Source: an uncultured Lysobacteraceae bacterium
GTDB taxonomy: Bacteria > Pseudomonadota > Gammaproteobacteria > Xanthomonadales > Xanthomonadaceae
Direction: 5' to 3'
DNA: 64,000 bases
Assembly (NCBI GenBank): GCA_902825775.1
Contig: CADECF010000014.1
Location: 62,001 to 126,000 of the forward strand
A program made the position numbers and the translations under genes. The notes beneath the pieces are model-generated. The model was not told where the DNA came from. It saw only the letters and a program-made list of their open reading frames with translations, and made no database searches. Position 1 is the first letter of the stretch; every line of letters starts with the position of its first letter. Below, in pieces: positions 1-64,000 of the stretch.

Positions 1-3000
1 GACCCGGCGTTGTACGTCGCCGCGCTGATGGCGCTGTTCGCGATCCTGTACGGCACGCGCCAGGTCGACGCTACCGAGCACCACCACGGCATGATGCTCG
101 CGATCGCGCTGGAATCGCTGGTCAAGCTGCTGGCGCTGGTGCTGGTCGGCGTGTTCGCGATCGGCTGGTTGGGCGATCACGATCTGCGCGTCGGCGATGC
201 CACGCGCGCCTTGATCACCAATGCGCCGCCGGTCGGTTTCGTCGGCCAGACGCTGCTCGCTTTCGCCGCGATCATCTGCCTGCCGCGTCAATTCCATGTG
301 GCGGTGGTCGAATGCGGCGACGTCGGCGACGTGCGCCGCGCGCGCTGGCTGTTCGGCGCGTATCTGGTGGTGGTGTCGCTGATGGTGCTGCCGATCGCCG
401 GCGCCGGCATCGCCCTGTTCGGCCGCGACGGCGCCGTGTCCGCGGACAGTTTCGTACTGGCGTTGCCGCTGGCCGAATCGCACGAGACGCTGGCGCTGTT
501 CGCCTATGTAGGCGGTTTTTCCGCCGCCACCGGCATGGTGATCGTGGCCAGCGTGGCGTTGGCGACGATGGTCAGCAACGATCTGGTGATGCCGCCGCTG
601 CTGCGCCGCGGCTGGGCCGAACGCCATGGCGGCGATGTCGCCGGCACCGTGCTGTGGATACGTCGCGTGGCCATCGTCTGCTTCGCCGCGCTGGCCTACG
701 GCTATTACCGCGCGAGCGGCAGCGATACCACACTGGCGGCTTACGGCCTGATGGCGTTCGCCGCGGTGGCGCAGTTCGCGCCGGCGCTGATCGGCGGCCT
801 GTACTGGCGCGGCGCCAGCCGGCAGGGCGTCGAAATCGGCATGGCGCTCGGTTTTGCGATGTGGATCTATACCTTGCTGCTGCCCACGCTCACCGAAGCG
901 GGCTGGCTGCAGAACGGATGGTTGACGCAAGGTCTGTTCGGCATCGCTTGGCTGCGGCCGCAACAGCTGTTCGGACTCAGCGGCTGGGATCCGCTGACGC
1001 ACGGCACGTTCTGGTCGCTATTGGTGAATATCGGCGCGTTGATGCTGGTGTCGGCGCGCTGGCGGCCCGGTTTCGACGAACGCTTGCGCGCCGCGCCGTT
1101 CCTCGATCCGTACGCGGAGCGGCAAACCCTGACCGAAGGCGGCTGGCGCGGCAACGTGCACATCGCCGATTTGTTGGCGCTGGCCGGCCGCGTGCTCGGC
1201 GAGCGCACCGCGCGCCGCGCTTTCAACGAACAGGCGCAAACGCTGGGCGTGGAATTGCAACCCGCGGCCGGCGCCGACCGCGCCTGGGTGCAGTTCACCG
1301 AGCGGCTGTTGGCCGCCGCGATCGGCGCGGCGTCCGCGCGATTGGTGCTGACCAGCGCCTTGAAAGGCTCGGGCATGGAAGTGGCAGAAGTCGTCGCCGT
1401 ACTCGACGAAGCCGGCCAGGAACTGCGCTTCAACCGCCAAGTGCTGGCGACCACGCTCGACAATATCGACCAGGGCGTCAGCGTGGTCGACCGCGATATG
1501 AAGCTGGTCGCCTGGAACCGCCGCTACCAGCAGATGTTCGGCTATCCCGACGGCATGCTGTATGTCGGCCGCCCGGTCGCCGAACTGATCCGCTTCAACG
1601 CCGAGCGTGGCGAGCTGGGCGACGGCGACATCGATGCGCAGGTCGACAAGCGCATCGCCTATATGCGCGCCGGCTCGCCCTACGTATTCGAACGCGTGCG
1701 CAGCACCGGCCAAGTCACCGAAATGCGCGGACAGCCGCTGCCCGGCGGCGGCTACGTGACCAGCTACAGCGACGTGACCGAATACAAGCGCGTGGAAGGC
1801 GCATTGCGCGAGATAAACGAGACGCTGGAGCAACGCGTCGCCGACCGCAGCCGCGAAGCCGAAGCCGCGCAGCAGTCGCGCACCCGCTTCCTGGCGGCGC
1901 TCAGCCACGACGTGTTGCAGCCGTTGAATGCAGCGCGGCTGTTCACGTCGGCGTTGCGCGACAGCAATCAAGCCGCGGAACAGCGCCATCTGGCCGAACG
2001 CGTCGATACTTCGTTGCGCGCGGCCGAGGAACTGCTCGATGGCCTGCTCGATATCTCGCGCCTGGATGCCGGCGCGCTGCAACCGGCGCTGACCGATTTC
2101 GATGCGGGCGATCTGCTGCAGCAGTTGGTGGAACAGTATTCGCCGGTAGCCGCGGGACGCGGCATCGATCTGCGCCTGCACGCGCGCTCGCGGCCGGTGC
2201 GCAGCGACCGGCGGCTGCTGCGCCGCGTGCTGCAGAACTTCATCGCCAACGCGATGCGCTACACCCGCGAGGGCCGCATCGTGCTGGCCGCGCGGCCGCG
2301 CGGCGCCGATATCGAATTGCAGGTCTGGGATACCGGGCCGGGCATTCCGGCTCATCATCTGCAACAGATCTTCGAGGAGTTCCGCCGGTTCGAGCAGCCC
2401 ACCGACTGGGGCGAACGCGGCCTGGGCCTGGGCCTGTCCATCTGCCAGCGCGTTTCGCATGCGCTCGGCCATCCGCTGTACGTGCGCTCGCGCGTCGGCC
2501 GCGGCAGCGTGTTCTCGATCCGCGTGCCGAGCGCAGAACGCGCAGCGCCGATGGCCGCACGCGAACCGCGTATCGGCATCCCGGACTCGCTGGCGGGACT
2601 GCGCGTGCTGTGCGTCGACAACGACCACGAAATCCTCGCCGGCATGCGCGCGCTTCTGGGACGTTGGCAGGTGCAGGTGCTGTCGGCGAACACCGTCGAC
2701 GAGGCGCTGGCGCTCATGGCGCAGCAACCTGACGTATTGCTGATCGACTATCACCTGCACGACCGGCTGGACGGGCTCGACACATTGGATGCCCTGCAGC
2801 AACGCGCCGCGCACGCCATTCCCGGCGCGCTGCTCACCGCCGACGGCAGCGACGCCTTGAAACAGGCGGCACGCGCACGCGGCTACCGTGTGCTCACCAA
2901 GCCGGTACGGCCGGCGTCGTTGCGCGCTTATCTGGCGGCGCAGCAATCGCATGCGACGCGCAGCGCTTTTGTGGGAGCGGCTTCAGCCGCGAGCTCTTGA
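1..3000 (+). CDS. crbS: CrbS-like SSF-family hybrid sensor histidine kinase (5' partial)
   Basis: The reading frame is open at the left edge, so the N-terminus is missing. The first ~350 visible codons are a run of membrane helices of the sodium/solute symporter (SSF) type. Then come a PAS-like domain (about nt 1440-1790), a coiled coil, a HisKA H-box (SHDVLQPLN, nt ~1900-1930), an HATPase with N-box and GLGLGLS motif (nt ~2230-2540), and a receiver domain with phospho-Asp codon at 2746-2748. This architecture is that of CbrA/CrbS/MxtR kinases. The neighbouring LuxR-type regulator and acs favour CrbS, which in Vibrio and Pseudomonas controls acetate use through acs. The last ~11 codons (FVGAASAASS) are encoded by an intergenic palindromic repeat that has captured the stop codon. 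Family assignment is firm; the specific CrbS role is inferred from context. Confidence 0.85.
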   Translation, partial: DPALYVAALMALFAILYGTRQVDATEHHHGMMLAIALESLVKLLALVLVGVFAIGWLGDHDLRVGDATRALITNAPPVGFVGQTLLAFAAIICLPRQFHVAVVECGDVGDVRRARWLFGAYLVVVSLMVLPIAGAGIALFGRDGAVSADSFVLALPLAESHETLALFAYVGGFSAATGMVIVASVALATMVSNDLVMPPLLRRGWAERHGGDVAGTVLWIRRVAIVCFAALAYGYYRASGSDTTLAAYGLMAFAAVAQFAPALIGGLYWRGASRQGVEIGMALGFAMWIYTLLLPTLTEAGWLQNGWLTQGLFGIAWLRPQQLFGLSGWDPLTHGTFWSLLVNIGALMLVSARWRPGFDERLRAAPFLDPYAERQTLTEGGWRGNVHIADLLALAGRVLGERTARRAFNEQAQTLGVELQPAAGADRAWVQFTERLLAAAIGAASARLVLTSALKGSGMEVAEVVAVLDEAGQELRFNRQVLATTLDNIDQGVSVVDRDMKLVAWNRRYQQMFGYPDGMLYVGRPVAELIRFNAERGELGDGDIDAQVDKRIAYMRAGSPYVFERVRSTGQVTEMRGQPLPGGGYVTSYSDVTEYKRVEGALREINETLEQRVADRSREAEAAQQSRTRFLAALSHDVLQPLNAARLFTSALRDSNQAAEQRHLAERVDTSLRAAEELLDGLLDISRLDAGALQPALTDFDAGDLLQQLVEQYSPVAAGRGIDLRLHARSRPVRSDRRLLRRVLQNFIANAMRYTREGRIVLAARPRGADIELQVWDTGPGIPAHHLQQIFEEFRRFEQPTDWGERGLGLGLSICQRVSHALGHPLYVRSRVGRGSVFSIRVPSAERAAPMAAREPRIGIPDSLAGLRVLCVDNDHEILAGMRALLGRWQVQVLSANTVDEALALMAQQPDVLLIDYHLHDRLDGLDTLDALQQRAAHAIPGALLTADGSDALKQAARARGYRVLTKPVRPASLRAYLAAQQSHATRSAFVGAASAASS

Positions 3001-3050
3001 TTTTAGCTGAGGACCAAAAAGTTCGCGGCTGAAGCCGCTCCCACAAAAAG
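2968..3050. repeat. Palindromic repeat pair, GTGGGAGCGGCTTCAGCCGC family
   Basis: Two inverted copies of GTGGGAGCGGCTTCAGCCGC (left arm ~2971-2990, right arm ~3022-3043) are separated by a short spacer. The left arm encodes the C-terminal residues of the crbS-like kinase. It lies between two convergent genes and may fold as a terminator for both. Confidence 0.85.
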
Positions 3051-3058
3051 CGGCGGAG

Positions 3059-3727
3059 CTACAGATCTTCTTCCGGCGGCGGCACCACCGATGCGGGATC
3101 CAGCGCCAAGCGACCGGCGATCAATACCGCCTGCGTCCTGTTCGAAGCGCCGAGTTTTCGCAGTATCGCGGTCATATGCGCTTTGACCGTGGCTTCGGAA
3201 ACGCCCAATTCATACGCGATCTGCTTGTTCAATAACCCGGTACCGAGCATCTGCAGCACGCGGAACTGTTGCGGCGTGAGCTCGCGCAAACCTTGTGCCG
3301 CCGCATGTTCGTCATCGCCAACGGCCGGCGCGGACTGAACTGCGGCCGGAGCCCAGCGTTCGCCTTCCAGCACCCGGCTCAGCGCATCGCCGAGCGTGGC
3401 GGCGTCGGCCGATTTTGGAATGAAGCCGACCGCGCCGTGATCCAGCGCACGCCGCATCACCGCCGGATCCTCCTGAGCGGACACGACCACCACCGGCAAC
3501 TGCGGGTGCTGCGCGCGCAGATGCACGAGCACACTGAAACCATGCGCGCCGGGCATGTTCAGATCGAGCAGCAGCAGGTCCGCGTCGGGTTCGGCTTCGG
3601 CCAATGCGTACAAGGCCTGCGCGCTATCGGCTTCGCGCAATTCGTAATCGGGCAACACCCGAGCGACCACGCCGCGCAGGGCTTCGCGGAATAGCGGGTG
3701 GTCGTCGGCGATCAGCAAGGTGGGCAT
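3059..3727 (-). CDS. crbR: CrbR-like LuxR/NarL-family response regulator
   Basis: 222 residues. The N-terminal receiver domain has the acidic pair D8/D9, phospho-acceptor D55 (LLLLDLNMPG) and a conserved Lys near residue 104 (FIPKS). The C-terminal LuxR-type helix-turn-helix spans roughly residues 150-208 (LTPQQFRVLQML, then VSEATVKAHMTAILRKL). It is convergent with the SSF hybrid kinase and lies ~620 bp from the 3' end of acs. The kinase, regulator and acs grouping matches CrbS/CrbR (MxtR/ErdR) systems, in which the regulator activates acs transcription in response to acetate. The start is the ATG at 3727; no better upstream start is seen. The pairing with the adjacent kinase is inferred from proximity. 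Confidence 0.85.
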   Translation of the reverse strand: MPTLLIADDHPLFREALRGVVARVLPDYELREADSAQALYALAEAEPDADLLLLDLNMPGAHGFSVLVHLRAQHPQLPVVVVSAQEDPAVMRRALDHGAVGFIPKSADAATLGDALSRVLEGERWAPAAVQSAPAVGDDEHAAAQGLRELTPQQFRVLQMLGTGLLNKQIAYELGVSEATVKAHMTAILRKLGASNRTQAVLIAGRLALDPASVVPPPEEDL

Positions 3728-3802
3728 AAATCCTTTTAGCCTCCGGTGTCCGAAAGCAAGGCGAACCTTGCAAGCGCCATTCCCCTACCACCGGGCGAGC
3801 TG

Positions 3803-3845
3803 TTCCCCCCTTTGAAAAAGGGGGGCAGGGGGGATTTGCTTCTGC
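3803..3845. repeat. CCCCCCTTTGAAAAAGGGGGG repeat, left flank of DUF559 gene
   Basis: A short palindrome of C6/G6 arms around TTTGAAAAA, followed by GGGGGATTTGCTTCTG. It ends two bases before the ATG of the DUF559 gene. Inverted and direct copies occur at 4217-4251 and 4299-4340, with related forms near 24.9 and 52.7 kb. Confidence 0.85.
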
Positions 3846-3846
3846 T

Positions 3847-4218
3847 ATGCGTTACTACGCCCCTTATCTCAAGAAATACGCCCGCCGACTGCGCTACGAC
3901 ATGACCGACGCCGAGCGCAGATTCTGGTACTGCGTGCGCCGCAAGCGCTTTAGCGCGGTGCAGCTCTATCGGCAGACGCCGATTGGCCGGTACATCGTGG
4001 ATTTCTACGCCCCTGCAGCAAGATTGGTCGTCGAGATCGACGGGGGGCAGCATTTCACCGACGAGGGTCGTGCCGCGGACGCGCTGCGGGATGCCGCCCT
4101 CATGCAAATGGGATTGCGTGTGCTGCGTTTCGACGATCGAACGGTGCTGATGGAGACCGATTCGGTGTTGGATGAAGTTTGGAAGGCGGTTTGCGCGGCT
4201 ATCGGAGAGCACGCGTAA
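3847..4218 (+). CDS. DUF559-domain protein, restriction-endonuclease-like fold
   Basis: 123 residues that match the DUF559 family (Vsr/very-short-patch-repair-like fold). The segment YIVDFYAPAARLVVEIDGGQ carries the D...E-x-D-G-x-Q pattern typical of PD-(D/E)xK-like nucleases, preceded by the family-typical N-terminus with LR-x-x-MT-x-A-E-R. The catalytic role of these residues is inferred; no DUF559 activity is established for this protein. The gene starts right after one repeat copy and its TAA stop lies within the inverted copy, so gene and repeats look like one unit. It separates crbR from acs and has no evident link to them. Confidence 0.8.
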   Translation: MRYYAPYLKKYARRLRYDMTDAERRFWYCVRRKRFSAVQLYRQTPIGRYIVDFYAPAARLVVEIDGGQHFTDEGRAADALRDAALMQMGLRVLRFDDRTVLMETDSVLDEVWKAVCAAIGEHA

Positions 4219-4251
4219 ATCCCCCCTGCCCCCCTTTTTCAAAGGGGGGGA
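4217..4251. repeat. CCCCCC/GGGGGG repeat, right flank of DUF559 gene (inverted)
   Basis: Inverted copy of the 3803-3845 element (AAATCCCCCCTGCCCCCC then TTTTTCAAAGGGGGG). It contains part of the TAA stop codon of the DUF559 gene. Confidence 0.85.
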
Positions 4252-4298
4252 CAGCGGCTGGCGCGGCGTATTGGTCGCAGACGAGGCGCTTTTGACGT

Positions 4299-4340
4299 TC
4301 CCCCCTTTGAAAAAGGGGGGCAGGGGGGATTTGCTTCTGA
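4299..4340. repeat. Third copy of the CCCCCC/GGGGGG repeat, direct orientation
   Basis: Same orientation and almost the same sequence as 3803-3845, including the ATTTGCTTCTG tail. It ends immediately before the stop codon of acs (minus strand) and may act as its 3' hairpin. Confidence 0.85.
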
Positions 4341-4343
4341 CTT

Positions 4344-6296
<1,953 letters not shown>

Positions 6297-6355
6297 GGCG
6301 TTGCCTGCTGATGATGCGATGAGTGAAGTCTGCCGCATCCATTGTTAAGCCGCCC

Positions 6356-6369
6356 TAGACCTTCGTCTA
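6356..6369. promoter_or_regulatory. Inverted repeat TAGAC-N4-GTCTA in the acs/porin divergent region
   Basis: TAGACCTTCGTCTA is a perfect 5+4+5 inverted repeat, 60 bp upstream of the acs start and ~130 bp upstream of the porin start. Its size and position suit a LuxR-type regulator dimer such as the CrbR-like protein nearby. Binding is inference only. Confidence 0.4.
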
Positions 6370-6498
6370 TACCGGCGCCGCTTACGACCAATGGCGAATA
6401 GGCGCGGGCCGGGTGCGCGCGCAGGCTCCGGAGAGCCGTGCCTGACGCGGCCGAGCGCTTATCCACGAAGCCACCACATGCATGATCGGGAGAGGGGA

Positions 6499-7902
6499 AT
6501 GACTACATCCATCGTTTCGATGGCGCGGCGCCCATTGGCCACCGCCTTGTTGGTCGCCTTGCTGGCGCCGGGCATGGCCTGGGCGGCCACCGCCAAGGAA
6601 AAAGAGTTGGAGGCGCGCATCGCGCAGCTTGAGCAGCAGGTGCAGGCGCTGCTGTCGCAGCAACAGCAGACGCAAACCCAGCTGTCGCAGACCCAGACCA
6701 CCGTCACCGAGGTGCAGGCCGCGCAAAAGCAGGCGCCAGCAGTGCCTGCCGGCAAGCAGCCGATCCAATCCACCACGATCATGACCGCGGCCAATCCCGG
6801 CACGGCGTTCTCGTACGGCGGCTTCATCAAGCTGGACGCGATGGTCACCGACACCAGCGACGGCAAGATCGCCGACGGTTCGTCCGGTCGCTTGTTCTAT
6901 CTGCCGAGCTCGATTCCGGTGGCCGCCAACAACGCGCCCGGCGGCGATCCGTACACCGATTTCCACGCCCAGTTCTCGCGCTTCTGGCTGAGCGCGGACC
7001 ACACCACCGATGCCGGCGACAAGTTCAAGGCCTATATCGAAGCCGACTTCTTCGGCGGCGGCAGCAACGCGTTGGTCGGCAACGAGACCGCGACCAATAC
7101 CTACGCGGTCTCGCTGCGCCAGGCTTACGTGAGCTGGAACAACTGGCTGGCCGGCCAGACCTGGTCCAATTTCCAGGACACGGCGGCGTTGCCCGATGCG
7201 GTCGACTTCGTCGGCACCACCGACGGCACCATCTTCGTGCGCCAGGCGCAGGTGCGTTACACCCAGGGTCCGTGGTCGTTCTCGGTGGAGAATCCGCAGA
7301 CGACGGTAACGCCATACCTCAACAACGGTTTGCGCTTCAACACCGGCGACAACATCACGCCCGATCTCACCGCCCGCTGGCTGACCAAAGGCGACTGGGG
7401 CCACTTCACCATCGCCGGCATGCTGCGCCAGTTCAAATACGAAAACGTAGCGACCGGTCAGGACGAAACCGAAAGCGGCGGCGCGCTCAGCGTGTCGGGC
7501 AAGTTCAATCTGGGCAAGAACGACGACATCCGTTACGCCGTCAATGGCGGTTCGGGCATCGGCCGCTATCTCGCCTTCGGCCTGGGCAGCGACACGGTGC
7601 AGGCCGCGGATGGCTCGCTCGAAGCCATCGACGGCTACGGCGGTTTCGTCGCCTGGCGCCATGCCTTCAGCCCGAAGGTGCGCACCAACCTGATGTATTC
7701 GACCGCGATGTTCGATAACGACAAAGCCCTCACCGGCTTCGGCGTGACCGAACGCGCGCAGTCCTGGCACGCCAACGTGATCTATTCGCCGTTCCCGAAG
7801 CTGGACATCGGCGCCGAACTGATCTGGGGCGAGCGCCAGCTCGAAGACGACCGCGAAGGCGATCTGCGCCGTCTGCAGACGTCCGTCAAGTTCAATTTCT
7901 GA
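6499..7902 (+). CDS. DcaP-like outer-membrane porin
   Basis: 467 residues. A signal peptide (about residues 1-30, ending near AMAWAA) is followed by a coiled-coil segment of repeated Glu/Gln-rich heptads (ELEARIAQLEQQVQALLSQ), then a beta-strand-rich barrel ending in a C-terminal Phe (VKFNF), the usual outer-membrane assembly signal. This is the layout of the DcaP-like porins, trimeric channels for small carboxylates. The ATG at 6499 is preceded by a strong GAGAGGGGA ribosome site; the longer frame upstream lacks one. It lies 19 bp before the MHS transporter, so the two probably form an uptake operon divergent from acs. The substrate is not visible from sequence; a carboxylate is inferred from context. 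Confidence 0.85.
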   Translation: MTTSIVSMARRPLATALLVALLAPGMAWAATAKEKELEARIAQLEQQVQALLSQQQQTQTQLSQTQTTVTEVQAAQKQAPAVPAGKQPIQSTTIMTAANPGTAFSYGGFIKLDAMVTDTSDGKIADGSSGRLFYLPSSIPVAANNAPGGDPYTDFHAQFSRFWLSADHTTDAGDKFKAYIEADFFGGGSNALVGNETATNTYAVSLRQAYVSWNNWLAGQTWSNFQDTAALPDAVDFVGTTDGTIFVRQAQVRYTQGPWSFSVENPQTTVTPYLNNGLRFNTGDNITPDLTARWLTKGDWGHFTIAGMLRQFKYENVATGQDETESGGALSVSGKFNLGKNDDIRYAVNGGSGIGRYLAFGLGSDTVQAADGSLEAIDGYGGFVAWRHAFSPKVRTNLMYSTAMFDNDKALTGFGVTERAQSWHANVIYSPFPKLDIGAELIWGERQLEDDREGDLRRLQTSVKFNF

Positions 7903-7921
7903 CACCTAAGGGGAACGGACC

Positions 7922-9586
7922 ATGTCCAGCACCACCGCTGCCGCCGCACCCGTACCGGGACCGCTCACGAAAGGCCATAAGAAGGTCGTCTTCGCTTCCA
8001 GCCTGGGCACCGTATTCGAGTGGTACGACTTTTATCTGTACGGCTCGCTCGCGGCGATCATCGCCAAGCAGTTCTTCTCGGCGCTGGACCCGACGAGCGG
8101 CTTCATCTTCGCGCTGCTGGCCTTCGCCGCCGGTTTCGCGGTACGACCGTTCGGTGCGCTGGTGTTCGGCCGCATCGGCGACATGATCGGCCGCAAATAC
8201 ACGTTCCTGATCACGATCGTGATCATGGGCTTGTCGACGTTCCTGGTCGGCATCCTGCCCAGCTACACCACGATCGGCGTGGCGGCACCGATCATCCTCA
8301 TCGGATTGCGTTTGCTGCAAGGTTTGGCGCTCGGCGGCGAATACGGCGGCGCGGCGACGTATGTCGCCGAGCATGCGCCGCAGGGCAAGCGCGGGTTCTA
8401 CACCAGCTTCATCCAGACCACCGCGACGCTGGGACTGTTCCTGTCGCTTCTGGTGATCCTGGGTTGCCGCTATTTCCTGGGCACCGAAGCGTTCGAGGCT
8501 TGGGGCTGGCGCATTCCGTTCCTGGTGTCGGTGGTCCTGCTCGGCATCTCGGTGTGGATCCGCCTGCAGTTGGCCGAATCGCCGATGTTCCAGGAGATGA
8601 AAGCGCAAGGAAAGCTGTCGAAGGCGCCGATCACCGAGAGCTTCTTCTCGCGCAACGGCAAGATCGCATTGCTCGCTCTGCTGGGGGCTACCGCCGGTCA
8701 GGCCGTGGTCTGGTACGCGGGCCAGTTCTACTCGCTGTTCTTCCTGACCCAGACGCTGAAGATCGACGGCACCACCGCCAACCTGCTGATCGCCGGCGCG
8801 TTGATCATCGGCACGCCGTTCTTCATCGTATTCGGCGCGCTGTCGGACAAGATCGGCCGTAAACCCATCATCATGGCCGGTTGCCTGTTGGCGGCGCTGA
8901 CGTACTTCCCGCTGTTCAAAGCGATCACGCACTACGGCAACCCCGCCATGGAAGCGGCCGTCGCGACCAGTCCGGTCGTCGTCGTCGCGGACCCTGCGAC
9001 CTGCAACTTCCAGTTCGACCCGGTCGGCAAGAAATTGTTCACCAGCAGCTGCGATATCGCCAAGGCCGCGCTCGCGAAATCCGGCGTGTCGTATTCCAAC
9101 CAGGATGCGCCGGCCGGCACGGTCGCGCAGATCAAGGTCGGCACTGCCGTGATCGAAGGCTTCGAAGGCGGGGGCATGGATCCGGCCGCGTTCAAGACGC
9201 AGCAGGACGCTTTCGCGGCCACGCTCAAGACCGATCTGACCGCGGCCGGTTATCCGGAGAAGGCGGATCCGGCGCGCATCAACAAACCGATGCTGCTGGT
9301 CTTGCTGACCATATTGGTGATCTACGTGACCATGGTCTACGGCCCGATCGCGGCATGGCTGGTCGAATTGTTCCCGACCCAGATCCGCTACACCTCGATG
9401 TCATTGCCTTACCACATCGGCAACGGCTGGTTCGGCGGCTTCCTGCCGACGATCGCCTTCGCGATGGTGGTGGCGAGCGGCAATATCTATCAAGGATTGT
9501 GGTACCCGATCGTGATCGCAGCGATGACCTTGGTGATAGGCACTTTGTTCCTGCCCGAAACCAAGGACGTCGACATCACCAAGTAA
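7922..9586 (+). CDS. MHS-family major facilitator transporter with a ~115-residue insertion
   Basis: 554 residues, longer than the ~430-440 typical for metabolite:H+ symporters (ProP, ShiA, KgtP). Family motifs are clear: the N-terminal FEWYDFYLYG, the loop GRIGDMIGRKYTF, LQGLALGGEYGGAATYVAEH, and the second-half loop GALSDKIGRKPII. Between about residues 336 and 452 there is a hydrophilic stretch containing two Cys (CNFQF and SSCDIA) and no membrane helix, after which helices resume (PMLLVLLTILVIYV). By topology it would be a periplasmic loop. Co-directional with the porin 19 bp upstream, with AAGGGGAAC just before its ATG. Likely imports an organic acid such as acetate, propionate or a dicarboxylate; the substrate is inferred. 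Confidence 0.88.
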   Translation: MSSTTAAAAPVPGPLTKGHKKVVFASSLGTVFEWYDFYLYGSLAAIIAKQFFSALDPTSGFIFALLAFAAGFAVRPFGALVFGRIGDMIGRKYTFLITIVIMGLSTFLVGILPSYTTIGVAAPIILIGLRLLQGLALGGEYGGAATYVAEHAPQGKRGFYTSFIQTTATLGLFLSLLVILGCRYFLGTEAFEAWGWRIPFLVSVVLLGISVWIRLQLAESPMFQEMKAQGKLSKAPITESFFSRNGKIALLALLGATAGQAVVWYAGQFYSLFFLTQTLKIDGTTANLLIAGALIIGTPFFIVFGALSDKIGRKPIIMAGCLLAALTYFPLFKAITHYGNPAMEAAVATSPVVVVADPATCNFQFDPVGKKLFTSSCDIAKAALAKSGVSYSNQDAPAGTVAQIKVGTAVIEGFEGGGMDPAAFKTQQDAFAATLKTDLTAAGYPEKADPARINKPMLLVLLTILVIYVTMVYGPIAAWLVELFPTQIRYTSMSLPYHIGNGWFGGFLPTIAFAMVVASGNIYQGLWYPIVIAAMTLVIGTLFLPETKDVDITK

Positions 9587-9607
9587 GCCCCCGCACGGTG
9601 CGTAACG

Positions 9608-9637
9608 ACAACGCCGGCGAATGCCGGCGTTGTTTTT
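9608..9637 (+). terminator. Rho-independent terminator of the porin-transporter operon
   Basis: Perfect 11-bp stem (ACAACGCCGGC / GCCGGCGTTGT) with a GAAT loop, followed by TTTT, 22 bp downstream of the transporter stop. Confidence 0.9.
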
Positions 9638-9641
9638 CAAA

Positions 9642-9673
9642 GCCGTCATTCCCGCGAAGGCGGGAATGACGGC
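9642..9673. repeat. Hairpin repeat GTCATTCCCGC-GAAG-GCGGGAATGAC
   Basis: Perfect 14-bp inverted repeat around GAAG, just before the 3' end of the TonB receptor gene on the other strand. Related GTCATCCC hairpins occur near 20.9, 27.2, 31.0, 35.7 and 56.5 kb. Confidence 0.8.
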
Positions 9674-9681
9674 TAAAGAAA

Positions 9682-11760
9682 TTACCGACGCCACTCCAAT
9701 CCGACATAAAACGAACGCCCATCGCCCGGCAGGAAATTGGCGCCATCGCGATCCCGCGCATCGGCCACCACCCCGGTGCTGGCGATCCATTTTTTGTCGG
9801 CCAGATTGCGCGCATCGGCGAACCACGACCACTGCGAGGCGATCGCGCCGCCGATGCGTACGCCGGCGATGGCATAGCCCGGCGCTTTGAACGTATTGGC
9901 GTGATCGACGTAATGGTCCTGCGGCGCCCATTCCACGTTCGGCGCGATGTAGAAACTTTCGTCCTTCGACCAGCGCAATTCGCTGCGCAGCTCTTGCGCA
10001 GGCACGCCGGCGAGCTTGTTGTCGCCGTACACCGCATCGCCGTCGAAACGGAAATCGTTCCACAGATAATTGGCCGACAGCCGCCACGCAGCGGCGAATC
10101 GCCAGCCCAGGCCGAACTCGAGGCCCCGATGCCGCGTACGGTCCGCATTCACCGTGCCGAGCGGATTGCCGGCGCCATCGGTGAGCGCCAGCAACTCGCC
10201 ATCGATGCGGGCGCGATACAGCGCCGCATCCACCGACAACGCATCGCGCTGCAGGCGCATGCCCAACTCGGCCGTCGTCGCGCGCTGCTCGTCGACTTGG
10301 GTAACGCCGGGGCCGCCAGTCAATTCGCCGAAACTGGGCGGTTCCAGGCTGCGGCTGACGTTACCGAAAAACTGCAGACCCTCGGCGACGATGTAACGCA
10401 AGCCCAGCTTCGGACTCACACCGGAATAGTCGACGTCGAAACTTTCATCGCGCCCGCCGCTCACGAACAGATCGCGCGAGCGGCGTTGCGACTTCAAAGC
10501 CTGCGCGCCGATCGCCAGCGTCCAACGCTCGCTCAACCAGGTCTGATTCTCGAGATACGCCTTGGCATTGCTGGCGCGCTGCTCGAACCGGTTGGTGCGC
10601 GCGCCGGAACGGCCGGCGAGGTTCGCGAAACGATCGTCCTGCGTTTCGCCTTGCGCGAATGCGAGGCCCGCGATCAACGCATTGCGGCGGCCGCCGACAC
10701 GGCCTTCGCCGCGCCAGCGTAGATCGATGCCGGCATCCTGCGTGTCCTGCTGCAACACTTGGAAGATCGGGTGATGCAAGGCCTTGTCGGCGTAATACGC
10801 GGACACGACCAGCGAGTTCCCTTCCGAAGGCGACCAGGCCAACTTGCCTGCGACGCGGTCCAACCGAAAATCCCGGCGCTGGTCGAGCGCGGTATTGCCC
10901 GCAGCCGCAGCGCGTGGATCCTCCTGAGATTGCGCCAAAGTCAGATTGCCGGGCAGTTGGGAACGCGTGTCGACGCGGGTGACGTACAGCCGCCCATCGA
11001 GCGCATCGCCGAAACGGAAACCCGCATTGCCGAACAACCGATAGTTTTCCTGTTGCGCATGGTCGCGGAAGCCGTCCTGGTTCAGGCCGGTGACGCTGAG
11101 ATAGCCGTCGCCGCGATCGCCATGGCCGGCGATCGATGCCTGGCCGCGGACGTAACCGAAACTGCCGGCCTCCATGCGCACTGCGGCCGGCGCGGTGTCA
11201 TATCCGGTGGGCGATACGAAATTGATCGCGCCGCCCAAGGTCGCGGCACCGTATTCCAGCGCATTCGCGCCGCGATAGACCTCGATGTAATGCGCCGCCA
11301 GCGGCTCGACCGCCTGGAAATCGAAACCGCCGTCGGCAAGATTCAGCGGGCTGCCGTCCTGCAACAGTTCGATGCCGCGGCCGTGGAAGGTACGCTGCAG
11401 GCCCGAACCGCGAATCGACAGGCGCGCTTCCTCGGCGCCGAAACGCGGCTGGACGAACACGCCGGGCGCATAGCCGAGCGCATCGGCCAGCGTACTCACA
11501 CGGCCGTCGCGGTAACGCTCGCCATCGACGACCGCGGCGCCGCCGGCACGTTCATCGAGACGCTGCGCGGCTTGACCGATGCTGTCCACAGCGGACAGAT
11601 GCGGGCGTTCGCCGCGCACTTCGATGCGATCGAGCGTGATCGGCGTCGCTTGCGGTTCAGACGGATCCGCGGCCAATGCGGAAGAAAAAGGGATGAGCGC
11701 CGCGGCCACGGCCACGGCAAGACGCGACGAAGGCATCGTCGCGAAAGACGGAATCGACAT
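9682..11760 (-). CDS. TonB-dependent outer-membrane receptor
   Basis: 692 residues. A signal peptide ends near SALAADPSE, followed by a TonB-box/plug start (LDRIEVRGER), a plug domain with RGSGLQRTFHGRGIELLQDG, and a 22-stranded-type barrel ending in an aromatic (YVGLEWRR). The ATG at 11760 has GGAG eight bases upstream and gives a better signal peptide than the in-frame ATG at 11778. A DUF2946 gene lies 60 bp upstream in the same direction; in Pseudomonas such genes neighbour copper receptors (OprC), so a metal substrate is possible. The Met/His-rich copper motifs of OprC are not seen here, so the ligand stays open; it is closest in feel to FecA-like receptors. Confidence 0.9.
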   Translation of the reverse strand: MSIPSFATMPSSRLAVAVAAALIPFSSALAADPSEPQATPITLDRIEVRGERPHLSAVDSIGQAAQRLDERAGGAAVVDGERYRDGRVSTLADALGYAPGVFVQPRFGAEEARLSIRGSGLQRTFHGRGIELLQDGSPLNLADGGFDFQAVEPLAAHYIEVYRGANALEYGAATLGGAINFVSPTGYDTAPAAVRMEAGSFGYVRGQASIAGHGDRGDGYLSVTGLNQDGFRDHAQQENYRLFGNAGFRFGDALDGRLYVTRVDTRSQLPGNLTLAQSQEDPRAAAAGNTALDQRRDFRLDRVAGKLAWSPSEGNSLVVSAYYADKALHHPIFQVLQQDTQDAGIDLRWRGEGRVGGRRNALIAGLAFAQGETQDDRFANLAGRSGARTNRFEQRASNAKAYLENQTWLSERWTLAIGAQALKSQRRSRDLFVSGGRDESFDVDYSGVSPKLGLRYIVAEGLQFFGNVSRSLEPPSFGELTGGPGVTQVDEQRATTAELGMRLQRDALSVDAALYRARIDGELLALTDGAGNPLGTVNADRTRHRGLEFGLGWRFAAAWRLSANYLWNDFRFDGDAVYGDNKLAGVPAQELRSELRWSKDESFYIAPNVEWAPQDHYVDHANTFKAPGYAIAGVRIGGAIASQWSWFADARNLADKKWIASTGVVADARDRDGANFLPGDGRSFYVGLEWRR

Positions 11761-11820
11761 GAAAACTCCAAAGCACAAGGCACGGCGATGCCGTGCGGGA
11801 TCGGGAAATCGTCTTGTGTT

Positions 11821-12186
11821 TCAGAGCGCGAGCGGCGGGCCGCGCGAACCCAGGCCGCAGGGATGGCATCGATCGAACAACGGCGCGGGCAATTCCGCCA
11901 CGCGCGAATTCGCGCGCCGCTGCGGCCAGGCCATGGCCAGCCACATCGCGAATACCGCCAACGCCGCGAGCAACGGGCAGTAGGCGCAGTCTTCGCCGTG
12001 GATCGGCTTATGCGGTTGCGGCGAAGGGTCTGAGGCCGGCACTTCGACGTATTTCAAACCGGTCATCGTGCACAGCGCCGCCCAGACGGACCCGGCCGAT
12101 CCATCGCCCGACGACGTGCCCGCCAGCCGGCCCAAGGTCGGAAGGCAAGCGAGCAGCAGCATGGCGCACAGCGCCAGGCGGGCCAT
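11821..12186 (-). CDS. DUF2946 family membrane-associated protein
   Basis: 121 residues from the ATG at 12186; a GTG at 12216 would add ten. An N-terminal hydrophobic segment (LALCAMLLLACLPTL) and a second one (LLAALAVFAMWLAMA) flank a loop with the DUF2946 signature HGEDCAYCPL. A further Cys pair (CHPCG) lies near the C-terminus. The Cys pairs suggest metal handling; DUF2946 genes often sit beside TonB copper receptors. It probably forms an operon with the receptor gene downstream. Neither candidate start has a strong ribosome site. Confidence 0.7.
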   Translation of the reverse strand: MARLALCAMLLLACLPTLGRLAGTSSGDGSAGSVWAALCTMTGLKYVEVPASDPSPQPHKPIHGEDCAYCPLLAALAVFAMWLAMAWPQRRANSRVAELPAPLFDRCHPCGLGSRGPPLAL

Positions 12187-12263
12187 CGGGAGGCGGAAAG
12201 TGTCGGAACGGATCACGCGGATAGTTTAATGGCTTCCGGCCCGAAAGCTCTCCGACTCTTTTC

Positions 12264-12367
12264 GCAGGAGCGGCTTTTCGTGGGAGCGGCTTCAGCCGCG
12301 AGCTCTTGGTGTTCTCGATGCTCGAAAAGCTCGCGGCTGAAGCCGCTCCCACGAAAAGCCGCTGCTA
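12264..12367. repeat. Palindromic repeat pair (GTGGGAGCGGCTTCAGCCGC family)
   Basis: Two outer AGCGGCTTTTCGTGGGAGCG-type arms and a central spacer. It fills the space between the DUF2946 gene and the 3' end of the macro-domain gene, overlapping the stop of the latter by a few bases. Confidence 0.85.
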
Positions 12368-12865
12368 CAAAAGCCGAAGGTAGATGTCCAGGTCCGTTGG
12401 CGAGTAGCAGCAGAACACGATCTCTCCCAACGACGCCGCATGCGACGATGCATTCACGGCATCGATCGCCACCTGCGCCGCTGCCCCGACCGGATAACCG
12501 TAAATGCCGGTGCTGATGCACGGAAAGGCGATGCTGCGCAGATCCCGCTCCGCCGCGAGTTGCAAAGAACGCCGATAGCACGAAGCCAGCAACGCCGCTT
12601 CGCCATGTTCGCCGCCACGCCACACCGGCCCTACGGTATGGATCACGAATCGCGCCGGCAATCCGAACCCGGGCGTGATCTTGGCGTCGCCGACATCGCA
12701 GCCGCCGAGAAGACGGCAGGCGCGGACCAGTTCCGGCCCGGCCTTGCGATGGATCGCGCCGTCCACGCCGCCGCCGCCCAGCAGCGACGAATTGGCCGCG
12801 TTTACGATCGCATCCACGTTCAGCGTGGCGATGTCGCCCTGCAATGCGCGGACGGTCGGGGGCAT
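12365..12865 (-). CDS. Macro-domain protein, O-acetyl-ADP-ribose deacetylase (YmdB-like)
   Basis: 166 residues, the size of a stand-alone macro domain. The fold's ligand-binding motifs are all visible: [30 protein letters not shown] (phosphate and ribose loops), [18 protein letters not shown], and [12 protein letters not shown]. These bind ADP-ribose; family members hydrolyse O-acetyl-ADP-ribose or remove mono-ADP-ribose from proteins. The Asn and Asp of [17 protein letters not shown] are the residues implicated in catalysis in YmdB. Divergent from the M13 peptidase gene with ~100 bp between starts. The stop overlaps a palindromic repeat. Confidence 0.92.
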
Positions 12866-12966
12866 GCGCCCATCCTAGCCCGCCGCCCGGAAACGGTGAC
12901 TTCCGACCGATGCCGCCATCCGAGTCCGGGTCTATGGTGGGCGGCGACCCATCACGAGGTGAACCC

Positions 12967-15066
12967 ATGCGCTCCTTCCGCTGGCTGCTGCTCGCCGCCG
13001 CCGTTTCCGCCGCCGTCGCTTGCGACCGCACCCCGAACGCCGCGCAGACGGCCGCGCCGACCGCCGCTGAAGCGCCCGCCGCGACGGCACCCACGTCTGG
13101 CATCGATCTTGCCGGCATCGACAAGTCGGTCAAGCCGGGCGACGACTTCAACGCCTATGCCAACGGCACCTGGAATAAGAACACGCCCATTCCGGACGAT
13201 CGCGCCAGCACCGGCGTGTTCCTGAAAGTGTTCGAACTGGCCGAGCAGCGCAACAAGGATCTGGTGCAATCGCTGGAGAAGGCCGATCCCGCGGCCGGCA
13301 GCAACGAGCGCAAGATCGCCGACTTCTACGCCGCGTTCATGGATGAAGCCGGCATCGAGCAGCGCGGACTGACGCCGTTGCAGCCGACGCTGGACAAGGT
13401 GGACGCCATCGCCACGCCGGCCGACCTGTCGCGTTACCTCGGCAGCACCGTGCGCGCCGATACCGATCCGCTCAACGCCACCAACTTCGCCACCGAGAAC
13501 CTGTTCGGTCTGTTCGTCGCGCAAGGGCTGGAGGATCCGACGAAGAACGTCGGCTATCTGATGCAAGGCGGCCTGGGCATGCCCGACCGCGAATATTACC
13601 TGGCCACCGACAAGGACATGGCGGCCAATCGGCAGAAGTACGAGGCCTACGTCGCCTCGTTGCTCAAGCTGGCCGGCACCGCCGACGCCGAGGCGAAGGC
13701 CAAGTCGATCGTCGCGCTCGAAACCAAGATCGCCAAAGCGCAGGCCAACATCGTCGACAGCCAGGACGTACACAAGGCCAACAATCCCTGGGAAACCGCT
13801 GCGTTCCCGAGCAAGGCGCCGGGCATCGACTGGCCCGCGTTCTTCGACGGCGCCGGCCTGTCCGAGCAGAAAACGATCGTCGCCTGGCAGCCGCAGGCGA
13901 TCACCAAGCTCTCCGCGCTGGTCGCCAGCGAACCGTTGCAGACGTGGAAAGACTATCTGCGCTACCACGCGCTCAATCACAGCGCCGGTCTGCTGCCCAA
14001 GGCCTACGCGGACCTGGCTTTCGATTTCTACGCCAAGACGCTGCAAGGCACGCTCAAGCAGCGCGATCGCTGGAAGCGCGGCTTGACCGCCGTCGACAAC
14101 GCCTTGGGCGATGCCGTCGGCCAGATCTACGTCAAACAATATTTCCCGCCGTCGTCCAAGGCGCAGGTGGAGGAAATGGTCGGCAACATCCTGGCCGCGT
14201 TCCGCGACGGCGTGGACAAGCTGGAATGGATGACGCCGGCGACCAAGCAGAAAGCCAAGGCCAAAGCCGAGACCATGCGCGTCAGCGTGGGCTACCCGGA
14301 TACCTGGCGCGATTACTCCGCGCTCGAGATCCGCCGCGACGATCCGCTCGGCAACCGTTTGCGCGCCGAAGAACGCGAATACCGCCATCAGACCGCCAAG
14401 CTCGGCAAGGCGCCCGATCGCGGCGAATGGTGGCTGCTCGCGCAACAGGTCAACGCCGTGCAATTGCCGCTGCAGAATGCGATGAACTTCCCGGCTGCGA
14501 TCCTGGAGCCGCCGTTCTTCGATCCGAAGGCGGATCCGGCTGCGAATTACGGCGCGATCGGCGCGGTGATCGGCCACGAAGTGAGCCACGGCTTCGACAA
14601 CACCGGCGCCGAATTCGACGATCAGGGCCGATTGCAGAACTGGTGGACGCCGGAGGACACCGCGCACTTCAAAGCCGCGTCCGACCGTCTGGTAGCGCAA
14701 TACGACGCTTACGAGCCGTTGCCGGGCTTGCACATCCACGGCAAGCAGACGCTGGGCGAGAACATCGCCGATGTTTCGGGGCTGCAGGCCGCGTATACCG
14801 CCTACCAGAAATCGCTCGGCGGCAAGCCCGCACCGGTGATCGACGGCCTGACCGGCGACCAGCGCTTCTTCCTGGCGTATGCGCAGGCCTGGCGCAGCAA
14901 GGCCCGCGACGCGGCGCTGCGCGCGCAATTGATCGGCGACGGCCACGCGCCGGGCAGCTATCGCGCGCTAACGGTGCGCAACATCGACGCCTGGTACGAC
15001 GCGTACCAGGCCAAGGCGGGCGAGAAACTGTATCTGGAGCCGAAGGATCGGGTCAAGATCTGGTGA
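12967..15066 (+). CDS. M13-family zinc metallopeptidase (neprilysin/PepO-like) lipoprotein
   Basis: 699 residues. The N-terminus is a lipoprotein signal (LLLAAAVSAAVACDRT, lipobox VAC), so it is probably anchored in the envelope. The M13_N domain begins near KPGDDFNAYANGTW. The catalytic peptidase M13 motif is GHEVSH with H537, E538 and H541, and the third ligand E598 lies in GENIADVSGL, with D602. It cleaves peptides by zinc-dependent hydrolysis. The start at 12967 is preceded by CGAGGTGA and is the only one giving a lipoprotein signal; upstream in-frame codons run into the divergent promoter region. A perfect terminator follows 20 bp after the stop. Confidence 0.95.
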   Translation: MRSFRWLLLAAAVSAAVACDRTPNAAQTAAPTAAEAPAATAPTSGIDLAGIDKSVKPGDDFNAYANGTWNKNTPIPDDRASTGVFLKVFELAEQRNKDLVQSLEKADPAAGSNERKIADFYAAFMDEAGIEQRGLTPLQPTLDKVDAIATPADLSRYLGSTVRADTDPLNATNFATENLFGLFVAQGLEDPTKNVGYLMQGGLGMPDREYYLATDKDMAANRQKYEAYVASLLKLAGTADAEAKAKSIVALETKIAKAQANIVDSQDVHKANNPWETAAFPSKAPGIDWPAFFDGAGLSEQKTIVAWQPQAITKLSALVASEPLQTWKDYLRYHALNHSAGLLPKAYADLAFDFYAKTLQGTLKQRDRWKRGLTAVDNALGDAVGQIYVKQYFPPSSKAQVEEMVGNILAAFRDGVDKLEWMTPATKQKAKAKAETMRVSVGYPDTWRDYSALEIRRDDPLGNRLRAEEREYRHQTAKLGKAPDRGEWWLLAQQVNAVQLPLQNAMNFPAAILEPPFFDPKADPAANYGAIGAVIGHEVSHGFDNTGAEFDDQGRLQNWWTPEDTAHFKAASDRLVAQYDAYEPLPGLHIHGKQTLGENIADVSGLQAAYTAYQKSLGGKPAPVIDGLTGDQRFFLAYAQAWRSKARDAALRAQLIGDGHAPGSYRALTVRNIDAWYDAYQAKAGEKLYLEPKDRVKIW

Positions 15067-15086
15067 TGCGATGCGCTTGCGATGCG

Positions 15087-15118
15087 AAAAAGAAGCGGCC
15101 TTCGGGCCGCTTCTTTTT
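15087..15118 (+). terminator. Rho-independent terminator after the M13 peptidase gene
   Basis: 14-bp stem AAAAAGAAGCGGCC / GGCCGCTTCTTTTT with a TTCG tetraloop and T-tract. Confidence 0.92.
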
Positions 15119-15121
15119 TGC

Positions 15122-15246
15122 GTAGGGCGGGCCTTGGCCCACCATTACCCTCTCCTCCGCGACGAACAATGAGCGAAGCCGCGTAGCCGTTTCGATGGGA
15201 ATTCGTCGCGTCCGATGCATGGCGATGGTGGGCCAAGGCCCACCCT
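15122..15246. repeat. Two inverted GTAGGGTGGGCCTTGGCCCACC elements
   Basis: GTAGGGCGGGCCTTGGCCCACC at 15122-15143 and its inverse GGTGGGCCAAGGCCCACCCTAC at 15226-15246 enclose an ~80-bp spacer. A further copy lies at 24850-24872. The right arm overlaps the end of the esterase gene. Confidence 0.8.
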
Positions 15247-15994
15247 ACGGCTTGAGCAGTTCGCGCGCCTGCGCGGCGAAGTCGCGCTGCATGCGCGGAT
15301 CGAAATCGTGCGGCACGTCGGGATACGGCGTCATGCTTACGTCGAAAGCCTTCTTCTTCAGTTGCGCGACCGCATCGCGCGTCGGTTCCATCGGCACAGT
15401 CGCATCCGCGTCGCCATGCATCGCACGGATCGGCGGGCATGCCGGTTTGCAAGCATTGGCGGCCGGCATCCAAGACGGCAGGAAGCGCGATGCGATCGGG
15501 AACGATCCGCTGAAGAGTTGCGGATGCCGGATCGCGAGCAGAAAACTCAAATCGCCGCCGTACGACACGCCCATCACCACCGGTTTGCCGCGGCCCGGAT
15601 AACGCTCGCCGATGCGTTCGACGAAGGCCGCGAGTTTCTTCTCGGTGGCGTATACCGCCGCGTCCTGTCGCGTCTGGGCGAGGTCGGCGTAATCGTCCGG
15701 AAACCAGGAGTAGCCGTCGCGCCGCGGATATTCGCCCTGCGGCAGCACGATCCGCGCCGGGAAATCGATACTGTCGAAGTATTCGACCATCGTTTCCGGC
15801 TTGGCGCTGGAGTAATGCAGGCCGACGATCGTCGGCAGCGATTCGTCCGGCTTCGCATGGGCGGTTTCGAAGACTAGATAGCGGAATCCGGCTTCGTTGC
15901 TCTCTCGTGGCTCGACAGACTGCGCGGCGAAGGCCGAAGCCGTGGTCAACACCGTCAGTACGACACTCGCCATTGCGTTCAGAACCCGACGCAT
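15245..15994 (-). CDS. Secreted alpha/beta-hydrolase (esterase-like)
   Basis: 249 residues with a signal peptide ending near ASAFAAQ. The nucleophile elbow GVSYGG places Ser144; a plausible Asp is D197 in HGDADATVP and His is H229 in PDVPHDFD, giving a complete triad in the order expected for carboxylesterase/phospholipase-like and PHB-depolymerase-like hydrolases. Two Cys (ACKPACPP, residues ~181-185) precede the HGDAD loop and could form a disulfide in the periplasm. Substrate unknown. Its 3' end overlaps a palindromic repeat. Confidence 0.8.
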   Translation of the reverse strand: MRRVLNAMASVVLTVLTTASAFAAQSVEPRESNEAGFRYLVFETAHAKPDESLPTIVGLHYSSAKPETMVEYFDSIDFPARIVLPQGEYPRRDGYSWFPDDYADLAQTRQDAAVYATEKKLAAFVERIGERYPGRGKPVVMGVSYGGDLSFLLAIRHPQLFSGSFPIASRFLPSWMPAANACKPACPPIRAMHGDADATVPMEPTRDAVAQLKKKAFDVSMTPYPDVPHDFDPRMQRDFAAQARELLKP

Positions 15995-16003
15995 GCTGCC
16001 TCC

Positions 16004-16100
16004 CAGCCGTAAGCAAGATCAAAAGCAAGCCAACCTTAAGCAAGATCAAAAGCAAATCCCCGATCGGCCTTCGCCGTTCCGCCCTCTTTTCCAAAGGAGC
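16004..16100. repeat. Degenerate AAGCAAGATCAAAAGCAA repeat stretch
   Basis: Two direct copies of TAAGCAAGATCAAAAGCAA followed by AATCCCC and a decayed CCCTCTTTTCCAAAGG arm. It resembles the tails of the CCCCC/GGGGG repeats at 24.9 and 52.7 kb. Confidence 0.6.
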
Positions 16101-16105
16101 AAAAG

Positions 16106-16477
16106 CTATTGTGGCGGCGCGGACAGTTCCTTGGCGCTTAGGAAACCGTCGTGGTTCGCATCCTGGCGCCCGAATCGATCCGCCAACCGATCGCGATGTT
16201 CGGTCCGCGTGATCGGCGTGCCGCGCCCGCCCGGCTGTTCTTCGGGCGACAGCGTGCCGTCGCGATTCTTATCCATGCCGTCGAACGCATAGCTCAACCA
16301 ATCCTGGTATTCGACGAGCGAGACGCGACCGTCGCGGTCGGCGTCCATGCGTGATAGATAGTCTGACGTAGCGCTCACCTGCGCGAAGGCGCTCAGCGGC
16401 GCGCAAACCGATGCCGCCAAAAACAAAAAGCCCGGCCAAACGCGACCGGGCTTCTTGCGACGAGAACGGAACTCCAC
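16106..16477 (-). CDS. Secreted EF-hand calcium-binding protein
   Basis: About 123 residues if translation starts at the GTG at 16477. The N-terminus is a plausible signal peptide (RSRRKK, then VWPGFLFLAASVCAPLSAFAQ). Three EF-hand loops follow: DADRDGRVSLVEY, DKNRDGTLSPEE and DANHDGFLSAKE, all with Ca-ligand spacing. The protein is probably periplasmic. The start is uncertain: no ATG exists in a suitable place, the GTG lacks a clear ribosome site, and the terminator of the upstream desaturase lies inside the signal-peptide coding region. The frame stays open upstream through the desaturase gene, which is coincidental. Confidence 0.65.
   Translation of the reverse strand: MEFRSRRKKPGRVWPGFLFLAASVCAPLSAFAQVSATSDYLSRMDADRDGRVSLVEYQDWLSYAFDGMDKNRDGTLSPEEQPGGRGTPITRTEHRDRLADRFGRQDANHDGFLSAKELSAPPQ
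16424..16453 (-). terminator. Terminator of the desaturase gene, inside the EF-hand coding region
   Basis: On the minus strand AAGCCCGG pairs with CCGGGCTT, followed by TTTTT. It lies 33 bp past the desaturase stop and overlaps the signal-peptide codons of the next gene. Confidence 0.8.
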
Positions 16478-16485
16478 GGTAAGCG

Positions 16486-17694
16486 TCAGGCGCGTACCGA
16501 CTGCAGCGAATAGCCCTTCAGGCGCGCCGAGAATTCCTGCAGTGCGCGGATGCCGCTGGCCTCGGCTTCGTGGCACCAGGCCTGCAGGTTGTGCAGCGAT
16601 TCGGCGGCGTTCTGGCTGCGCGCTTCCAGCAGCGCGGCCAGGCGGGCGCGGTGTTCGACGAGGGTGCGGATGCGCGGACGCTGCGACACCCAGGCCTGCA
16701 GTTGCTCGCGGGCATCGGGCTTGAGCCAGCGGCCGTCGTCGGCCAGGCCTTTGCGCAGCTTGCGCGGCAACAGCGCGCGCAATTTGGCGCCGGCGGCGCC
16801 GGCCTCTTCGCGCAGCGCCGGTCCGATCACGTTGCGCTGGTAGTCGGTCATGGCCTGGAAGCGGTGCGCCAGCAAGGCCTTCATGGTGTCGCCGTCGGGC
16901 ACATTGATGTTGGGACGCACGTCCAGCGCCGGCGCCACGCGCAGCACCTTGGCCAGGCCCAGCGCCTGGAAGCCCTTGATCGCGGCCCAGCCGATGTCGA
17001 ATTCCCACTTGCGCAGCGCGAAGCGCGCCGAGCTCGGGAAGGCGTGGTGATTGTTGTGCAACTCTTCGCCGCCGATCCACACGCCCCAGGGCGTCAGGTT
17101 GGTGGCGGTGTCGGTGGTCTCGAAGTTGCGATAGCCCCACCAGTGGCCCAAGCCGTTGACGACACCGGCGGCCCAGAACGGGATCCACGCCATCTGGATC
17201 GCCCACAGCGCCACGCCGGCGAAGCCGAACAGCGCGAAGCTGACGAACAGCAACAGGGTCGGGCCCATGGTCGCGTGCGGCGTGTAGAGATGACGCTCGA
17301 TCCAGTCGTTGGGCGCGCCCTTGCCGTACTGCTCGATGTCCTCGCGCTGGCTGCGGGCCTCGCGGTACAACTCGACGCCGCGCCAGAACACGGTCTTGAT
17401 GCCCTTGTACATCGGGCTGTGCGGGTCGTCCTCGGTTTCGCACTTGGCGTGGTGCTTGCGATGGATCGCGACCCATTCCTTGGTGATCATCGAGGTGGTC
17501 AGCCACGTCCAGAAGCGGAAGAAGTGGGCCAGCACAGGATGGAAGTCCACGCCGCGATGCGCCTGGCTGCGATGCAAGTACAGCGTCACCGAGAAAATGG
17601 TGAGCTGGGTGGCGATCAGGAAATAGATGGCCAGGGCGCCCCAGCCGAACTGGAGCAGGCCGCCGGCGAGGAAGTCGAGGAGGGAAGCGGGCAT
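16486..17694 (-). CDS. DesA-type membrane fatty acid desaturase
   Basis: 402 residues from the ATG at 17694 (MPASLLDFLAGG), the usual family N-terminus; an ATG at 17730 would add 12. It inserts a double bond into acyl chains at the inner membrane using a di-iron centre. The three histidine boxes are present: HRSQAH, HRKHH and HNNHH, with membrane helices around them (FGWGALAIYFLIATQLTIF and the LLLFVSFALFGFAGVALWAI region). After about residue 300 a ~100-residue charged helical tail without membrane segments follows; it is not part of the desaturase core and I do not know its role. A terminator follows the stop. Confidence 0.92.
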   Translation of the reverse strand: MPASLLDFLAGGLLQFGWGALAIYFLIATQLTIFSVTLYLHRSQAHRGVDFHPVLAHFFRFWTWLTTSMITKEWVAIHRKHHAKCETEDDPHSPMYKGIKTVFWRGVELYREARSQREDIEQYGKGAPNDWIERHLYTPHATMGPTLLLFVSFALFGFAGVALWAIQMAWIPFWAAGVVNGLGHWWGYRNFETTDTATNLTPWGVWIGGEELHNNHHAFPSSARFALRKWEFDIGWAAIKGFQALGLAKVLRVAPALDVRPNINVPDGDTMKALLAHRFQAMTDYQRNVIGPALREEAGAAGAKLRALLPRKLRKGLADDGRWLKPDAREQLQAWVSQRPRIRTLVEHRARLAALLEARSQNAAESLHNLQAWCHEAEASGIRALQEFSARLKGYSLQSVRA

Positions 17695-17812
17695 CGCGTG
17701 GGAACTCGGGGAAAGATACCCGTCCATCATGCGGGCAGGACCGGGTGAATTCCATCCCTGCGCCGCCGTATGTTCATTCAGATTAAGGACTTATGAGACA
17801 CAACCCCCGTTT

Positions 17813-18640
17813 TCATCCGCCCGCCGCGGCCGTTTCGCGGTCCACGCTGGCGATCCGCTTGCGCTGCCTGTCCAGGGCGGCTTCGGCATAGCGCCGCAAA
17901 GCCGCGCGATCGCGTTTAGGCAGGGTCGGGAACCGACCGCAATGCTCGATCAGCAATCTCAAGTCCTGTGCGACGCCGAGTTGCTCGGCCAGGCACTTGT
18001 CGAACAAGGGCGGCGCCGCGACGGCGACGCCCGCCGCTTTCAGGGCGCGCAACTGCTGGGACAGCCGACGCATGCGGCGGCGCCAGCGATGCCAGTCCTC
18101 GTCGTCCTGGGCGGCGTGCACGCGGGCGTGCGCCTTGGCGATGCGCGCGGTGCTGTGTGCGATCGCCTCGTGCAGCCCCGGTTCGTTCACCGATGCCCAA
18201 GGCAGCGCCTGCAGCCCGGCCCGCAGCACCAGCAGCAGCGAACGGCATTCGGCGACCGTCGGCGCCTGCTCTGCGGCCGCCCTCGCCCGCGCGGTCGCTG
18301 CGACACGGCGGGCACGGCGCAACAGGACCTCGATTTCGGGTTGGCGGCCTTTGGCGATCTGGCGATCCAGGACTTCGACCAGCGCCTGCGCGTCTCGCAG
18401 GACCGATAGCGCGTCGTTGAGGCGCCTGAGTTCGCGATCCAGCAAAGGCGCGCCCGGTCCCAGCGTTTGCGTGCCCAAGGCCAACGCCGCCCGCACGCGG
18501 CGCAGCGCCTTGCGCGAACGATGCACGCCCGCGTGGATGCGTCCGCCGCGCCAGCCGAGGCCGGCGAGGGCCGCGTCCAGTTCGGCCAGCGCATAGTCGC
18601 GCAAGGCCAGACCCGGAGAAATCCGAACGGTGCCGTTCAT
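17813..18640 (-). CDS. CHAD-domain protein
   Basis: 275 residues, almost entirely a CHAD domain: Arg/His-rich helical repeats such as HAGVHRSRKALRRVRAAL and WHRWRRRMRRLSQQL. CHAD domains bind inorganic polyphosphate through their basic surfaces; many sit on polyphosphate granules. No triphosphate-tunnel (CYTH) domain is fused here. Start is the ATG at 18640. It is followed by a ~60-bp gap and the start of a divergent-type neighbourhood (thioredoxin gene upstream on the same strand), which gives no functional clue. Confidence 0.85.
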   Translation of the reverse strand: MNGTVRISPGLALRDYALAELDAALAGLGWRGGRIHAGVHRSRKALRRVRAALALGTQTLGPGAPLLDRELRRLNDALSVLRDAQALVEVLDRQIAKGRQPEIEVLLRRARRVAATARARAAAEQAPTVAECRSLLLVLRAGLQALPWASVNEPGLHEAIAHSTARIAKAHARVHAAQDDEDWHRWRRRMRRLSQQLRALKAAGVAVAAPPLFDKCLAEQLGVAQDLRLLIEHCGRFPTLPKRDRAALRRYAEAALDRQRKRIASVDRETAAAGG

Positions 18641-18691
18641 GATGATCGGACAGGGTGCCGCAAACGGCCCGATCCGCCAAACGCGCCCGCT

Positions 18692-19222
18692 TCACCCGGC
18701 CGCGGCCGCCTGTTGCTGGCGCGCCAGCTCGTCGTACAGCAACTGCTTGATCTGGGCGATGATCGATTCCAACGAATCTTCGCCGTAGCCCACATGATGG
18801 GCGGCGACTTTGCCTTGCGGATCGATCATCCACAGATTGGGATAGGCTTTGACGCCGTAGCTTTCGGCCACGTCGCCGTTGCGGTCGCGGATCATGGCGA
18901 GCTTGTAGCCGCCCATCTGCTTCATCATCGCGCGGTAGTCGGACATCTCGTCCTTGACGTTGACCGCGACGATCCGCAGCAGCTGATCGCCGGACTGTTC
19001 CTGCAGGCTGTTCAGGGCAGGCAATTCCTTCAGGCAGTAATGGCACCACGAGGCCCAGAAGGCGACGATCGCCACTTTGCCGCGCAGCGCCGTCAGATCG
19101 ATCGCGTTGCCTTCGCGATCCTTGCCCAATTGCGCCGGCGGGATATCGCCGATCTCCAATGCCTGCGCCGCCTGCGCGCAGACCAGCAGCGCGGCCGCGA
19201 GCAGCCAACGTCGCATCGTCAT
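18692..19222 (-). CDS. TlpA/ResA-like thiol-disulfide oxidoreductase
   Basis: 176 residues. A signal peptide ([15 protein letters not shown]) precedes a thioredoxin fold with the active site FWASWCHYC (Cys60 and Cys63) and the cis-Pro region AYPNLWMID. It probably reduces or exchanges disulfides in the periplasm. The ATG at 19222 has GGGGGAGG seven bases upstream, which settles the start; frames further upstream overlap mutM on the other strand. It is divergent from mutM with an 82-bp spacer. Confidence 0.9.
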
Positions 19223-19304
19223 ATTTCGCCTCCCCCTGGTCCCCGCGGCGAGTCTAGCGCGGCCGGCTGCGGCAGAAGCGGCCGCGCTTTGCGACACTGT
19301 CGCC

Positions 19305-20117
19305 ATGCCCGAATTGCCCGAAGTCGAAACCACCCGCCGCGGCCTGGCGCCGCATCTGGAGCGGCGGCGCGTGAAATCGGTGCTGTTGCGCCGCCCGGAC
19401 CTGCGTTGGCCGATTCCGCCGGAGATTTCCGAAGCACTGCCCGGACAACGCATCGATGCCGTGCGCCGCCGCGCCAAGTATCTGCTGCTGGACACCGATG
19501 CCGGCAGCGCGCTGCTGCACCTGGGCATGTCGGGCAGCCTGCGGGTATTGCCGGCGAAAACCTTGCCGACCGCGCACGACCACGTCGACATCGCGCTCGA
19601 CAGCGGCCGCGTGCTGCGCTTCAACGACCCGCGCCGTTTCGGCTCGCTGCTGTGGCAGCCGGCCGGCGAAACGCACGAACTGCTGCAGGGGCTGGGGCCG
19701 GAACCGCTGTCGGACGATTTCGACGGGGATTACTTATTCGATCGCAGCCGCGGCCGCAGCGCGCCCGTCAAAACTTTTCTGATGGATCAGCGCATCGTGG
19801 TCGGCGTGGGCAACATCTACGCGGCCGAGGCCTTGTTCGCCGCAGGCATTTCGCCGCTGCGGGCCGCCGGGCGCGTATCGCGGGAGCGCTATGCCCTGCT
19901 CGCCGCCGCGGTCAAACAGATCCTGGCGTACGCGATCGAGCGCGGCGGCACGACCTTGCGCGACTTCCTGAGCCCGGACGGCGCGCCGGGCTACTTCGAG
20001 CAGGAATTGTCGGCCTACGGCCGCGGCGGCGAGCCCTGCCCGCGCTGCGGCAGGCCGCTCAAGGAAGCCTCGCTGGGGCAGCGGGCCACGGTCTGGTGCG
20101 GCCACTGCCAACGCTGA
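19305..20117 (+). CDS. mutM: Formamidopyrimidine-DNA glycosylase
   Basis: 270 residues. The N-terminus [14 protein letters not shown] provides the catalytic Pro and Glu used after Met removal for base excision and AP-lyase action on 8-oxoguanine. The H2TH region includes [13 protein letters not shown], and the C-terminal zinc finger is CPRCG...CGHC. Length and motifs fit MutM rather than Nei. It acts in cytoplasmic DNA repair. Translation must start at 19305 since the Pro2 is catalytic; the longer upstream frame is not used. Confidence 0.97.
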
Positions 20118-20202
20118 AGCATTGGGGAAATAAACGGCCTGCACCGTGCCAGCGCGTTCAGGAAAGACTATATTTGGGGCCGGTCGGGGAGAAACAGCCG
20201 GG

Positions 20203-20766
20203 ATGGCCAGTACCACCGAGATCACGCTGCTATTGGATGCCGCGCGCGACGGGGATCGTGTCGCGCTCGATCGCGTGCTGTCCACGCTGTACCAGGAGCT
20301 GCACGCGATGGCGCGCCGCCAGCTGGCCGGCCAGCACGGCCATACGCTGGATGCCACGGCCCTGGTGCACGAGGCCTACCTCAAACTGATCGGCCGTCGC
20401 GAGGCGCAGTTCGACGACCGCGCGCATTTCTTCGCTTATGCCGCCTCCGCGATGCGCAGCGTGGTGGTCGACTATGCGCGCCAACGTCTGGCGCAAAAGC
20501 GCGGCGGCGATCTGCACCGCGTCACCGACTTGCCCGAAGACGTCGAAGGCGGCCTGCGCCTGGACGAAGAGATGCTGGGCCTGGACACCGCGCTGACCCG
20601 GTTGGCCGCGGTGGACCAGAAGCTGGCGCAGGTGGTCGAGCTGCGCTATTTCGCCGGCCTGTCGGAGCTGGAGATCGCCGCGCTGCTGAAGCGCTCCGAG
20701 CGCAGTATCCGCCGCGATTGGCAGAAGGCGCGGCTGTTCCTGCTCGCATCGCTGAAAGACGACTAG
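20203..20766 (+). CDS. ECF-family sigma factor, kinase-associated type
   Basis: 187 residues with sigma-2 (about 10-80) and sigma-4 (about 125-180; LSELEIAALLKRSERSIRRDW) domains. The usual acidic DAED motif of sigma region 2.2 is here TLDATALVHEAYLKL, with a Thr at position 52 where the second acidic pair would lie. This is the feature of ECF43-type factors (EcfP), which lack the acidic residues that touch core polymerase and are switched on by Thr phosphorylation from a partner Ser/Thr kinase. A Ser/Thr kinase gene lies 633 bp downstream, consistent with that. The ATG at 20203 follows GGGGAGAAACAGCCGGG. Confidence 0.85.
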   Translation: MASTTEITLLLDAARDGDRVALDRVLSTLYQELHAMARRQLAGQHGHTLDATALVHEAYLKLIGRREAQFDDRAHFFAYAASAMRSVVVDYARQRLAQKRGGDLHRVTDLPEDVEGGLRLDEEMLGLDTALTRLAAVDQKLAQVVELRYFAGLSELEIAALLKRSERSIRRDWQKARLFLLASLKDD

Positions 20767-20869
20767 CGCGCAGCGCTGGCGACGGTGCGACGAATGATGC
20801 GCACGCACTCCCTATCGTGGCTCGGCGGACTTGAATGGCCGAATGGCGGATCGCACCCGGATCCCACGC

Positions 20870-21345
20870 ACTCTCTCAAACCGTCATCCCAGCGAACGCT
20901 GGGACCCATTTTGATCTTGCCCTCAAGTCGTCATCCCCGCGAAGGCGGAGGTCCAGTGACTTCGCTCTGGCTTTGTAGAGCGGGGCTTGCTCCGCTGCTC
21001 TTGCTCTTGAAACCGTCATCCCGGCGACCGCCGGGACCCAGGCCGGCGTGGCCGGTGAGTTTCGACGCGACTCGCGCCATGGAAAAAAGCTTTCGGGCTG
21101 CGCCCGAGTCACTTTCTTTTGCTGACCCAAAAGAAAAGCCTGCCCTGAGCTTGTCGAAGGGTAACCAAAGAAAAGGGTCTTCCTCGACGGAGCTAACGCG
21201 TGAGCTTGCCGCGACGCGGGGATTTTCCGACTCGCCCTCCTGGCTCGGTCGGAAAACGGCGGCCATCCATGGCCGCCGCCCTTCGGGTCTGGGAAACAAC
21301 GCTGGCGTAAAGCAGGCGCGAAAAAGCTATCCGGTTGTCATTTTC
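20870..21345. repeat. Repeat mosaic between the sigma-factor and kinase genes
   Basis: No gene was recognised in 20767-21399. The stretch contains hairpin repeats CCGTCATCCCAGCGAACGC / GCTGGGACCC-type (20881-20910) and CGTCATCCCGGCGACCGCCGG (~21017), a GTAGAGCGGGGCTTGCTCCGCTGC hairpin (~20975-21000), and a long block (~21050-21200) with a GACTCGCGCCATGGAAAAAAGC segment. Much of it recurs, inverted and rearranged, at 30965-31610. An open frame across it encodes only low-complexity translated repeats. Confidence 0.75.
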
Positions 21346-21399
21346 AATGGACGAACGAAGCAAAGTAATGCGTTCTCCAAGGACGGAGGCTGACGCCGC

Positions 21400-24210
<2,811 letters not shown>

Positions 24211-24214
24211 CGCG

Positions 24215-24844
24215 CTACAACGGCAGCTGCGGCTGCTGCGGCACCAATCCATCGACGGTGCTTTCGCCGCGCATCACTTTCTTGAACTCGGCGCGCGATA
24301 CCGACACGTAACGCTCGTTGCCGCCGATCTCCACCTGCGGCCCGGCCTGCAACGCGCGGCCCCGCTCGTCGACGCGCACCGTCATCGTCGCCTTCTTGCC
24401 GGTGTGGCAGATGGTCTTTATTTCGGTCAGCTCGTCGGCCCATGCCAGCAGATACTGGCTGCCCTCGAACAGTTCGCCGCGGAAATCGGTGCGCAGGCCG
24501 TAGCACAGCACCGGGATCGCGAGTTCGTCGACCACTTCGCTCAGCTGCCAGACCTGGGCCTTGGTGAGGAACTGCGCCTCGTCGACCAGCACGCAGTCCA
24601 GCTTGCCTTGCGCGGCGATATCGGCGCGGATCAACGTGTCCAGATCGTCGCCGCGCTCGAAAGCGACGCCCTGCGCCTGCAGGCCGATGCGCGAAGCCAC
24701 CGTGCCGCTGCCGGCGCGATGATCGAGCTTGGGGGTGAAGATCGCCACCCGCATGCCGCGCTCGCTGTAGTTATGCGCGCTTTGCAGCAACGTGGTGGTC
24801 TTGCCGGCGTTCATCGCCGAATAATAGAAATAAAGCTTGGCCAT
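24215..24844 (-). CDS. tdk: Thymidine kinase (type II)
   Basis: 209 residues. It phosphorylates thymidine in the salvage pathway. The P-loop [12 protein letters not shown], the DEAQFL Walker-B segment, [17 protein letters not shown], and the C-terminal [12 protein letters not shown] lasso motif are clear. The structural zinc site of E. coli Tdk (CVNC plus C..H) is mostly lost: the first pair has become CHTG and the second is SRAEF, leaving one of four ligands. The ATG at 24844 is the only one in position for the P-loop. Convergent with the kinase gene, with only 4 bp between the stops. Confidence 0.95.
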
Positions 24845-24849
24845 GATGC

Positions 24850-25086
24850 GTAGGGTGGGCCTTGGCCCACCACCGCGCAACCTGCTGTTCCTCCCCCTTT
24901 GAAAAAGGGGGATTGAGGGGGATTTGCTCTTGATCTTGCTTTTAAACGACAAGGTCAAGAGCAAATCGCTTCGCGATTCCTCGCTGACGCGAGGGCGCTC
25001 AGTCAACCGCAAGCCTCCGGCTTGCAAGCGGTTGCCTTCGCCCCACGTCGGCCTCCGGCCGATCCGCCCCCTTTTTCAAAGGGGCA
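24850..25086. repeat. Repeat cluster upstream of rep
   Basis: A GTAGGGTGGGCCTTGGCCCACC copy (24850-24872), then CCCCCTTTGAAAAAGGGGGA with ATTTGCTCTTGATCTTGCTTTTAAA (24893-24945), a CGCAAGCCTCCGGCTTGCAAGCGG hairpin near 25010-25035, and an inverted CCCCCTTTTTCAAAGGGG arm ending at 25084. It looks like an inverted-repeat pair of the DUF559-flanking family enclosing non-coding DNA. Confidence 0.75.
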
Positions 25087-25135
25087 ACCGCAGACGCTGT
25101 CCGGTAGAATGCGCGTCCGCACCACCGGTTTCCCC

Positions 25136-27127
25136 ATGCACGGCCTCAACCCCCAACAAAACGCCGCGGTCGCGCATTGCGACGGTCCGCTGCTGGTGCT
25201 GGCCGGCGCCGGCAGCGGCAAGACGCGGGTGATCGTGGAGAAGATCGCGCAACTGATCTCGTCCGGCCGCTATCCGGCCAAGCGCATTGCGGCCATTACG
25301 TTCACCAACAAGGCCGCGCGCGAAATGCGCGAGCGCGTCGGCAAGCGCATCAAAGGCGACGCGGCCGAAGGCCTGACCATCTGCACCTTCCACGCGCTGG
25401 GCCTGAAACTGCTGCAGATCGAGCACGCCAAGGCCGGCTTGAAGCGCGGCTTCTCGATCTTCGATGCCGACGACACCGCCGCGCAATTGAAGGACCTGCT
25501 GCCCGGCGCCAAACCCGATGCCGTGCAGGCCGCGCAATCGCTGATTTCGCGCGCCAAGAACGGCGGCCTGTCGCCCGAGCAGGCGCTGGACGCCGCACAA
25601 ACCACGCGCGAACGCGAAGCCGCCGTGCTGTACGCCAAATACCAGCAGCGCCTGACCACTTTCAACGCGGTCGATTTCGACGACCTGATCCGTCTGCCGG
25701 TGCAACTGCTCGAGAACGACGCCGACATGGCGATGGCCTGGCGCGAACGCATCGGCTATCTGCTGGTCGACGAATGCCAGGACACCAACGACGCGCAATA
25801 CCGGTTGCTGAAAGCGCTGGCCGGCCCGAAAGGCAATTTCACCTGCGTGGGCGACGACGACCAGAGCATCTACGCCTGGCGCGGCGCCAATCCGGAAAAC
25901 CTGTCGCAGCTGGCGCAGGATTATCCGGCGCTGAAAGTGGTCAAGCTGGAACAGAACTACCGCTGCAGCAACCGCGTGCTGCGTTCGGCCAATGCGCTGA
26001 TCGCCAACAACCCGCACGAACACCCCAAGAAGCTGTGGAGCGCGCAGGCCGACGGCGACCGCCTGCGCGTCTGGGAATGCCGCGACAGCGCGCACGAAGC
26101 CGAGCGCGTGGCCGGCGAGATCCACTTCCTGGGCACCACGCGCAAGGCGCCGTGGAGCGATTTCTGCATCCTGTTCCGCGGCAACCACCAGTCGCGCGCG
26201 CTCGAGAAAGCGCTCCAGTTGCTGCGCGTGCCCTATCACCTGAGCGGCGGCACGGCGTTCCTCGATCGGGGCGAAGTGAAGGACGCGCTGTCGTGGCTGC
26301 GTCTGATCGCCAATCCCGACGACGACGCGGCCTTCCTGCGCGCCGTGCAGTCGCCCAAACGCGAAGTCGGCGCGACCACGCTGGCCAAGCTCGCGGAGAT
26401 GGCGCAGCACGCGCACCTGCCGCTATCGCGCGCGGCCGAATCGGTCGGGCTGCTGAAACAATTGCCGGCGCGATCGGCCAATGCGTTGAGCGGCTTCGTC
26501 GACATCCTGCGCGGTTTGCGCGACCAAGCGTCGCAGTTGCCGCCGGCCGATCTGGTGCGCCAGCTCAACGAACGTTCCGGTCTGCTCGCTGCGTTGCGCG
26601 CACAGTGCAAAAGCGACCAGATGTTCGCGATCCGCCGCGGCAACCTGGACGAACTCGCCGAATGGTTCGAAGGCCCCGCGCCCGGCCGCGGCCGCAACGC
26701 CGGCCCCGGCGAACTGGCCGCGCAACTGGCGCTGCTCACGCACGCCGACAAGAACGATGCCGGCAACCAGGTGCGGCTGATGAGCATGCACGCGGCCAAG
26801 GGTTTGGAATTCCGTTACGTGTTCGTGGTCGGCGTCGAAGACGGCACGCTGCCGCACGAGGCCAGCATCGAAGAAGGCCGGCTCGACGAAGAACGCCGCC
26901 TGCTGTATGTGGCCATCACCCGCGCCAAAGAGCAGTTGTGGTTGTCGCATTCGCGCGAAGCGCAGAAATGGGGCAACCGCGTACGGCTGCAGCCGAGCCG
27001 TTTCCTGGACGAGTTGCCGGCCGAGGAACTGCAGCGCGATGGGGCCGATCCGGTGGCCGATGCCGAACGCAAGCAGGAGCGCGCCGCGGCCGGATTCGCT
27101 GCGATCAAGGCAATGTTGGAAGCCTGA
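25136..27127 (+). CDS. rep: ATP-dependent DNA helicase Rep
   Basis: 663 residues of superfamily-1 UvrD/Rep helicase. Motifs in order: Q-motif LNPQQNAAV, Walker A LAGAGSGKTRV, motif Ia ITFTNKAAREMRERV, Walker B LLVDECQDTN, motif III GDDDQSIYAWRGA, motif IV region LEQNYRC, motif V MSMHAAKGLEFRYVFVVG, and motif VI LLYVAITRAKEQLW. It moves 3'-5' on single-stranded DNA and helps replication past obstacles. Length matches Rep (about 670) rather than UvrD (about 720). The ATG at 25136 fits the family start MHGLNPQQNAAV; the longer frame runs back through repeats. Confidence 0.96.
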   Translation: MHGLNPQQNAAVAHCDGPLLVLAGAGSGKTRVIVEKIAQLISSGRYPAKRIAAITFTNKAAREMRERVGKRIKGDAAEGLTICTFHALGLKLLQIEHAKAGLKRGFSIFDADDTAAQLKDLLPGAKPDAVQAAQSLISRAKNGGLSPEQALDAAQTTREREAAVLYAKYQQRLTTFNAVDFDDLIRLPVQLLENDADMAMAWRERIGYLLVDECQDTNDAQYRLLKALAGPKGNFTCVGDDDQSIYAWRGANPENLSQLAQDYPALKVVKLEQNYRCSNRVLRSANALIANNPHEHPKKLWSAQADGDRLRVWECRDSAHEAERVAGEIHFLGTTRKAPWSDFCILFRGNHQSRALEKALQLLRVPYHLSGGTAFLDRGEVKDALSWLRLIANPDDDAAFLRAVQSPKREVGATTLAKLAEMAQHAHLPLSRAAESVGLLKQLPARSANALSGFVDILRGLRDQASQLPPADLVRQLNERSGLLAALRAQCKSDQMFAIRRGNLDELAEWFEGPAPGRGRNAGPGELAAQLALLTHADKNDAGNQVRLMSMHAAKGLEFRYVFVVGVEDGTLPHEASIEEGRLDEERRLLYVAITRAKEQLWLSHSREAQKWGNRVRLQPSRFLDELPAEELQRDGADPVADAERKQERAAAGFAAIKAMLEA

Positions 27128-27159
27128 CGCTTAGGTTCCTGTGTCGACTATTTTAGGAT

Positions 27160-27297
27160 GTCATCCCGAGCGCAGCGAGGGATCTGCTTTCGGCGGCTGC
27201 GTGGAAGCAGATCCCTCGCTGCGCTCGGGATGACAAGCAGGGTGCTCGCGGCTGAAGCCGCTCCACAAGCAAGAATGCCGCTCCTGCAAAGGCGGCG
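27160..27297. repeat. Long hairpin GTCATCCCGAGCGCAGCGAG plus half of the REP-like family
   Basis: 27161-27234 is a ~30-bp perfect inverted repeat reading GTCATCCCGAGCGCAGCGAG GGATCTGCTT on each arm, with a ~15-nt loop. It is followed by a single GCTCGCGGCTGAAGCCGCTC arm and a GCCGCTCCTGCAAAG element. Similar hairpins lie at 35733-35806 and 56525-56592. Confidence 0.85.
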
Positions 27298-27319
27298 TGC
27301 GGTCGGGTACGCTAGGCCC

Positions 27320-27553
27320 ATGAACGCCGGCACCGATCCCGCCCTCACCCGCCGCGGCCGCATTTTCCTGGCTGCATTCGGCGTTTTTTTCGCAGCCGTG
27401 GCTTTGTTTCTGTGGTGGGTGCCCTCGCTGCAGACGCGCGAGATCGCGCCGCCCCTCTGCGCCGTCCTGGGCATCGCCCTGCTGCTGATCGCGCGATTCG
27501 CCTCCGGCCGCGCGATCGACCGCGTGCAGGCGCTGCTGACGGGCTGGCCATGA
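27320..27553 (+). CDS. Small two-helix membrane protein
   Basis: 77 residues with two predicted membrane helices (FLAAFGVFFAAVALFLWWV and LCAVLGIALLLIARFA) and short charged ends. I do not recognise a family. Its TGA stop overlaps the ATG of the following acetyltransferase gene (ATGA at 27550-27553), so the two are translationally coupled. The ATG at 27320 follows the repeat block directly. Confidence 0.6.
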   Translation: MNAGTDPALTRRGRIFLAAFGVFFAAVALFLWWVPSLQTREIAPPLCAVLGIALLLIARFASGRAIDRVQALLTGWP

Positions 27554-28056
27554 ACGTTGCGATGGATACGCCCGCGATCCGCGATGCGAACGCGGCCGAC
27601 CACGCCGCCATCCTGGCGTTGAATCTGGAATCCGAGGCGCTGGTCAGCCCGACGGATGCCGAGCGGCTGCGGCAACTCGACGCGCAGTCGGCTTACCATC
27701 GTGTCGTCGAAATCGATGGGCAGGTCGCGGCGTTCCTATTGGCCTTCCGCGAAGGCGCCGAGTACGACAGCCCGAATTACCGCTGGTTCGCCGAACGCTA
27801 TCCGCAATTCCTCTACATTGATCGCATCATCGTTTCCGAGCGCTACCAGGGCCGGCAACTCGGTCGGGCGCTGTACGAGGACTTGTTCGCGGTGGCGAGA
27901 GCCGGCGCCATCGAGACGATCGCCTGCGAGTTCTACGTGGTGCCTTTCAACGAAGGCTCGAGCCGATTCCATGCCAAGTTCGGCTTCCACGAAGTCGGCC
28001 AGCAATGGGTCGCTGATGGCAAGAAACAAGTTTCCTTGCAGATAGCGACGCCATAG
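27550..28056 (+). CDS. GNAT-family N-acetyltransferase
   Basis: 168 residues with a GNAT fold: an N-terminal IRDANAADHAAILALN helix region and the acetyl-CoA loop IDRIIVSERYQGRQLGRALYEDL (motif A, R/Q-x-x-G-x-G/A like), then FNEGSSRFHAKFGFHEVGQQ near the end. It transfers an acetyl group from acetyl-CoA to an amine; substrate unknown. Coupled by a 4-bp overlap to the small membrane protein gene upstream. Confidence 0.82.
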   Translation: MNVAMDTPAIRDANAADHAAILALNLESEALVSPTDAERLRQLDAQSAYHRVVEIDGQVAAFLLAFREGAEYDSPNYRWFAERYPQFLYIDRIIVSERYQGRQLGRALYEDLFAVARAGAIETIACEFYVVPFNEGSSRFHAKFGFHEVGQQWVADGKKQVSLQIATP

Positions 28057-28057
28057 C

Positions 28058-28225
28058 CTGTCCCTCTCCCGCTTGCGGGAGAGGGACAGGCCCGAAGGGC
28101 CAGGGAGAGGGTCCGGCTTTTCGCGCGATACGACAGCAAGAGCAACAACACGCTTCGCTACGCTCGCGCCCCCCTCTCCTGCCCTCCGGGCATCCTCTCC
28201 CCGTTGGGGAGAGGAAACAGCGCTT
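28058..28225. repeat. Hairpin cluster CCTGTCCCTCTCCCGC and CTCTCCCC repeats
   Basis: 28059-28091 is a near-perfect inverted repeat (CCTGTCCCTCTCCCGC around TTG), followed by GAAGGGCCAGGGAGAGGGT. A second cluster near 28170-28222 has CTCCGGGCATCCTCTCCCCG TTGGGGAGAGG. No gene is seen in 28057-28309. Confidence 0.75.
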
Positions 28226-28309
28226 CGCTCGCGCCTGTATAAACGTCGCCATCTTGTCGCCGCAACGCTCCGCTACACTCCAGCCCTCACTACGAACCAC
28301 GGATCGCCC

Positions 28310-29236
28310 ATGCGACCCCGCATACTCCTGCCGATCATCGCCTGCGCATTCGCACTAAGCGCCTGCAAACCCGCCTCGCTGACCGCGCCCGCCGCGACGA
28401 CGCCTTCCGCCAAACCTGTCGCCGCAAAGACGGACACGAAAACGGACGCGACATCGCCCGCCGACGACAACCTCAACGCCGTGTTGTGGGTGCAGACCTC
28501 GGCCGAATACCGCGCCGCCTGCGAAACCGTCTATCGCGCGGCCGCCGACAAACTCGGCATCGCATTGCAGGAAAAGAACTGGGACGCGCTGGTCCCCGAC
28601 GAACGCGACAACGCCGGCAACACCACCGGCCTCAAGCCGGCAGTGATCATGGACGTGGACGAGACCGTGCTCGACAACGCTCCCTACCAGGCGCGGCTGG
28701 TGCGCGACGGCAAGGAATTCGACGAGGTCAGCTGGGACCAGTGGGTCGCCGAAAAGAAGGCCAAGCCGGTGCCGGGCGTGGTCGACTTCGCCAAGGCCGC
28801 TGCAGCCAAGGGCATCACCATCCTTTATCTGTCCAACCGCGCCGTGCATCTGAAGGACGCGACCCTGGCCAACCTCAAGGCCGTCGGCATGCCGGTCGCC
28901 AACGACGACGTATTCCTGGGCCTGGGCACCTTCGTCAAGGATTGCGAACAGAACGGCAGCGAAAAGAACTGCCGCCGCCGCCTGGCCGGCCGTCAGTACC
29001 GGGTGTTGATGCAGTTCGGCGACCAGCTCGGCGATTTCGTGCAGGTCCTGGCCAATACGCCGGCCGACCGCGCCAAACTGGCCGACGAATATGGCGACTG
29101 GTTCGGCGAACGTTGGTGGATGTTGCCCAACCCGACCTATGGCAGCTGGGAACCGGCCCTGTTCAATAACGCATGGGATCAGCCGCGCGAGGCCCGCCGT
29201 CAGGCCAAACAGACGGCGCTCGATCTCGCAAAATGA
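28310..29236 (+). CDS. 5'-nucleotidase, lipoprotein e(P4)-type acid phosphatase
   Basis: 308 residues. The N-terminus is a lipoprotein signal with lipobox LSAC (Cys at residue 19). The HAD-superfamily class C acid phosphatase motifs are present: PAVIMDVDETVLDN (nucleophile and acid/base Asp), YLSNRAVHLKDATL, and GDQLGDF with the magnesium-binding Asps. Proteins of this type remove phosphate from nucleotides such as NMN at the outer membrane. The ATG at 28310 is preceded only by a weak purine stretch but is the only start that gives a signal peptide. Confidence 0.93.
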   Translation: MRPRILLPIIACAFALSACKPASLTAPAATTPSAKPVAAKTDTKTDATSPADDNLNAVLWVQTSAEYRAACETVYRAAADKLGIALQEKNWDALVPDERDNAGNTTGLKPAVIMDVDETVLDNAPYQARLVRDGKEFDEVSWDQWVAEKKAKPVPGVVDFAKAAAAKGITILYLSNRAVHLKDATLANLKAVGMPVANDDVFLGLGTFVKDCEQNGSEKNCRRRLAGRQYRVLMQFGDQLGDFVQVLANTPADRAKLADEYGDWFGERWWMLPNPTYGSWEPALFNNAWDQPREARRQAKQTALDLAK

Positions 29237-29244
29237 ATAAAATC

Positions 29245-29274
29245 AATACCTTAACTAATTTTAGTTAAGGTATT
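29245..29274. promoter_or_regulatory. AT-rich 30-bp palindrome after the phosphatase gene
   Basis: AATACCTTAACTAA-TT-TTAGTTAAGGTATT is a perfect 14-bp inverted repeat only 8 bp after the stop. It is strikingly AT-rich in GC-rich DNA and lacks a GC stem. It could be a regulator site or a weak hairpin; a separate strong terminator follows at 29343. Confidence 0.5.
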
Positions 29275-29342
29275 GCGTTAAGTTTGGGCCTGCGTTAGCC
29301 TGCGCACGCCACAACAAAGTCCTCCGGCTCAGGCCGGATTTC

Positions 29343-29370
29343 AGGAGACCCCCGGGTCTCCTTTCTTTTT
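29343..29370 (+). terminator. Strong rho-independent terminator
   Basis: AGGAGACCC / GGGTCTCCT stem with a CC loop followed by TTCTTTTT. It separates the phosphatase gene from the first T3SS-associated unit. Confidence 0.9.
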
Positions 29371-29390
29371 GGGACTTTCGTCCGGCCGAC

Positions 29391-29408
29391 CTAGGGTCGC
29401 AACTAGGT
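29391..29408 (+). promoter_or_regulatory. CTAGGG box A (T3SS accessory regulon)
   Basis: CTAGGGTCGCAACTAGGT, 92 bp before the ATG at 29501. A TAGCGT hexamer at 29431-29436, 22 bp downstream, may be the -10 element. The same box occurs at four other T3SS-associated units. Confidence 0.65.
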
Positions 29409-29500
29409 ATCGCGCCCGACCTCAGGGGGTTAGCGTGCGGTTAGCGTGAGCGCCGTGCGCCCGCGCGACGGGGGGTTGCCTCGCATTCGGAGGAATAGCC

Positions 29501-30946
29501 ATGGGTTTCGAGCTCCCCAGTCCACTGCTGCCCAAACTACTCAATGGCCTGCTCGGCCAGAATGGCCCCGGTCATGGCCATGGGCCAGGCGGCATCAATG
29601 GCGCCGAAGGCCCCGATAACGACCCCGACAACAGCGCCCATCACGCTCGCCAGGCGGCGCTGCAGAACGAGCGCGCGGCCGAGGCCGGCAACGATCAGGG
29701 CCGCTGGCAGCAATCGGAAGGCGCGAACAACGACGGCGTCCGACGCGGCAATGGCCCGCACGAGGGCCACCATGGTCCGCAGGGACCGGGCAACAGCAGT
29801 TCGGTAGGCAACGGCCATCTTCCGACGCCCGGCGGCGTCCTGTCGGACATCGTGGGCAAAGCCGACGCGGCCGCGCGCGGCCTGCTCGGCGACGGCCCGC
29901 CGGGCCTGGTCGCCAAGGGCGGCGATCTGGCGGCAAACCTGCTCAATCAGGCCGCGCAGACGGTGCAGCAGGCCACGCAAACCGCACAGACGGCAGCGGG
30001 CTTGGCCGCGAAATCGCTGGAAGCCATGCCGTTGGCCAATACCGCCACGGCGGCCAATGCCCTGCTCACCCAGGCCACCGCGCAGGCGCTCAATGCGCCC
30101 GGCGCGCAGGCCCTGGCCGCGCGCAATGCGCTGCACGATGCGGCCAGCGCACCGGTGATCCCGGCGCGCGACGCAGCAGCGCCGCTGCAGATGGCCTCCA
30201 CCAATCCGTTGGCCGGCAGCACGATCGTTCCCGGCGCTTCGCGCGCCGCCGATGCCGCGTTGCTGCAAGGCCGACAGGACCTGCCGATGCCGATGCGTGC
30301 GGAACAGGCCGTCGTCGATCGTTCGGCGAGCGTGCTGCCCGGCAGCAACCCGCCGCCGGCCGCGCCGATCGCCGCCGATACCGCGCGCGCGATTCCGGTG
30401 ATGGCGCCGCCGAGCACGGTGCCGCCATCGCAGACGGCCGCTGCAATGGAAGGCCGCAGCAATCTGATCGGCGGCGGCGGCGACCGCGTCGGTGGCGTGC
30501 CCAAGGCCGCGGACATGGCGCAACCTCAACAAACGCCGCCCGGTCACACCGGCGCCGCACCGACACGCATCGGCCGGCGCGACGAGCAAGCCGGCGAGAG
30601 CCTGGCGCAACGCATGGCGCGCGCACTGATGGCGCTGCTGGGCCTGGCGCCGGCCGAAGCGGACGCACCGGAACTCGATGAGGAAGCACTCGCGCAGGCC
30701 GCGGCGGAAAATCGCTGGCAGCGCCTGCAATGGGTGTTCTGGACGCTCGCCGTCGTGGGTTACGCCTGTCTGGTGTTCGCATTGATCGTGTTCATTCCCG
30801 GCGGCAGCGGCTTCCTGGACGAGACGCGCAATCCGTTCGGCACGCCGGCCTTGATCGTCGGCTTGACCAGCTCGCTGGGCGCGTGGTGGTTCGCGCGCAA
30901 ACTCGCCGCGAATGCCGAGCCTGCGCCGCCGCCGGCATCCGACTAA
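29501..30946 (+). CDS. Gly/Ala-rich T3SS-associated protein with two C-terminal membrane helices (candidate translocator)
   Basis: 481 residues, unrecognised family. The N-terminal ~100 residues are Gly/Asn/His-rich (for example GQNGPGHGHGPGG) and harpin-like; residues ~120-370 are Ala-rich helices with many Gln/Thr, and no Sec signal is present. Two hydrophobic segments lie near the end, about residues 410-432 (WVFWTLAVVGYACLVFALIVF) and 448-467, with a short loop between them. Pore-forming translocators such as HrpF, IpaB and YopB also carry C-terminal hydrophobic hairpins, and this gene opens the T3SS island behind a CTAGGG box, so a translocon or secreted role is inferred. The start is supported by GGAGGAATAGCC before the ATG. 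Confidence is high for the gene, low for function. Confidence 0.6.
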   Translation: MGFELPSPLLPKLLNGLLGQNGPGHGHGPGGINGAEGPDNDPDNSAHHARQAALQNERAAEAGNDQGRWQQSEGANNDGVRRGNGPHEGHHGPQGPGNSSSVGNGHLPTPGGVLSDIVGKADAAARGLLGDGPPGLVAKGGDLAANLLNQAAQTVQQATQTAQTAAGLAAKSLEAMPLANTATAANALLTQATAQALNAPGAQALAARNALHDAASAPVIPARDAAAPLQMASTNPLAGSTIVPGASRAADAALLQGRQDLPMPMRAEQAVVDRSASVLPGSNPPPAAPIAADTARAIPVMAPPSTVPPSQTAAAMEGRSNLIGGGGDRVGGVPKAADMAQPQQTPPGHTGAAPTRIGRRDEQAGESLAQRMARALMALLGLAPAEADAPELDEEALAQAAAENRWQRLQWVFWTLAVVGYACLVFALIVFIPGGSGFLDETRNPFGTPALIVGLTSSLGAWWFARKLAANAEPAPPPASD

Positions 30947-30959
30947 TTCTCAGACGACT

Positions 30960-31675
30960 ACCGGCCCGTCATCCCAGCGAACGCTGGGACCCATCTTGAT
31001 CTAGCCCTTAAGCGAAGGCGGGCATCCAGCGCCTTCGCTCTGGCTCTGTAGGGCGGAGCTCGCTCCGCTGCCCTTTCTTTTCGTAGGTGCGAATGAATTC
31101 GCACCTACCTTTGTAGAGCGGAGCTTGCTCCGCTGCTCTTTGCTTGCGTGTTCTCGCGATCGATGCGATCGCCCGGATCCCTCCTTAGCGCAAATCCGCA
31201 AAAGCCACGTCACCCATAGGCAACGAATCAAAATCTAATGCCTGCGTAAGAAGGTCAACCACGACGAAAGTTCGACCGCCTGCAGCCTTTCAGGCGCTTT
31301 GAATCACATAAGCTTCGGACCCTTTCTTGGTTACTTTCTTTGGGCCAGCAAAGAAATTGGCCCGCGCGTAGCGCGGAAGCTTTTTCCATGGCGCGAGTCC
31401 AGCGCAATTCACCGGTCACGTCGTCCTGGATCGGCGTGCGCCGGGATGACGGCTTTGAGAGCGAGAGCAGCGGGGCAAGCCCCGCTCTACAAAGCGCAGA
31501 GCAAAGTCGCTGGATCCCCGCCTTCGCGGGGGGATGACGGCTTAGGGGCAAGGGCAAAATGGGTCCCAGCGTTCGCTGGGATGACGGCAGAAAAGCGAGT
31601 TGCGCGTTGCGATGACCCCGATCGTTCTCCGTTGTGTCGTGGAGATGACGACGGCGGGCCAGAGTCCACCCTACG
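30960..31675. repeat. Repeat mosaic in the T3SS island
   Basis: No gene was recognised in 30947-31675. It holds GTCATCCCAGCGAACGCTGG (30968 and, inverted, near 31564-31586), several GTAGAGCGGAGCTTGCTCCG hairpins (~31050, 31112, 31475), and a block around 31315-31450 (ACCCTTTTCTTGGTTACTTTC-like, then CGCGAGTCCAGC) that matches, inverted, the block at 21050-21200. Confidence 0.75.
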
Positions 31676-32368
31676 TCAGCGTTTCACCAAGCCGCCGTCG
31701 GTCAGCGCCAGGCGTTTGAGGTCCACGCCCGATTCGAGCAAGTCGCCGCGCACGCTGCGTTGCAGATCCGCCAACTGCGCCGGATTGCTGCCGTTCTTCA
31801 AGGCCTGATATGCGGACCCGGCGAGCATCGTGAGATACGCCGTTCGCTCGGCTTGCGACTGTTTCTGCGCATCGCTCATCTTGGCGATCGACGGCACCGC
31901 GGCCAACGCGCCCGCCAGTTGCCGGCGAACGGCTTTCTGGCCCGCGGGCTGTTCGTTCGAATCCGCGGCGTTGACGATTTCCCAACTGATGACCAGATAC
32001 GCCGCCAGCACATCGCCCAGGTTCTGCGGCGAATAGCCGTAACGCTGCAGCAAGCGGTCGAAGGATTGCATCAACTTGCCCGAGCGGATCGCCGGCGCCA
32101 TTTCCGCGGCGCCGGGTTGCTGGGCCAGATGGGCGATGATCGCTTCGCGTTCGCGTGCGGTCACCGCGGCATCGCGCGAGAACGCCAGCTTGCGCACCGC
32201 ATCCGCGGGCGCCTGCGCAGGCGCCGGCTTGGATAGCGCGGCATCCAACGAAGACCGGAGGTCTTGCGCGGCGGCCGTGCCGGACAGCGCGAGCAGATAC
32301 AAGATGGCCGCCAGCCAAACGCGGCGGCAACGGTACAGGCGCGCGACGCGGCTCACCACTCCACGCAT
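31676..32368 (-). CDS. Secreted helical protein, DUF6683-like
   Basis: 230 residues. A signal peptide or anchor (VWLAAILYLLALSGTAAAQ) is followed by an all-helical domain with YGYSPQNLGDVLAAYLVISWEIVN, which resembles DUF6683 proteins; this match is from memory and not firm. The ATG at 32368 is preceded by CAGGTGCCGGT and overlaps the end of the upstream gene (stop at 32353), so the two are coupled. It lies in the T3SS island, but a Sec signal speaks against type III export. Function unknown. Confidence 0.65.
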   Translation of the reverse strand: MRGVVSRVARLYRCRRVWLAAILYLLALSGTAAAQDLRSSLDAALSKPAPAQAPADAVRKLAFSRDAAVTAREREAIIAHLAQQPGAAEMAPAIRSGKLMQSFDRLLQRYGYSPQNLGDVLAAYLVISWEIVNAADSNEQPAGQKAVRRQLAGALAAVPSIAKMSDAQKQSQAERTAYLTMLAGSAYQALKNGSNPAQLADLQRSVRGDLLESGVDLKRLALTDGGLVKR

Positions 32369-33039
32369 ACCGGCACCTGGGTCATGATCATCGGCGCACC
32401 GGACATGCTGGCCACGTTGCGCGTCTGCCAGATGGTGCGTTTGCATTTGCCCTTGCCCTTGCTGGCGGCGCCACTCCCGGACGTGATGCGTTTGCCGGAC
32501 GGGGCGATGCCCGCTGCCGTAGCGGTGCGCACGCCCGCCGCGCTGCGCTGGAGATCGTAGTGGAACAGGTAAGTGGTGCCCGGAGGCGGGCCGCCCGGTT
32601 TGGATGTCAGCACGCGCAACTCGACGTCCAGGCCGAAATGCGCATCGGTCACGTTGCCGTCGAAGCGCAGGCGTTGATTGGTGGAAGTGCCGCCGCCCCG
32701 GATCGTGCCGCCGGGCGTCAGATCCAACACGACGTCGTCGTGCCCGGCGCGCCAACCCGAGCGGCTGTCGTTGCCCTCGAGCACGAAACCGGCGGTTTCC
32801 TTGTTGATGAGCCCATCGACCACCAGCTGGATACGGCCGTTGGACAGCCGCTTGAAATGCGCGCTGCCGGTGCCGGCATCGGTTCGCTTCAGCGCGCCGT
32901 CGGGCGCACGCACGCGCACGCCGACATCGCCCATGTAAGGCGCGCCGGCATAGCGGGCGGCCGTACCGGTTTGCGCGGCGCATGCCAGCGAAGGCAACGC
33001 CAGGACCAGGAATGCGATCGTGCGGAACATCGGTTTCAT
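32353..33039 (-). CDS. Secreted hypothetical protein
   Basis: 228 residues. A signal peptide (FRTIAFLVLALPSLACAAQ) precedes a beta-rich domain with no recognised family; the end contains CKRTIWQTRNVASM and two Cys. The ATG at 33039 follows GAGAGGTAGG, which supports it over the upstream in-frame ATG at 33054. It overlaps the next gene by 16 bp, forming a two-gene unit. A terminator lies immediately upstream, so this unit is separable from the T3SS accessory operon before it. Function unknown. Confidence 0.65.
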   Translation of the reverse strand: MKPMFRTIAFLVLALPSLACAAQTGTAARYAGAPYMGDVGVRVRAPDGALKRTDAGTGSAHFKRLSNGRIQLVVDGLINKETAGFVLEGNDSRSGWRAGHDDVVLDLTPGGTIRGGGTSTNQRLRFDGNVTDAHFGLDVELRVLTSKPGGPPPGTTYLFHYDLQRSAAGVRTATAAGIAPSGKRITSGSGAASKGKGKCKRTIWQTRNVASMSGAPMIMTQVPVCVEW

Positions 33040-33052
33040 GAGCCTACCTCTC

Positions 33053-33080
33053 AAAAAGGAACGCCCCCGTGACGGGGGCG
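33053..33080 (-). terminator. Rho-independent terminator of the box-C operon
   Basis: On the minus strand a 9-bp stem CGCCCCCGT / ACGGGGGCG followed by TTCC and TTTTT, 24 bp after the stop of the 116-residue protein gene. Confidence 0.85.
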
Positions 33081-33104
33081 CCCTCTTCTCGCTCGCAAGA
33101 ACGA

Positions 33105-33455
33105 TTACTGCTTGCGCGAGATGTCCTTGTTGCCTTCACCGATGGTCTTCACGATGGTCGCCAGCATCTGCAGCATCTGGCCCAGTTGCTGACCGAGCAC
33201 CTGCAGCTCGGCGTTCAGCTCGGTCAGGCCTTTGCCGTCGATCGTGGCATCGGGATTGTCCTTCTGCTGGCGCTGCAGCGTGTCGATGTCGCGGGCCATA
33301 TCGAGCATGCGCTCGCCCATCGCATCGGCGATCTTGCCCAGGGCCAGGGCGATGGCGCGCAGCCAGCCGCCGCCGTTGCCCAGAGCCGACTTGGCTTCGG
33401 TGGTGCGCTCGGTTTCGGCGGTGTTGACGTAGGAGTAGTTGAAGACTTCGGTCAT
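33105..33455 (-). CDS. Small helical T3SS-associated protein (needle/filament-like)
   Basis: 116 residues without a signal peptide or Cys. After a polar N-terminus, helical segments run through GGGWLRAIALALGKIADAM and end in LGQMLQMLATIVKTIGEGNK. The W-x-x-A-x-x-x-A-x-G pattern and length resemble the 110-residue needle-like protein encoded at 43868-44200, so the two may be paralogues. Proteins of this size and helical content include T3SS needle, rod and EspA-like filament subunits; the exact role is not known. The ATG at 33455 has CTGGAGAAACCGCC upstream. Second gene of the box-C unit, 75 bp after its neighbour and followed by a terminator. Confidence 0.6.
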   Translation of the reverse strand: MTEVFNYSYVNTAETERTTEAKSALGNGGGWLRAIALALGKIADAMGERMLDMARDIDTLQRQQKDNPDATIDGKGLTELNAELQVLGQQLGQMLQMLATIVKTIGEGNKDISRKQ

Positions 33456-33530
33456 GGCGGTTTCTCCAGGGAATGTACGTTGATTGCTTGCTGTTTCGGG
33501 GAATGCGCCGTCGCCGACGCTAAACAACGA

Positions 33531-34127
33531 TCAACGGCTGCCCGGAGGGCCGCGCAAACGCCGCGAGCGCGAATTCACCACTTCGCTGCGGATCGGGGAA
33601 ACGTCGGCCGACGGCAACGGCGAGCGTTCGCTGTCGGCGGCGTTGATGGTCAATGCGGCCGCTTCCTTGCGGAACCAGGCCAGGGCTTTTTCTTCGCCCT
33701 CGGTCTGCAGGCGGCGGCTGAATTCGATCGCCAGCTGCGACTCGCGGCGTTGCAGCGGCTGCAGCGCCTGGTTGATCTGGCGGATCAGGTCGTTGGCTTC
33801 GCTCTCGCCCATCGCGCCGCTGGATTGGAGCGACTGCACCGCTTCCATCCACACGCTGCGGTCGGCGAACGCCGCGGCCGTCGCACCATGGCTGCCGGCG
33901 CCGGCGATGGCGTCTTCGAACTGCTGCATCAGTGCGTCGCGCGCGTCGCGGTCGAGACTGGGATCGTCCTGCAGCGCGGTGTCGAGCTGGCGCAGGAAAT
34001 CGTCCATGTCCACCTTGCCCGCGCCGCTGCCGTTGGCCTGCGACGTGCCGGTCGCGCGATCCAACATGATCGGCTGTTGCAGCGCAGGCCTCGGATTACC
34101 AGGACGTTGTGGGCGACGCAGGGTCAT
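33531..34127 (-). CDS. T3SS-associated helical protein, GEExAxAW family member 1
   Basis: 198 residues, no signal peptide, largely helical, basic C-terminal tail (RSRRLRGPP). Residues ~93-158 align without gaps over 66 positions to the 99-residue protein encoded at 34375-34674, sharing a Gly, the E-F/Y-x-RR pair, and GEExAxAW. I do not recognise the family outside this window. It is the first gene after CTAGGG box C (80 bp upstream). An effector, chaperone or regulator role is possible; nothing decides between them. The ATG at 34127 has only a weak ribosome site (AACAGCAG). Confidence 0.6.
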   Translation of the reverse strand: MTLRRPQRPGNPRPALQQPIMLDRATGTSQANGSGAGKVDMDDFLRQLDTALQDDPSLDRDARDALMQQFEDAIAGAGSHGATAAAFADRSVWMEAVQSLQSSGAMGESEANDLIRQINQALQPLQRRESQLAIEFSRRLQTEGEEKALAWFRKEAAALTINAADSERSPLPSADVSPIRSEVVNSRSRRLRGPPGSR

Positions 34128-34206
34128 CTGCTGTTCTCGCTTGCGGCCCGGAGAAGAACGCTCAGCGGGCGATGGATCCAGTGTAGGCGCCCGGTAGAGC
34201 GCAACA

Positions 34207-34224
34207 AGCTGGGGGTTACCCTAG
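34207..34224 (-). promoter_or_regulatory. CTAGGG box C
   Basis: On the minus strand CTAGGGTAACCCCCAGCT, 80 bp upstream of the start at 34127. A TACACT hexamer (minus strand, 34180-34185) follows after 21 bp. Confidence 0.65.
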
Positions 34225-34313
34225 CCGGCAGGGGTTCTGCGTAGCGTCAAAACCACGCCTGTAACGAACGAAGAAGCGTTAATTCCATGTGAGCGCGATA
34301 CGCGCATAAACGA

Positions 34314-34345
34314 CAAAGGCCGGACCGCTTGCGGCGGGCCGGCCC
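34314..34345 (-). terminator. Probable terminator of the box-B operon
   Basis: On the minus strand GGCCGG and CCGGCC arms enclose a GC-rich loop, followed by TTTGTCG, 30 bp after the stop of the 99-residue protein gene. Confidence 0.55.
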
Positions 34346-34374
34346 TGACGGCCACTGCACGGGGGAGAGCGCGG

Positions 34375-34674
34375 CTAACCGGTGACCACTCGCAACTGGT
34401 CGGTGATGGCGCGGGTGGCTTCGCCGTGCCTGCGGCCGAGATCGCGGGCGGCGTCCGCCAACCAGGCGTTGGCCTGTTCCTCGCCGTCCTCGTCGCGACG
34501 GCGCAGATATTCCGGCTCCAGGCGCGCCTTCTCCTCCTCGACATCGCGCAGCATCTCGTCGTAGTGCTGCAGCAGACGCGATTCTTCTGCGATGTCGAGG
34601 ATGCCCTGCTCGCGCAGATCGGAGAGCCGGTCGACGAGCTCTTCGCGGGTCTTCGGAGCGGACGTGTCGAGCAT
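34375..34674 (-). CDS. T3SS-associated helical protein, GEExAxAW family member 2
   Basis: 99 residues, highly charged and helical (EEEKARLEPEYLRRRDEDG then EEQANAWLADAARDL), no signal peptide or Cys. It is a clear paralogue of the C-terminal part of the 198-residue protein (gapless over 66 residues). The gene follows the glycine-zipper gene by 3 bp and so belongs to the box-B unit. Function unknown; small charged helical proteins of this size in T3SS islands are often chaperones or co-regulators, but no chaperone motif is visible. Confidence 0.6.
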   Translation of the reverse strand: MLDTSAPKTREELVDRLSDLREQGILDIAEESRLLQHYDEMLRDVEEEKARLEPEYLRRRDEDGEEQANAWLADAARDLGRRHGEATRAITDQLRVVTG

Positions 34675-34677
34675 GGG

Positions 34678-34899
34678 TCAACTCGCGCCGTTGAGGCCGA
34701 AGTTGAAGCCGCCCGAATAGCTCTGGTTGAACAGCGAGCCGAAGTTGAAGCCGCCGCTGCTGCCGCCACCGCCGCTGGAATCGCCGCCGATCATGCCGCC
34801 GAGCCACGAACCGAGCTGCTGACCGATCGCCGCGCCTGCGGGACCGCCGAAGAATGAGCCGACGACTTGGCCGACTAATGATCCAATCTGACTGCCCAT
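34678..34899 (-). CDS. Glycine-zipper small protein of the T3SS island
   Basis: 73 residues. The N-terminal half is a Gly/Ala small-residue helix (GSLVGQVVGSFFGGPAGAA then IGQQLGSWLGGMIGG), typical of glycine-zipper, membrane-inserting peptides; the second half is Gly/Ser/Asn/Phe-rich (GGFNFGSLFNQ repeated as GGFNFGLN). No Sec signal. The ATG at 34899 is preceded by GAGGACATCCAC. First gene behind CTAGGG box B and 3 bp from the next gene. A harpin-like or pore-forming secreted role is possible; unproven. Confidence 0.6.
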   Translation of the reverse strand: MGSQIGSLVGQVVGSFFGGPAGAAIGQQLGSWLGGMIGGDSSGGGGSSGGFNFGSLFNQSYSGGFNFGLNGAS

Positions 34900-34995
34900 G
34901 TGGATGTCCTCATGTTTTGAAGGTCTGGTCGGCCCGAGAGAAAGGGACCTTTCGAGCGCAATGCCTAGTTTCCGCATCCGTTCAGCGACGCCAAG

Positions 34996-35027
34996 CTAGG
35001 TCGTACCCGACCTAGGGATAGCCCTAT
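34996..35027 (-). promoter_or_regulatory. CTAGGG box B (two overlapping inverted repeats)
   Basis: CTAGGTCG-TACC-CGACCTAG (34996-35015) is a perfect inverted repeat that overlaps ACCTAGGGATAGCCCTAT (35010-35027), which fits the box consensus. It lies ~97-111 bp upstream of the glycine-zipper gene. The -10 spacing seen at the other sites is not clear here. Confidence 0.6.
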
Positions 35028-35073
35028 GGCCGCCGTCGATGCCCGCATCACCGCGCTGCGGGATACTGCGGCC

Positions 35074-35682
35074 ATGAGCGAAGATCCGGCCCCCGCGGCG
35101 CAGCGCGCCCAGGACTATCCGGGCGCCGAGCTGCTGCGCTCGCGCCGCCTGCGGCTGCGCGGCCTGCGTTACGCCGACATCTTCGATCTTCAACGTTTGG
35201 GACGCGATCCGCGCACGACGCAGGCGCTGCTGGATGCGCCCGTCGACAGCGTGGCCGCGGCGTGTGCGCTGATCGACAACGCCAATCGTGTGTACCGCGA
35301 GCGTCCCGGCTTGGGCGTGTGGCGTGCGGACGACGAGCGCGGCGCGTTCATCGGTTTCTTTTCGCTGATGGCGGAACTTGATCCGGACGAAGTAGAAATC
35401 GGCACGCGCCTGTTGCCCAGCGCCTGGGGTCGCGGTTATGCGCTCGAAGCGGGCGCGGCGTTGTGCGATCACGCATTCGCCACGCTGCGATTGCCGCAGC
35501 TGATCGGAATGTGCGATCCGCTCAACCGCTCGGTGCCGTCGTTGCTGATGCGGTTGGGATTCGTTGCCGGTGGCGAGGCCGAGCAGTTCGGCAATCGGGC
35601 GTTGCGGTTCGTGCTTCGGCGTGAGGATTGGCACGGCATTAGGCGACGGATACGCGGCCCGCGCGAGCCGGGCTCTTCGTAG
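35074..35682 (+). CDS. GNAT acetyltransferase, RimJ/RimL type
   Basis: 202 residues from the ATG at 35074 (MSEDPAP); an ATG at 35026 lies inside box B and would add 16. The domain is that of ribosomal-protein-alanine-acetyltransferase relatives: LLRSRRLRLRGLRYADIFDL at the start, EIGTRLLPSAWGRGYALEAGAAL as the acetyl-CoA loop, and LNRSVPSLLMRLGFV. The substrate is unknown. It is divergent from the box-B operon and looks unrelated to secretion. Confidence 0.8.
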   Translation: MSEDPAPAAQRAQDYPGAELLRSRRLRLRGLRYADIFDLQRLGRDPRTTQALLDAPVDSVAAACALIDNANRVYRERPGLGVWRADDERGAFIGFFSLMAELDPDEVEIGTRLLPSAWGRGYALEAGAALCDHAFATLRLPQLIGMCDPLNRSVPSLLMRLGFVAGGEAEQFGNRALRFVLRREDWHGIRRRIRGPREPGSS

Positions 35683-35843
35683 GAGCGGCTTTTGTGGGAG
35701 CGGCTTCAGCCGCGAGCTCTTGCTCTTGGCTGTCATCCCGAGCGAAGCGAGGGATCTGCTGTCGAGTCGCTGCGTGCAAGCAGATCCCTCGCTTCGCTCG
35801 GGATGACAGGCAAAAACCCCGCGGCTGAAGCCGCTTGCACAAA
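35683..35843. repeat. Nested palindromic repeats
   Basis: An outer GTGGGAGCGGCTTCAGCCGC arm (35694) and GCGGCTGAAGCCGCTTGC (35820) enclose the long hairpin GTCATCCCGAGCGAAGCGAG (35733-35806). One repeat family has inserted within, or paired with, another. Confidence 0.85.
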
Positions 35844-35846
35844 AAC

Positions 35847-36845
35847 TTACGGCGCGGGAACGCGAACTATTTCGCCGTCGCGATAGCGCCAAGTCTCGAT
35901 CGGCACCTCACCTTCGCCGCGGTTCAAGGGGCCGCCGGGCAGCACGATCGTGAGTTGCTCGCGCGTCGCGGACAACTGCGGCGCCTTGCCGCCGCAGAAA
36001 TCGATCGGCTTGGAGATCGCATGACCACCGTCGCGGCGCAGGCCCAGGATCCACAGCGGTCCGCCATCGCAGGCATTGCCGCGCATGTCCTGCTGGAACA
36101 CGATCGTTTCGTCGAACGGCGCGATGCCCCGCTCGTAACGCTGCAGGATTCGCGGCGCCGGAAAATCCGGAAAATCCCCGCCGCCGCCCGTGCGCCGCAG
36201 TTCACGGCCGGCGAGCGTGATGCGGAACGCTTCCTGGCCGCCGTCCGCGCGCGGCAGTTCGGCGATCTCCAGGCGCCCGGCGACAGTGTCGATTCCGGTA
36301 GCGGAAGCCGGCGTCGGCGCAGGTTCGGACGCAGGCAGCGCATAAACGTCGCCGTCGTAGTGCGCGACTTCCTCGCCATCGCCAAGCTGCAGGCGCAGAT
36401 CGCGGAAGCCGTTCGTGCTCGTATCTGCCGTGCGCAAGTCGTTCGCGACTGCTGCAGGCAACACCAGGCGCTGGCCGGCCGGTTCGTCGACATAAGCCCA
36501 CCAGTAGGCGTACTCGTCGTCGCGTAGGCAGTCGTGGCGACCGCGGACGATCCAGTCGATGCGGCCATCGTCGTTGAGATCGGCGCGGCGCGTATCGACC
36601 CAGTCGGGCTGGAATCGGCTGACGCCGTCGCGCGTGCCTTGTGCGCAGTCGAGCACGTGCTCATCGGTACCCAATGCACGCGCGATCGACGCGGGCAATT
36701 CCGTTGCCGTCGCATTCGCTCGCTCAGGAGAAGCTACCGAGGTTCCCTCTGCCGGCGGCGGCGCCTGCGCGCAGGATGCGGTCGCGCAAGCCACCAACAG
36801 CCATGCGCCGAAACGGAGGGGATCAATTACGGAAACGCGGATCAT
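35847..36845 (-). CDS. Hypothetical lipoprotein with an FG-GAP/VCBS-like segment
   Basis: 332 residues from the ATG at 36845; an in-frame upstream ATG at 36905 gives a worse N-terminus. The N-terminal helix (GAWLLVACATASCAQAPP) has a possible lipobox TASC. The segment RADLNDDGRIDWIVRGRHDC resembles the calcium-binding D-x-N-D-D-G-x-x-D motif of VCBS/FG-GAP repeats, and the rest is beta-rich with four Cys. No enzyme motif was found. It is 114 bp downstream-adjacent to the hydrolase gene but separated by a palindrome; no clear T3SS link. Confidence 0.6.
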   Translation of the reverse strand: MIRVSVIDPLRFGAWLLVACATASCAQAPPPAEGTSVASPERANATATELPASIARALGTDEHVLDCAQGTRDGVSRFQPDWVDTRRADLNDDGRIDWIVRGRHDCLRDDEYAYWWAYVDEPAGQRLVLPAAVANDLRTADTSTNGFRDLRLQLGDGEEVAHYDGDVYALPASEPAPTPASATGIDTVAGRLEIAELPRADGGQEAFRITLAGRELRRTGGGGDFPDFPAPRILQRYERGIAPFDETIVFQQDMRGNACDGGPLWILGLRRDGGHAISKPIDFCGGKAPQLSATREQLTIVLPGGPLNRGEGEVPIETWRYRDGEIVRVPAP

Positions 36846-36912
36846 GCCCCGCAGTGTAGCGCCGGCTGCGCATCGGCTGCCTTCACGCATGACGGTCGTG
36901 CGCACCGCGTTT

Positions 36913-36940
36913 CGTAGAGTCGAGCATGCTCGACTCTACG
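36913..36940. repeat. Perfect 28-bp palindrome
   Basis: CGTAGAGTCGAGCATGCTCG ACTCTACG is perfectly self-complementary, 19 bp after the hydrolase gene stop. It may serve as its terminator, though no T-tract follows. Confidence 0.7.
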
Positions 36941-36958
36941 GTGCGGCGCGCCGGCGAA

Positions 36959-38434
36959 TCAGCCGCGGCGTCCGTCGAAACGTCCGTCGAGCAGATCGTT
37001 GACCCAGCGGTCGATGACCTGGGACGACGCTTCGATGTGCACGTGCGGGCCGGTGGAATTGCCGGTCGAGCCCTGGTTGCCCAGATCCTGCCCGTACGTC
37101 ACGCGCTGCCCGGCGCGCACATCGATGCTCGACATGTGGAAGATGTAGACCAACTGGCCTTGTTCGCCGCGCAGCACCACCGCATTGCCGGCATTGCCCA
37201 TCGGCCCGGCGCTGACCACGGTGCCGGCGATCGGCGCCGGGATCGCCTGCTGCGTCTGCGACTGGCCGTTGTGATGCAGTACCACGTCGCGCACTTCCAG
37301 GCGCTGGCCTTCGCGGGTCTGCGTCTGGTAGTCGTGGTGCGCCTGCAGCTGATCCGGATTGGACACCGCGAACGCGGCGCGATCGCCGGTGCTGTAGACG
37401 GTATACGGCGAATAGCTGCGCACATCGCCGCTGGGCGGCTGCGGCGCGGGCTGGTCGGTACCGCCATTGTTGGTCGGCGGCGTCGAAGACCCGCCGCCCG
37501 GGATGCGTACGACTTGATTCGGATAGATCAGGTCGGGATTGGCGCGGTATTGCGGATTGGCCTGCAGCAAGGCCGGCAACGAAACGCCGTTGCGCTGCGC
37601 GATGCCCGACAAGGTATCGCCGCTCTGCACGCGCATGCTGCCGTCGCCGCCCCCGCCGCCCGGCAGATGCACCGTTTGGCCGGCGTAGATCAAATTAGGA
37701 TTGCGGATCTGCGGATTGGCCGCGATCAGCGCCGACAGCGATACCCCGTTTTCGCGCGCGATGCCCGACAGCGTATCGCCGCGATGCACGGTCACCGAAC
37801 CGTTGCGCGGCGTGGGCTGCGTGGGCGGCGCGTCGCCGTTGCCCGGCGGCGTGTCGGTCGGCGGCGGCGCCTCGCCGTTGATGCGGCCGCGCACGAAGGA
37901 CGTCGCTTCGCCCGCAGTGATGCGGCCGTCACGATTGGTGTCCAGCGGCGCATTGGCGCGATACGCGGCGCTGCCCTGGCTGAATAAAGTCGAATTCGGA
38001 TCCGGGCGCGGACTGCCGTACAGCACCGTGGTGTAGACGCCTTCCAGCGTATTCAGTTGGCCCGGATCGGAACGGTTGTTGAAATAGCGTTCGACATACT
38101 GCAGTTGGTCGACCGCGCTCATCCGCGCCAACGCATCGGTGCTGGTGCCCAGTTCGCGCGCCGTATTCGGCATGAACTGGATCAGCCCCGTGGCGCCGCT
38201 GCCGGCGTTGTTGCGCTGACCGGGGCTGAAACTGCCGCCGGTCTCGAAACTCATCACGGCGAGGATGTATTCCGGACGCGTACCCAAGCGCCCGGCCATC
38301 GCTTCGACTTCGGCGATGAATTCCGGCGTGACGTTGCGGTTGCCCTGCACGCCGTCGATGCGGTTGTAATCGAAGCCGCTGGGGCTGAGGTGATCGCCGG
38401 GGCGATTTTCGGATGAACCGACAGGCTGGACCAT
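36959..38434 (-). CDS. T3SS-associated peptidoglycan hydrolase: transglycosylase, two LysM, M23
   Basis: 491 residues. Residues ~30-190 form a lytic-transglycosylase-like domain (ILAVMSFETGGSFSP with the catalytic-type Glu, then GLIQFMPNTARELG); a D-x-N-x-D-G-x-I loop (LDTNRDGRITAGE) follows. Two LysM repeats (VHRGDTLSGIARENGVSL and VQSGDTLSGIAQRNGVSL) bind glycan. The C-terminus is M23/LytM-like with FHMSS, GSTGNSTGPHVHIEA. Together these could cut both glycan strands and peptide bridges. No Sec signal is visible, so export by the T3SS itself, as for HrpH-type hydrolases, is inferred. The first M23 metal ligand is not obvious, so peptidase activity is less sure. The ATG at 38434 follows GGAGAGAAGCC and CTAGGG box D is 76 bp upstream. 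Confidence 0.85.
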   Translation of the reverse strand: MVQPVGSSENRPGDHLSPSGFDYNRIDGVQGNRNVTPEFIAEVEAMAGRLGTRPEYILAVMSFETGGSFSPGQRNNAGSGATGLIQFMPNTARELGTSTDALARMSAVDQLQYVERYFNNRSDPGQLNTLEGVYTTVLYGSPRPDPNSTLFSQGSAAYRANAPLDTNRDGRITAGEATSFVRGRINGEAPPPTDTPPGNGDAPPTQPTPRNGSVTVHRGDTLSGIARENGVSLSALIAANPQIRNPNLIYAGQTVHLPGGGGGDGSMRVQSGDTLSGIAQRNGVSLPALLQANPQYRANPDLIYPNQVVRIPGGGSSTPPTNNGGTDQPAPQPPSGDVRSYSPYTVYSTGDRAAFAVSNPDQLQAHHDYQTQTREGQRLEVRDVVLHHNGQSQTQQAIPAPIAGTVVSAGPMGNAGNAVVLRGEQGQLVYIFHMSSIDVRAGQRVTYGQDLGNQGSTGNSTGPHVHIEASSQVIDRWVNDLLDGRFDGRRG

Positions 38435-38509
38435 GGCTTCTCTCCATGCGGCCGAATCGCGCATTTCGCGCGTACTTGTCGATTAAATGCCCTATTTTCC
38501 GGGGATGAC

Positions 38510-38527
38510 AGCTAGGAATGACCCTAG
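38510..38527 (-). promoter_or_regulatory. CTAGGG box D
   Basis: On the minus strand CTAGGGTCATTCCTAGCT, 76 bp upstream of the hydrolase start. A TTTAAT hexamer (38482-38487, minus strand) follows after 22 bp and matches TATAAT at five of six positions. Confidence 0.7.
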
Positions 38528-38541
38528 TGCGCCGGCTTGAT

Positions 38542-38638
38542 CGTGGCAGCGGCTTTTCGTGGGAGCGGCTTGAGCCGCGAGCTCTTCAAGATCGCGATCC
38601 CCATAAAAGCTCGCGGCTGAAGCCGCTCCCACAAAATC
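38542..38638. repeat. Palindromic repeat pair (GTGGGAGCGGCTTGAGCCGC family)
   Basis: Two inverted arms around a spacer, between box D and the 3' end of sctP, which is on the same strand; it separates the sct core operon from the hydrolase unit. Confidence 0.85.
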
Positions 38639-38651
38639 AAGGACAAGCCGC

Positions 38652-39362
38652 TCAGGCGTGGAAATGCGGATCGATACTCAAAGTACCCAGATTGCGCTCG
38701 GCGAAACGCCTTGCCAATTCCGGCGCGGCTTCGCGGATCGCATCGAAACTGCTGCGCGAACGCACGTCGGCGCGCAAGGTCCAGCCGTCGCTGGTGCGGC
38801 TCAGCAGTAGGTCGGTGCCGGGCAGCGTGGCATCGGCCATGCGCAGCAGCACCTGGCCCTCGCCGTCGCGGCCAGCGGCTTCGCCTACCGCGAGCTGGCG
38901 CACGTGACGTTCGATCAGTTCGGCCAAGGCTTGCGGATTCGCCGCCGGCGGCGGCGCCTGCGCGGGAACGGGTTGTTGCGCGCCTTCGCGCATCGCCAGT
39001 TGCGCCTGGAACAGCGCCGAGGCGTCGCCCGACTGCAGCGACGAGGCCGAGGTGCCGAGATCCTCGCCGCGGCGCCGCGCGCTTTCCTGCACGCTGTCGG
39101 ACATCACTTTCGCGCGTGCGGCACCGTCGCTGGCGGCTTGTCCCGCATTTTTCGCTTCGGCGGCGCGCGCCTGCGCATGCGCTTCGGCCTGGAGCCCTTG
39201 CCGTCCATACTCGCCGTCCCGCGCCTGATCCATCACGGCGCGGAATTGATCGACGCTTTCCGGATTCGCCGGCAGGCGCTGCTCGCCCGGCAGACGATCG
39301 GCCTGTTCGCGGATGCGCGCGGCGTCGATGTGTTCTGAAGACCGGTTGCGTTCGATGCTCAT
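38652..39362 (-). CDS. sctP: SctP-like needle-length regulator / substrate switch protein
   Basis: 236 residues. The N-terminal ~140 residues are polar, Ala/Gln-rich and low in order; the C-terminal ~90 (LIERHVRQLAVGEAAGRDGE onward, with VLLRMADATLPGTDLLLSR and a final helical SSFDAIREAAPELARRF) has the compact form of the substrate-specificity-switch domain of SctP/YscP/FliK. Sequence similarity within this family is weak, so the call leans on position: last gene of the sctV-to-sctO operon, after the SctO gene, as in other T3SS clusters. AAGGAGAGTCCG before the ATG at 39362 fixes the start. Confidence 0.65.
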   Translation of the reverse strand: MSIERNRSSEHIDAARIREQADRLPGEQRLPANPESVDQFRAVMDQARDGEYGRQGLQAEAHAQARAAEAKNAGQAASDGAARAKVMSDSVQESARRRGEDLGTSASSLQSGDASALFQAQLAMREGAQQPVPAQAPPPAANPQALAELIERHVRQLAVGEAAGRDGEGQVLLRMADATLPGTDLLLSRTSDGWTLRADVRSRSSFDAIREAAPELARRFAERNLGTLSIDPHFHA

Positions 39363-39382
39363 CGGACTCTCCTTGGGTTCGC

Positions 39383-39865
39383 TCAGGCCGGAGCCTGGTG
39401 CCGCGCCTGCAGCAGATCTTCGGTGGCGCGCTCTTCGTGGCGTGCAGCGAGCGCGAATTGCTCGCCGCGCCAAACATCGCGGCGTTTCTCCAGCGCGTCC
39501 TGGCGCGCCTTGGCGCGGAAGAACGCGGCGCGCGCTTCGCTCAGCGCGAATTCGGCTTCGCGCAGTTTTTCCTGCGCCTGGAACAGCCGCTGGCGCGCGG
39601 CTTCGGCTTGTTCGCCGAGCAGGTCGATATGCGCCTCGCGCTGCGCCAGCGCGCTGGGCCACGGCACGCCCGGCGCGGGCGGCTCGAGCAGGCGCTTGCG
39701 CTGCTCGCCGCGCTCGAATTCCAGCGCGATGATCTCGCCCTCGATCAGCAGGCACGCATCGCGGCAGGCCTGCACGGCGCGTTGCCGCTCGAGCACGAAC
39801 AGGCGCGCCGTCTCGGTGCGGTGTTCGCGCAGTTTGACCAGCGTGTGGAGGGGGTAGCGCTTCAT
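39383..39865 (-). CDS. sctO: SctO/YscO-like T3SS stalk protein
   Basis: 160 residues, almost one long coiled coil (LREHRTETARLFVLERQRAV; EAEFALSEARAAFFRAKARQDALEKRR), as in FliJ/YscO, the central stalk that connects the SctN ATPase ring to SctV in the cytoplasm. The N-terminus YPLHTLVKLREHR is family-like. The ATG overlaps the sctN stop (39862-39865), implying coupled translation. The next gene, sctP, lies 20 bp downstream. Confidence 0.8.
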   Translation of the reverse strand: MKRYPLHTLVKLREHRTETARLFVLERQRAVQACRDACLLIEGEIIALEFERGEQRKRLLEPPAPGVPWPSALAQREAHIDLLGEQAEAARQRLFQAQEKLREAEFALSEARAAFFRAKARQDALEKRRDVWRGEQFALAARHEERATEDLLQARHQAPA

Positions 39866-41229
39866 GCGAACAGCTTCCGCAGCGCTTCGGCGGATTGCGC
39901 GAACGGCACCAGCTCCTGCGCCGGCTGCTGCAACAGGCTGCGTACCGGGCCGATCTTTTCGATCGCCATGTCGGCGTCGGGGTCGGTGCCGCGCTTGTAT
40001 TCGCCCAGTTGCAGCAGCAGTTCGATGTCCTGGTATTTGGCCAGCACCTTGCGGATCTTGCCTGCGGCGCGCTGGTGCGCGACGTCGACGACGCGCGGCA
40101 TGGTGCGGCTGAGGCTGGTCAGCACATCGATGGCCGGATAGTGATAGGCGGCGGCGAGCTTGCGCGACAGGACGATGTGGCCGTCGAGGATCGAGCGCAC
40201 TTCTTCGACGATCGGATCGCCGCCGTCCTCGTCCTCGGCCAGCACCGTGTAGAAGGCGGTGATCGAGCCGCGCTCGTTGTTGCCGGCGCGTTCGAACAAT
40301 CGCGGCAGCGCGCTGAACACCGACGGCGGGTAACCGCGCCGCGCCGGCGGTTCGCCGACCGCCAGCCCGACATCGCGCAGCGCGCGCGCGAAACGCGTCA
40401 CCGAATCGAGCAGCAGCAGCACATTTTTACCGCGGTCGCGGAAATGTTCGGCGATCGCGGTGGCGACCCAGGCCGCGCGGCTGCGCTCCAATGCGGGACG
40501 GTCGGATGTAGCGACCACGATCACCGACCGCGCCAGGCCTTCGGCGCCCAGATTGTCGTGGATGAATTCGTTGACTTCGCGACCGCGCTCGCCGACCAGC
40601 GCGATCACGTTGACGTCGGCCTCGCCGCCGCGCGCCAGCATGCCCAGCAGCGTGCTCTTGCCGCCGCCGGCAACGGCGAAGATGCCGATGCGTTGGCCGA
40701 CGCCGGTGGTCATGGTCGCGTCGATCGCGCGCACGCCGGTGGAGAACGGCCGGTCGATGAGCTTGCGCGACAGCGGATTGGGCGAAGCGGCGTAGATCGG
40801 CGCATCGACCGTGGCGCCGAGCAGGCCCTTGCCGTCGATCGGTTCGCCATGCGCGTCGAGGATGCGGCCGAGCAGGCCGTCGCCGGCGCGCACGGCGGCC
40901 TGGCGGCCGGTGCCGATCACTTCGGTGGTGTGGGAAATGCCGTCGAGCGCGCCGAGCGGCGTCAGCAGCGTGTGCTGGCGCGATACGCCGACCACTTCCG
41001 CGGCGAGCGCGAAATCCGGATCGCCGGTGCCGCGCGGGTTGCGCAGTTCGCACAATTCGCCGATCGTCGCCTTGAGTCCGGTCGCTCGGATCAGCGTGCC
41101 GTAGGCCTCAGCGACGCGGCCGACGCGTTCGATGCCGTGGATCGCGCCGAGCGCGCCCAGCAGCGGATCGTCGGGCGCCGCTTTCGCGGCATCCAGATCC
41201 AAACCGCCGAGCGTCTGCGACATGGTCAT
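39862..41229 (-). CDS. sctN: T3SS ATPase SctN
   Basis: 455 residues; the F1-beta-like hexameric ATPase that strips chaperones and unfolds export substrates at the base of the T3SS. The P-loop is FAVAGGGKSTLLGML, Walker B is NVLLLLDSVTRFARALRDVG, and the signatures GERGREVNEFIHD and RGYPPSVFSALPRLFERAG are typical of SctN/FliI. The start ATG at 41229 overlaps the sctL stop by 4 bp (ATGA), and the stop overlaps sctO, so the genes are tightly coupled. Confidence 0.96.
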   Translation of the reverse strand: MTMSQTLGGLDLDAAKAAPDDPLLGALGAIHGIERVGRVAEAYGTLIRATGLKATIGELCELRNPRGTGDPDFALAAEVVGVSRQHTLLTPLGALDGISHTTEVIGTGRQAAVRAGDGLLGRILDAHGEPIDGKGLLGATVDAPIYAASPNPLSRKLIDRPFSTGVRAIDATMTTGVGQRIGIFAVAGGGKSTLLGMLARGGEADVNVIALVGERGREVNEFIHDNLGAEGLARSVIVVATSDRPALERSRAAWVATAIAEHFRDRGKNVLLLLDSVTRFARALRDVGLAVGEPPARRGYPPSVFSALPRLFERAGNNERGSITAFYTVLAEDEDGGDPIVEEVRSILDGHIVLSRKLAAAYHYPAIDVLTSLSRTMPRVVDVAHQRAAGKIRKVLAKYQDIELLLQLGEYKRGTDPDADMAIEKIGPVRSLLQQPAQELVPFAQSAEALRKLFA

Positions 41230-41918
41230 GAGGCCTTCGGCACCTGCGTGTTGGCGCCGGCCAGCGCGGCGCGGATCGCTTCGATCTGCTGCGCGATGCC
41301 GGCACGCACTTCGCCGGCTTCGGACACCACCACGCAGCTCAAAGCGTCCAGGCTTTCGTCGTCGACCAGCTCGATCACGCCGACCGCGGGATGCGCTTGG
41401 CGCACCGCGCCCAGGCCGGCCTGCACTTTGTCGCGGACCGCGGGATGCACGCGGATCAGCAGGAATTGTTCGGCCTGCGCGGCTTCGACCGCGCGCATCA
41501 CCAGCGGCGGCATCACCTCGCTGGGATCGAATCCCGGCGCGATCCGCGCGACGATCGCGCAAGCCAGCTCGGCGACGCGGCCGCCGGCCTCGCCGAGCAC
41601 GCGCGCGCGGCGTTCGTTGAGCGCGGCCAGCTGCACCGCCATCTGCTGCTGCGCCTTGGCGAAACCTTCGGCATAACCCGCCGCATGGCCCTGCTCGCGC
41701 GCCTGCGCGATGTCCGCCTCGGCGCGCTCGTACAACGCATTGACGCGGGCGAGCAATTGATCGAGCTCTTCCAGGCGCTGCCAATCCTGCGCCGGCACGA
41801 CCGACGCGGCCAGCGCGCGTTCGAATTGTTTGCGCTCGAATACCGCCACGGCGCCGCCGCGGCTGGCGGCCACGGGCTTTGTTGCGGCGGATTTCTTGGC
41901 GGCGGTTTCTGCAGACAT
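41226..41918 (-). CDS. sctL: SctL-like T3SS ATPase regulator/stator
   Basis: 230 residues. An N-terminal polar part is followed by a coiled coil (LDQLLARVNALYERAEADIA) with the AREQGHAAGYAEGFAKAQQQ glycine-repeat helix seen in FliH/YscL, and a C-terminal domain similar to FliH (IVARIAPGF, EQFLLIRVHPAVRDKV, VIELVDDESLDALSCVVVSE). It holds the SctN ATPase to the cytoplasmic sorting platform with SctQ and SctK. Stop overlaps the sctN start; sctK lies 25 bp upstream. Confidence 0.88.
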   Translation of the reverse strand: MSAETAAKKSAATKPVAASRGGAVAVFERKQFERALAASVVPAQDWQRLEELDQLLARVNALYERAEADIAQAREQGHAAGYAEGFAKAQQQMAVQLAALNERRARVLGEAGGRVAELACAIVARIAPGFDPSEVMPPLVMRAVEAAQAEQFLLIRVHPAVRDKVQAGLGAVRQAHPAVGVIELVDDESLDALSCVVVSEAGEVRAGIAQQIEAIRAALAGANTQVPKAS

Positions 41919-41943
41919 CGGGTTATCCGGTGCGTCGCTGCGC

Positions 41944-42555
41944 TCAATGCGCGTCGCGGCGTGATTTGTGGTGCGTATAGACGCGGAGGAAGGGCTTTTC
42001 GGGCAGATGCGCCGACTCGCGCGCGGCGTCGCTGGGCTGCAGCAGCCGCGCCCATTCGCCCAAGGCGCGCTCGTGGCCGCCGGCCCATTGATCCAGCTCG
42101 GCGCGGCCTTGGCGATCGAGCGATGCGTACAACGCATCGTCCGTCGCATCGGCGAGCGCTCGCTCGAGTTGCGCGCCCAAACGTTTGGCGACGGCCGGAT
42201 CCACGCGACCGTTCCAAACGGTGTTGTCCAAGGCCAGCAGATAACTGTTGCCGAGCGCTTGCTTGAGCCGGCGCACCGGTTCGCGCCGCACTTCGGCGCG
42301 GATCGCCGGCGCGTACGCCAGCGCGCCCAGATCGCGCGTCAACGCCGCCACGCCGATGCGCGGCCAGCGCACGACGATGTCGTACGGGCCCGCGCCCGGT
42401 ACCGGCGCCAGCAGCGTGGACGCCGCATCGGCGGCCAGCCAGCGCGCCAGCAATCGGCGGCCTAAGCGGCTGTCCTGCGCGCGCGACAGCAGCGCAGGCT
42501 CCAACCCGCCGTACCAGCTCGGATCGACTTCGGCCAGCAGCGCCTGCAAGGCCAT
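41944..42555 (-). CDS. sctK: SctK-like sorting-platform protein
   Basis: 203 residues between sctJ and sctL, exactly where OrgA/YscK genes sit in SPI-1 and Ysc systems. It has the helical character of SctK with ALLSRAQDSRLGRRLLARWL and the family-like LALDNTVWNGRVDP. SctK joins the sorting platform to the SctD ring. The family is divergent, so the call rests on position plus fold-like pattern. The start ATG is 7 bp from the sctJ stop. Hrp-type systems of Xanthomonas generally lack a classical SctK, which argues against a standard Hrp cluster. Confidence 0.78.
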   Translation of the reverse strand: MALQALLAEVDPSWYGGLEPALLSRAQDSRLGRRLLARWLAADAASTLLAPVPGAGPYDIVVRWPRIGVAALTRDLGALAYAPAIRAEVRREPVRRLKQALGNSYLLALDNTVWNGRVDPAVAKRLGAQLERALADATDDALYASLDRQGRAELDQWAGGHERALGEWARLLQPSDAARESAHLPEKPFLRVYTHHKSRRDAH

Positions 42556-42562
42556 CGGTCGC

Positions 42563-43357
42563 TCAGCCGTTCCAAACGCCGCGCGGTTGCGCCGCGGCCT
42601 GCGCCGCGGCGCGGCTGCGCAAGCGGCCGATCAACGCCAACAGCAATGCGATCAGCACGACGACGCCGATCGCGATGCCGATGCCCAGCGGCCCGATCGC
42701 GGACAACGCGGGCGTGATGCCGGTCTGGCGCGGTTTGACGTCCAGGCCGGTGGGCGCGGTCATCGGGATGAACTTGACCGTCACTTTGTTGACGTCGTCC
42801 AAGCCCTGCACGCCATCCTTGACCGTCACCTTGATCGCGGTTTCGGCATTGCTCAGATCGGCGCCGGGGCGCTCGAAAATCATCACCGAGGCCGAGGACA
42901 CCTTGCTGTCGCCGCCGAGCGGGTCGCGTTCGGGCAAGGCGATGTGCACGCGCGCATCCACGACGCCGGGGATCCGCGACAAGGTATGCGCGATCTCCTG
43001 CTCCAAGCTGCACTGGTAGCGCGCGCGTTCCTCGATCGCGGACGAGGCGAAGCCTTCCTTCTTGAACACTTCGCACATCGAGGCGTAACGCGCCCGCGGC
43101 AGGCCGCGGTCGTACAGCACCTGCATGGCTTGCGGGAACTCGTTGCGGCCGACCCGCACTTCCCAACCCTGCTTGCTGGGCGATGGCGCCTTGCTGGCCC
43201 CGATCCCGGCCGCCTGCAGCGCGGCGGTCACTTCGTTGGCCTGTTGTTCGTCCAAATCGCTGTACAGCGGCGCGCCGGTGCAACCGGCCAGCAACAAGCA
43301 GGCCAGCGCAGCCAGCATTCCCAGACGCAGCGATTTGAAGGCCATCGCCCTGTTCAT
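42563..43357 (-). CDS. sctJ: T3SS inner-ring lipoprotein SctJ
   Basis: 264 residues. Lipoprotein signal with lipobox LLAGC (Cys26), the YscJ/FliF ring-building domains (LYSDLDEQQANEVTAALQAAGI and VYDRGLPRARY-like region), IPGVVDARVHIALPERDPLG, and a C-terminal membrane helix (LGIGIAIGVVVLIALLLALIG). It forms the 24-mer inner-membrane ring with SctD. The ATG at 43357 has AGGAG six bases upstream; the ATG at 43363 would place that site directly at the start, so 43357 is chosen. Co-directional, 12 bp from sctI. Confidence 0.95.
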   Translation of the reverse strand: MNRAMAFKSLRLGMLAALACLLLAGCTGAPLYSDLDEQQANEVTAALQAAGIGASKAPSPSKQGWEVRVGRNEFPQAMQVLYDRGLPRARYASMCEVFKKEGFASSAIEERARYQCSLEQEIAHTLSRIPGVVDARVHIALPERDPLGGDSKVSSASVMIFERPGADLSNAETAIKVTVKDGVQGLDDVNKVTVKFIPMTAPTGLDVKPRQTGITPALSAIGPLGIGIAIGVVVLIALLLALIGRLRSRAAAQAAAQPRGVWNG

Positions 43358-43369
43358 GCGCATCTCCTG

Positions 43370-43783
43370 TTACGACTGCTGACGGAACAATTGCTGGATG
43401 CCGTCGGAAGTACGGTTGGCCACGTTCGACGTCAGCTCGGCCTGGAACAGGAACTGATGGCAGCGCATGGTCATCTGCATCATTTCGCCGGGCGTCAGGT
43501 CGGCGCTGTTGGCGTTCATGGTCTGCGACATCGCATTGATGTTCTCGGCGCCGCCGTTGAGGTGTTCCAGCGCGGCCAGCACGGCCCGCGTACCCTCGGA
43601 AGGCGGCGCTGCCACGCTCGGATTCACCTGTTGCGGCGCCGATGCTTGCGGCGCACCGCCGGTGCGTTCCAGCGCCGCGGCGAATTCGCGCACGTCGAAC
43701 GCAGAGGCCTGCGGCGACTGCGCCGAACTGGCGGGCGAGGTTTGCGCGGCGTCCATCGCGGCGACTTGTATGGCTTCGATCAT
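43370..43783 (-). CDS. sctI: T3SS inner rod protein SctI
   Basis: 137 residues. The C-terminal ~45 residues (LTPGEMMQMTMRCHQFLFQA then ELTSNVANRTSDGIQQLFRQ) carry the amphipathic helix typical of SctI/PrgJ/YscI, the inner rod; the N-terminal half is Ala/Gln-rich and poorly conserved in the family. No signal peptide, as expected for a subunit exported by the T3SS. AAGGAGATCGAC precedes the ATG. It lies between the needle-like gene and sctJ, the SPI-1 order (prgI, prgJ, prgK). Confidence 0.88.
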   Translation of the reverse strand: MIEAIQVAAMDAAQTSPASSAQSPQASAFDVREFAAALERTGGAPQASAPQQVNPSVAAPPSEGTRAVLAALEHLNGGAENINAMSQTMNANSADLTPGEMMQMTMRCHQFLFQAELTSNVANRTSDGIQQLFRQQS

Positions 43784-43867
43784 GTCGATCTCCTTGCGTC
43801 TTGTGGCTCGATGCTGCGATTCGTCGTCGCCGGGCGAGGCCCGGCTCGACGATCCGTCAGCCCGCTG

Positions 43868-44200
43868 TTACTGGCGCTTGCCCAGCGTTTCCAGCGCCTG
43901 GCCGACCGCGTTCTGCGAAGTCGCGGCGTTGTTGGACATGAACTGCATGCGCAGGCTTTCCGAAGTCAGCTGGATCATGACCGACGGCTGGTCCTGGCCG
44001 CCGCTGACCATGTCGGACAGCTGGGTGATGCGCGAGGCCTGGTTGTCCAGGGTCTGGCCCCAGGCGCGCGACATGGCTTCGTACCAGCTGCTGGCGCTGC
44101 CGCCCGACACGCTTCCGCGGCTGCCGCCGGCCACGCCGACGGCGTTGGTGCCGGTGATGTAGGTGTTCAGCAGATGGCCGTTGATGTTGGTGTTGCTCAT
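43868..44200 (-). CDS. Candidate T3SS needle protein (SctF-like)
   Basis: 110 residues, no signal peptide or Cys. A helix (SSWYEAMSRAWGQTLDNQ) is followed by a Pro-Ser turn (QDQPSVMIQLTSESL) and a C-terminal helix ending ALETLGKRQ, the helix-turn-helix plan of needle subunits; it is ~25 residues longer than usual at a Gly/Ser-rich N-terminus. Its place directly before sctI and after sctD matches prgI/yscF. It also resembles the 116-residue protein encoded at 33105. AAAGGAG precedes the ATG. It could instead be a small secreted protein, so no symbol is assigned. Confidence 0.65.
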   Translation of the reverse strand: MSNTNINGHLLNTYITGTNAVGVAGGSRGSVSGGSASSWYEAMSRAWGQTLDNQASRITQLSDMVSGGQDQPSVMIQLTSESLRMQFMSNNAATSQNAVGQALETLGKRQ

Positions 44201-44319
44201 GGTGTTTCTCCTTTAAGTGAGCGCGGCTGGTCGCCGCCGAACTACCGTGAACCCTTGGATCTTTACAACGCTTGCAAACTTCCGGTATTGCAAAAAATCT
44301 TTCCGCTCGGCGCGCGCCG

Positions 44320-45729
44320 TCACATCCGCTGCGCCGGTGCGGGTTTTGCTTTTGCGACCGTCTGCGGCTGCGGTGCAGCGGTAGGACGGGCGGGTGCCGC
44401 CACAGGCGCGGCCGTCGCGGCCGGTGCCGTCTTGGCCGCCGATGCCGTCGCGGCTTGCGGCGCAGGCGCCGTCTTGGCGTCGACACCGACCGCGACCGTC
44501 GTCGCCTCGATGCCCGGCGGCGGCGTGGGCGGCGCCAGTTGCACGCGTTGCAGCTTGCCTTCGGTATCGAGCGCGGTCGCGCCTTCGCTGGTGATGCCGA
44601 TCAGGGTGGAGCCGTCGGGCAATTTATCGCCCATGACGAACTTGCTGCCGTCCGAACCGAGCACGTGCGGCTCCTTGCCGCGTACGATCGACACCAGACC
44701 CACGGTTTCCTTGGGCGCGGCGGTCTTCTGTTGCGCGACGAGCTGCGCGTTCGGCTGGAACGGATCGATCGGTTCGTAGTTGCGCGGGATGATGCGCCGC
44801 ACGCCGACCACTTCGATCATGGCGCGGGATTTCACCGCCCGTTCCAGCGCGCCGCCGTCTTCGAAATTGCCGCTGACTTCGACATCGCCCTTGCCCAGAT
44901 AGCGGGTGCGGGTGGCGAAGCCCTGCGCGCGCAGGATATCGCGCACATCGTTGGCGATGTCCTCGCCGGTGCGCAGGTCCAGGCTGGCGCTGACGTTCTG
45001 GTCGCTCAAGCGCTGGCGGATGCGGTCGCGGGTGGCGGCGTCCTTCACCGTGCCCGACAGCACCGGAATGCCGTTGTTGTCGACGCTGGCGCGGCCATCG
45101 ACGATGCCGAATTCGGGAATCAGCTGGGACAGCGAGTCGCTGGCCTGCGGCGCGCTGTCGTGCTTGGGCACGACCGCCGCCAGGATCGCCACCGACATCA
45201 GCGACAACACCGCGAACGCGGCCACCGCCGGCAAACGTTTCATATACGGCGCCGGCGCGGGCGCGGGACGCGTGCCGTCGAACGCCGGCAATAGCGACGA
45301 CCACGCCGGATCGTCCACGGCACCGACCGCCAACGCGGCCTGGCCGAGTTCGATGCGCTGCAGCGACACCAATTCCACCGGATCGCCCGGATGCAGCGGC
45401 TGTCCGCCGATGCGCAGCGGGGCGTCCAGCGCGCGCACCGAGAACGTGCCGCCGAGCAGGCCGATCAGCGCGTGATGCGGCGCCACGCCATGATCGGACA
45501 GGACGATGTCGCAATCCTCGCCGCTGCCGACCAGGATCATTTCTTTCTCCGCCAGCGGACGGCTCGCGCCGATATGCAGGCCGGACAGGATGCGCAGCGC
45601 ATGGCCGCCGGATTCGGCGCTCGTCCCGGTCGGCGCGGCGGCCACGGCTTCGGCCGCGTCCTGGCGCTTGGATCGCGACGACTTCTTGGCGGAGGATTTG
45701 GGGGACTTGTCGGAAGGGCTCTGGGTCAT
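44320..45729 (-). CDS. sctD: T3SS inner-membrane ring protein SctD
   Basis: 469 residues. An N-terminal Lys/Ser-rich tail, a cytoplasmic FHA-like domain (about 45-140; LRILSGLHIGASRPL, ILVGSGEDCDIVLSD), one membrane helix (about 165-187, VAAFAVLSLMSVAILAAVV), and periplasmic domains with BON-like segments (VDGRASVDNNGIPVLSGTVKD; VEVSGNFEDGGALERAVKS). The last ~80 residues are an Ala/Pro-rich tail not typical of the family. With SctJ it forms the inner-membrane ring. Its ribosome site TGAGGTAA spans the stop of sctV, so translation is coupled. Confidence 0.93.
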   Translation of the reverse strand: MTQSPSDKSPKSSAKKSSRSKRQDAAEAVAAAPTGTSAESGGHALRILSGLHIGASRPLAEKEMILVGSGEDCDIVLSDHGVAPHHALIGLLGGTFSVRALDAPLRIGGQPLHPGDPVELVSLQRIELGQAALAVGAVDDPAWSSLLPAFDGTRPAPAPAPYMKRLPAVAAFAVLSLMSVAILAAVVPKHDSAPQASDSLSQLIPEFGIVDGRASVDNNGIPVLSGTVKDAATRDRIRQRLSDQNVSASLDLRTGEDIANDVRDILRAQGFATRTRYLGKGDVEVSGNFEDGGALERAVKSRAMIEVVGVRRIIPRNYEPIDPFQPNAQLVAQQKTAAPKETVGLVSIVRGKEPHVLGSDGSKFVMGDKLPDGSTLIGITSEGATALDTEGKLQRVQLAPPTPPPGIEATTVAVGVDAKTAPAPQAATASAAKTAPAATAAPVAAPARPTAAPQPQTVAKAKPAPAQRM

Positions 45730-45740
45730 GGGGGGTTACC

Positions 45741-47813
45741 TCAGGCGTTGATCTGGCCGGCTTGCATGATGCGCAGGTCGGGGGCGAGTTCCTGGTAGGA
45801 CAGCACCGGCAGATCGAAGAAGTCGATTTCCATCAGCTTGCGCAGATGTCTGCGCACATCGAGTGAACATAACAAGACAGGACGCACCGCCTCGGGCTGG
45901 CGCGACAGCTGCGAACGCACTTCGCCGCCGAGCCGCGCGGCCAGTTCCGGCGAGATCGCCAGCTGGCTGGCGCCGCCGGCCACGCGCACCGATTGGCGCA
46001 GGCGATCCTCCAATTCAGGATGGATCATCAGCACATGCAGCGTGCGCTCGTCGTCGGCGTACCGGTCGGCGATCTCGCGCTTGAGCGCGACGCGCACGTA
46101 TTCGGTCAGCAGCACCACATCCTTTTCGCGGCCGCCGACGTCGGTGATCGCTTCGAAGGCATCGCGCAGATTGCGCACCGGCACGCCCTCCTCGGCGAGC
46201 CGGCGCAGCACGTCGGCCACGCGCTGCGGGGCGACCACGCGCAGCATTTCCTTGACCAGGTCCGGGTAGTCTCGCTGCATGCGGGTGAACAGATGCGAGG
46301 TTTCCTGGATGCCGATGAAGCTGCCCAGGCGGCGTTGCAGCGCGCTGCGGCAGTGTTCGGCCAGGGTGTCGAGCGCACCGCGCGTGTCGGCGGTGGGCTC
46401 TTTGACCCATTCGCCCGACAGTGGCGGGAAAAAGCCGGCCGCCTTGGGCGCGTTGCCGTCGCCGACCCGCGCCAGGCGGAAATAGGCATCGTCGCGCACG
46501 CGTCCGAACGCGATCCGCGCGCCGAACGCGCTCAAGCGGTATTCGCCGCGTTCGCGCAGTTTGGGTTCGATGCGCAGCGTAGGTACCGGCACGGGCACGC
46601 CGTATTCCTCGCGCAGCCGCTGCACGATCTCGCCGATGCGTTCGCGCAGCGGCAAATCGCCGACCATCGCCGCCAGCGACGGCGAGATGTCCAATTGCAG
46701 TGGGGCCGGCGGCGCCAAATCGTCTACCTCGACCGTTTTCTCGCCGGTGGGCCGTTCGCCCGCGGGCACGCGGAACGCGCGGCGCAACATCACCGAGCCG
46801 TGGCGATAACGCCAGGCCGACAGTCCGACCAGGGCCAGGCCGAGCAGGCCGAACACCATCTTCGGAAAACCGGGCACGAACACCATCGCCAGCGCCAACA
46901 TGCCGGTGATCAGCATCACCCGCGGCTCGCCGGAGATTTGCCGAGAGATCGCTTCGCCCAGATGGCGGTCGTCCTCTTCGCCGGCCGTCCGCGTCACTAC
47001 CAGGCCTGCGGAGATCGCGGCCAGGATCGCCGGGATCTGCGAGACCAGGCCGTCGCCGATGGTCAGGATGCTGTAGGTATGGGTCGCATCGGCCAGCGAC
47101 ATATCGCGCTGCAAGACGCCGATCGCCAAACCGCCGAGCAGGTTGATGATGATGATGACGATGCCCGCGATCGCATCGCCCTTCACGAACTTCATCGCGC
47201 CGTCCAGGCTGCCGTGCAGCTGGCTTTCCACTTCCAGCAGGCGGCGTTTGCGGCGGGCTTCGTCCTTGTCGATCAGGCCCGAACGCAGGTCCGAATCGAT
47301 CGACAGCTGCTTGCCGGGCATCGCATCCAAAGTAAAGCGCGCGGCCACTTCGGCCACGCGCTCGGCGCCCTTGGCGACCACGATGAACTGGACCACGGTG
47401 ATGATCAGGAACACCACCAGGCCGACGACGAGATTGCCGCCCGCGACCAGGTTGCCGAAGGTGTCGATGATGTGGCCGGCTTCGGCCTCGAGCAGGATCG
47501 AGCGCGTGATCGCGATCGACAGCGACAGCCGGAACAGCGTGGTCAGCAGCAGCACGCTGGGGAAACTGGAGAACGCCACCGGCGTGGGGATGTAGATGGC
47601 CAGCAGCAGCAGGCCGAAGCCGATCGCGATGTTGAATGCGACGAGCGTGTCGATCACCGCCATCGGCAGCGGCAGGATCATCAGCGTGATGATCGTGACC
47701 GCCGCGAAAGCGAGCACCACGTCGCTGTATCCGCCACGGCGCCGCGGGGCGCCTGCGGGCGCCGCAGTCACCGCGCCGAACAGGTCGCGCAGGGGCTTGA
47801 GTCTTACTTCCAT
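45741..47813 (-). CDS. sctV: T3SS export-gate protein SctV
   Basis: 690 residues, the family length. The first ~310 residues contain the membrane helices (VLAFAAVTIITLMILPLPMA and the next ones) and the FHIPEP signatures RFTLDAMPGKQLSIDSDLRS and GAMKFVKGDAIAGIVI; the C-terminal cytoplasmic domain (about 360-690) forms the nonameric ring that receives substrates. First gene of the tightly packed operon that runs to sctP. The ATG at 47813 has only a weak upstream purine run. A 380-bp AT-richer region precedes it. Confidence 0.97.
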   Translation of the reverse strand: MEVRLKPLRDLFGAVTAAPAGAPRRRGGYSDVVLAFAAVTIITLMILPLPMAVIDTLVAFNIAIGFGLLLLAIYIPTPVAFSSFPSVLLLTTLFRLSLSIAITRSILLEAEAGHIIDTFGNLVAGGNLVVGLVVFLIITVVQFIVVAKGAERVAEVAARFTLDAMPGKQLSIDSDLRSGLIDKDEARRKRRLLEVESQLHGSLDGAMKFVKGDAIAGIVIIIINLLGGLAIGVLQRDMSLADATHTYSILTIGDGLVSQIPAILAAISAGLVVTRTAGEEDDRHLGEAISRQISGEPRVMLITGMLALAMVFVPGFPKMVFGLLGLALVGLSAWRYRHGSVMLRRAFRVPAGERPTGEKTVEVDDLAPPAPLQLDISPSLAAMVGDLPLRERIGEIVQRLREEYGVPVPVPTLRIEPKLRERGEYRLSAFGARIAFGRVRDDAYFRLARVGDGNAPKAAGFFPPLSGEWVKEPTADTRGALDTLAEHCRSALQRRLGSFIGIQETSHLFTRMQRDYPDLVKEMLRVVAPQRVADVLRRLAEEGVPVRNLRDAFEAITDVGGREKDVVLLTEYVRVALKREIADRYADDERTLHVLMIHPELEDRLRQSVRVAGGASQLAISPELAARLGGEVRSQLSRQPEAVRPVLLCSLDVRRHLRKLMEIDFFDLPVLSYQELAPDLRIMQAGQINA

Positions 47814-48193
47814 GTCTGACTATCCGCCGGGGGACGGGCGACGCAGTATGCCTTGCGAACCGCAGAACGCAACCCGCAGCGTGCGCTCAGCGGCGCGCTG
47901 CGATGGTTGTTGCAGATGGCGGATCCCCCGGATGCGCTGCTGCGCACCGATTCGGAGAACTGTCGCATGGCGCTGACCTCATCCGTTTCGGAGGCCACCA
48001 TAGCATGCGTTTCGCTGCGGTTTTGCGTATGACGTGCGTTACATTCGCGGCCGTCGATGCGCAACGTTCATCTTTGTATTTGTTTCATATGAAAGCGTTT
48101 CGTTCGAATCCGTTATCGATCAATGGTCCCGCTGTAAACGTTGTGTAATGTCCATGCGATCGGGGCCAATTCTTCACGCGCGCATGACGGGCG
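47814..48193 (-). promoter_or_regulatory. AT-richer intergenic region upstream of sctV
   Basis: 380 bp without a recognisable gene. The part near 48050-48150 is clearly richer in A/T than its surroundings and contains the perfect palindrome TTTCATATGAAA (48083-48094). No CTAGGG box is present. It probably carries the promoter for the sctV operon. Confidence 0.5.
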
Positions 48194-48622
48194 TTACTGA
48201 AATAAACGTTCGCTTGAAGCGGACGGCGCGGCGGATGGGTTCTTCACATCTTCCGCTTGCGGTGCGATATCGTCTGGCTGCAGTTGTGTGATCAGGCTCA
48301 AGGATTGGGCGCTGACGCCGACCGCGAACACGCGACCCGCGCGCGTGCGGACCAGTACGATACGTTCACGCGGACCCACCGGCAGCACCTGCACGATCGA
48401 CAGTGATGCATCGCGGCCGGTGATCCCGTAACGTCGCCGGGCGAGATGCAGGACTACGAACAGGGCCGCGATCACCGCCGCAAGCGGCAGCACGATGGCC
48501 AGCAGTTCGCCGACGAAGGAAGGCTTGGCCTGCGCCGCGGCAGGCGCCGCGCCAGCAAGCCCCGACCACGCGAGGCAGGCGATGGCGGGGAGGATTCTGC
48601 GGAAGATGAGGGAAGAGGTCAT
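48194..48622 (-). CDS. FliO-like protein in the T3SS island
   Basis: 142 residues. A signal-peptide-like N-terminus (LPAIACLAWSGLAGAAPA) is followed by a membrane helix (about 38-60, ELLAIVLPLAAVIAALFVVLHLA) and a cytoplasmic FliO-type domain: LSIVQVLPVGPRERIVLVR, VFAVGVSAQSLSLI. FliO helps assemble FliP (SctR homologue) pores in flagella, and non-flagellar T3SS normally lack it. Here it is upstream of sctV on the same strand and divergent from the kinase-sctQRST operon. The assignment of the domain is good; the role as an SctR assembly factor is inferred. Confidence 0.8.
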   Translation of the reverse strand: MTSSLIFRRILPAIACLAWSGLAGAAPAAAQAKPSFVGELLAIVLPLAAVIAALFVVLHLARRRYGITGRDASLSIVQVLPVGPRERIVLVRTRAGRVFAVGVSAQSLSLITQLQPDDIAPQAEDVKNPSAAPSASSERLFQ

Positions 48623-48768
48623 GGCAGACGGATACGACAGGAAGGGATGCAGGATGCAGGCAGGCCGCGAACGTCACGGCGCCGACATGGCGCCCGGCTA
48701 CCGTAGCAGGGTGTCGATAAAGGGCAACTTCGCGCGACCGGAGCGGCCGCGCATGCGCGGTATCGGCC

Positions 48769-49914
48769 ATGGGTGAACTGCGGCCAGGCGCTGCGGTCGC
48801 GGACAAACCCGCCCCAGCGGCCGCAACGCGCGCATCCAAGCGCAAGACGCCCGCGCGGGCCGGCGGCGATGCTGCGCCGCCTTTCGTCGCATGGCTGGAC
48901 GCGGTGCCCTTCGCCTGCGCCGCCTACGCGCACGATGACGGCGCGCTGGTTGCGGCCAACCGCCGCTTCATGGACGAATTCGGCGAATTGCCCGAACACA
49001 CGCAGCGCGAACGGCTGCTGCGCGGCCTGCACGGCGACGGCAGCGCCGATCCGCAGCCGATCGAAGTGCACGCCCCGCACAATGGCCGTTGGTACGCGCT
49101 GCATTGGGGCGCGCTGCCGTCGGACGACGGCGCGCTGGCTCTGCTGACCGCGGTCGACATCAGCGAGCGCATCGAAACCCTCGACTCTCACAAGACGCAG
49201 CAGGAGAAGTTGCTTTTCACCTCGCGCCTGATGTCGGTCGGCGAGATGGCCGCGACGCTGGCGCACGAATTGAACCAGCCGCTGGCCGCGATCGTGAATT
49301 ATCTCAACGGCAGTCTGCGCCTGGTCGACCAGGCGGGCGGTCCGGTGCAGGTCGAGCGCGCGCTGCACGCCGCGCGCGCGCAGGCCGAACATGCCAGTGC
49401 GGTGATCTCTCGGGTGCGCGAGTTCGTGCGCGCGCGCGAACCCCGGCGCGACGCGCACGAGCTGGCCACGATCGCCGGCACCGTGCTGGAACTGCTGCGG
49501 CTGGAAGCCGAGCGCCTGCAACTGCGCATCGACCTGGCGCTGGCGCCGGCCTTGCCGGCGGTCTACGCCGACCGGGTGATGGTCGAGCAGGTGCTGCTCA
49601 ACCTGGTCAAGAACGCGATCGAAGCCATGCGCGAAGTGCCTGCGGCGCAGCGCGAACTGCGCGTCGAAGGCCGCGTCAATCTGGACGGCGAAATCGAAGT
49701 GCGCGTCTGCGACCGCGGCCACGGCCTCAGCGCGCAGGACCAGGACCAGCTGTTTTCGCCGTTCTTCACCACCAAGACCGACGGCCTGGGCATCGGCCTG
49801 GCCATCTGCCGCTCGATCATCGAATACCACGAGGGCCGTTTGTTCTTCGAGCCGCGCGACGGCGGCGGCAGCGTATTCGGTTTCACCTTGCCGCGCGCCG
49901 ATGGCCGCGCCTGA
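48769..49914 (+). CDS. Soluble PAS sensor histidine kinase of the T3SS locus
   Basis: 381 residues with no membrane helix. A Lys/Ala-rich N-terminus, a PAS-like domain (about 40-135; FACAAYAHDDGALVAANRRF), then HisKA with H166 in TLAHELNQPLAAIVNYLNG, and HATPase motifs NLVKNAIEAM, CDRGHGLS and GLGIGLAICRSI. The kinase core is of the FixL/DctB (HPK4) type. It lies 22 bp before a FixJ/NarL-type regulator and upstream of sctQRST on the same strand, so it is probably transcribed with them. The input signal is unknown; no heme-binding His was recognised. Confidence 0.9.
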   Translation: MGELRPGAAVADKPAPAAATRASKRKTPARAGGDAAPPFVAWLDAVPFACAAYAHDDGALVAANRRFMDEFGELPEHTQRERLLRGLHGDGSADPQPIEVHAPHNGRWYALHWGALPSDDGALALLTAVDISERIETLDSHKTQQEKLLFTSRLMSVGEMAATLAHELNQPLAAIVNYLNGSLRLVDQAGGPVQVERALHAARAQAEHASAVISRVREFVRAREPRRDAHELATIAGTVLELLRLEAERLQLRIDLALAPALPAVYADRVMVEQVLLNLVKNAIEAMREVPAAQRELRVEGRVNLDGEIEVRVCDRGHGLSAQDQDQLFSPFFTTKTDGLGIGLAICRSIIEYHEGRLFFEPRDGGGSVFGFTLPRADGRA

Positions 49915-49936
49915 GCCGCGACGGAGGGCATGACCG

Positions 49937-50539
49937 ATGCAGGAAGCGCGCGTGTACCTGGTCGACGACAACGACGGCTTCCGCGATTCGACCGCGTGGC
50001 TGCTGCAGACCGCCGGCTTCGAGACGCTGGCCTACGCCTCGGGCGCGGAATTCATCGCCGCCTACACCGGCGAACGCCACGGCGAGACCGCCGAATGCCT
50101 GATTTCCGATATCCGCATGCCGCAAATGAGCGGGCTGCAGCTGCAGGACGAACTGCAGCGCCGCGGCTGCGCCCTGCCGCTGGTGTTCGTGACCGCGCAC
50201 GGCGACGTGCCGCTGGCGGTGGAAGCGATGCGCAAAGGCGCTTCGAATTTCATCGAGAAGCCTTTCGGCGACGACACCCTGATCGAAGCGATCCGCACCG
50301 CGATCGCCAGCGCGCGCAACGGCGCCGGCGGCGGCGCGCAGGGCGAACGCCTGGCGCTGCTCAGTCCGCGCGAACGGCAGGTGCTCGACCTGGTGGTGGC
50401 CAGCAAACCTAACAAAATCATCGCCGACATTCTCGGCATCAGCATCAAAACCGTGGAACTGCATCGCTCGAACATGATGAACAAACTCGGTGTACGCTCG
50501 CTGCCCGAACTGATGAAGGTGGCCCTGGGTCATGGTTGA
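49937..50539 (+). CDS. FixJ/NarL-type response regulator of the T3SS locus
   Basis: 200 residues. Receiver domain with phospho-acceptor D58 (CLISDIRMPQMSG) and a conserved Lys in FIEKPFGDD, then a LuxR-type HTH (LSPRERQVLDLVV; ISIKTVELHRSNMMNKLGV). The last bases overlap the ATG of sctQ (50532), so the regulator and the export apparatus genes are translationally coupled. It is the best candidate for the protein that binds the CTAGGG boxes and activates the accessory units; no binding evidence exists in the sequence itself. Confidence 0.92.
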   Translation: MQEARVYLVDDNDGFRDSTAWLLQTAGFETLAYASGAEFIAAYTGERHGETAECLISDIRMPQMSGLQLQDELQRRGCALPLVFVTAHGDVPLAVEAMRKGASNFIEKPFGDDTLIEAIRTAIASARNGAGGGAQGERLALLSPRERQVLDLVVASKPNKIIADILGISIKTVELHRSNMMNKLGVRSLPELMKVALGHG

Positions 50540-51647
50540 AGCCGCCAGCAAGAAACCGCGCGAAGCCGCGGGCAAAGCCAAAGCCGCACGCGTCGAAGTA
50601 CCGACCGGCGGATTGCGCGGACGCATCCCCTCGTTGCTGCCGGCGCAAGCCGAAACGCTGCGATATTTCTTCGCCGCGCCCGAACGCTGGGCGCTGCGCG
50701 ACGGCGGCGTACTGCGTTTCGGATACGGCGATGCCGCCATCGCCGGCGAAACTTTCGAGCTCGAATCCGACGGCGTGAGGCTGGGGCTTCGGCTCGACGC
50801 CGCCGATGCGGCGCATGGCGACGACGGTTTGCAATGGAGCGACTACCAGGGCCGTTCGCGCCTGCTGGCGTGGACGCTGGCGCACGAAGCGCAGCTGATC
50901 CGCCTCAGCGATGCGCTGGGCGTGCCGCTGCTGCCGGTGGAAGGCGGCGACGCGCCCGATCCGCAAGCGTCGGCGCGCGATCCCGACCTGTGGCTTTCGT
51001 TCTCGATCGAGGACGCAGGCCGCGACGCCACCCGCGGCCTGCTGCGCCTGCCCTGCTCGTGGATCGACCGGCTGCTGGATCGCGCCGATCAGGTCTACGC
51101 CGACGACCCGCTGCCCGAACTCGCGCAGTGGCAGCAATTGCCCGTACCGATTTCGATCCGCCTCGCAGGCCCGAAATTGCGCAGCGCCGATTGGCGCGCG
51201 TTACGCCCGGGCGACGTGATCGTCGTCGGCACGCGCGGCCGCGTACCGTCGCCGCAGGCTTACGCATCCGATCGCCGCTGGCCGCTGGCCGGCGGCGCCG
51301 AGGGTTGGCGCATCGATGGGCCGCCCCAACCCGTTTCCGTACCGCAGGAGAGTTCCGCGATGAACGACAACGAAGTCAATGCCGAAATGGCCGATGCCGG
51401 ATCCGGCGCCGAAGCCGTCGCGCAACCGAGCGCGCACAACCTGCCGGTGAACGTGGAGTTCGATCTGGGCCGCGTGCAGTTGAGCGTGGGCGAGCTGGCG
51501 AATCTGCAGCCGGGCTACGTGTTCGCGCTGCCGGCGCATCTGGAAGGCGCCAACGTCACCATCCGCACCAACGGCCGCATCGCCGGCCGCGGCGAAATGG
51601 TCGCCGTCGGCGACACGCTCGGCGTGCGCCTGCTGTCCTGGAGCTGA
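50532..51647 (+). CDS. sctQ: T3SS sorting-platform protein SctQ
   Basis: 371 residues. The C-terminal SPOA domain (about 305-370; NLPVNVEFDLGRVQLSVGEL, then NVTIRTNGRIAGRGEMVAVG) matches SctQ/FliN. The N-terminal part (about 20-280) is the poorly conserved first half, with a second SPOA-like region near 215-260 (ISIRLAGPKLRSADWRALRP). Possible internal start ATG at 51360 (MNDNEVNAEM), preceded by CAGGAGAGTTCCGCG, could yield the separate C-terminal SctQ-C product known in other T3SS. SctQ links SctL/SctN to the injectisome base. The start overlaps the regulator gene by 8 bp. Confidence 0.9.
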   Translation: MVEAASKKPREAAGKAKAARVEVPTGGLRGRIPSLLPAQAETLRYFFAAPERWALRDGGVLRFGYGDAAIAGETFELESDGVRLGLRLDAADAAHGDDGLQWSDYQGRSRLLAWTLAHEAQLIRLSDALGVPLLPVEGGDAPDPQASARDPDLWLSFSIEDAGRDATRGLLRLPCSWIDRLLDRADQVYADDPLPELAQWQQLPVPISIRLAGPKLRSADWRALRPGDVIVVGTRGRVPSPQAYASDRRWPLAGGAEGWRIDGPPQPVSVPQESSAMNDNEVNAEMADAGSGAEAVAQPSAHNLPVNVEFDLGRVQLSVGELANLQPGYVFALPAHLEGANVTIRTNGRIAGRGEMVAVGDTLGVRLLSWS

Positions 51648-51650
51648 GGC

Positions 51651-52649
51651 ATGGATTTCAGCACCTTTTCTCCGGCGCTGGTCCTCGTCACCGTCGTCAG
51701 CCTGGCGCTGGCGCCGTTCGTGGCGGTGATGGTGACCTCGTTCACCAAGATAGTGGTGGTGCTCAGCCTGCTGCGCAATGCGCTGGGCCTGCAGCAGGTG
51801 CCGCCGAACGTGGTGATCAACGGCCTGGCGATCGTGTTGTCGATTTACGTGATGTATCCGGTGCTGCTGGACACGCACGCCGCGATCAACGCGCGCATGG
51901 AAGGCAAGCCGATGCCGGCCTCGATCCAGGCGCAGATCGATGCGCGCCTGCAGGCGCGGGCGAAGGCGGCCGGCACGGCGACAGCCGCATCGGCCGCGAC
52001 CACCACGCCGCCGCCGGCAACGCCCGCGGAAGCGAACCAGACCGCGATCGGCGCGCAGCCGGTCAATGCGCCGACCAGCCCGGCCGCGGCCGACGCGTTG
52101 CAGGCCGAAGCCGATGCGCGCATCGCGCAGCCTGGCGCGCCGCGCGATCCGTTGTCGGCGGAAGACGCCGCCGCGCCCGCGCCGGTCGAAGCCGCGCCGC
52201 GCGAAACCACCGCGTCGTCGCCCGCGCCGCCGCCGCTGCCCAAGGGCGGCAAGATGGACACCGAACGCCTGCTGGCCCTGGTCGAAGCCGGCAAGGAACC
52301 GCTGCGTACGTTCCTGATCGAGCACTCCAGCAATGCCGAGCGCAGCTTCTTCCTGAAGAGCGCGCAACGTTTGCTGCCGCCGGCGCGGCGCGGCGATTTG
52401 AGCGTGGACGATTTCATCGTGGTGGTGCCGGCATTTACCGTCAGCGAATTGACCGCGGCGTTCCAGATCGGCTTCCTGATCTTCCTGCCGTTCCTGATCA
52501 TCGATCTGGTGGTGGCCAACATCTTGTTGGCGCTGGGCATGATGATGATGTCGCCGACCACGGTGTCGCTGCCGTTCAAGCTGCTGTTGTTCGTGCTGAT
52601 CGACGGCTGGGCCAAGCTGGTGCATGGCTTGGTGCTGACTTACGGCTGA
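51651..52649 (+). CDS. sctR: T3SS export-gate protein SctR with a ~100-residue Ala/Pro-rich insertion
   Basis: 332 residues versus ~215-220 typical for SctR. The N-terminal signature (FVAVMVTSFTKIVVVLSLLR, ALGLQQVPPNVVINGLAIVL) and the C-terminal part (FQIGFLIFLPFLIIDLVVAN and MGMMMMSPTTVSLPFKLLLF-like) are standard. Between about residues 101 and 200 lies a low-complexity Ala/Thr/Pro-rich stretch (for example AASAATTTPPPATPAEANQT), in the periplasmic loop after the second helix. The frame is open throughout, so this is an in-frame expansion. Only 3 bp separate it from sctQ. The SctS gene follows after a repeat insertion. Confidence 0.95.
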   Translation: MDFSTFSPALVLVTVVSLALAPFVAVMVTSFTKIVVVLSLLRNALGLQQVPPNVVINGLAIVLSIYVMYPVLLDTHAAINARMEGKPMPASIQAQIDARLQARAKAAGTATAASAATTTPPPATPAEANQTAIGAQPVNAPTSPAAADALQAEADARIAQPGAPRDPLSAEDAAAPAPVEAAPRETTASSPAPPPLPKGGKMDTERLLALVEAGKEPLRTFLIEHSSNAERSFFLKSAQRLLPPARRGDLSVDDFIVVVPAFTVSELTAAFQIGFLIFLPFLIIDLVVANILLALGMMMMSPTTVSLPFKLLLFVLIDGWAKLVHGLVLTYG

Positions 52650-52660
52650 TTTTGACGTTC

Positions 52661-52770
52661 TTCCCCCTTTGAAAAAGGGGGATCGAGGGGGATTTGCTTT
52701 TGCTTTTAAAGGACAACAACAAGAGCAAGAGCAAATCCCCCGTGGCCCCCTTTTTCAAAGGGGGCAACAG
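52661..52770. repeat. CCCCC/GGGGG inverted repeat pair between sctR and sctS
   Basis: CCCCCTTTGAAAAAGGGGG with GATTTGCTTTTGCTTTTAAA (52663-52706) and the inverse GAGCAAATCCCCC...CCCCCTTTTTCAAAGGGGG (52727-52768) enclose a ~20-bp A-rich spacer. Same family as the repeats around the DUF559 gene at 3.8 kb, but without a gene inside. It interrupts the otherwise tight sctQRST operon. Confidence 0.85.
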
Positions 52771-52791
52771 CAACAACAAAGGCATCGCGCG

Positions 52792-53061
52792 ATGAACGAA
52801 GTACTCGAACTCACCAAACAGGCCTTGTGGCTGACCCTGATCCTGTCCGGCCCGCCGATCGCCGCAGCCTCGATCGTCGGCCTGGCGGTCGCGTTCCTGC
52901 AGGCGGCGACGCAGTTGCAGGAGCAGACCTTCGCCTATACGGTGAAGTTCGTGGTGATCGTGATCACGCTGTTCGTCACCGCCTCGCTCATCGGCGGCAC
53001 GCTCTACACCTACGCCGACCGCATCTTCGTCGACTTCCCGGGGCTGGTGCACCGCGGATGA
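52792..53061 (+). CDS. sctS: T3SS export-gate protein SctS
   Basis: 89 residues, two membrane helices (LTLILSGPPIAAASIVGLAVAF and VKFVVIVITLFVTASLIGG-like) around the conserved QAATQLQEQTFAY loop. It packs with SctR and SctT to form the export channel. The ATG at 52792 comes directly after the repeat pair, with only a weak ACAAAGG upstream; the TGA overlaps the ATG of sctT by 4 bp. Confidence 0.96.
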   Translation: MNEVLELTKQALWLTLILSGPPIAAASIVGLAVAFLQAATQLQEQTFAYTVKFVVIVITLFVTASLIGGTLYTYADRIFVDFPGLVHRG

Positions 53062-53846
53062 ACGCATTCGATCCGGTCGGCAACGCGATGCTCGCGCTGG
53101 GGCTGACCCTGCCGCGCATCATCGGCGCGTTCGTCATGCTGCCGCTGCTGACTTCGGAAAACATGCCGGCAATGGTGCGCAACAGTTTTCTGGTCAGCCT
53201 GGCGATCGTGGCGCTGCCGGTGGCGATGGCCGGCGCGCCGATCGAGATGATGGGCACGTTCCAGTGGGGCCCGATGGTGCTGAAGGAGTTGTTCCTGGGC
53301 ATCTGCATCGGACTGTGCTTCGGTATCATCTTCTGGGCGCTGGGCGCGGCCGGCAGCGTGATCGACACGCAGGTCGGGCTGGGCATGGCGCAGGTGTTCG
53401 ATCCGGTGCAAGGCCACCAGACCTCGTTGCACGGGCAGTTCCTGTCGCAGCTGGCGGCATGGCTGTTCATGGCCAGCGGCGCTTTCCTGGTGTTCCTGGA
53501 TCTGCTGTTGTCGAGCTACACGCTGTGGCCGGTGACCTCGTATTTCCCGAACATGCACATCGGCGGCATGCATCTTTTCATCGGCCAGTTCAGCTTCCTG
53601 ATGACCGCGTTGCTGGTGCTGGCCGCGCCGGCGATGGTGGTGCTGCTGCTGGTCGATCTCGCGTTCGGCCTGGTCAACCGTTACGCGCCGCAGCTGAACG
53701 TGTTCGCGTTGACGTTGCCGATCAAGGCATGGCTCGCCACCGCCATGATCCTGCTGATGCTGGGCGTGTACGTGGAGCTCGTGCTGAAGCGCCTGGCCGA
53801 CAACAGCGGTCTGCTGGATGCGCTGCGCCGCGCCTTCGGCGGGTAG
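53058..53846 (+). CDS. sctT: T3SS export-gate protein SctT
   Basis: 262 residues, SctT/FliR family with multiple membrane helices. Conserved segments: LPRIIGAFVMLPLLTSENMP, ELFLGICIGLCFGIIFWALG, GSVIDTQVGLGMAQVFDPVQGHQTS-like, and LLVDLAFGLVNRYAPQLNVF. It completes the SctR-S-T export gate. Translation is coupled with sctS (ATGA overlap at 53058-53061). It is convergent with sctU, with repeats between the stops. Confidence 0.95.
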   Translation: MNAFDPVGNAMLALGLTLPRIIGAFVMLPLLTSENMPAMVRNSFLVSLAIVALPVAMAGAPIEMMGTFQWGPMVLKELFLGICIGLCFGIIFWALGAAGSVIDTQVGLGMAQVFDPVQGHQTSLHGQFLSQLAAWLFMASGAFLVFLDLLLSSYTLWPVTSYFPNMHIGGMHLFIGQFSFLMTALLVLAAPAMVVLLLVDLAFGLVNRYAPQLNVFALTLPIKAWLATAMILLMLGVYVELVLKRLADNSGLLDALRRAFGG

Positions 53847-53847
53847 C

Positions 53848-53976
53848 GGCTTTTGTGGGAGCGGCTTTTGTGGGAGCGGCTTCAGCCGCGAGCTCTTGAT
53901 CTGGATTCGGATGCTTGAAAAGCTCGCGGCTGAAGCCGCTCCCACAAAAGCCGCTCCCACAAAAGCCGCACCTACG
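53848..53976. repeat. Palindromic repeat cluster between sctT and sctU
   Basis: Tandem GTGGGAGCGGCTTTT arms, a GTGGGAGCGGCTTCAGCCGC arm, a short spacer, and the inverse arms. It separates the convergent sctT and sctU stops and may end both transcripts. Confidence 0.85.
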
Positions 53977-53981
53977 AAAAG

Positions 53982-55052
53982 CTATTCGTCGCCGGGCCCG
54001 CGCCGCACCGTCTCCGCCCAATGCAGCACCTGCGCCACGGCTTCGAAGAATTCGTTGTGGATGTAGTCGTCCAACTCGACCTTCTCGTTGAGCCCGCGCG
54101 CCAATTCGATGTTCTGCAGGATCGGCACGCCCGCTTCCTCGGCGGTTTTCTTGATCAGTTCGGCCAGATGCTCCTCGCCCTTGGCCACGACCACCGGCAG
54201 GTCGGTGACGCCCTGTTCGTATTGCAGCGCGATCGCGATGTGGGTGGGATTGGTCACGACGACGTTCGATCCGCGTACGGCATTGAGCATGTTCTGCTGC
54301 GACCATTCTTGGTGCAACTGGCGGCGGCGCGATTTGATGTAGGGGTCACCTTCGTTTTCCTTCACTTCCTGGCGGATGTCGCGCCGGCTCATGCGCAACT
54401 GCTTGAGGTACGAGAACTTCTGGTACGAGGCGTCCAGCACCGAGACGAAGAAGAACACGAAGATCGTCCAAATGCCGATCTGCATCAAACCCTGCCAGAT
54501 CGCGGTGCCCATCGCCGCCGGCGGCGCGTACGGCAGCTGCATCAGCTCCGGCAACAGCCCGCGCAGCACCAGGAACCCGATGAACAGCAACGCCGCGCTT
54601 TTGCCGATCGACTTGACCAGTTCGACCAGATTGTCCATCGAGAACATCTTTTTGATGCCCTCGGCGGGATTGAGTTTGGACAGGTCGGGTTTGATCTTGG
54701 CGAAGGTGGCGATCGGCCCGACCTGCAGGAACTCCACCACCACGCCCAGGAATACCGCCAACGCCAGCAGCGGCAGGGTCAGCCACAGCAACGCATCCAG
54801 AGCGGATATCGCGAGCCGCTGCACGGCGTCGTTGAAAGGCAGCTGGATCGCCTCGAGGCTCTGTTCGAACAACGCGGCGATGCGCGCATACATGAATCCC
54901 ATCAACAGCCAGGCGCCGACCAGCCAGCCGAGCACGAGCACGGTGCTGGTCAGCTCCTTGCTCTTGCTGACGTTGCCTTCCTTGCGCGCGTCCCTGAGCT
55001 TTTTGGCGGTGGGCTGCTCGGTCTTGTCGGCGCCCTTGTCCTTGGATGCCAT
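53982..55052 (-). CDS. sctU: T3SS switch protein SctU (autocleaving export-gate protein)
   Basis: 356 residues from the ATG at 55052 (MASKDKGADKTEQPTAKKLRD is the usual N-terminus; an in-frame upstream stretch is repeat-derived). Four membrane helices (for example LTLPLLALAVFLGVVVEFLQ, IWTIFVFFFVSVLDASY) precede a cytoplasmic domain with the self-cleaving motif NPTH in VVVTNPTHIAIAL. Cleavage there switches export specificity from rod/needle to later substrates. sctU is detached from sctRST and encoded on the opposite strand, in a transcription unit of its own. Confidence 0.96.
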   Translation of the reverse strand: MASKDKGADKTEQPTAKKLRDARKEGNVSKSKELTSTVLVLGWLVGAWLLMGFMYARIAALFEQSLEAIQLPFNDAVQRLAISALDALLWLTLPLLALAVFLGVVVEFLQVGPIATFAKIKPDLSKLNPAEGIKKMFSMDNLVELVKSIGKSAALLFIGFLVLRGLLPELMQLPYAPPAAMGTAIWQGLMQIGIWTIFVFFFVSVLDASYQKFSYLKQLRMSRRDIRQEVKENEGDPYIKSRRRQLHQEWSQQNMLNAVRGSNVVVTNPTHIAIALQYEQGVTDLPVVVAKGEEHLAELIKKTAEEAGVPILQNIELARGLNEKVELDDYIHNEFFEAVAQVLHWAETVRRGPGDE

Positions 55053-55116
55053 GCCATGGCCTGCCGAACGGGTCGGATCGCAGGCTAGCATGGCGTTGTG
55101 GACGATTCGTTCATCT

Positions 55117-55238
55117 GTGGGAGCGGCTTTTTTTGTGGGAGCGGCTTCAGCCGCGAGCTTTTCCCGACCTTCAGGGACCTGAATGGCGTGGCCAACGAAA
55201 GAGCTCGCGGCTGAAGCCGCTCCCACAAAAAAAGCCGC
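55117..55238. repeat. Palindromic repeat pair upstream of sctU
   Basis: GTGGGAGCGGCTTTTTTTGTGGGAGCGGCTTCAGCCGC arms and their inverse around a ~40-bp spacer, between the divergent sctU and box-E unit. Confidence 0.85.
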
Positions 55239-55244
55239 TGCGAC

Positions 55245-55262
55245 CTAGGGCTAGCCCGAGAT
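55245..55262 (+). promoter_or_regulatory. CTAGGG box E
   Basis: CTAGGGCTAGCCCGAGAT, 84 bp before the ATG at 55347, with a TACATT hexamer at 55285-55290 after 22 bp. The preceding CGAC (CGACCTAGGG) is shared with boxes A and B. Confidence 0.65.
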
Positions 55263-55346
55263 GGCGGCGGCGGGCCTGCGGCGTTACATTTCCGTCATCT
55301 CCGCGATTGCGCCCGCCCGACAGGAACCCTTGGTATTTCAAGCCCG

Positions 55347-55685
55347 ATGAGCAGCATCAACACTCCCGACCCGACCCTCAATCGCGCCAGCCTCGAATCG
55401 CTGGGCGGACAGGTGTCGCTGGACGATCTGCGCCATCAGCAAGGCCTGGATACCTCGCAAGCCGGTACCGAAGTCGCCGAGGCGCCTTCCGCGGCACCGC
55501 TCGCCGACAACACGACGGCCATCGATGCCGGCGAAGCCGTGCTCAACGCGGCCGCCTGGGACGGCGTTCCCGAAGGCGACCGCACGCTGGCCGGCGACAT
55601 GGCTTTCGAAAACAACCTCGGTGCGCTCGATCTGGGCGCGGCAGCGGATCAGGGCGTCGACGCCGTCATCGCTGCGTTCGCCTGA
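55347..55685 (+). CDS. Small acidic T3SS-associated protein
   Basis: 112 residues, strongly acidic (Asp/Glu-rich, few basic residues), Ala-rich, no signal peptide or Cys. N-terminus MSSINTPDPTLNRASLE is Ser/Asn/Thr-rich, as in many type III secretion signals. Unrecognised family. First gene behind CTAGGG box E; the next gene starts 53 bp downstream. A secreted substrate or a chaperone (small and acidic) are both possible; nothing in the sequence decides. Confidence 0.6.
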   Translation: MSSINTPDPTLNRASLESLGGQVSLDDLRHQQGLDTSQAGTEVAEAPSAAPLADNTTAIDAGEAVLNAAAWDGVPEGDRTLAGDMAFENNLGALDLGAAADQGVDAVIAAFA

Positions 55686-55738
55686 CTCGTTCCTCTCTGC
55701 GCTACGATCGCGCATCGCTCTGACGACGCGCTGAACCC

Positions 55739-56419
55739 TTGAACGAACCCGTGCCCTCGCCCGAGGCTTTGCGCGCTGCCGCCGACAGGCTGATTTCCGC
55801 GCTGGCCGCGCACAGCGATCCCGAGTACCGCCTGACCGTGCTCAAGCGCCTGGTGCGGCGATTGGGCGAAGAACGTTATCCGTTGTTCCTGCGCGTCCTC
55901 GGCGTCGTCGCCGAAAGCGACGACGAACGCGCGCAACGATTGTTGGCCGATACCTTCGGCACCGCATTGCGGCGCATGGACATGCCCGGCGGTGCGTTGA
56001 GTTCGTGGGGCGCGACGCGCTTGCCGGAAAGCGCCGGCCCGCTCGCCGCGAGCACGCTGTCCGGACAATTCTTCGGCGCCACGCCGCGCCGGTTGTTGGG
56101 ACCGGTGGAGTACCTCACCGTCTGGCATCTGCAACGCACCCAGCGCGGCACGCTCGGCGCCGCCGCATTCCGCACCGCGTTGGCGCGGATGATCGCCCTG
56201 CTCAACCGCAGCGACGATGCGCGCACTTTGTATCCGCAGAAGCTCGCCGCCGATGCGCAGAACGAACTCGAAGGCGCCTATACCCGCGCCACCCGCGACC
56301 GCCTGGCCGCGATCGCCGCCGCTTGGAAAGCCGGCCGCACGCCGGAAGAAGTGGCGCAGGCGGCGATGGACGTCAGCGACGCCGAGCATCCGCGCGGCTG
56401 GGTGATGCGCGATCTTTAA
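55739..56419 (+). CDS. Unrecognised helical protein of the box-E unit
   Basis: 226 residues if the TTG at 55739 is used; a GTG at 55751 would remove four. Neither has a clear ribosome site. Mostly helical with conserved-looking stretches (YRLTVLKRLVRRLGEERYPLF-like; LGPVEYLTVWHLQRTQ; AALARMIALLNRSDDARTL-like). No signal peptide. I do not recognise a family. It is co-directional with and 53 bp from the small acidic protein gene, so both may be part of the T3SS accessory set. Palindromic repeats follow. Confidence 0.55.
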   Translation: MNEPVPSPEALRAAADRLISALAAHSDPEYRLTVLKRLVRRLGEERYPLFLRVLGVVAESDDERAQRLLADTFGTALRRMDMPGGALSSWGATRLPESAGPLAASTLSGQFFGATPRRLLGPVEYLTVWHLQRTQRGTLGAAAFRTALARMIALLNRSDDARTLYPQKLAADAQNELEGAYTRATRDRLAAIAAAWKAGRTPEEVAQAAMDVSDAEHPRGWVMRDL

Positions 56420-56427
56420 CGCTGCTT

Positions 56428-56672
56428 TTTTGTGGATCGGCTTGTGGCGGGAGCGGCTTTCGTGGGAGCGGCTTCAGCCGCGAGCTCCTCGGCCTTCGCT
56501 GTCATCCCAACAAAAAAAACCGACTGTCATCCCGAGCGCAGCGAGGGATCTGCTCTCAGACAAAGCAGCTCCCTCGCTACGCTCGGGATGACAGGAGCCA
56601 AGTCAAAAGCTCGCGGCTGAAGCCGCTCCCACGAAAGCCGCTCCCACGAAAGCCGCTGCCATCAACGCCGCT
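56428..56672. repeat. Nested palindromic repeats
   Basis: No gene was recognised in 56420-56797. GTGGGAGCGGCTTCAGCCGC arms (56463 and, inverted, 56612) flank a GTCATCCCGAGCGCAGCGAG hairpin (56525-56592), and several GAAAGCCGCTCCCAC units are tandem at 56630-56660. Confidence 0.85.
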
Positions 56673-56797
56673 CCCGCATCAACCACTCGCGACGGCACGG
56701 CCGGAGCGACGCGCTTCTCACTAAAGCACGACCGAGCTTGCCGCCAGCCCCGCATCATGCCCAAGATGCGCGCCAGCGCCCTCCGGGAAGCCGCCGC

Positions 56798-57766
56798 ATG
56801 CGACACCGCTCGATCCAGTTGTTGCTGTCGGCTGCGCTGACCATTTGCGCCGTAGTCGCCTGCAAGCCCGATTCGTCTTCCGGCAGCGGCACAGCCACCA
56901 CCGCCGGCGCCACCAAACCCGCCGAAGCCGTGCGCCTGCTCACGCGGCATCTGCACGACAACGATCTGGAAGCTTTCGCCCGCGATGCCGTGCCGCCGGC
57001 CATGCTGCCGCAACTCGAACGAGCCTGGCGCGAAGGCCGTACGCGCTGGCCGCTGACCGAATTGCCTTTCGACGAACGCCTGCCGCAATTGCTCGCCGCG
57101 CTATCCGCGCCCGGTTCCGAGAAAAAATTGCAGCAGGTGTTCGATCGCCAGTTCTCCGGCGCCCACGCCGAACTGAAAGCCGCAGCGATGTCGCTGGGCC
57201 TGTTCGGCGTGCAATACATCCGCAGCGAAGGCGATTACAGCGACGACGAACGCCAGCACTACGCGCAATTCGTCCAGGCGATCAGCCAGTGGGGCCTGAG
57301 CGCGCCGCTCGGCGATCCGCAGCGCTCGCGTCGGGTGATTCCGCAATTGACGACCGCAGCGCGGCGCACCGGTCTCGCGTCCGAAGCCGATTTCCGCAAA
57401 GCGGGCATGCAAGAAGGCCTGCGTCGACTCGGCCCGTTCATGGCGACGACGAAACGCGCGTTGGCGATCTACGGCTTGCAGCTCGACGACAGCCTGTCCG
57501 GCCTGCAGGCCAGCCTGCAGCAACAGACCGGCGATCGGGCCCGCGTCCGGCTGCGCTATACGCTCGGCGAAACCGACATCGACACCGTCGTCGATGTCGA
57601 GCGTCACGGCGGACGCTGGTACCTGAGCGATTACCTGCGCCACGCCGAAGCCGCCGTTGTGGGAGGGCCTTCAGGTCCGACAGATGCCGGAGCCCGGGCT
57701 GAAGCCCCTCCCGCAAAAGCCGAACCCGCCACCCCCAAAACGGTCCCGAACCCGACTTCGCCATAA
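56798..57766 (+). CDS. Hypothetical lipoprotein with a repeat-derived C-terminus
   Basis: 322 residues. Lipoprotein signal with lipobox VVAC (Cys22), then an all-helical region with LLTRHLHDNDLEAFARDAVP and a cystatin/NTF2-like final part (VRLRYTLGETDIDTVVDVER, GGRWYLSDYLRHAEA). No known family. The last ~35 residues (VVGGPSGPTDAGARAEAPPA, then KAEPATPK) are encoded by a GTGGGAGGGCCTTCAGGTCC-type repeat that has become coding. The ATG at 56798 follows a CCGGGAAG stretch. The TAA shares one base with the ATG of plsB. Confidence 0.75.
   Translation: MRHRSIQLLLSAALTICAVVACKPDSSSGSGTATTAGATKPAEAVRLLTRHLHDNDLEAFARDAVPPAMLPQLERAWREGRTRWPLTELPFDERLPQLLAALSAPGSEKKLQQVFDRQFSGAHAELKAAAMSLGLFGVQYIRSEGDYSDDERQHYAQFVQAISQWGLSAPLGDPQRSRRVIPQLTTAARRTGLASEADFRKAGMQEGLRRLGPFMATTKRALAIYGLQLDDSLSGLQASLQQQTGDRARVRLRYTLGETDIDTVVDVERHGGRWYLSDYLRHAEAAVVGGPSGPTDAGARAEAPPAKAEPATPKTVPNPTSP
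57655..57719. repeat. Repeat element embedded in the lipoprotein gene
   Basis: GTGGGAGGGCCTTCAGGTCC and its near-inverse GGGCTGAAGCCCCTCCCGC, a variant of the main palindromic family, lies in frame inside the coding region. Confidence 0.75.
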
Positions 57767-60402
57767 TGGCGGCGATGCCAGACCAAACGCCCCTGCCTTT
57801 CCCCGAACCGGACAGCCCCGGCCCGGCGCCCGAAACCCCCGAAAACCGCGACGCAGAGCGGGTTCGCGCGCCTTACGGCAAAACCGGCAAGCCGACAAGC
57901 CGGCCCTGGTGGTCGCGCCTGCTGGGCCGGCTGCTGGACCCGTGGATCGCGCTGAGCCTGGAACCCGAAGCACCCGGCCAGTACGCCGACGGCCGCCCGG
58001 TCTGTTACGTGCTTGAGGATTACGGCCTGTCCAACGCCCTGATCCTGGACCGCGCCTGCCGCGAAGCCGGCCTGCCCTCGCCGCTGCAACCGCTGCCCGG
58101 CGATCCGCTCGGCCGCAAGCGCGCTTACGTGGCGCTGTCGCGGCGCAATGCCAGCGCCTTGTCGCCGGGCGGGCCGTCGCCGGGCAAAACCCATTCCGGT
58201 TCGCTGGCGCGCCTGCTCGAAGCGCATCGCGACTATCCGGAGCTGGACGTGCAACTGGTGCCGGTGTCGATCTTCGTCGGCCGCGCGCCGGACCGTAACA
58301 GCGGCTGGTTCTCGGTGCTGTTTTCGGAAAACTGGACGCTGGTCGGCCGCTTCCGCCGCTTGCTGGCGATCCTGCTCAACGGCCGCAACACGCTCGTGCG
58401 CTTTTCGCCGCCGGTGTCGCTGCGCGGCATCGTCGAAGAAGGCCTGCCGCCCGAACGCACCGTGCGCAAACTGTCGCGCGTGTTGCGTACGCACTTCCGC
58501 CGCATCCGCGCGGCGGTGATCGGGCCGGATTTGTCGACGCGACGCCTGCTGGTCGACAAAGTGCTCGCTTCGGAACCGGTCAAGGAAGCCATCGCCGACC
58601 AGGCGCGCCGCGACAACAGCAAACCCGCCGATGCATGGAAGAAGGCGCACGCCTACGCCTGGGAAATCGCCGCCGACTATTCGCACCCGGTGGTGCGTTC
58701 GGCGAGTTTTCTATTGACGACCGTCTGGAACCGCATCTACCGCGGCGTGCTGGTGCATCACCTGGAAAGGTTGAAGGAAGTCGCGCCCGGCCATGAAGTG
58801 GTCTACACGCCGTCGCACCGCAGCCACATGGATTACCTGCTGCTGTCGTATCTGCTGTACGACCGCGGCATCGTGCCGCCGCACATCGTCGCCGGCATCA
58901 ACCTCAACTTGCCGGTGATCGGCACCATCCTACGGAAGGGCGGCGCGTTCTTCATCCGCCGCAGCATCCGCGGCAACATGCTGTATTCGGCGGTATTGAG
59001 CGAATACGTGGCGCAACTGGTCGCCGGCGGCTATTCGCTGGAATACTTCATCGAAGGCGGGCGTTCGCGCACCGGCCGGCTGCTGCAACCCAAGGGCGGC
59101 ATGATCTCGATGACGGTGCGCGCCTTCCTGCGCCAGCCCACGCGCCCGGTGCTGTTCCAGCCGGTCTACATCGGCTACGAAAAACTGATGGAAGGCAACA
59201 GCTATCTCGACGAACTGACCGGCAAGCCGAAGGAAAAAGAATCGATCTGGGCGCTGTTGTGGGGCATCCCGAAAGTGCTGCGCCAGAACTACGGCCAGGT
59301 GGTGGTGAACTACGGCGAGCCGATCCTGCTGAACGATGTGTTGAAACAGCTGGCGCCCGAATGGGACGGACAGCCGGTCGGCGAAGAAGAAAAGCCTGCC
59401 TGGCTATCGGACACCGTCGATGCGATCGCGCAGCAGATCCAGGTCAACACCAACCGCGCCGCGGATGTGAATCCGATCAACTTCCTCGCGCTGGCGCTGC
59501 TGTCCACGCCCAAGCACGCGATGGGCGAGGCCGATCTGCTCGCGCAGATCACGCTGTCGAAGAAACTGCTGGCCGAAGTGCCTTATTCCGACCGCGTCAC
59601 CGTCACCCCGCACACGCCGGAGCAGATCGTCGCCCACGGCGAAGAGATCGCGGTGCTGCAACGCACCGCGCACCCGCTCGGCGATGTGCTCAGCGTGGAC
59701 GACGACACCGCGGTATTGCTGAGCTATTTCCGCAACAACGTACTGCATCTGTTCACCGCGTCGGCCTGGATCGCCTGCTGCTTCCAGCACAACCGCCGCA
59801 TGAGCCGTTCGCAGTTGCAGCGCTTGGGCCGCAGCCTGTATCCGTTCCTGCAGGAGGAACTGTTCCTGCCGTGGACCGAAGACGGTTTCGCAGAACGCAT
59901 CGACCGCACCATCGACGTGTTCGTGCGCGAAGGCCTGCTCGAACTGATCAACGACGACGACGGCGGCATCCTCTCGCGCAACGCCGGCCAGTCCGACGAG
60001 GTGTTCCGCCTGCGCGCGATCGGCCACGCGCTGCAGCAGGCGTTCGAGCGCTACTACATCGCGATTTCGGTATTGGTGAAGAACGGCGCCGGCACGATGA
60101 GCTCGGCCGAACTGGAAAGTCTCTGCCAGCTCGCCGCGCAACGCCTGTCGCTGCTGTACGCGCCGGCCGCGCCGGAGTTCTTCGACAAGAGCCTGTTCCG
60201 CGGCTTCATCCAGAAGCTGCGCGAGATGAAACTGGTCTGGCCCGACGCCAACGGCAAGTTGTCCTTCGACGCACGCTTGGCCAGCTGGGCCAAGGACGCG
60301 CGCATCCTGCTGGGTCGCGAATTGCGGCATACCATCGAGAAGGTGAGTCCGGAGATGGCCAAGCCGGAACCCGAACCGGAACCCGCGCCTGCCGAATCTT
60401 GA
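57766..60402 (+). CDS. plsB: Glycerol-3-phosphate 1-O-acyltransferase
   Basis: 878 residues. It transfers an acyl chain to sn-1 of glycerol-3-phosphate at the inner membrane, the first step of phospholipid synthesis. The acyltransferase motif I is HRSHMD (H351, D356), motif II includes GTILRKGGAFFIRR, motif III FIEGGRSRTGRL, and motif IV PVLFQPVYIGY. The length and the long N- and C-terminal extensions fit PlsB rather than PlsC. Start is the ATG at 57766, one base overlapping the previous stop; an ATG at 57775 is an equally plausible alternative. Confidence 0.96.
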   Translation: MAAMPDQTPLPFPEPDSPGPAPETPENRDAERVRAPYGKTGKPTSRPWWSRLLGRLLDPWIALSLEPEAPGQYADGRPVCYVLEDYGLSNALILDRACREAGLPSPLQPLPGDPLGRKRAYVALSRRNASALSPGGPSPGKTHSGSLARLLEAHRDYPELDVQLVPVSIFVGRAPDRNSGWFSVLFSENWTLVGRFRRLLAILLNGRNTLVRFSPPVSLRGIVEEGLPPERTVRKLSRVLRTHFRRIRAAVIGPDLSTRRLLVDKVLASEPVKEAIADQARRDNSKPADAWKKAHAYAWEIAADYSHPVVRSASFLLTTVWNRIYRGVLVHHLERLKEVAPGHEVVYTPSHRSHMDYLLLSYLLYDRGIVPPHIVAGINLNLPVIGTILRKGGAFFIRRSIRGNMLYSAVLSEYVAQLVAGGYSLEYFIEGGRSRTGRLLQPKGGMISMTVRAFLRQPTRPVLFQPVYIGYEKLMEGNSYLDELTGKPKEKESIWALLWGIPKVLRQNYGQVVVNYGEPILLNDVLKQLAPEWDGQPVGEEEKPAWLSDTVDAIAQQIQVNTNRAADVNPINFLALALLSTPKHAMGEADLLAQITLSKKLLAEVPYSDRVTVTPHTPEQIVAHGEEIAVLQRTAHPLGDVLSVDDDTAVLLSYFRNNVLHLFTASAWIACCFQHNRRMSRSQLQRLGRSLYPFLQEELFLPWTEDGFAERIDRTIDVFVREGLLELINDDDGGILSRNAGQSDEVFRLRAIGHALQQAFERYYIAISVLVKNGAGTMSSAELESLCQLAAQRLSLLYAPAAPEFFDKSLFRGFIQKLREMKLVWPDANGKLSFDARLASWAKDARILLGRELRHTIEKVSPEMAKPEPEPEPAPAES

Positions 60403-60453
60403 TGGTTTAGCCCCTCATCCGGATCCGGGCTTTGGGCAAATGGAGAGAAGCTT

Positions 60454-60807
60454 ATGATCGGATTTCTGCTATTCGTAGCTCAAGTTACCGCTGCGGATAT
60501 TGCCTTCGCGCAGGCCAAGTCGTTCGCCGACCAGTACGAAGCGGCGATCAGTCCCAGGGATAAGGGAGCGCTGGTCGAGACGCAGGGCCAAGCACTCGAC
60601 GATGCCATCGCGACCTGCGGACCGATCAAGGGCGCGCCTCCGCCATTCGCTATCGTCGCTCATGTCGCCGCGAGCGGGGCCACCGACCGTACGTGGCGCA
60701 GCGGCGAGTCGGCGTTGGCCAAGTGCTTCGAACAAAAGCTGAGCTCGGCAACACTGCCGGTCGCCACCGGGAAAGCATTCTATACGTCTTACGAGATCAG
60801 CTTTTAG
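60454..60807 (+). CDS. Small secreted hypothetical protein
   Basis: 117 residues. A short hydrophobic N-terminus (MIGFLLFVAQVTAADIAFA) looks like a signal peptide; the mature part has two Cys (ATCGPI and LAKCFEQKL) that could pair. No family recognised. GGAGAGAAGCTT immediately before the ATG is a good ribosome site. It lies ~50 bp after plsB, in the same direction. Confidence 0.6.
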   Translation: MIGFLLFVAQVTAADIAFAQAKSFADQYEAAISPRDKGALVETQGQALDDAIATCGPIKGAPPPFAIVAHVAASGATDRTWRSGESALAKCFEQKLSSATLPVATGKAFYTSYEISF

Positions 60808-60985
60808 TCTGTTCTCCCGTTCAATCCGCACGAGGCTGCGGGGCTACGCGTGCCGCTCTGCTTGTACCGGCAGCGCTAGGCGTCGGCTTCTCGCAAGTGG
60901 CGGCATACGCCGCAATCATTCAAGACCACGCAAGATTGGCCGCGTTTCAAAACTAACTCAGGTCTTGGAAAGAAAGCCGTCGCCC

Positions 60986-61435
60986 ATGCCTACCGACATC
61001 GCCACGACGACATTGCGGGGAAGCTGCCACTGCGGCCGGCTGCGCGTCGAATTCGTCGCCGCCTCAGATCCGGCCAGCCTGATCCCGCGCGCCTGCGATT
61101 GCGACTTTTGCCGGAAGCACGGGGCGGCTTACGTTTCGGATCCGGCCGGGCGGTTGTCGGTTTCGGCGGATCGTGCGGATACTTTGCGCGATTACCGGCA
61201 AGGTTCGAATAACGCGAGATTCCTGATCTGCGGCCATTGCGGAGTGCTGGTAGCGGTCGTTTTCGACAACGGGCCGCGCCTCTACGGCGCGGCGAACGCC
61301 AGATGCTTCGACGGACATGCCGGGCTGGCAAGCCCGGTCCCCGCTTCCCCGCAAACGCTGGGCGCGGAAGAGAAGATGGCCCGATGGGTCGCATTGTGGG
61401 TGCCCGATGTCGTGCTGACGACATCTCGGGCATAG
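60986..61435 (+). CDS. GFA-family (Gfa-like/CENP-V) zinc protein
   Basis: 149 residues. The zinc-site pattern of glutathione-dependent formaldehyde-activating-enzyme relatives is visible: GSCHCGRLRVEF, ACDCDFCRKHGAAYV, and ICGHCGVLV. Family members bind two zinc ions; enzyme activity is rarely shown. The ATG at 60986 is preferred over a TTG at 60965. Co-directional with the DUF1801 gene that follows ~50 bp downstream. Confidence 0.85.
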   Translation: MPTDIATTTLRGSCHCGRLRVEFVAASDPASLIPRACDCDFCRKHGAAYVSDPAGRLSVSADRADTLRDYRQGSNNARFLICGHCGVLVAVVFDNGPRLYGAANARCFDGHAGLASPVPASPQTLGAEEKMARWVALWVPDVVLTTSRA

Positions 61436-61483
61436 TCGCGCCGTTTTTTTCGGCATGCCGTCGCAATGCCGGCTGGAGGGAAT

Positions 61484-61882
61484 ATGAAAACCGCAGATAC
61501 GGTGCCCCAGACCATAGACGAATACATCGCGGCCTTTCCGCCGGAAACCCGCGCGATCCTGGACAAGATCAGGGCCACGATCCGGAAAGCGGCGCCGCAG
61601 GCGGAGGAAAAGATCAGCTACCGGATGCCGGCGTTCGTCCTGCACGGCGCTCTGGTTTACTTCGCGGCCTTCAAGGAACATATCGGCTTCTTTCCGCCGG
61701 TCAGGGATGCCAAGCTCAGGAAAGAAGCATCGGTCTATGCGGGCGAGAAGGGCAATCTGCGGTTTCCGCTGGATCGGCCCATCCCGTATGCGCTGATCGG
61801 CAGGATCGTGAAGGCGCGGGTCGAAGAGAATCTGGAAGCCGCGGCGCAAAGGAAGACCGGCGGCGCCAAACGGCGCGGGTGA
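61484..61882 (+). CDS. DUF1801 (YdhG/Fra-like) protein
   Basis: 132 residues with the typical sequence TIDEYIAAFPPETRAILDKIR, EEKISYRMPAFVLHGALVYF, HIGFFPP and FPLDRPIPYALIGRIVKARV of the YdhG/YjbR-like DUF1801 family, related to frataxin-like iron chaperones in Bacillus. Role here unknown. CTGGAGGGAAT before the ATG at 61484 fixes the start. Confidence 0.85.
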   Translation: MKTADTVPQTIDEYIAAFPPETRAILDKIRATIRKAAPQAEEKISYRMPAFVLHGALVYFAAFKEHIGFFPPVRDAKLRKEASVYAGEKGNLRFPLDRPIPYALIGRIVKARVEENLEAAAQRKTGGAKRRG

Positions 61883-61951
61883 GCCGCGGTCAACCTTGGC
61901 GCTTTCTCCGCGTTGCGTTATATCGACCACCCCACTTCGTATCGGAGCCCC

Positions 61952-62443
61952 ATGAAACCGCTGCTCGCGCTTGCCCTGCTGCTCTCCTTCCCGATGCTCG
62001 GCCAAGCGGCCGAGATCGCTGCCGACAACCGCTCCGTGGAAGCCGTGGTCGAAGCCTTCCGCGCTTCGATCGTCGACAAGGACAAGCCGCGCTTCGTCAA
62101 ACTCTTCCTGCACGAAAGCACCGCCTGGCAGAACGTCGTCGGCGACGCCAATCTGAGCAAGATGCGCGAGAAGCGGCCCGAAGCGGTCAAAGTCAAGGTC
62201 GATCCCACCAACAATCCCACGGCCTTCATCGACGAAATCGTCGCCGACAAGGAAAAGCAGGAAGAAAAATTCCGCAACGTGAAAATAGAAACCGACGGCG
62301 ACATCGCCTCGGTCTTCTTCGACTACAGCTACCACTCCGCCGGCAAAGAAACCAACCACGGCAAGGAAGCCTGGCACCTGGTGCGTACCGACGAGGGTTG
62401 GAAGATCGTATCTGTGATCTGGTCGGTCAATTGGACGCCTTAG
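61952..62443 (+). CDS. Secreted NTF2-like (SnoaL/DUF4440-like) protein
   Basis: 163 residues. Signal peptide (LLALALLLSFPMLGQAAE), then an NTF2-type alpha+beta fold: SVEAVVEAFRASIVDKDKP, VKLFLHESTAWQNVVG, IETDGDIASVFFDYSYHS, and a final WHLVRTDEGWKIVSVIWSVN strand pair. Such domains serve as small-molecule-binding or simple lyase/isomerase folds; no catalytic residues can be named. CGGAGCCCC precedes the ATG. Confidence 0.75.
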   Translation: MKPLLALALLLSFPMLGQAAEIAADNRSVEAVVEAFRASIVDKDKPRFVKLFLHESTAWQNVVGDANLSKMREKRPEAVKVKVDPTNNPTAFIDEIVADKEKQEEKFRNVKIETDGDIASVFFDYSYHSAGKETNHGKEAWHLVRTDEGWKIVSVIWSVNWTP

Positions 62444-62523
62444 CGGTACGACGCCCGATCGAGGCTTGACTCTGGACCGAGCTCCAGGGTCGAGACTGGG
62501 CGCCTTCGCCAAGGAGCGCCGCG

Positions 62524-63039
62524 ATGACCCACGATTGCTGCAAAACCCCGCCAGCGCAGACCGAACCCATCCCAGCGGTGCACGCTCACGGCCATCACGC
62601 CCACGATGGCCATAACGCCTCGCTGAGCCGGCTCACCACTTCCGCCACGCTGCACTGCCTCACCGGCTGCGCCATCGGCGACTTCATCGGGCTCGCGATC
62701 GGCATTTCGCTGGGGCTGGGCCCGTGGGCGACGATGGCGCTGGCGGTGACGTTCGGTTTCGCTTCGGGCTTCGCCTTCAGCCTGGTGCCGCTGTTGCGCA
62801 GCGGCCTATCGCTAGCGCAGGTCTGGCGCGCGATCTGGTTGGGCGAAACGATTTCGATCGCGATCATGGAGCTGGCGATGAACTTCGCGGACTATCACGT
62901 GGGCGGCGTGCAGGTGGCTTCGATGCTGCATGCTCGCTTCTGGCTGGGTTACGGCGCAGCGCTGATGGCCGGGTTTGCAGCGGCGTGGCCGGTGAACCGA
63001 TGGATGTTGGCGCGGGCGATCAAGAAACCCTGCCATTGA
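62524..63039 (+). CDS. DUF4396 membrane protein
   Basis: 171 residues. A His-rich N-terminus (HAHGHHAHDGHN) and Cys-Cys pair (HDCCK) precede membrane helices (HCLTGCAIGDFIGLAIGISL, ATMALAVTFGFASGFAFSLV, GAALMAGFAAAWPVNRWML). This matches DUF4396 proteins, small membrane proteins often with His/Cys-rich leaders that suggest metal binding; function unproven. AAGGAGCGCCGCG before the ATG. Confidence 0.8.
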   Translation: MTHDCCKTPPAQTEPIPAVHAHGHHAHDGHNASLSRLTTSATLHCLTGCAIGDFIGLAIGISLGLGPWATMALAVTFGFASGFAFSLVPLLRSGLSLAQVWRAIWLGETISIAIMELAMNFADYHVGGVQVASMLHARFWLGYGAALMAGFAAAWPVNRWMLARAIKKPCH

Positions 63040-63074
63040 ACGTCGACGGCTTGCGCGATGCTCGTGCGAGCGGA

Positions 63075-63172
63075 TTTGTAGGAGCGGCTTCAGCCGCGAG
63101 CTTTTCGGGGCGGGAAGATCGATCAGGAACTCGCGGCTGAGGCCGCTCCTGCAAAGACGGCTCTGCAAAAAC
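63075..63172. repeat. Palindromic repeat pair
   Basis: GTAGGAGCGGCTTCAGCCGC and the inverse GCGGCTGAGGCCGCTCCTGC around a spacer, between the convergent DUF4396 and YdcH-like genes. Confidence 0.85.
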
Positions 63173-63178
63173 CCCCCG

Positions 63179-63388
63179 TTAAGCCGGCTCGTCGGGGATC
63201 AGCGCCGATTCGAGCTTGGCGATCGCGTCCTTCAACAGCAGCTTGCGCTTCTTGAGGCGCTTGATCGCCAGTTCGTCGGCTTCGATGTCGGCCTGAAGGC
63301 GGGCGATGGCCTCGTCCAGGTCGCGATGCTCGAGCTTGAGCTCGACCACGCGGCGCGATGTTTCGGCAGGGTCGGGAGGCGACTGCAT
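63179..63388 (-). CDS. YdcH (DUF465) family small protein
   Basis: 69 residues forming a helical hairpin: VVELKLEHRDLDEAIARLQA and IKRLKKRKLLLKDAIAKLES, the DUF465/YdcH pattern with the conserved LK-K-R-K-LxLKDxIxxL. Small cytoplasmic protein of unknown role, widespread in proteobacteria. Divergent from ttcA. Confidence 0.85.
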   Translation of the reverse strand: MQSPPDPAETSRRVVELKLEHRDLDEAIARLQADIEADELAIKRLKKRKLLLKDAIAKLESALIPDEPA

Positions 63389-63456
63389 CGTCCCTGAGCT
63401 TACACGCCTGGCGGTGCGGACGTCATTGCGCCGACTGCCGCTAAAATAGGCGGCCG

Positions 63457-64000
63457 ATGAGTACCGTCCTGCCCCTGGCGCCGCCCCTGCCCCGCCCGCG
63501 CGATCGCGCGGCGCAGGAACGGCACAAGCTGGCCAAGCGCCTGCGCCACCAGGTAGGCCGGGCGATCGCCGATTTCGGCATGATCGAAGACGGCGACAAG
63601 GTGATGGTGTGCCTGTCCGGCGGCAAGGACAGCTACACCATGCTCGACATCCTGCTGCAGCTGCAGAAGAAGGCGCCCGTGCGCTTCGAACTGGTGGCGG
63701 TCAACCTGGATCAGAAGCAGCCGGATTTTCCCGAGCACGTGCTGCCGGAATACTTGGCCTCGATCGGCGTGGCCTACAAGATCCTGGAACAGGACACGTA
63801 CTCGGTCGTCAGCCGGGTGGTGCCGGAAGGCAAGACGATGTGTTCGCTGTGTTCGCGCTTGCGTCGCGGCGCGCTCTACACTTACGCCGAGCAGGAAGGC
63901 TTCACCAAGATCGCGCTGGGCCACCACCGCGACGACCTGGTGGCGACGTTCTTCCTCAATCTGTTCTTCCACGCCAAGATCAGCGGCATGCCGCCCAAGC
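63457..64000 (+). CDS. ttcA: tRNA 2-thiocytidine biosynthesis protein TtcA (3' partial)
   Basis: 181 codons are visible and the frame is open at the right edge. The PP-loop [15 protein letters not shown] (about residues 50-64) and the first Cys pair [13 protein letters not shown], then [14 protein letters not shown], match TtcA, which thiolates C32 of certain tRNAs using an Fe-S cluster and ATP. The start is the ATG at 63457; a TAAAAT hexamer lies 11 bp upstream. Confidence 0.95.

What the first reader, a model, noticed from the sequence alone, without database searches (positions are those of the whole stretch)
29391..55290. An 18-bp CTAGGG inverted-repeat box marks five T3SS accessory units, with fixed spacing to a -10-like hexamer
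Seen directly: CTAGGGTCGCAACTAGGT (29391+), CTAGGGTAACCCCCAGCT (34224-), overlapping CTAGGTCG-N4-CGACCTAG and ATAGGGCTATCCCTAGGT (34996-35027), CTAGGGTCATTCCTAGCT (38527-) and CTAGGGCTAGCCCGAGAT (55245+). Each lies ~75-110 bp upstream of the first start codon of a unit of the island. At four sites the next promoter-like hexamer follows after 21 or 22 bp: TAGCGT, TACACT, TTTAAT and TACATT. A repeat centred ~30 bp before the -10 would lie at about -42, a class II activator position. I did not find the box upstream of the core sct operons. This looks like an undescribed regulon signal.
Basis: partly seen in the sequence, partly recalled or inferred. Interest (0 to 1): 0.85.

Follow-up and report, generated by a model that had tools for sequence, protein, structure and literature searches.

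The report
Promoter box of a scattered secretion-effector regulon
A 20-base palindrome in front of certain genes marks a genome-wide set of genes, many resembling injected proteins, that is enriched in Luteimonas and Lysobacter relatives only when they also carry this type III secretion machine and its built-in two-component regulator, so it gives a practical way to look for what the machine secretes.

Summary
The box is real and broader than the finding says: a 20-bp palindrome, core CTAGGG-N4-CCCTAG. Five copies lie in the window (shuffles expect 0.56); 16 sites with at most one mismatch lie in the whole genome. Eleven of the 12 outside the window sit 52-98 bp before scattered genes, several effector-like (M91 protease, RNase A-like, lipase-like, Vps62-like, LysM). 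In 43 orientable sites of five genomes, TAnnnT follows 21-23 bp after the box in 24; the mirrored side has none.

Among 297 family genomes, the 39 with this T3SS (SctV) are exactly the 39 with the island's FixJ-type regulator. All 39 carry 2-18 boxes (mean 9.5); the other 258 average 0.39. One target family occurs only in T3SS genomes (14 of 14).

Best explanation: an activator site at about -44 for a dispersed T3SS effector regulon, bound by the island's own response regulator. Binding, activation and secretion are inferred. Closest precedent: SsrB of Salmonella. Eight literature searches listed no paper whose title or abstract describes this box.

The parts
29389..29408 (+). box 1 ACCTAGGGTCGCAACTAGGT, 92 bp before ORF 29501
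   Evidence: 21.5 bits (a training site)
29431..29436 (+). -10-like TAGCGT, 22 bp after box 1
   Evidence: this class of spacing tested
29501..30946 (+). box-1 gene, 481 aa, no Pfam or NCBIfam family; secreted T3SS protein is a guess
   Evidence: function inferred
34207..34226 (-). box 2 GGCTAGGGTAACCCCCAGCT, 79 bp before ORF start 34127
34180..34185 (-). -10-like TACACT, 21 bp after box 2
33531..34127 (-). first gene of the box-2 unit, 198 aa, unknown (weak FIMAH match below cut-off)
35010..35029 (-). box 3 CCATAGGGCTATCCCTAGGT
34994..35013 (-). second, overlapping palindrome (CTAGGTCG-N4-CGACCTAG core 34996-35015), 14.4 bits
34678..34899 (-). box-3 gene, small glycine-zipper-like protein (match below Pfam cut-off)
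38510..38529 (-). box 4 CACTAGGGTCATTCCTAGCT, 25.3 bits (a training site)
38482..38487 (-). -10-like TTTAAT, 22 bp after box 4
36959..38464 (-). box-4 gene, LysM/M23 protein (SLT match below cut-off); related proteins in three other genomes also behind a box
55243..55262 (+). box 5 ACCTAGGGCTAGCCCGAGAT; box above 13 bits at this place in 34 of 36 relatives
55285..55290 (+). -10-like TACATT, 22 bp after box 5, conserved in a 20-sequence alignment
55347..55685 (+). first gene of the conserved box-5 unit, 112 aa
55739..56419 (+). second gene of the box-5 unit, 226 aa, 70-94% identity to 30 homologues, no known fold found
44240..44259 (-). degenerate box (8.4 bits) before the needle-like gene; clear box at this place in 17 of 46 relatives
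43868..44200 (-). needle-like (SctF-type, by position and size) gene
   Evidence: name inferred
48769..49914 (+). histidine kinase of the island (HisKA + HATPase)
49937..50539 (+). FixJ-type response regulator (receiver + GerE helix-turn-helix), proposed binder of the box
   Evidence: binding inferred
38652..55226 (.). core type III secretion genes (sctP,O,N,L,J,D,V,Q,R,T,U) around the regulator

Best explanation
The box is the activator-binding site of a dispersed type III secretion regulon. A dimer of the FixJ-type response regulator encoded in the sct island (49937-50539), phosphorylated by the neighbouring kinase (48769-49914), binds the 6-4-6 palindrome centred at about -44, overlapping or abutting the -35 region, and recruits RNA polymerase to promoters that have a -10-like hexamer 21-23 bp further on. 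Targets are a few island units (accessory or secreted proteins and, in some relatives, the needle operon) plus scattered single genes, many of them effector-like: 11 off-window ORFs in this genome, 2-18 strict boxes per T3SS-positive genome. SHOWN by computation: the box, its spacing, its conservation, its enrichment only in genomes with this T3SS and regulator, and secretion-type N-termini of its targets. INFERRED: that this regulator is the binder, that it activates, that the hexamer is the -10, and that the targets are T3SS substrates.
For: Five window sites vs 0.56 expected. Genome-wide 2 perfect and 14 one-mismatch sites. The spacing giving 6-4-6 holds 16 of 80 exact CTAGGG-Nk-CNAG rows (two palindromes counted twice), at most 7 at any other k. 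TAnnnT at +21/22/23 in 8, 14 and 2 of 43 orientable sites, mirror side 0. RR and SctV occur in the same 39 of 297 genomes; boxes 2-18 there, mean 0.39 in 258 others, p 3.5e-30, contrast kept inside three genera. Box 5 kept in 34 of 36 relatives, with its -10. One target family is found in 14 genomes, all T3SS-positive, with a box about 100 bp upstream in 12 of 12 fetched, 11.1-25.6 bits. Target N-termini are richer in P/S/T/Q and poorer in hydrophobics than 141 control ORFs (p 2.5e-9, 7.1e-10). The RR is the only helix-turn-helix transcription factor recognised in 30 proteins scanned between 28073 and 57766. Precedents: StyR activates from about -40 (PMC2442086, passages); SsrB uses a 7-4-7 palindrome before T3SS effector genes (PMC2837388, passages).
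Against: No binding or expression data. RR and T3SS are perfectly co-inherited, so co-occurrence cannot single out the RR; the 47 loci were fetched with the RR as query, so its presence there is by construction. 28 of 71 sites were left out of the -10 count (7 had starts on both sides, 21 none in 40-110 bp) and 19 of the 43 used lack TAnnnT at 21-23. Some sites are probably chance (L017 in this genome; one before an mreB-like gene in G172). No box above 11 bits was found before the HK/RR genes. One T3SS-less genome (G067) has 10 box-like sites; 6 of the 7 listed are one repeated sequence. In some needle promoters the hexamer lies about 26 bp away. The lipase-like target family is not restricted to T3SS genomes (97 of 297): its widespread subfamily lacks the box in T3SS-less genomes (0 of 20) and equally in T3SS-positive ones (0 of 14), so the box follows the subfamily and this is no clean test. 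An ECF sigma factor (20146-20766) lies in the window outside the island. FixJ homologues of Krumholzibacteriia have box-like sites in only 2 of 13 loci.
Confidence: 0.75

Rival explanations
1. Same regulon, different binder: another dimeric regulator (LuxR-solo, CRP/FNR or an unlinked factor) gained and lost with the T3SS binds the box, and the HK/RR pair acts above it or elsewhere.
For: The 20-bp length and the -44 position also fit lux boxes and class II CRP/FNR sites (recalled). No box above 11 bits before HK/RR. Co-inheritance is complete and cannot separate linked candidates. A CadC-like regulator gene (L009:411-2774) lies beside one off-island box.
Against: No other helix-turn-helix transcription factor was recognised in the 30 proteins scanned between 28073 and 57766; an unlinked factor would need the same distribution in 297 genomes. 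I did not search for such a factor genome-wide.
Confidence: 0.2
2. The box is a repressor operator: the protein keeps these promoters silent outside the target environment.
For: The box abuts or overlaps the expected -35 position, where a bound protein could also block polymerase.
Against: The 21-23 bp spacing to the hexamer is the geometry of class II activation, and I saw no recurrent -35 hexamer between box and -10; operators usually tolerate variable placement (recalled).
Confidence: 0.1
3. Targets are general secreted or antibacterial proteins under a regulator that merely travels with the T3SS, not T3SS substrates.
For: Some targets have RTX repeats, LysM/M23, a CdiA-CT-type RNase or DD-peptidase domains, and relatives of the lipase-like targets exist in T3SS-less genomes.
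Against: Another target family is found only in T3SS genomes (14 of 14), and target N-termini are polar and P/S/T/Q-rich, unlike Sec signals.
Confidence: 0.2
4. Chance or a dispersed repeat without function.
For: Inverted repeats lie next to two boxes, and G067 shows that a repeat can mimic the pattern.
Against: Shuffles, spacing peak, -10 spacing, footprints and the T3SS-linked distribution.
Confidence: 0.01

Closest known systems
SsrB box of Salmonella SPI-2 (SsrA-SsrB; PMC2837388, passages read)
   Same: Two-component response regulator tied to a T3SS; palindrome with a 4-bp spacer (7-4-7); site in front of island operons and scattered effector genes.
   Different: Half-sites differ (here CTAGGG, strongly kept); spacing to the promoter is nearly fixed here but not strict for SsrB; here present across Luteimonas, Lysobacter and kin with a FixJ-like regulator.
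StyR site STY2 (PMC2442086, abstract and passages read)
   Same: FixJ-type response regulator (1yio, which I recall to be StyR, is the second-best solved match) activating from about -40.
   Different: Single catabolic operon, not a T3SS regulon; half-sites recalled as ATAAAC-N4-GTTTAT, a different sequence in the same 6-4-6 layout.
hrp box (HrpL), PIP box (HrpX), tts box (TtsI) (recalled; search listings only)
   Same: Cis-elements used to list T3SS effector genes.
   Different: Bound by a sigma factor, an AraC-type and an OmpR-type regulator respectively; motifs unrelated to a CTAGGG palindrome (recalled).
T3SS cluster of Lysobacter (PMC4657364, PMC13163355; passages read)
   Same: Same cluster type; secretin absent from the cluster; an HK/RR pair noted in the second paper.
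   Different: The passages read report no promoter box; the 2015 paper found no effectors related to those of animal and plant pathogens, the 2026 paper predicted four next to the cluster.

Membership tests
NarL/FixJ response regulators | receiver domain plus C-terminal GerE (LuxR-type) helix-turn-helix | tested here: met
   PF00072 2.3e-24, PF00196 1.5e-19; match over residues 4-198 to FixJ 5xso and 5-194 to 1yio
FixJ proper (NCBIfam NF006900 equivalog) | score over curated cut-off | tested here: not met
   210.1 vs cut-off 255
TtrR (NF040749 equivalog) | score over curated cut-off | tested here: not met
   144.2 vs 290
SsrB-type T3SS regulon | two-component regulator encoded with the T3SS | tested here: met
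   sct genes beside HK and RR in all 47 loci fetched by the RR; RR and SctV in the same 39 of 297 genomes
SsrB-type T3SS regulon | palindrome with 4-bp spacer before island units and scattered effector-like genes | tested here: met
   'effector-like' rests on domains and N-termini
SsrB-type T3SS regulon | regulator shown to bind and activate through the palindrome | not testable with these tools
   needs binding and expression assays
class II activator promoter | site centred about -40 to -45 with fixed spacing to the -10 | tested here: met
   if the hexamer is the -10 (24 of 43 sites); start sites not mapped
HrpX/PIP-box regulon | TTCGB repeats before T3SS genes (recalled) | not tested
   no PIP-box scan was run
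lux box / LuxR-AHL | AHL-binding LuxR-type protein tied to the box | not tested
   no genome-wide LuxR search was run; only proteins scanned were checked
T3SS effector genes | secretion through the T3SS | not testable with these tools
   indirect only:

The most novel reading that the evidence does not exclude
A dedicated regulatory code of Lysobacteraceae: one FixJ-type two-component system inside a T3SS island without its own secretin controls, through a single 6-4-6 box at a fixed promoter position, a changing set of 2-18 scattered effector genes, so that genes are drawn into or out of the injected arsenal by gaining or losing a 20-bp box.
Probability: 0.55. Interest if true: 0.8.

Novelty: new variant of a known kind. 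Interest (0 to 1): 0.74.

Why it matters
The T3SS of Lysobacter has been on record for a decade without a secretin gene in its cluster; the 2015 comparative study found no effectors related to those of animal and plant pathogens (PMC4657364, passages). A box tightly linked to this T3SS turns effector discovery in Luteimonas, Lysobacter and kin into a pattern search, and supplies a testable regulator. That bears on how these soil and biocontrol bacteria meet fungi, oomycetes or protists.

Tried and rejected
Island-only regulon: rejected, since 12 of the 16 genome sites with at most one mismatch lie outside the window. Chance: rejected. Box absent from all core sct operons: rejected for the family (17 of 46 relatives have one before the needle-like gene), true for this window apart from a degenerate copy.

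A gene-family 'natural experiment' (lipase-like family boxed only where the T3SS exists) was first read and then withdrawn. On re-checking, the unboxed homologues of T3SS-less genomes (0 of 20) belong to a widespread subfamily, at most 53% identical and aligned mostly from residue 40 on, that is unboxed in T3SS-positive genomes too (0 of 14). Of six longer homologues from T3SS-positive genomes in the same call, four have a box of 18.5-25.2 bits and two only 11.0-bit sites (one of these also a 12.8-bit site elsewhere in the stretch).

Proof of the regulator through distant FixJ homologues: Krumholzibacteriia looked promising in two genomes but only 2 of 13 loci had box-like sites; kept as a lead. 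Structure of the conserved 226-aa product of the box-5 unit: helical model (mean pLDDT 74.6), best Foldseek match E 0.95; no function assigned. Plasmid-borne relatives of the RR: 72 records, all under 60% identity. Literature: eight searches listed 2 to 20 papers each, several cut from longer hit lists (e.g. 15 of 48); none describes this box by title or abstract. Passages of six papers were read. Most subscription journals are not covered.

Limits of my counts: the weight matrix was trained on 17 sites of the window's genome, picked by me from the hits, so scores of those sites are not independent; the pattern counts do not use it. Counts were typed by hand into. Gene starts are mechanical ORF calls. 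Homologue fetches were best-scoring hits only (12 of 14 matches; 12 of the matches in 97 genomes); the T3SS-less set was 20 of 58 such genomes. The four extra genomes were chosen by me from the T3SS-positive ones. SctV was sought at E 1e-250, so other T3SS types would not be seen.
Full report
WHAT WAS CHECKED. Written as CTAGGG-N4-CCCTAG with at most two mismatches, the window holds exactly these five; dinucleotide shuffles give 0.56 on average and never more than 2 in 100. The looser 18-letter pattern with three mismatches is a poor test, since 87 hits stand against 58 expected. Aligning the sites shows a 20-bp palindrome, ACCTAGGG-N4-CCCTAGGT-like; GGG (positions 6-8), C15, A17 and G18 are invariant in my 17 training sites, oriented by me.

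WHERE IT LIES. The window is part of contig C14 of a 3.76-Mb genome. Its regulator is 92% identical to that of Luteimonas cucumeris, so the genome is Luteimonas-like. The window holds a type III secretion island: proteins of the SctV, D, J, L, N, O, P, Q, R, T and U kinds were recognised by Pfam (some, such as O, P and L, only below the curated cut-off), with a histidine kinase and a FixJ-type response regulator between SctV and SctQ. In all 47 Lysobacteraceae loci fetched with the regulator as query, sctV, the FliO-like gene, the kinase and sctQ stand beside it.

GENOME-WIDE. One search gives 2 perfect and 14 one-mismatch sites in the genome (each listed on both strands). The control pattern read backwards is not a fair rate, because it contains GATC instead of CTAG. 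I therefore used spacing as an internal control: among exact CTAGGG-Nk-CNAG rows, k = 6 (the 6-4-6 layout) has 16 of 80, the other 20 values average 3.2 and reach at most 7. Two palindromic places are counted twice in the 16, at least one of the 16 (C3:48351) lies inside a predicted gene, and the site at C14:117245 was listed only under a k = 0 reading. In the window's genome, 11 of 12 off-window sites lie 52-98 bp before ORFs. Their products include an M91 'effector' metallopeptidase, an RNase A-like toxin domain, lipase-like, Vps62-like and LysM proteins, and several without Pfam match. The twelfth (L017) lies inside a predicted ORF. One of the 11 (L009) precedes a protein with a hydrophobic start, which does not look like an effector.

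PROMOTER GEOMETRY. I fetched the sites with at most one mismatch in four more T3SS-positive genomes (two genera): 71 sites in five genomes. 43 have start codons 40-110 bp away on one side only; 7 have them on both sides and 21 on none, and these 28 were not used. Oriented towards the gene, TAnnnT begins 21, 22 or 23 bp after the 20-mer in 8, 14 and 2 of 43. All other offsets from 0 to 49 together give 10, and the mirrored upstream side gives 0 at 21-23 and 10 in all. If the hexamer occupies -12 to -7, the box centre lies at -43.5 or -44.5, against or over the -35 region; I saw no recurrent -35 hexamer. This is the geometry of class II activation.

CONSERVATION. A box above 13 bits lies between sctU and the 55347 unit in 34 of the 36 relatives whose locus covers that unit; L067 reaches 11.4 and L069 nothing. 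In an alignment of 20 of these, box and TACATT-like hexamer are conserved, while the spacer drifts in sequence and hardly in length. A second place is upstream of the needle-like gene: 14.5 bits or more in 17 of 46 relatives, and 8.4 bits in the window. In several of these the TAGAGT-like hexamer lies about 26 bp away, so the spacing is not identical there.

DISTRIBUTION TEST. In 297 genomes of the family, one search finds the response regulator at 75% identity or more in 39; six further hits at 44-48% were not counted as orthologues. SctV (E at most 1e-250) is found in exactly the same 39. Box counts: 39 of 39 positive genomes have at least 2 (mean 9.5); 11 of 258 negative genomes have at least 2 (mean 0.39); Mann-Whitney p 3.5e-30. 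Relatedness inflates such a p value, so I repeated it inside genera: g16 10-15 versus 0-2, g29 2-18 versus 0, g4 3-4 versus 0-1. The one strong outlier among negatives, G067 with 10, shows one repeated sequence in 6 of the 7 places listed.

TARGETS. Downstream proteins cluster across the five genomes: a lipase-like family (7 proteins, four genomes), LysM/M23 (4), M91 (3), DD-peptidase-like (3), an unknown family (3) and others; many are singletons. The unknown family (L011:3131-4090) exists in 14 of 297 genomes, all T3SS-positive. The 12 fetched all have a box about 90-120 bp upstream, down to 41% protein identity, at 11.1 to 25.6 bits. The lipase-like family is broader, with 97 genomes, 39 of them T3SS-positive. 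Its 12 best homologues, all from T3SS-positive genomes, have the box at 15.7-21.9 bits. Homologues in 20 of the 58 T3SS-less genomes have none (best 9.6 bits), but neither do 14 members of that same widespread subfamily in T3SS-positive genomes (best 9.6). So the box marks T3SS-specific branches of the family, and the comparison does not show box loss with T3SS loss. Against 141 control ORFs of the same stretches, 42 target N-termini have more P/S/T/Q (0.36 vs 0.23), fewer hydrophobic residues (0.20 vs 0.30) and more proline runs (6 of 42 vs 1 of 141). That is the composition expected of T3SS signals (recalled), not of Sec signals.

THE REGULATOR. It is a NarL/FixJ-type protein whose best solved relatives are FixJ 5xso and 1yio, which I recall to be StyR; it is below the NCBIfam cut-offs for FixJ and TtrR. 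StyR activates from a site about -40 (PMC2442086, passages), and its half-sites are recalled to have the same 6-4-6 layout. SsrB uses a 7-4-7 palindrome before island and scattered effector genes, without strict spacing to the start (PMC2837388, passages). No other helix-turn-helix transcription factor was recognised in the 30 proteins scanned between 28073 and 57766; an ECF sigma factor lies at 20146-20766, outside the island. This makes the regulator the best candidate, but co-inheritance cannot prove it. I found no box above 11 bits before its own gene, and box-like sites near distant homologues were found in only 2 of 13 loci.

WHAT IS KNOWN. Lysobacter T3SS clusters were described in 2015 without a secretin and without effectors related to those of animal and plant pathogens (PMC4657364, passages). 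In 2026 an HK/RR pair and four predicted effectors next to the cluster were noted in L. antibioticus Hz25 (PMC13163355, passages). My eight searches listed no description of a promoter box by title or abstract.

VERDICT. It works like the SsrB regulon; membership is not claimed, because binding was not testable. Novel as a cis-element and regulon as far as my searches reach; a new variant of a known kind.

Noticed in passing
window 38652-55226; G000 C6:77781 and C2:10461: No secretin was recognised among the island proteins scanned; the genome has only two secretin-family matches, both on other contigs, as reported for Lysobacter.
   Followed up: partly
window 38555-38636 and 55117-55244: Large REP-like inverted repeats (GTGGGAGCGGCTTcAGCCGCGAGC...) lie directly beside boxes 4 and 5.
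   Followed up: no
L074 10633 and 10654; L075 961: Box-like palindromes, in L074 two copies 21 bp apart, between a FixJ-type regulator gene and a chemoreceptor gene in two Krumholzibacteriia; absent in 11 of 13 related loci.
   Followed up: partly
window 55739-56419: A 226-aa protein with 70-94% identity to 30 homologues and no known family or fold, in the most conserved box unit.
   Followed up: partly
   Followed up: no
window 48194-48622: A FliO-like gene stands between SctV and the kinase, unusual to my knowledge for a non-flagellar T3SS.
   Followed up: no
window 20146-24210: An ECF sigma factor gene followed by a Ser/Thr kinase-TPR gene, about 5 kb before box 1 and outside the island.
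   Followed up: no
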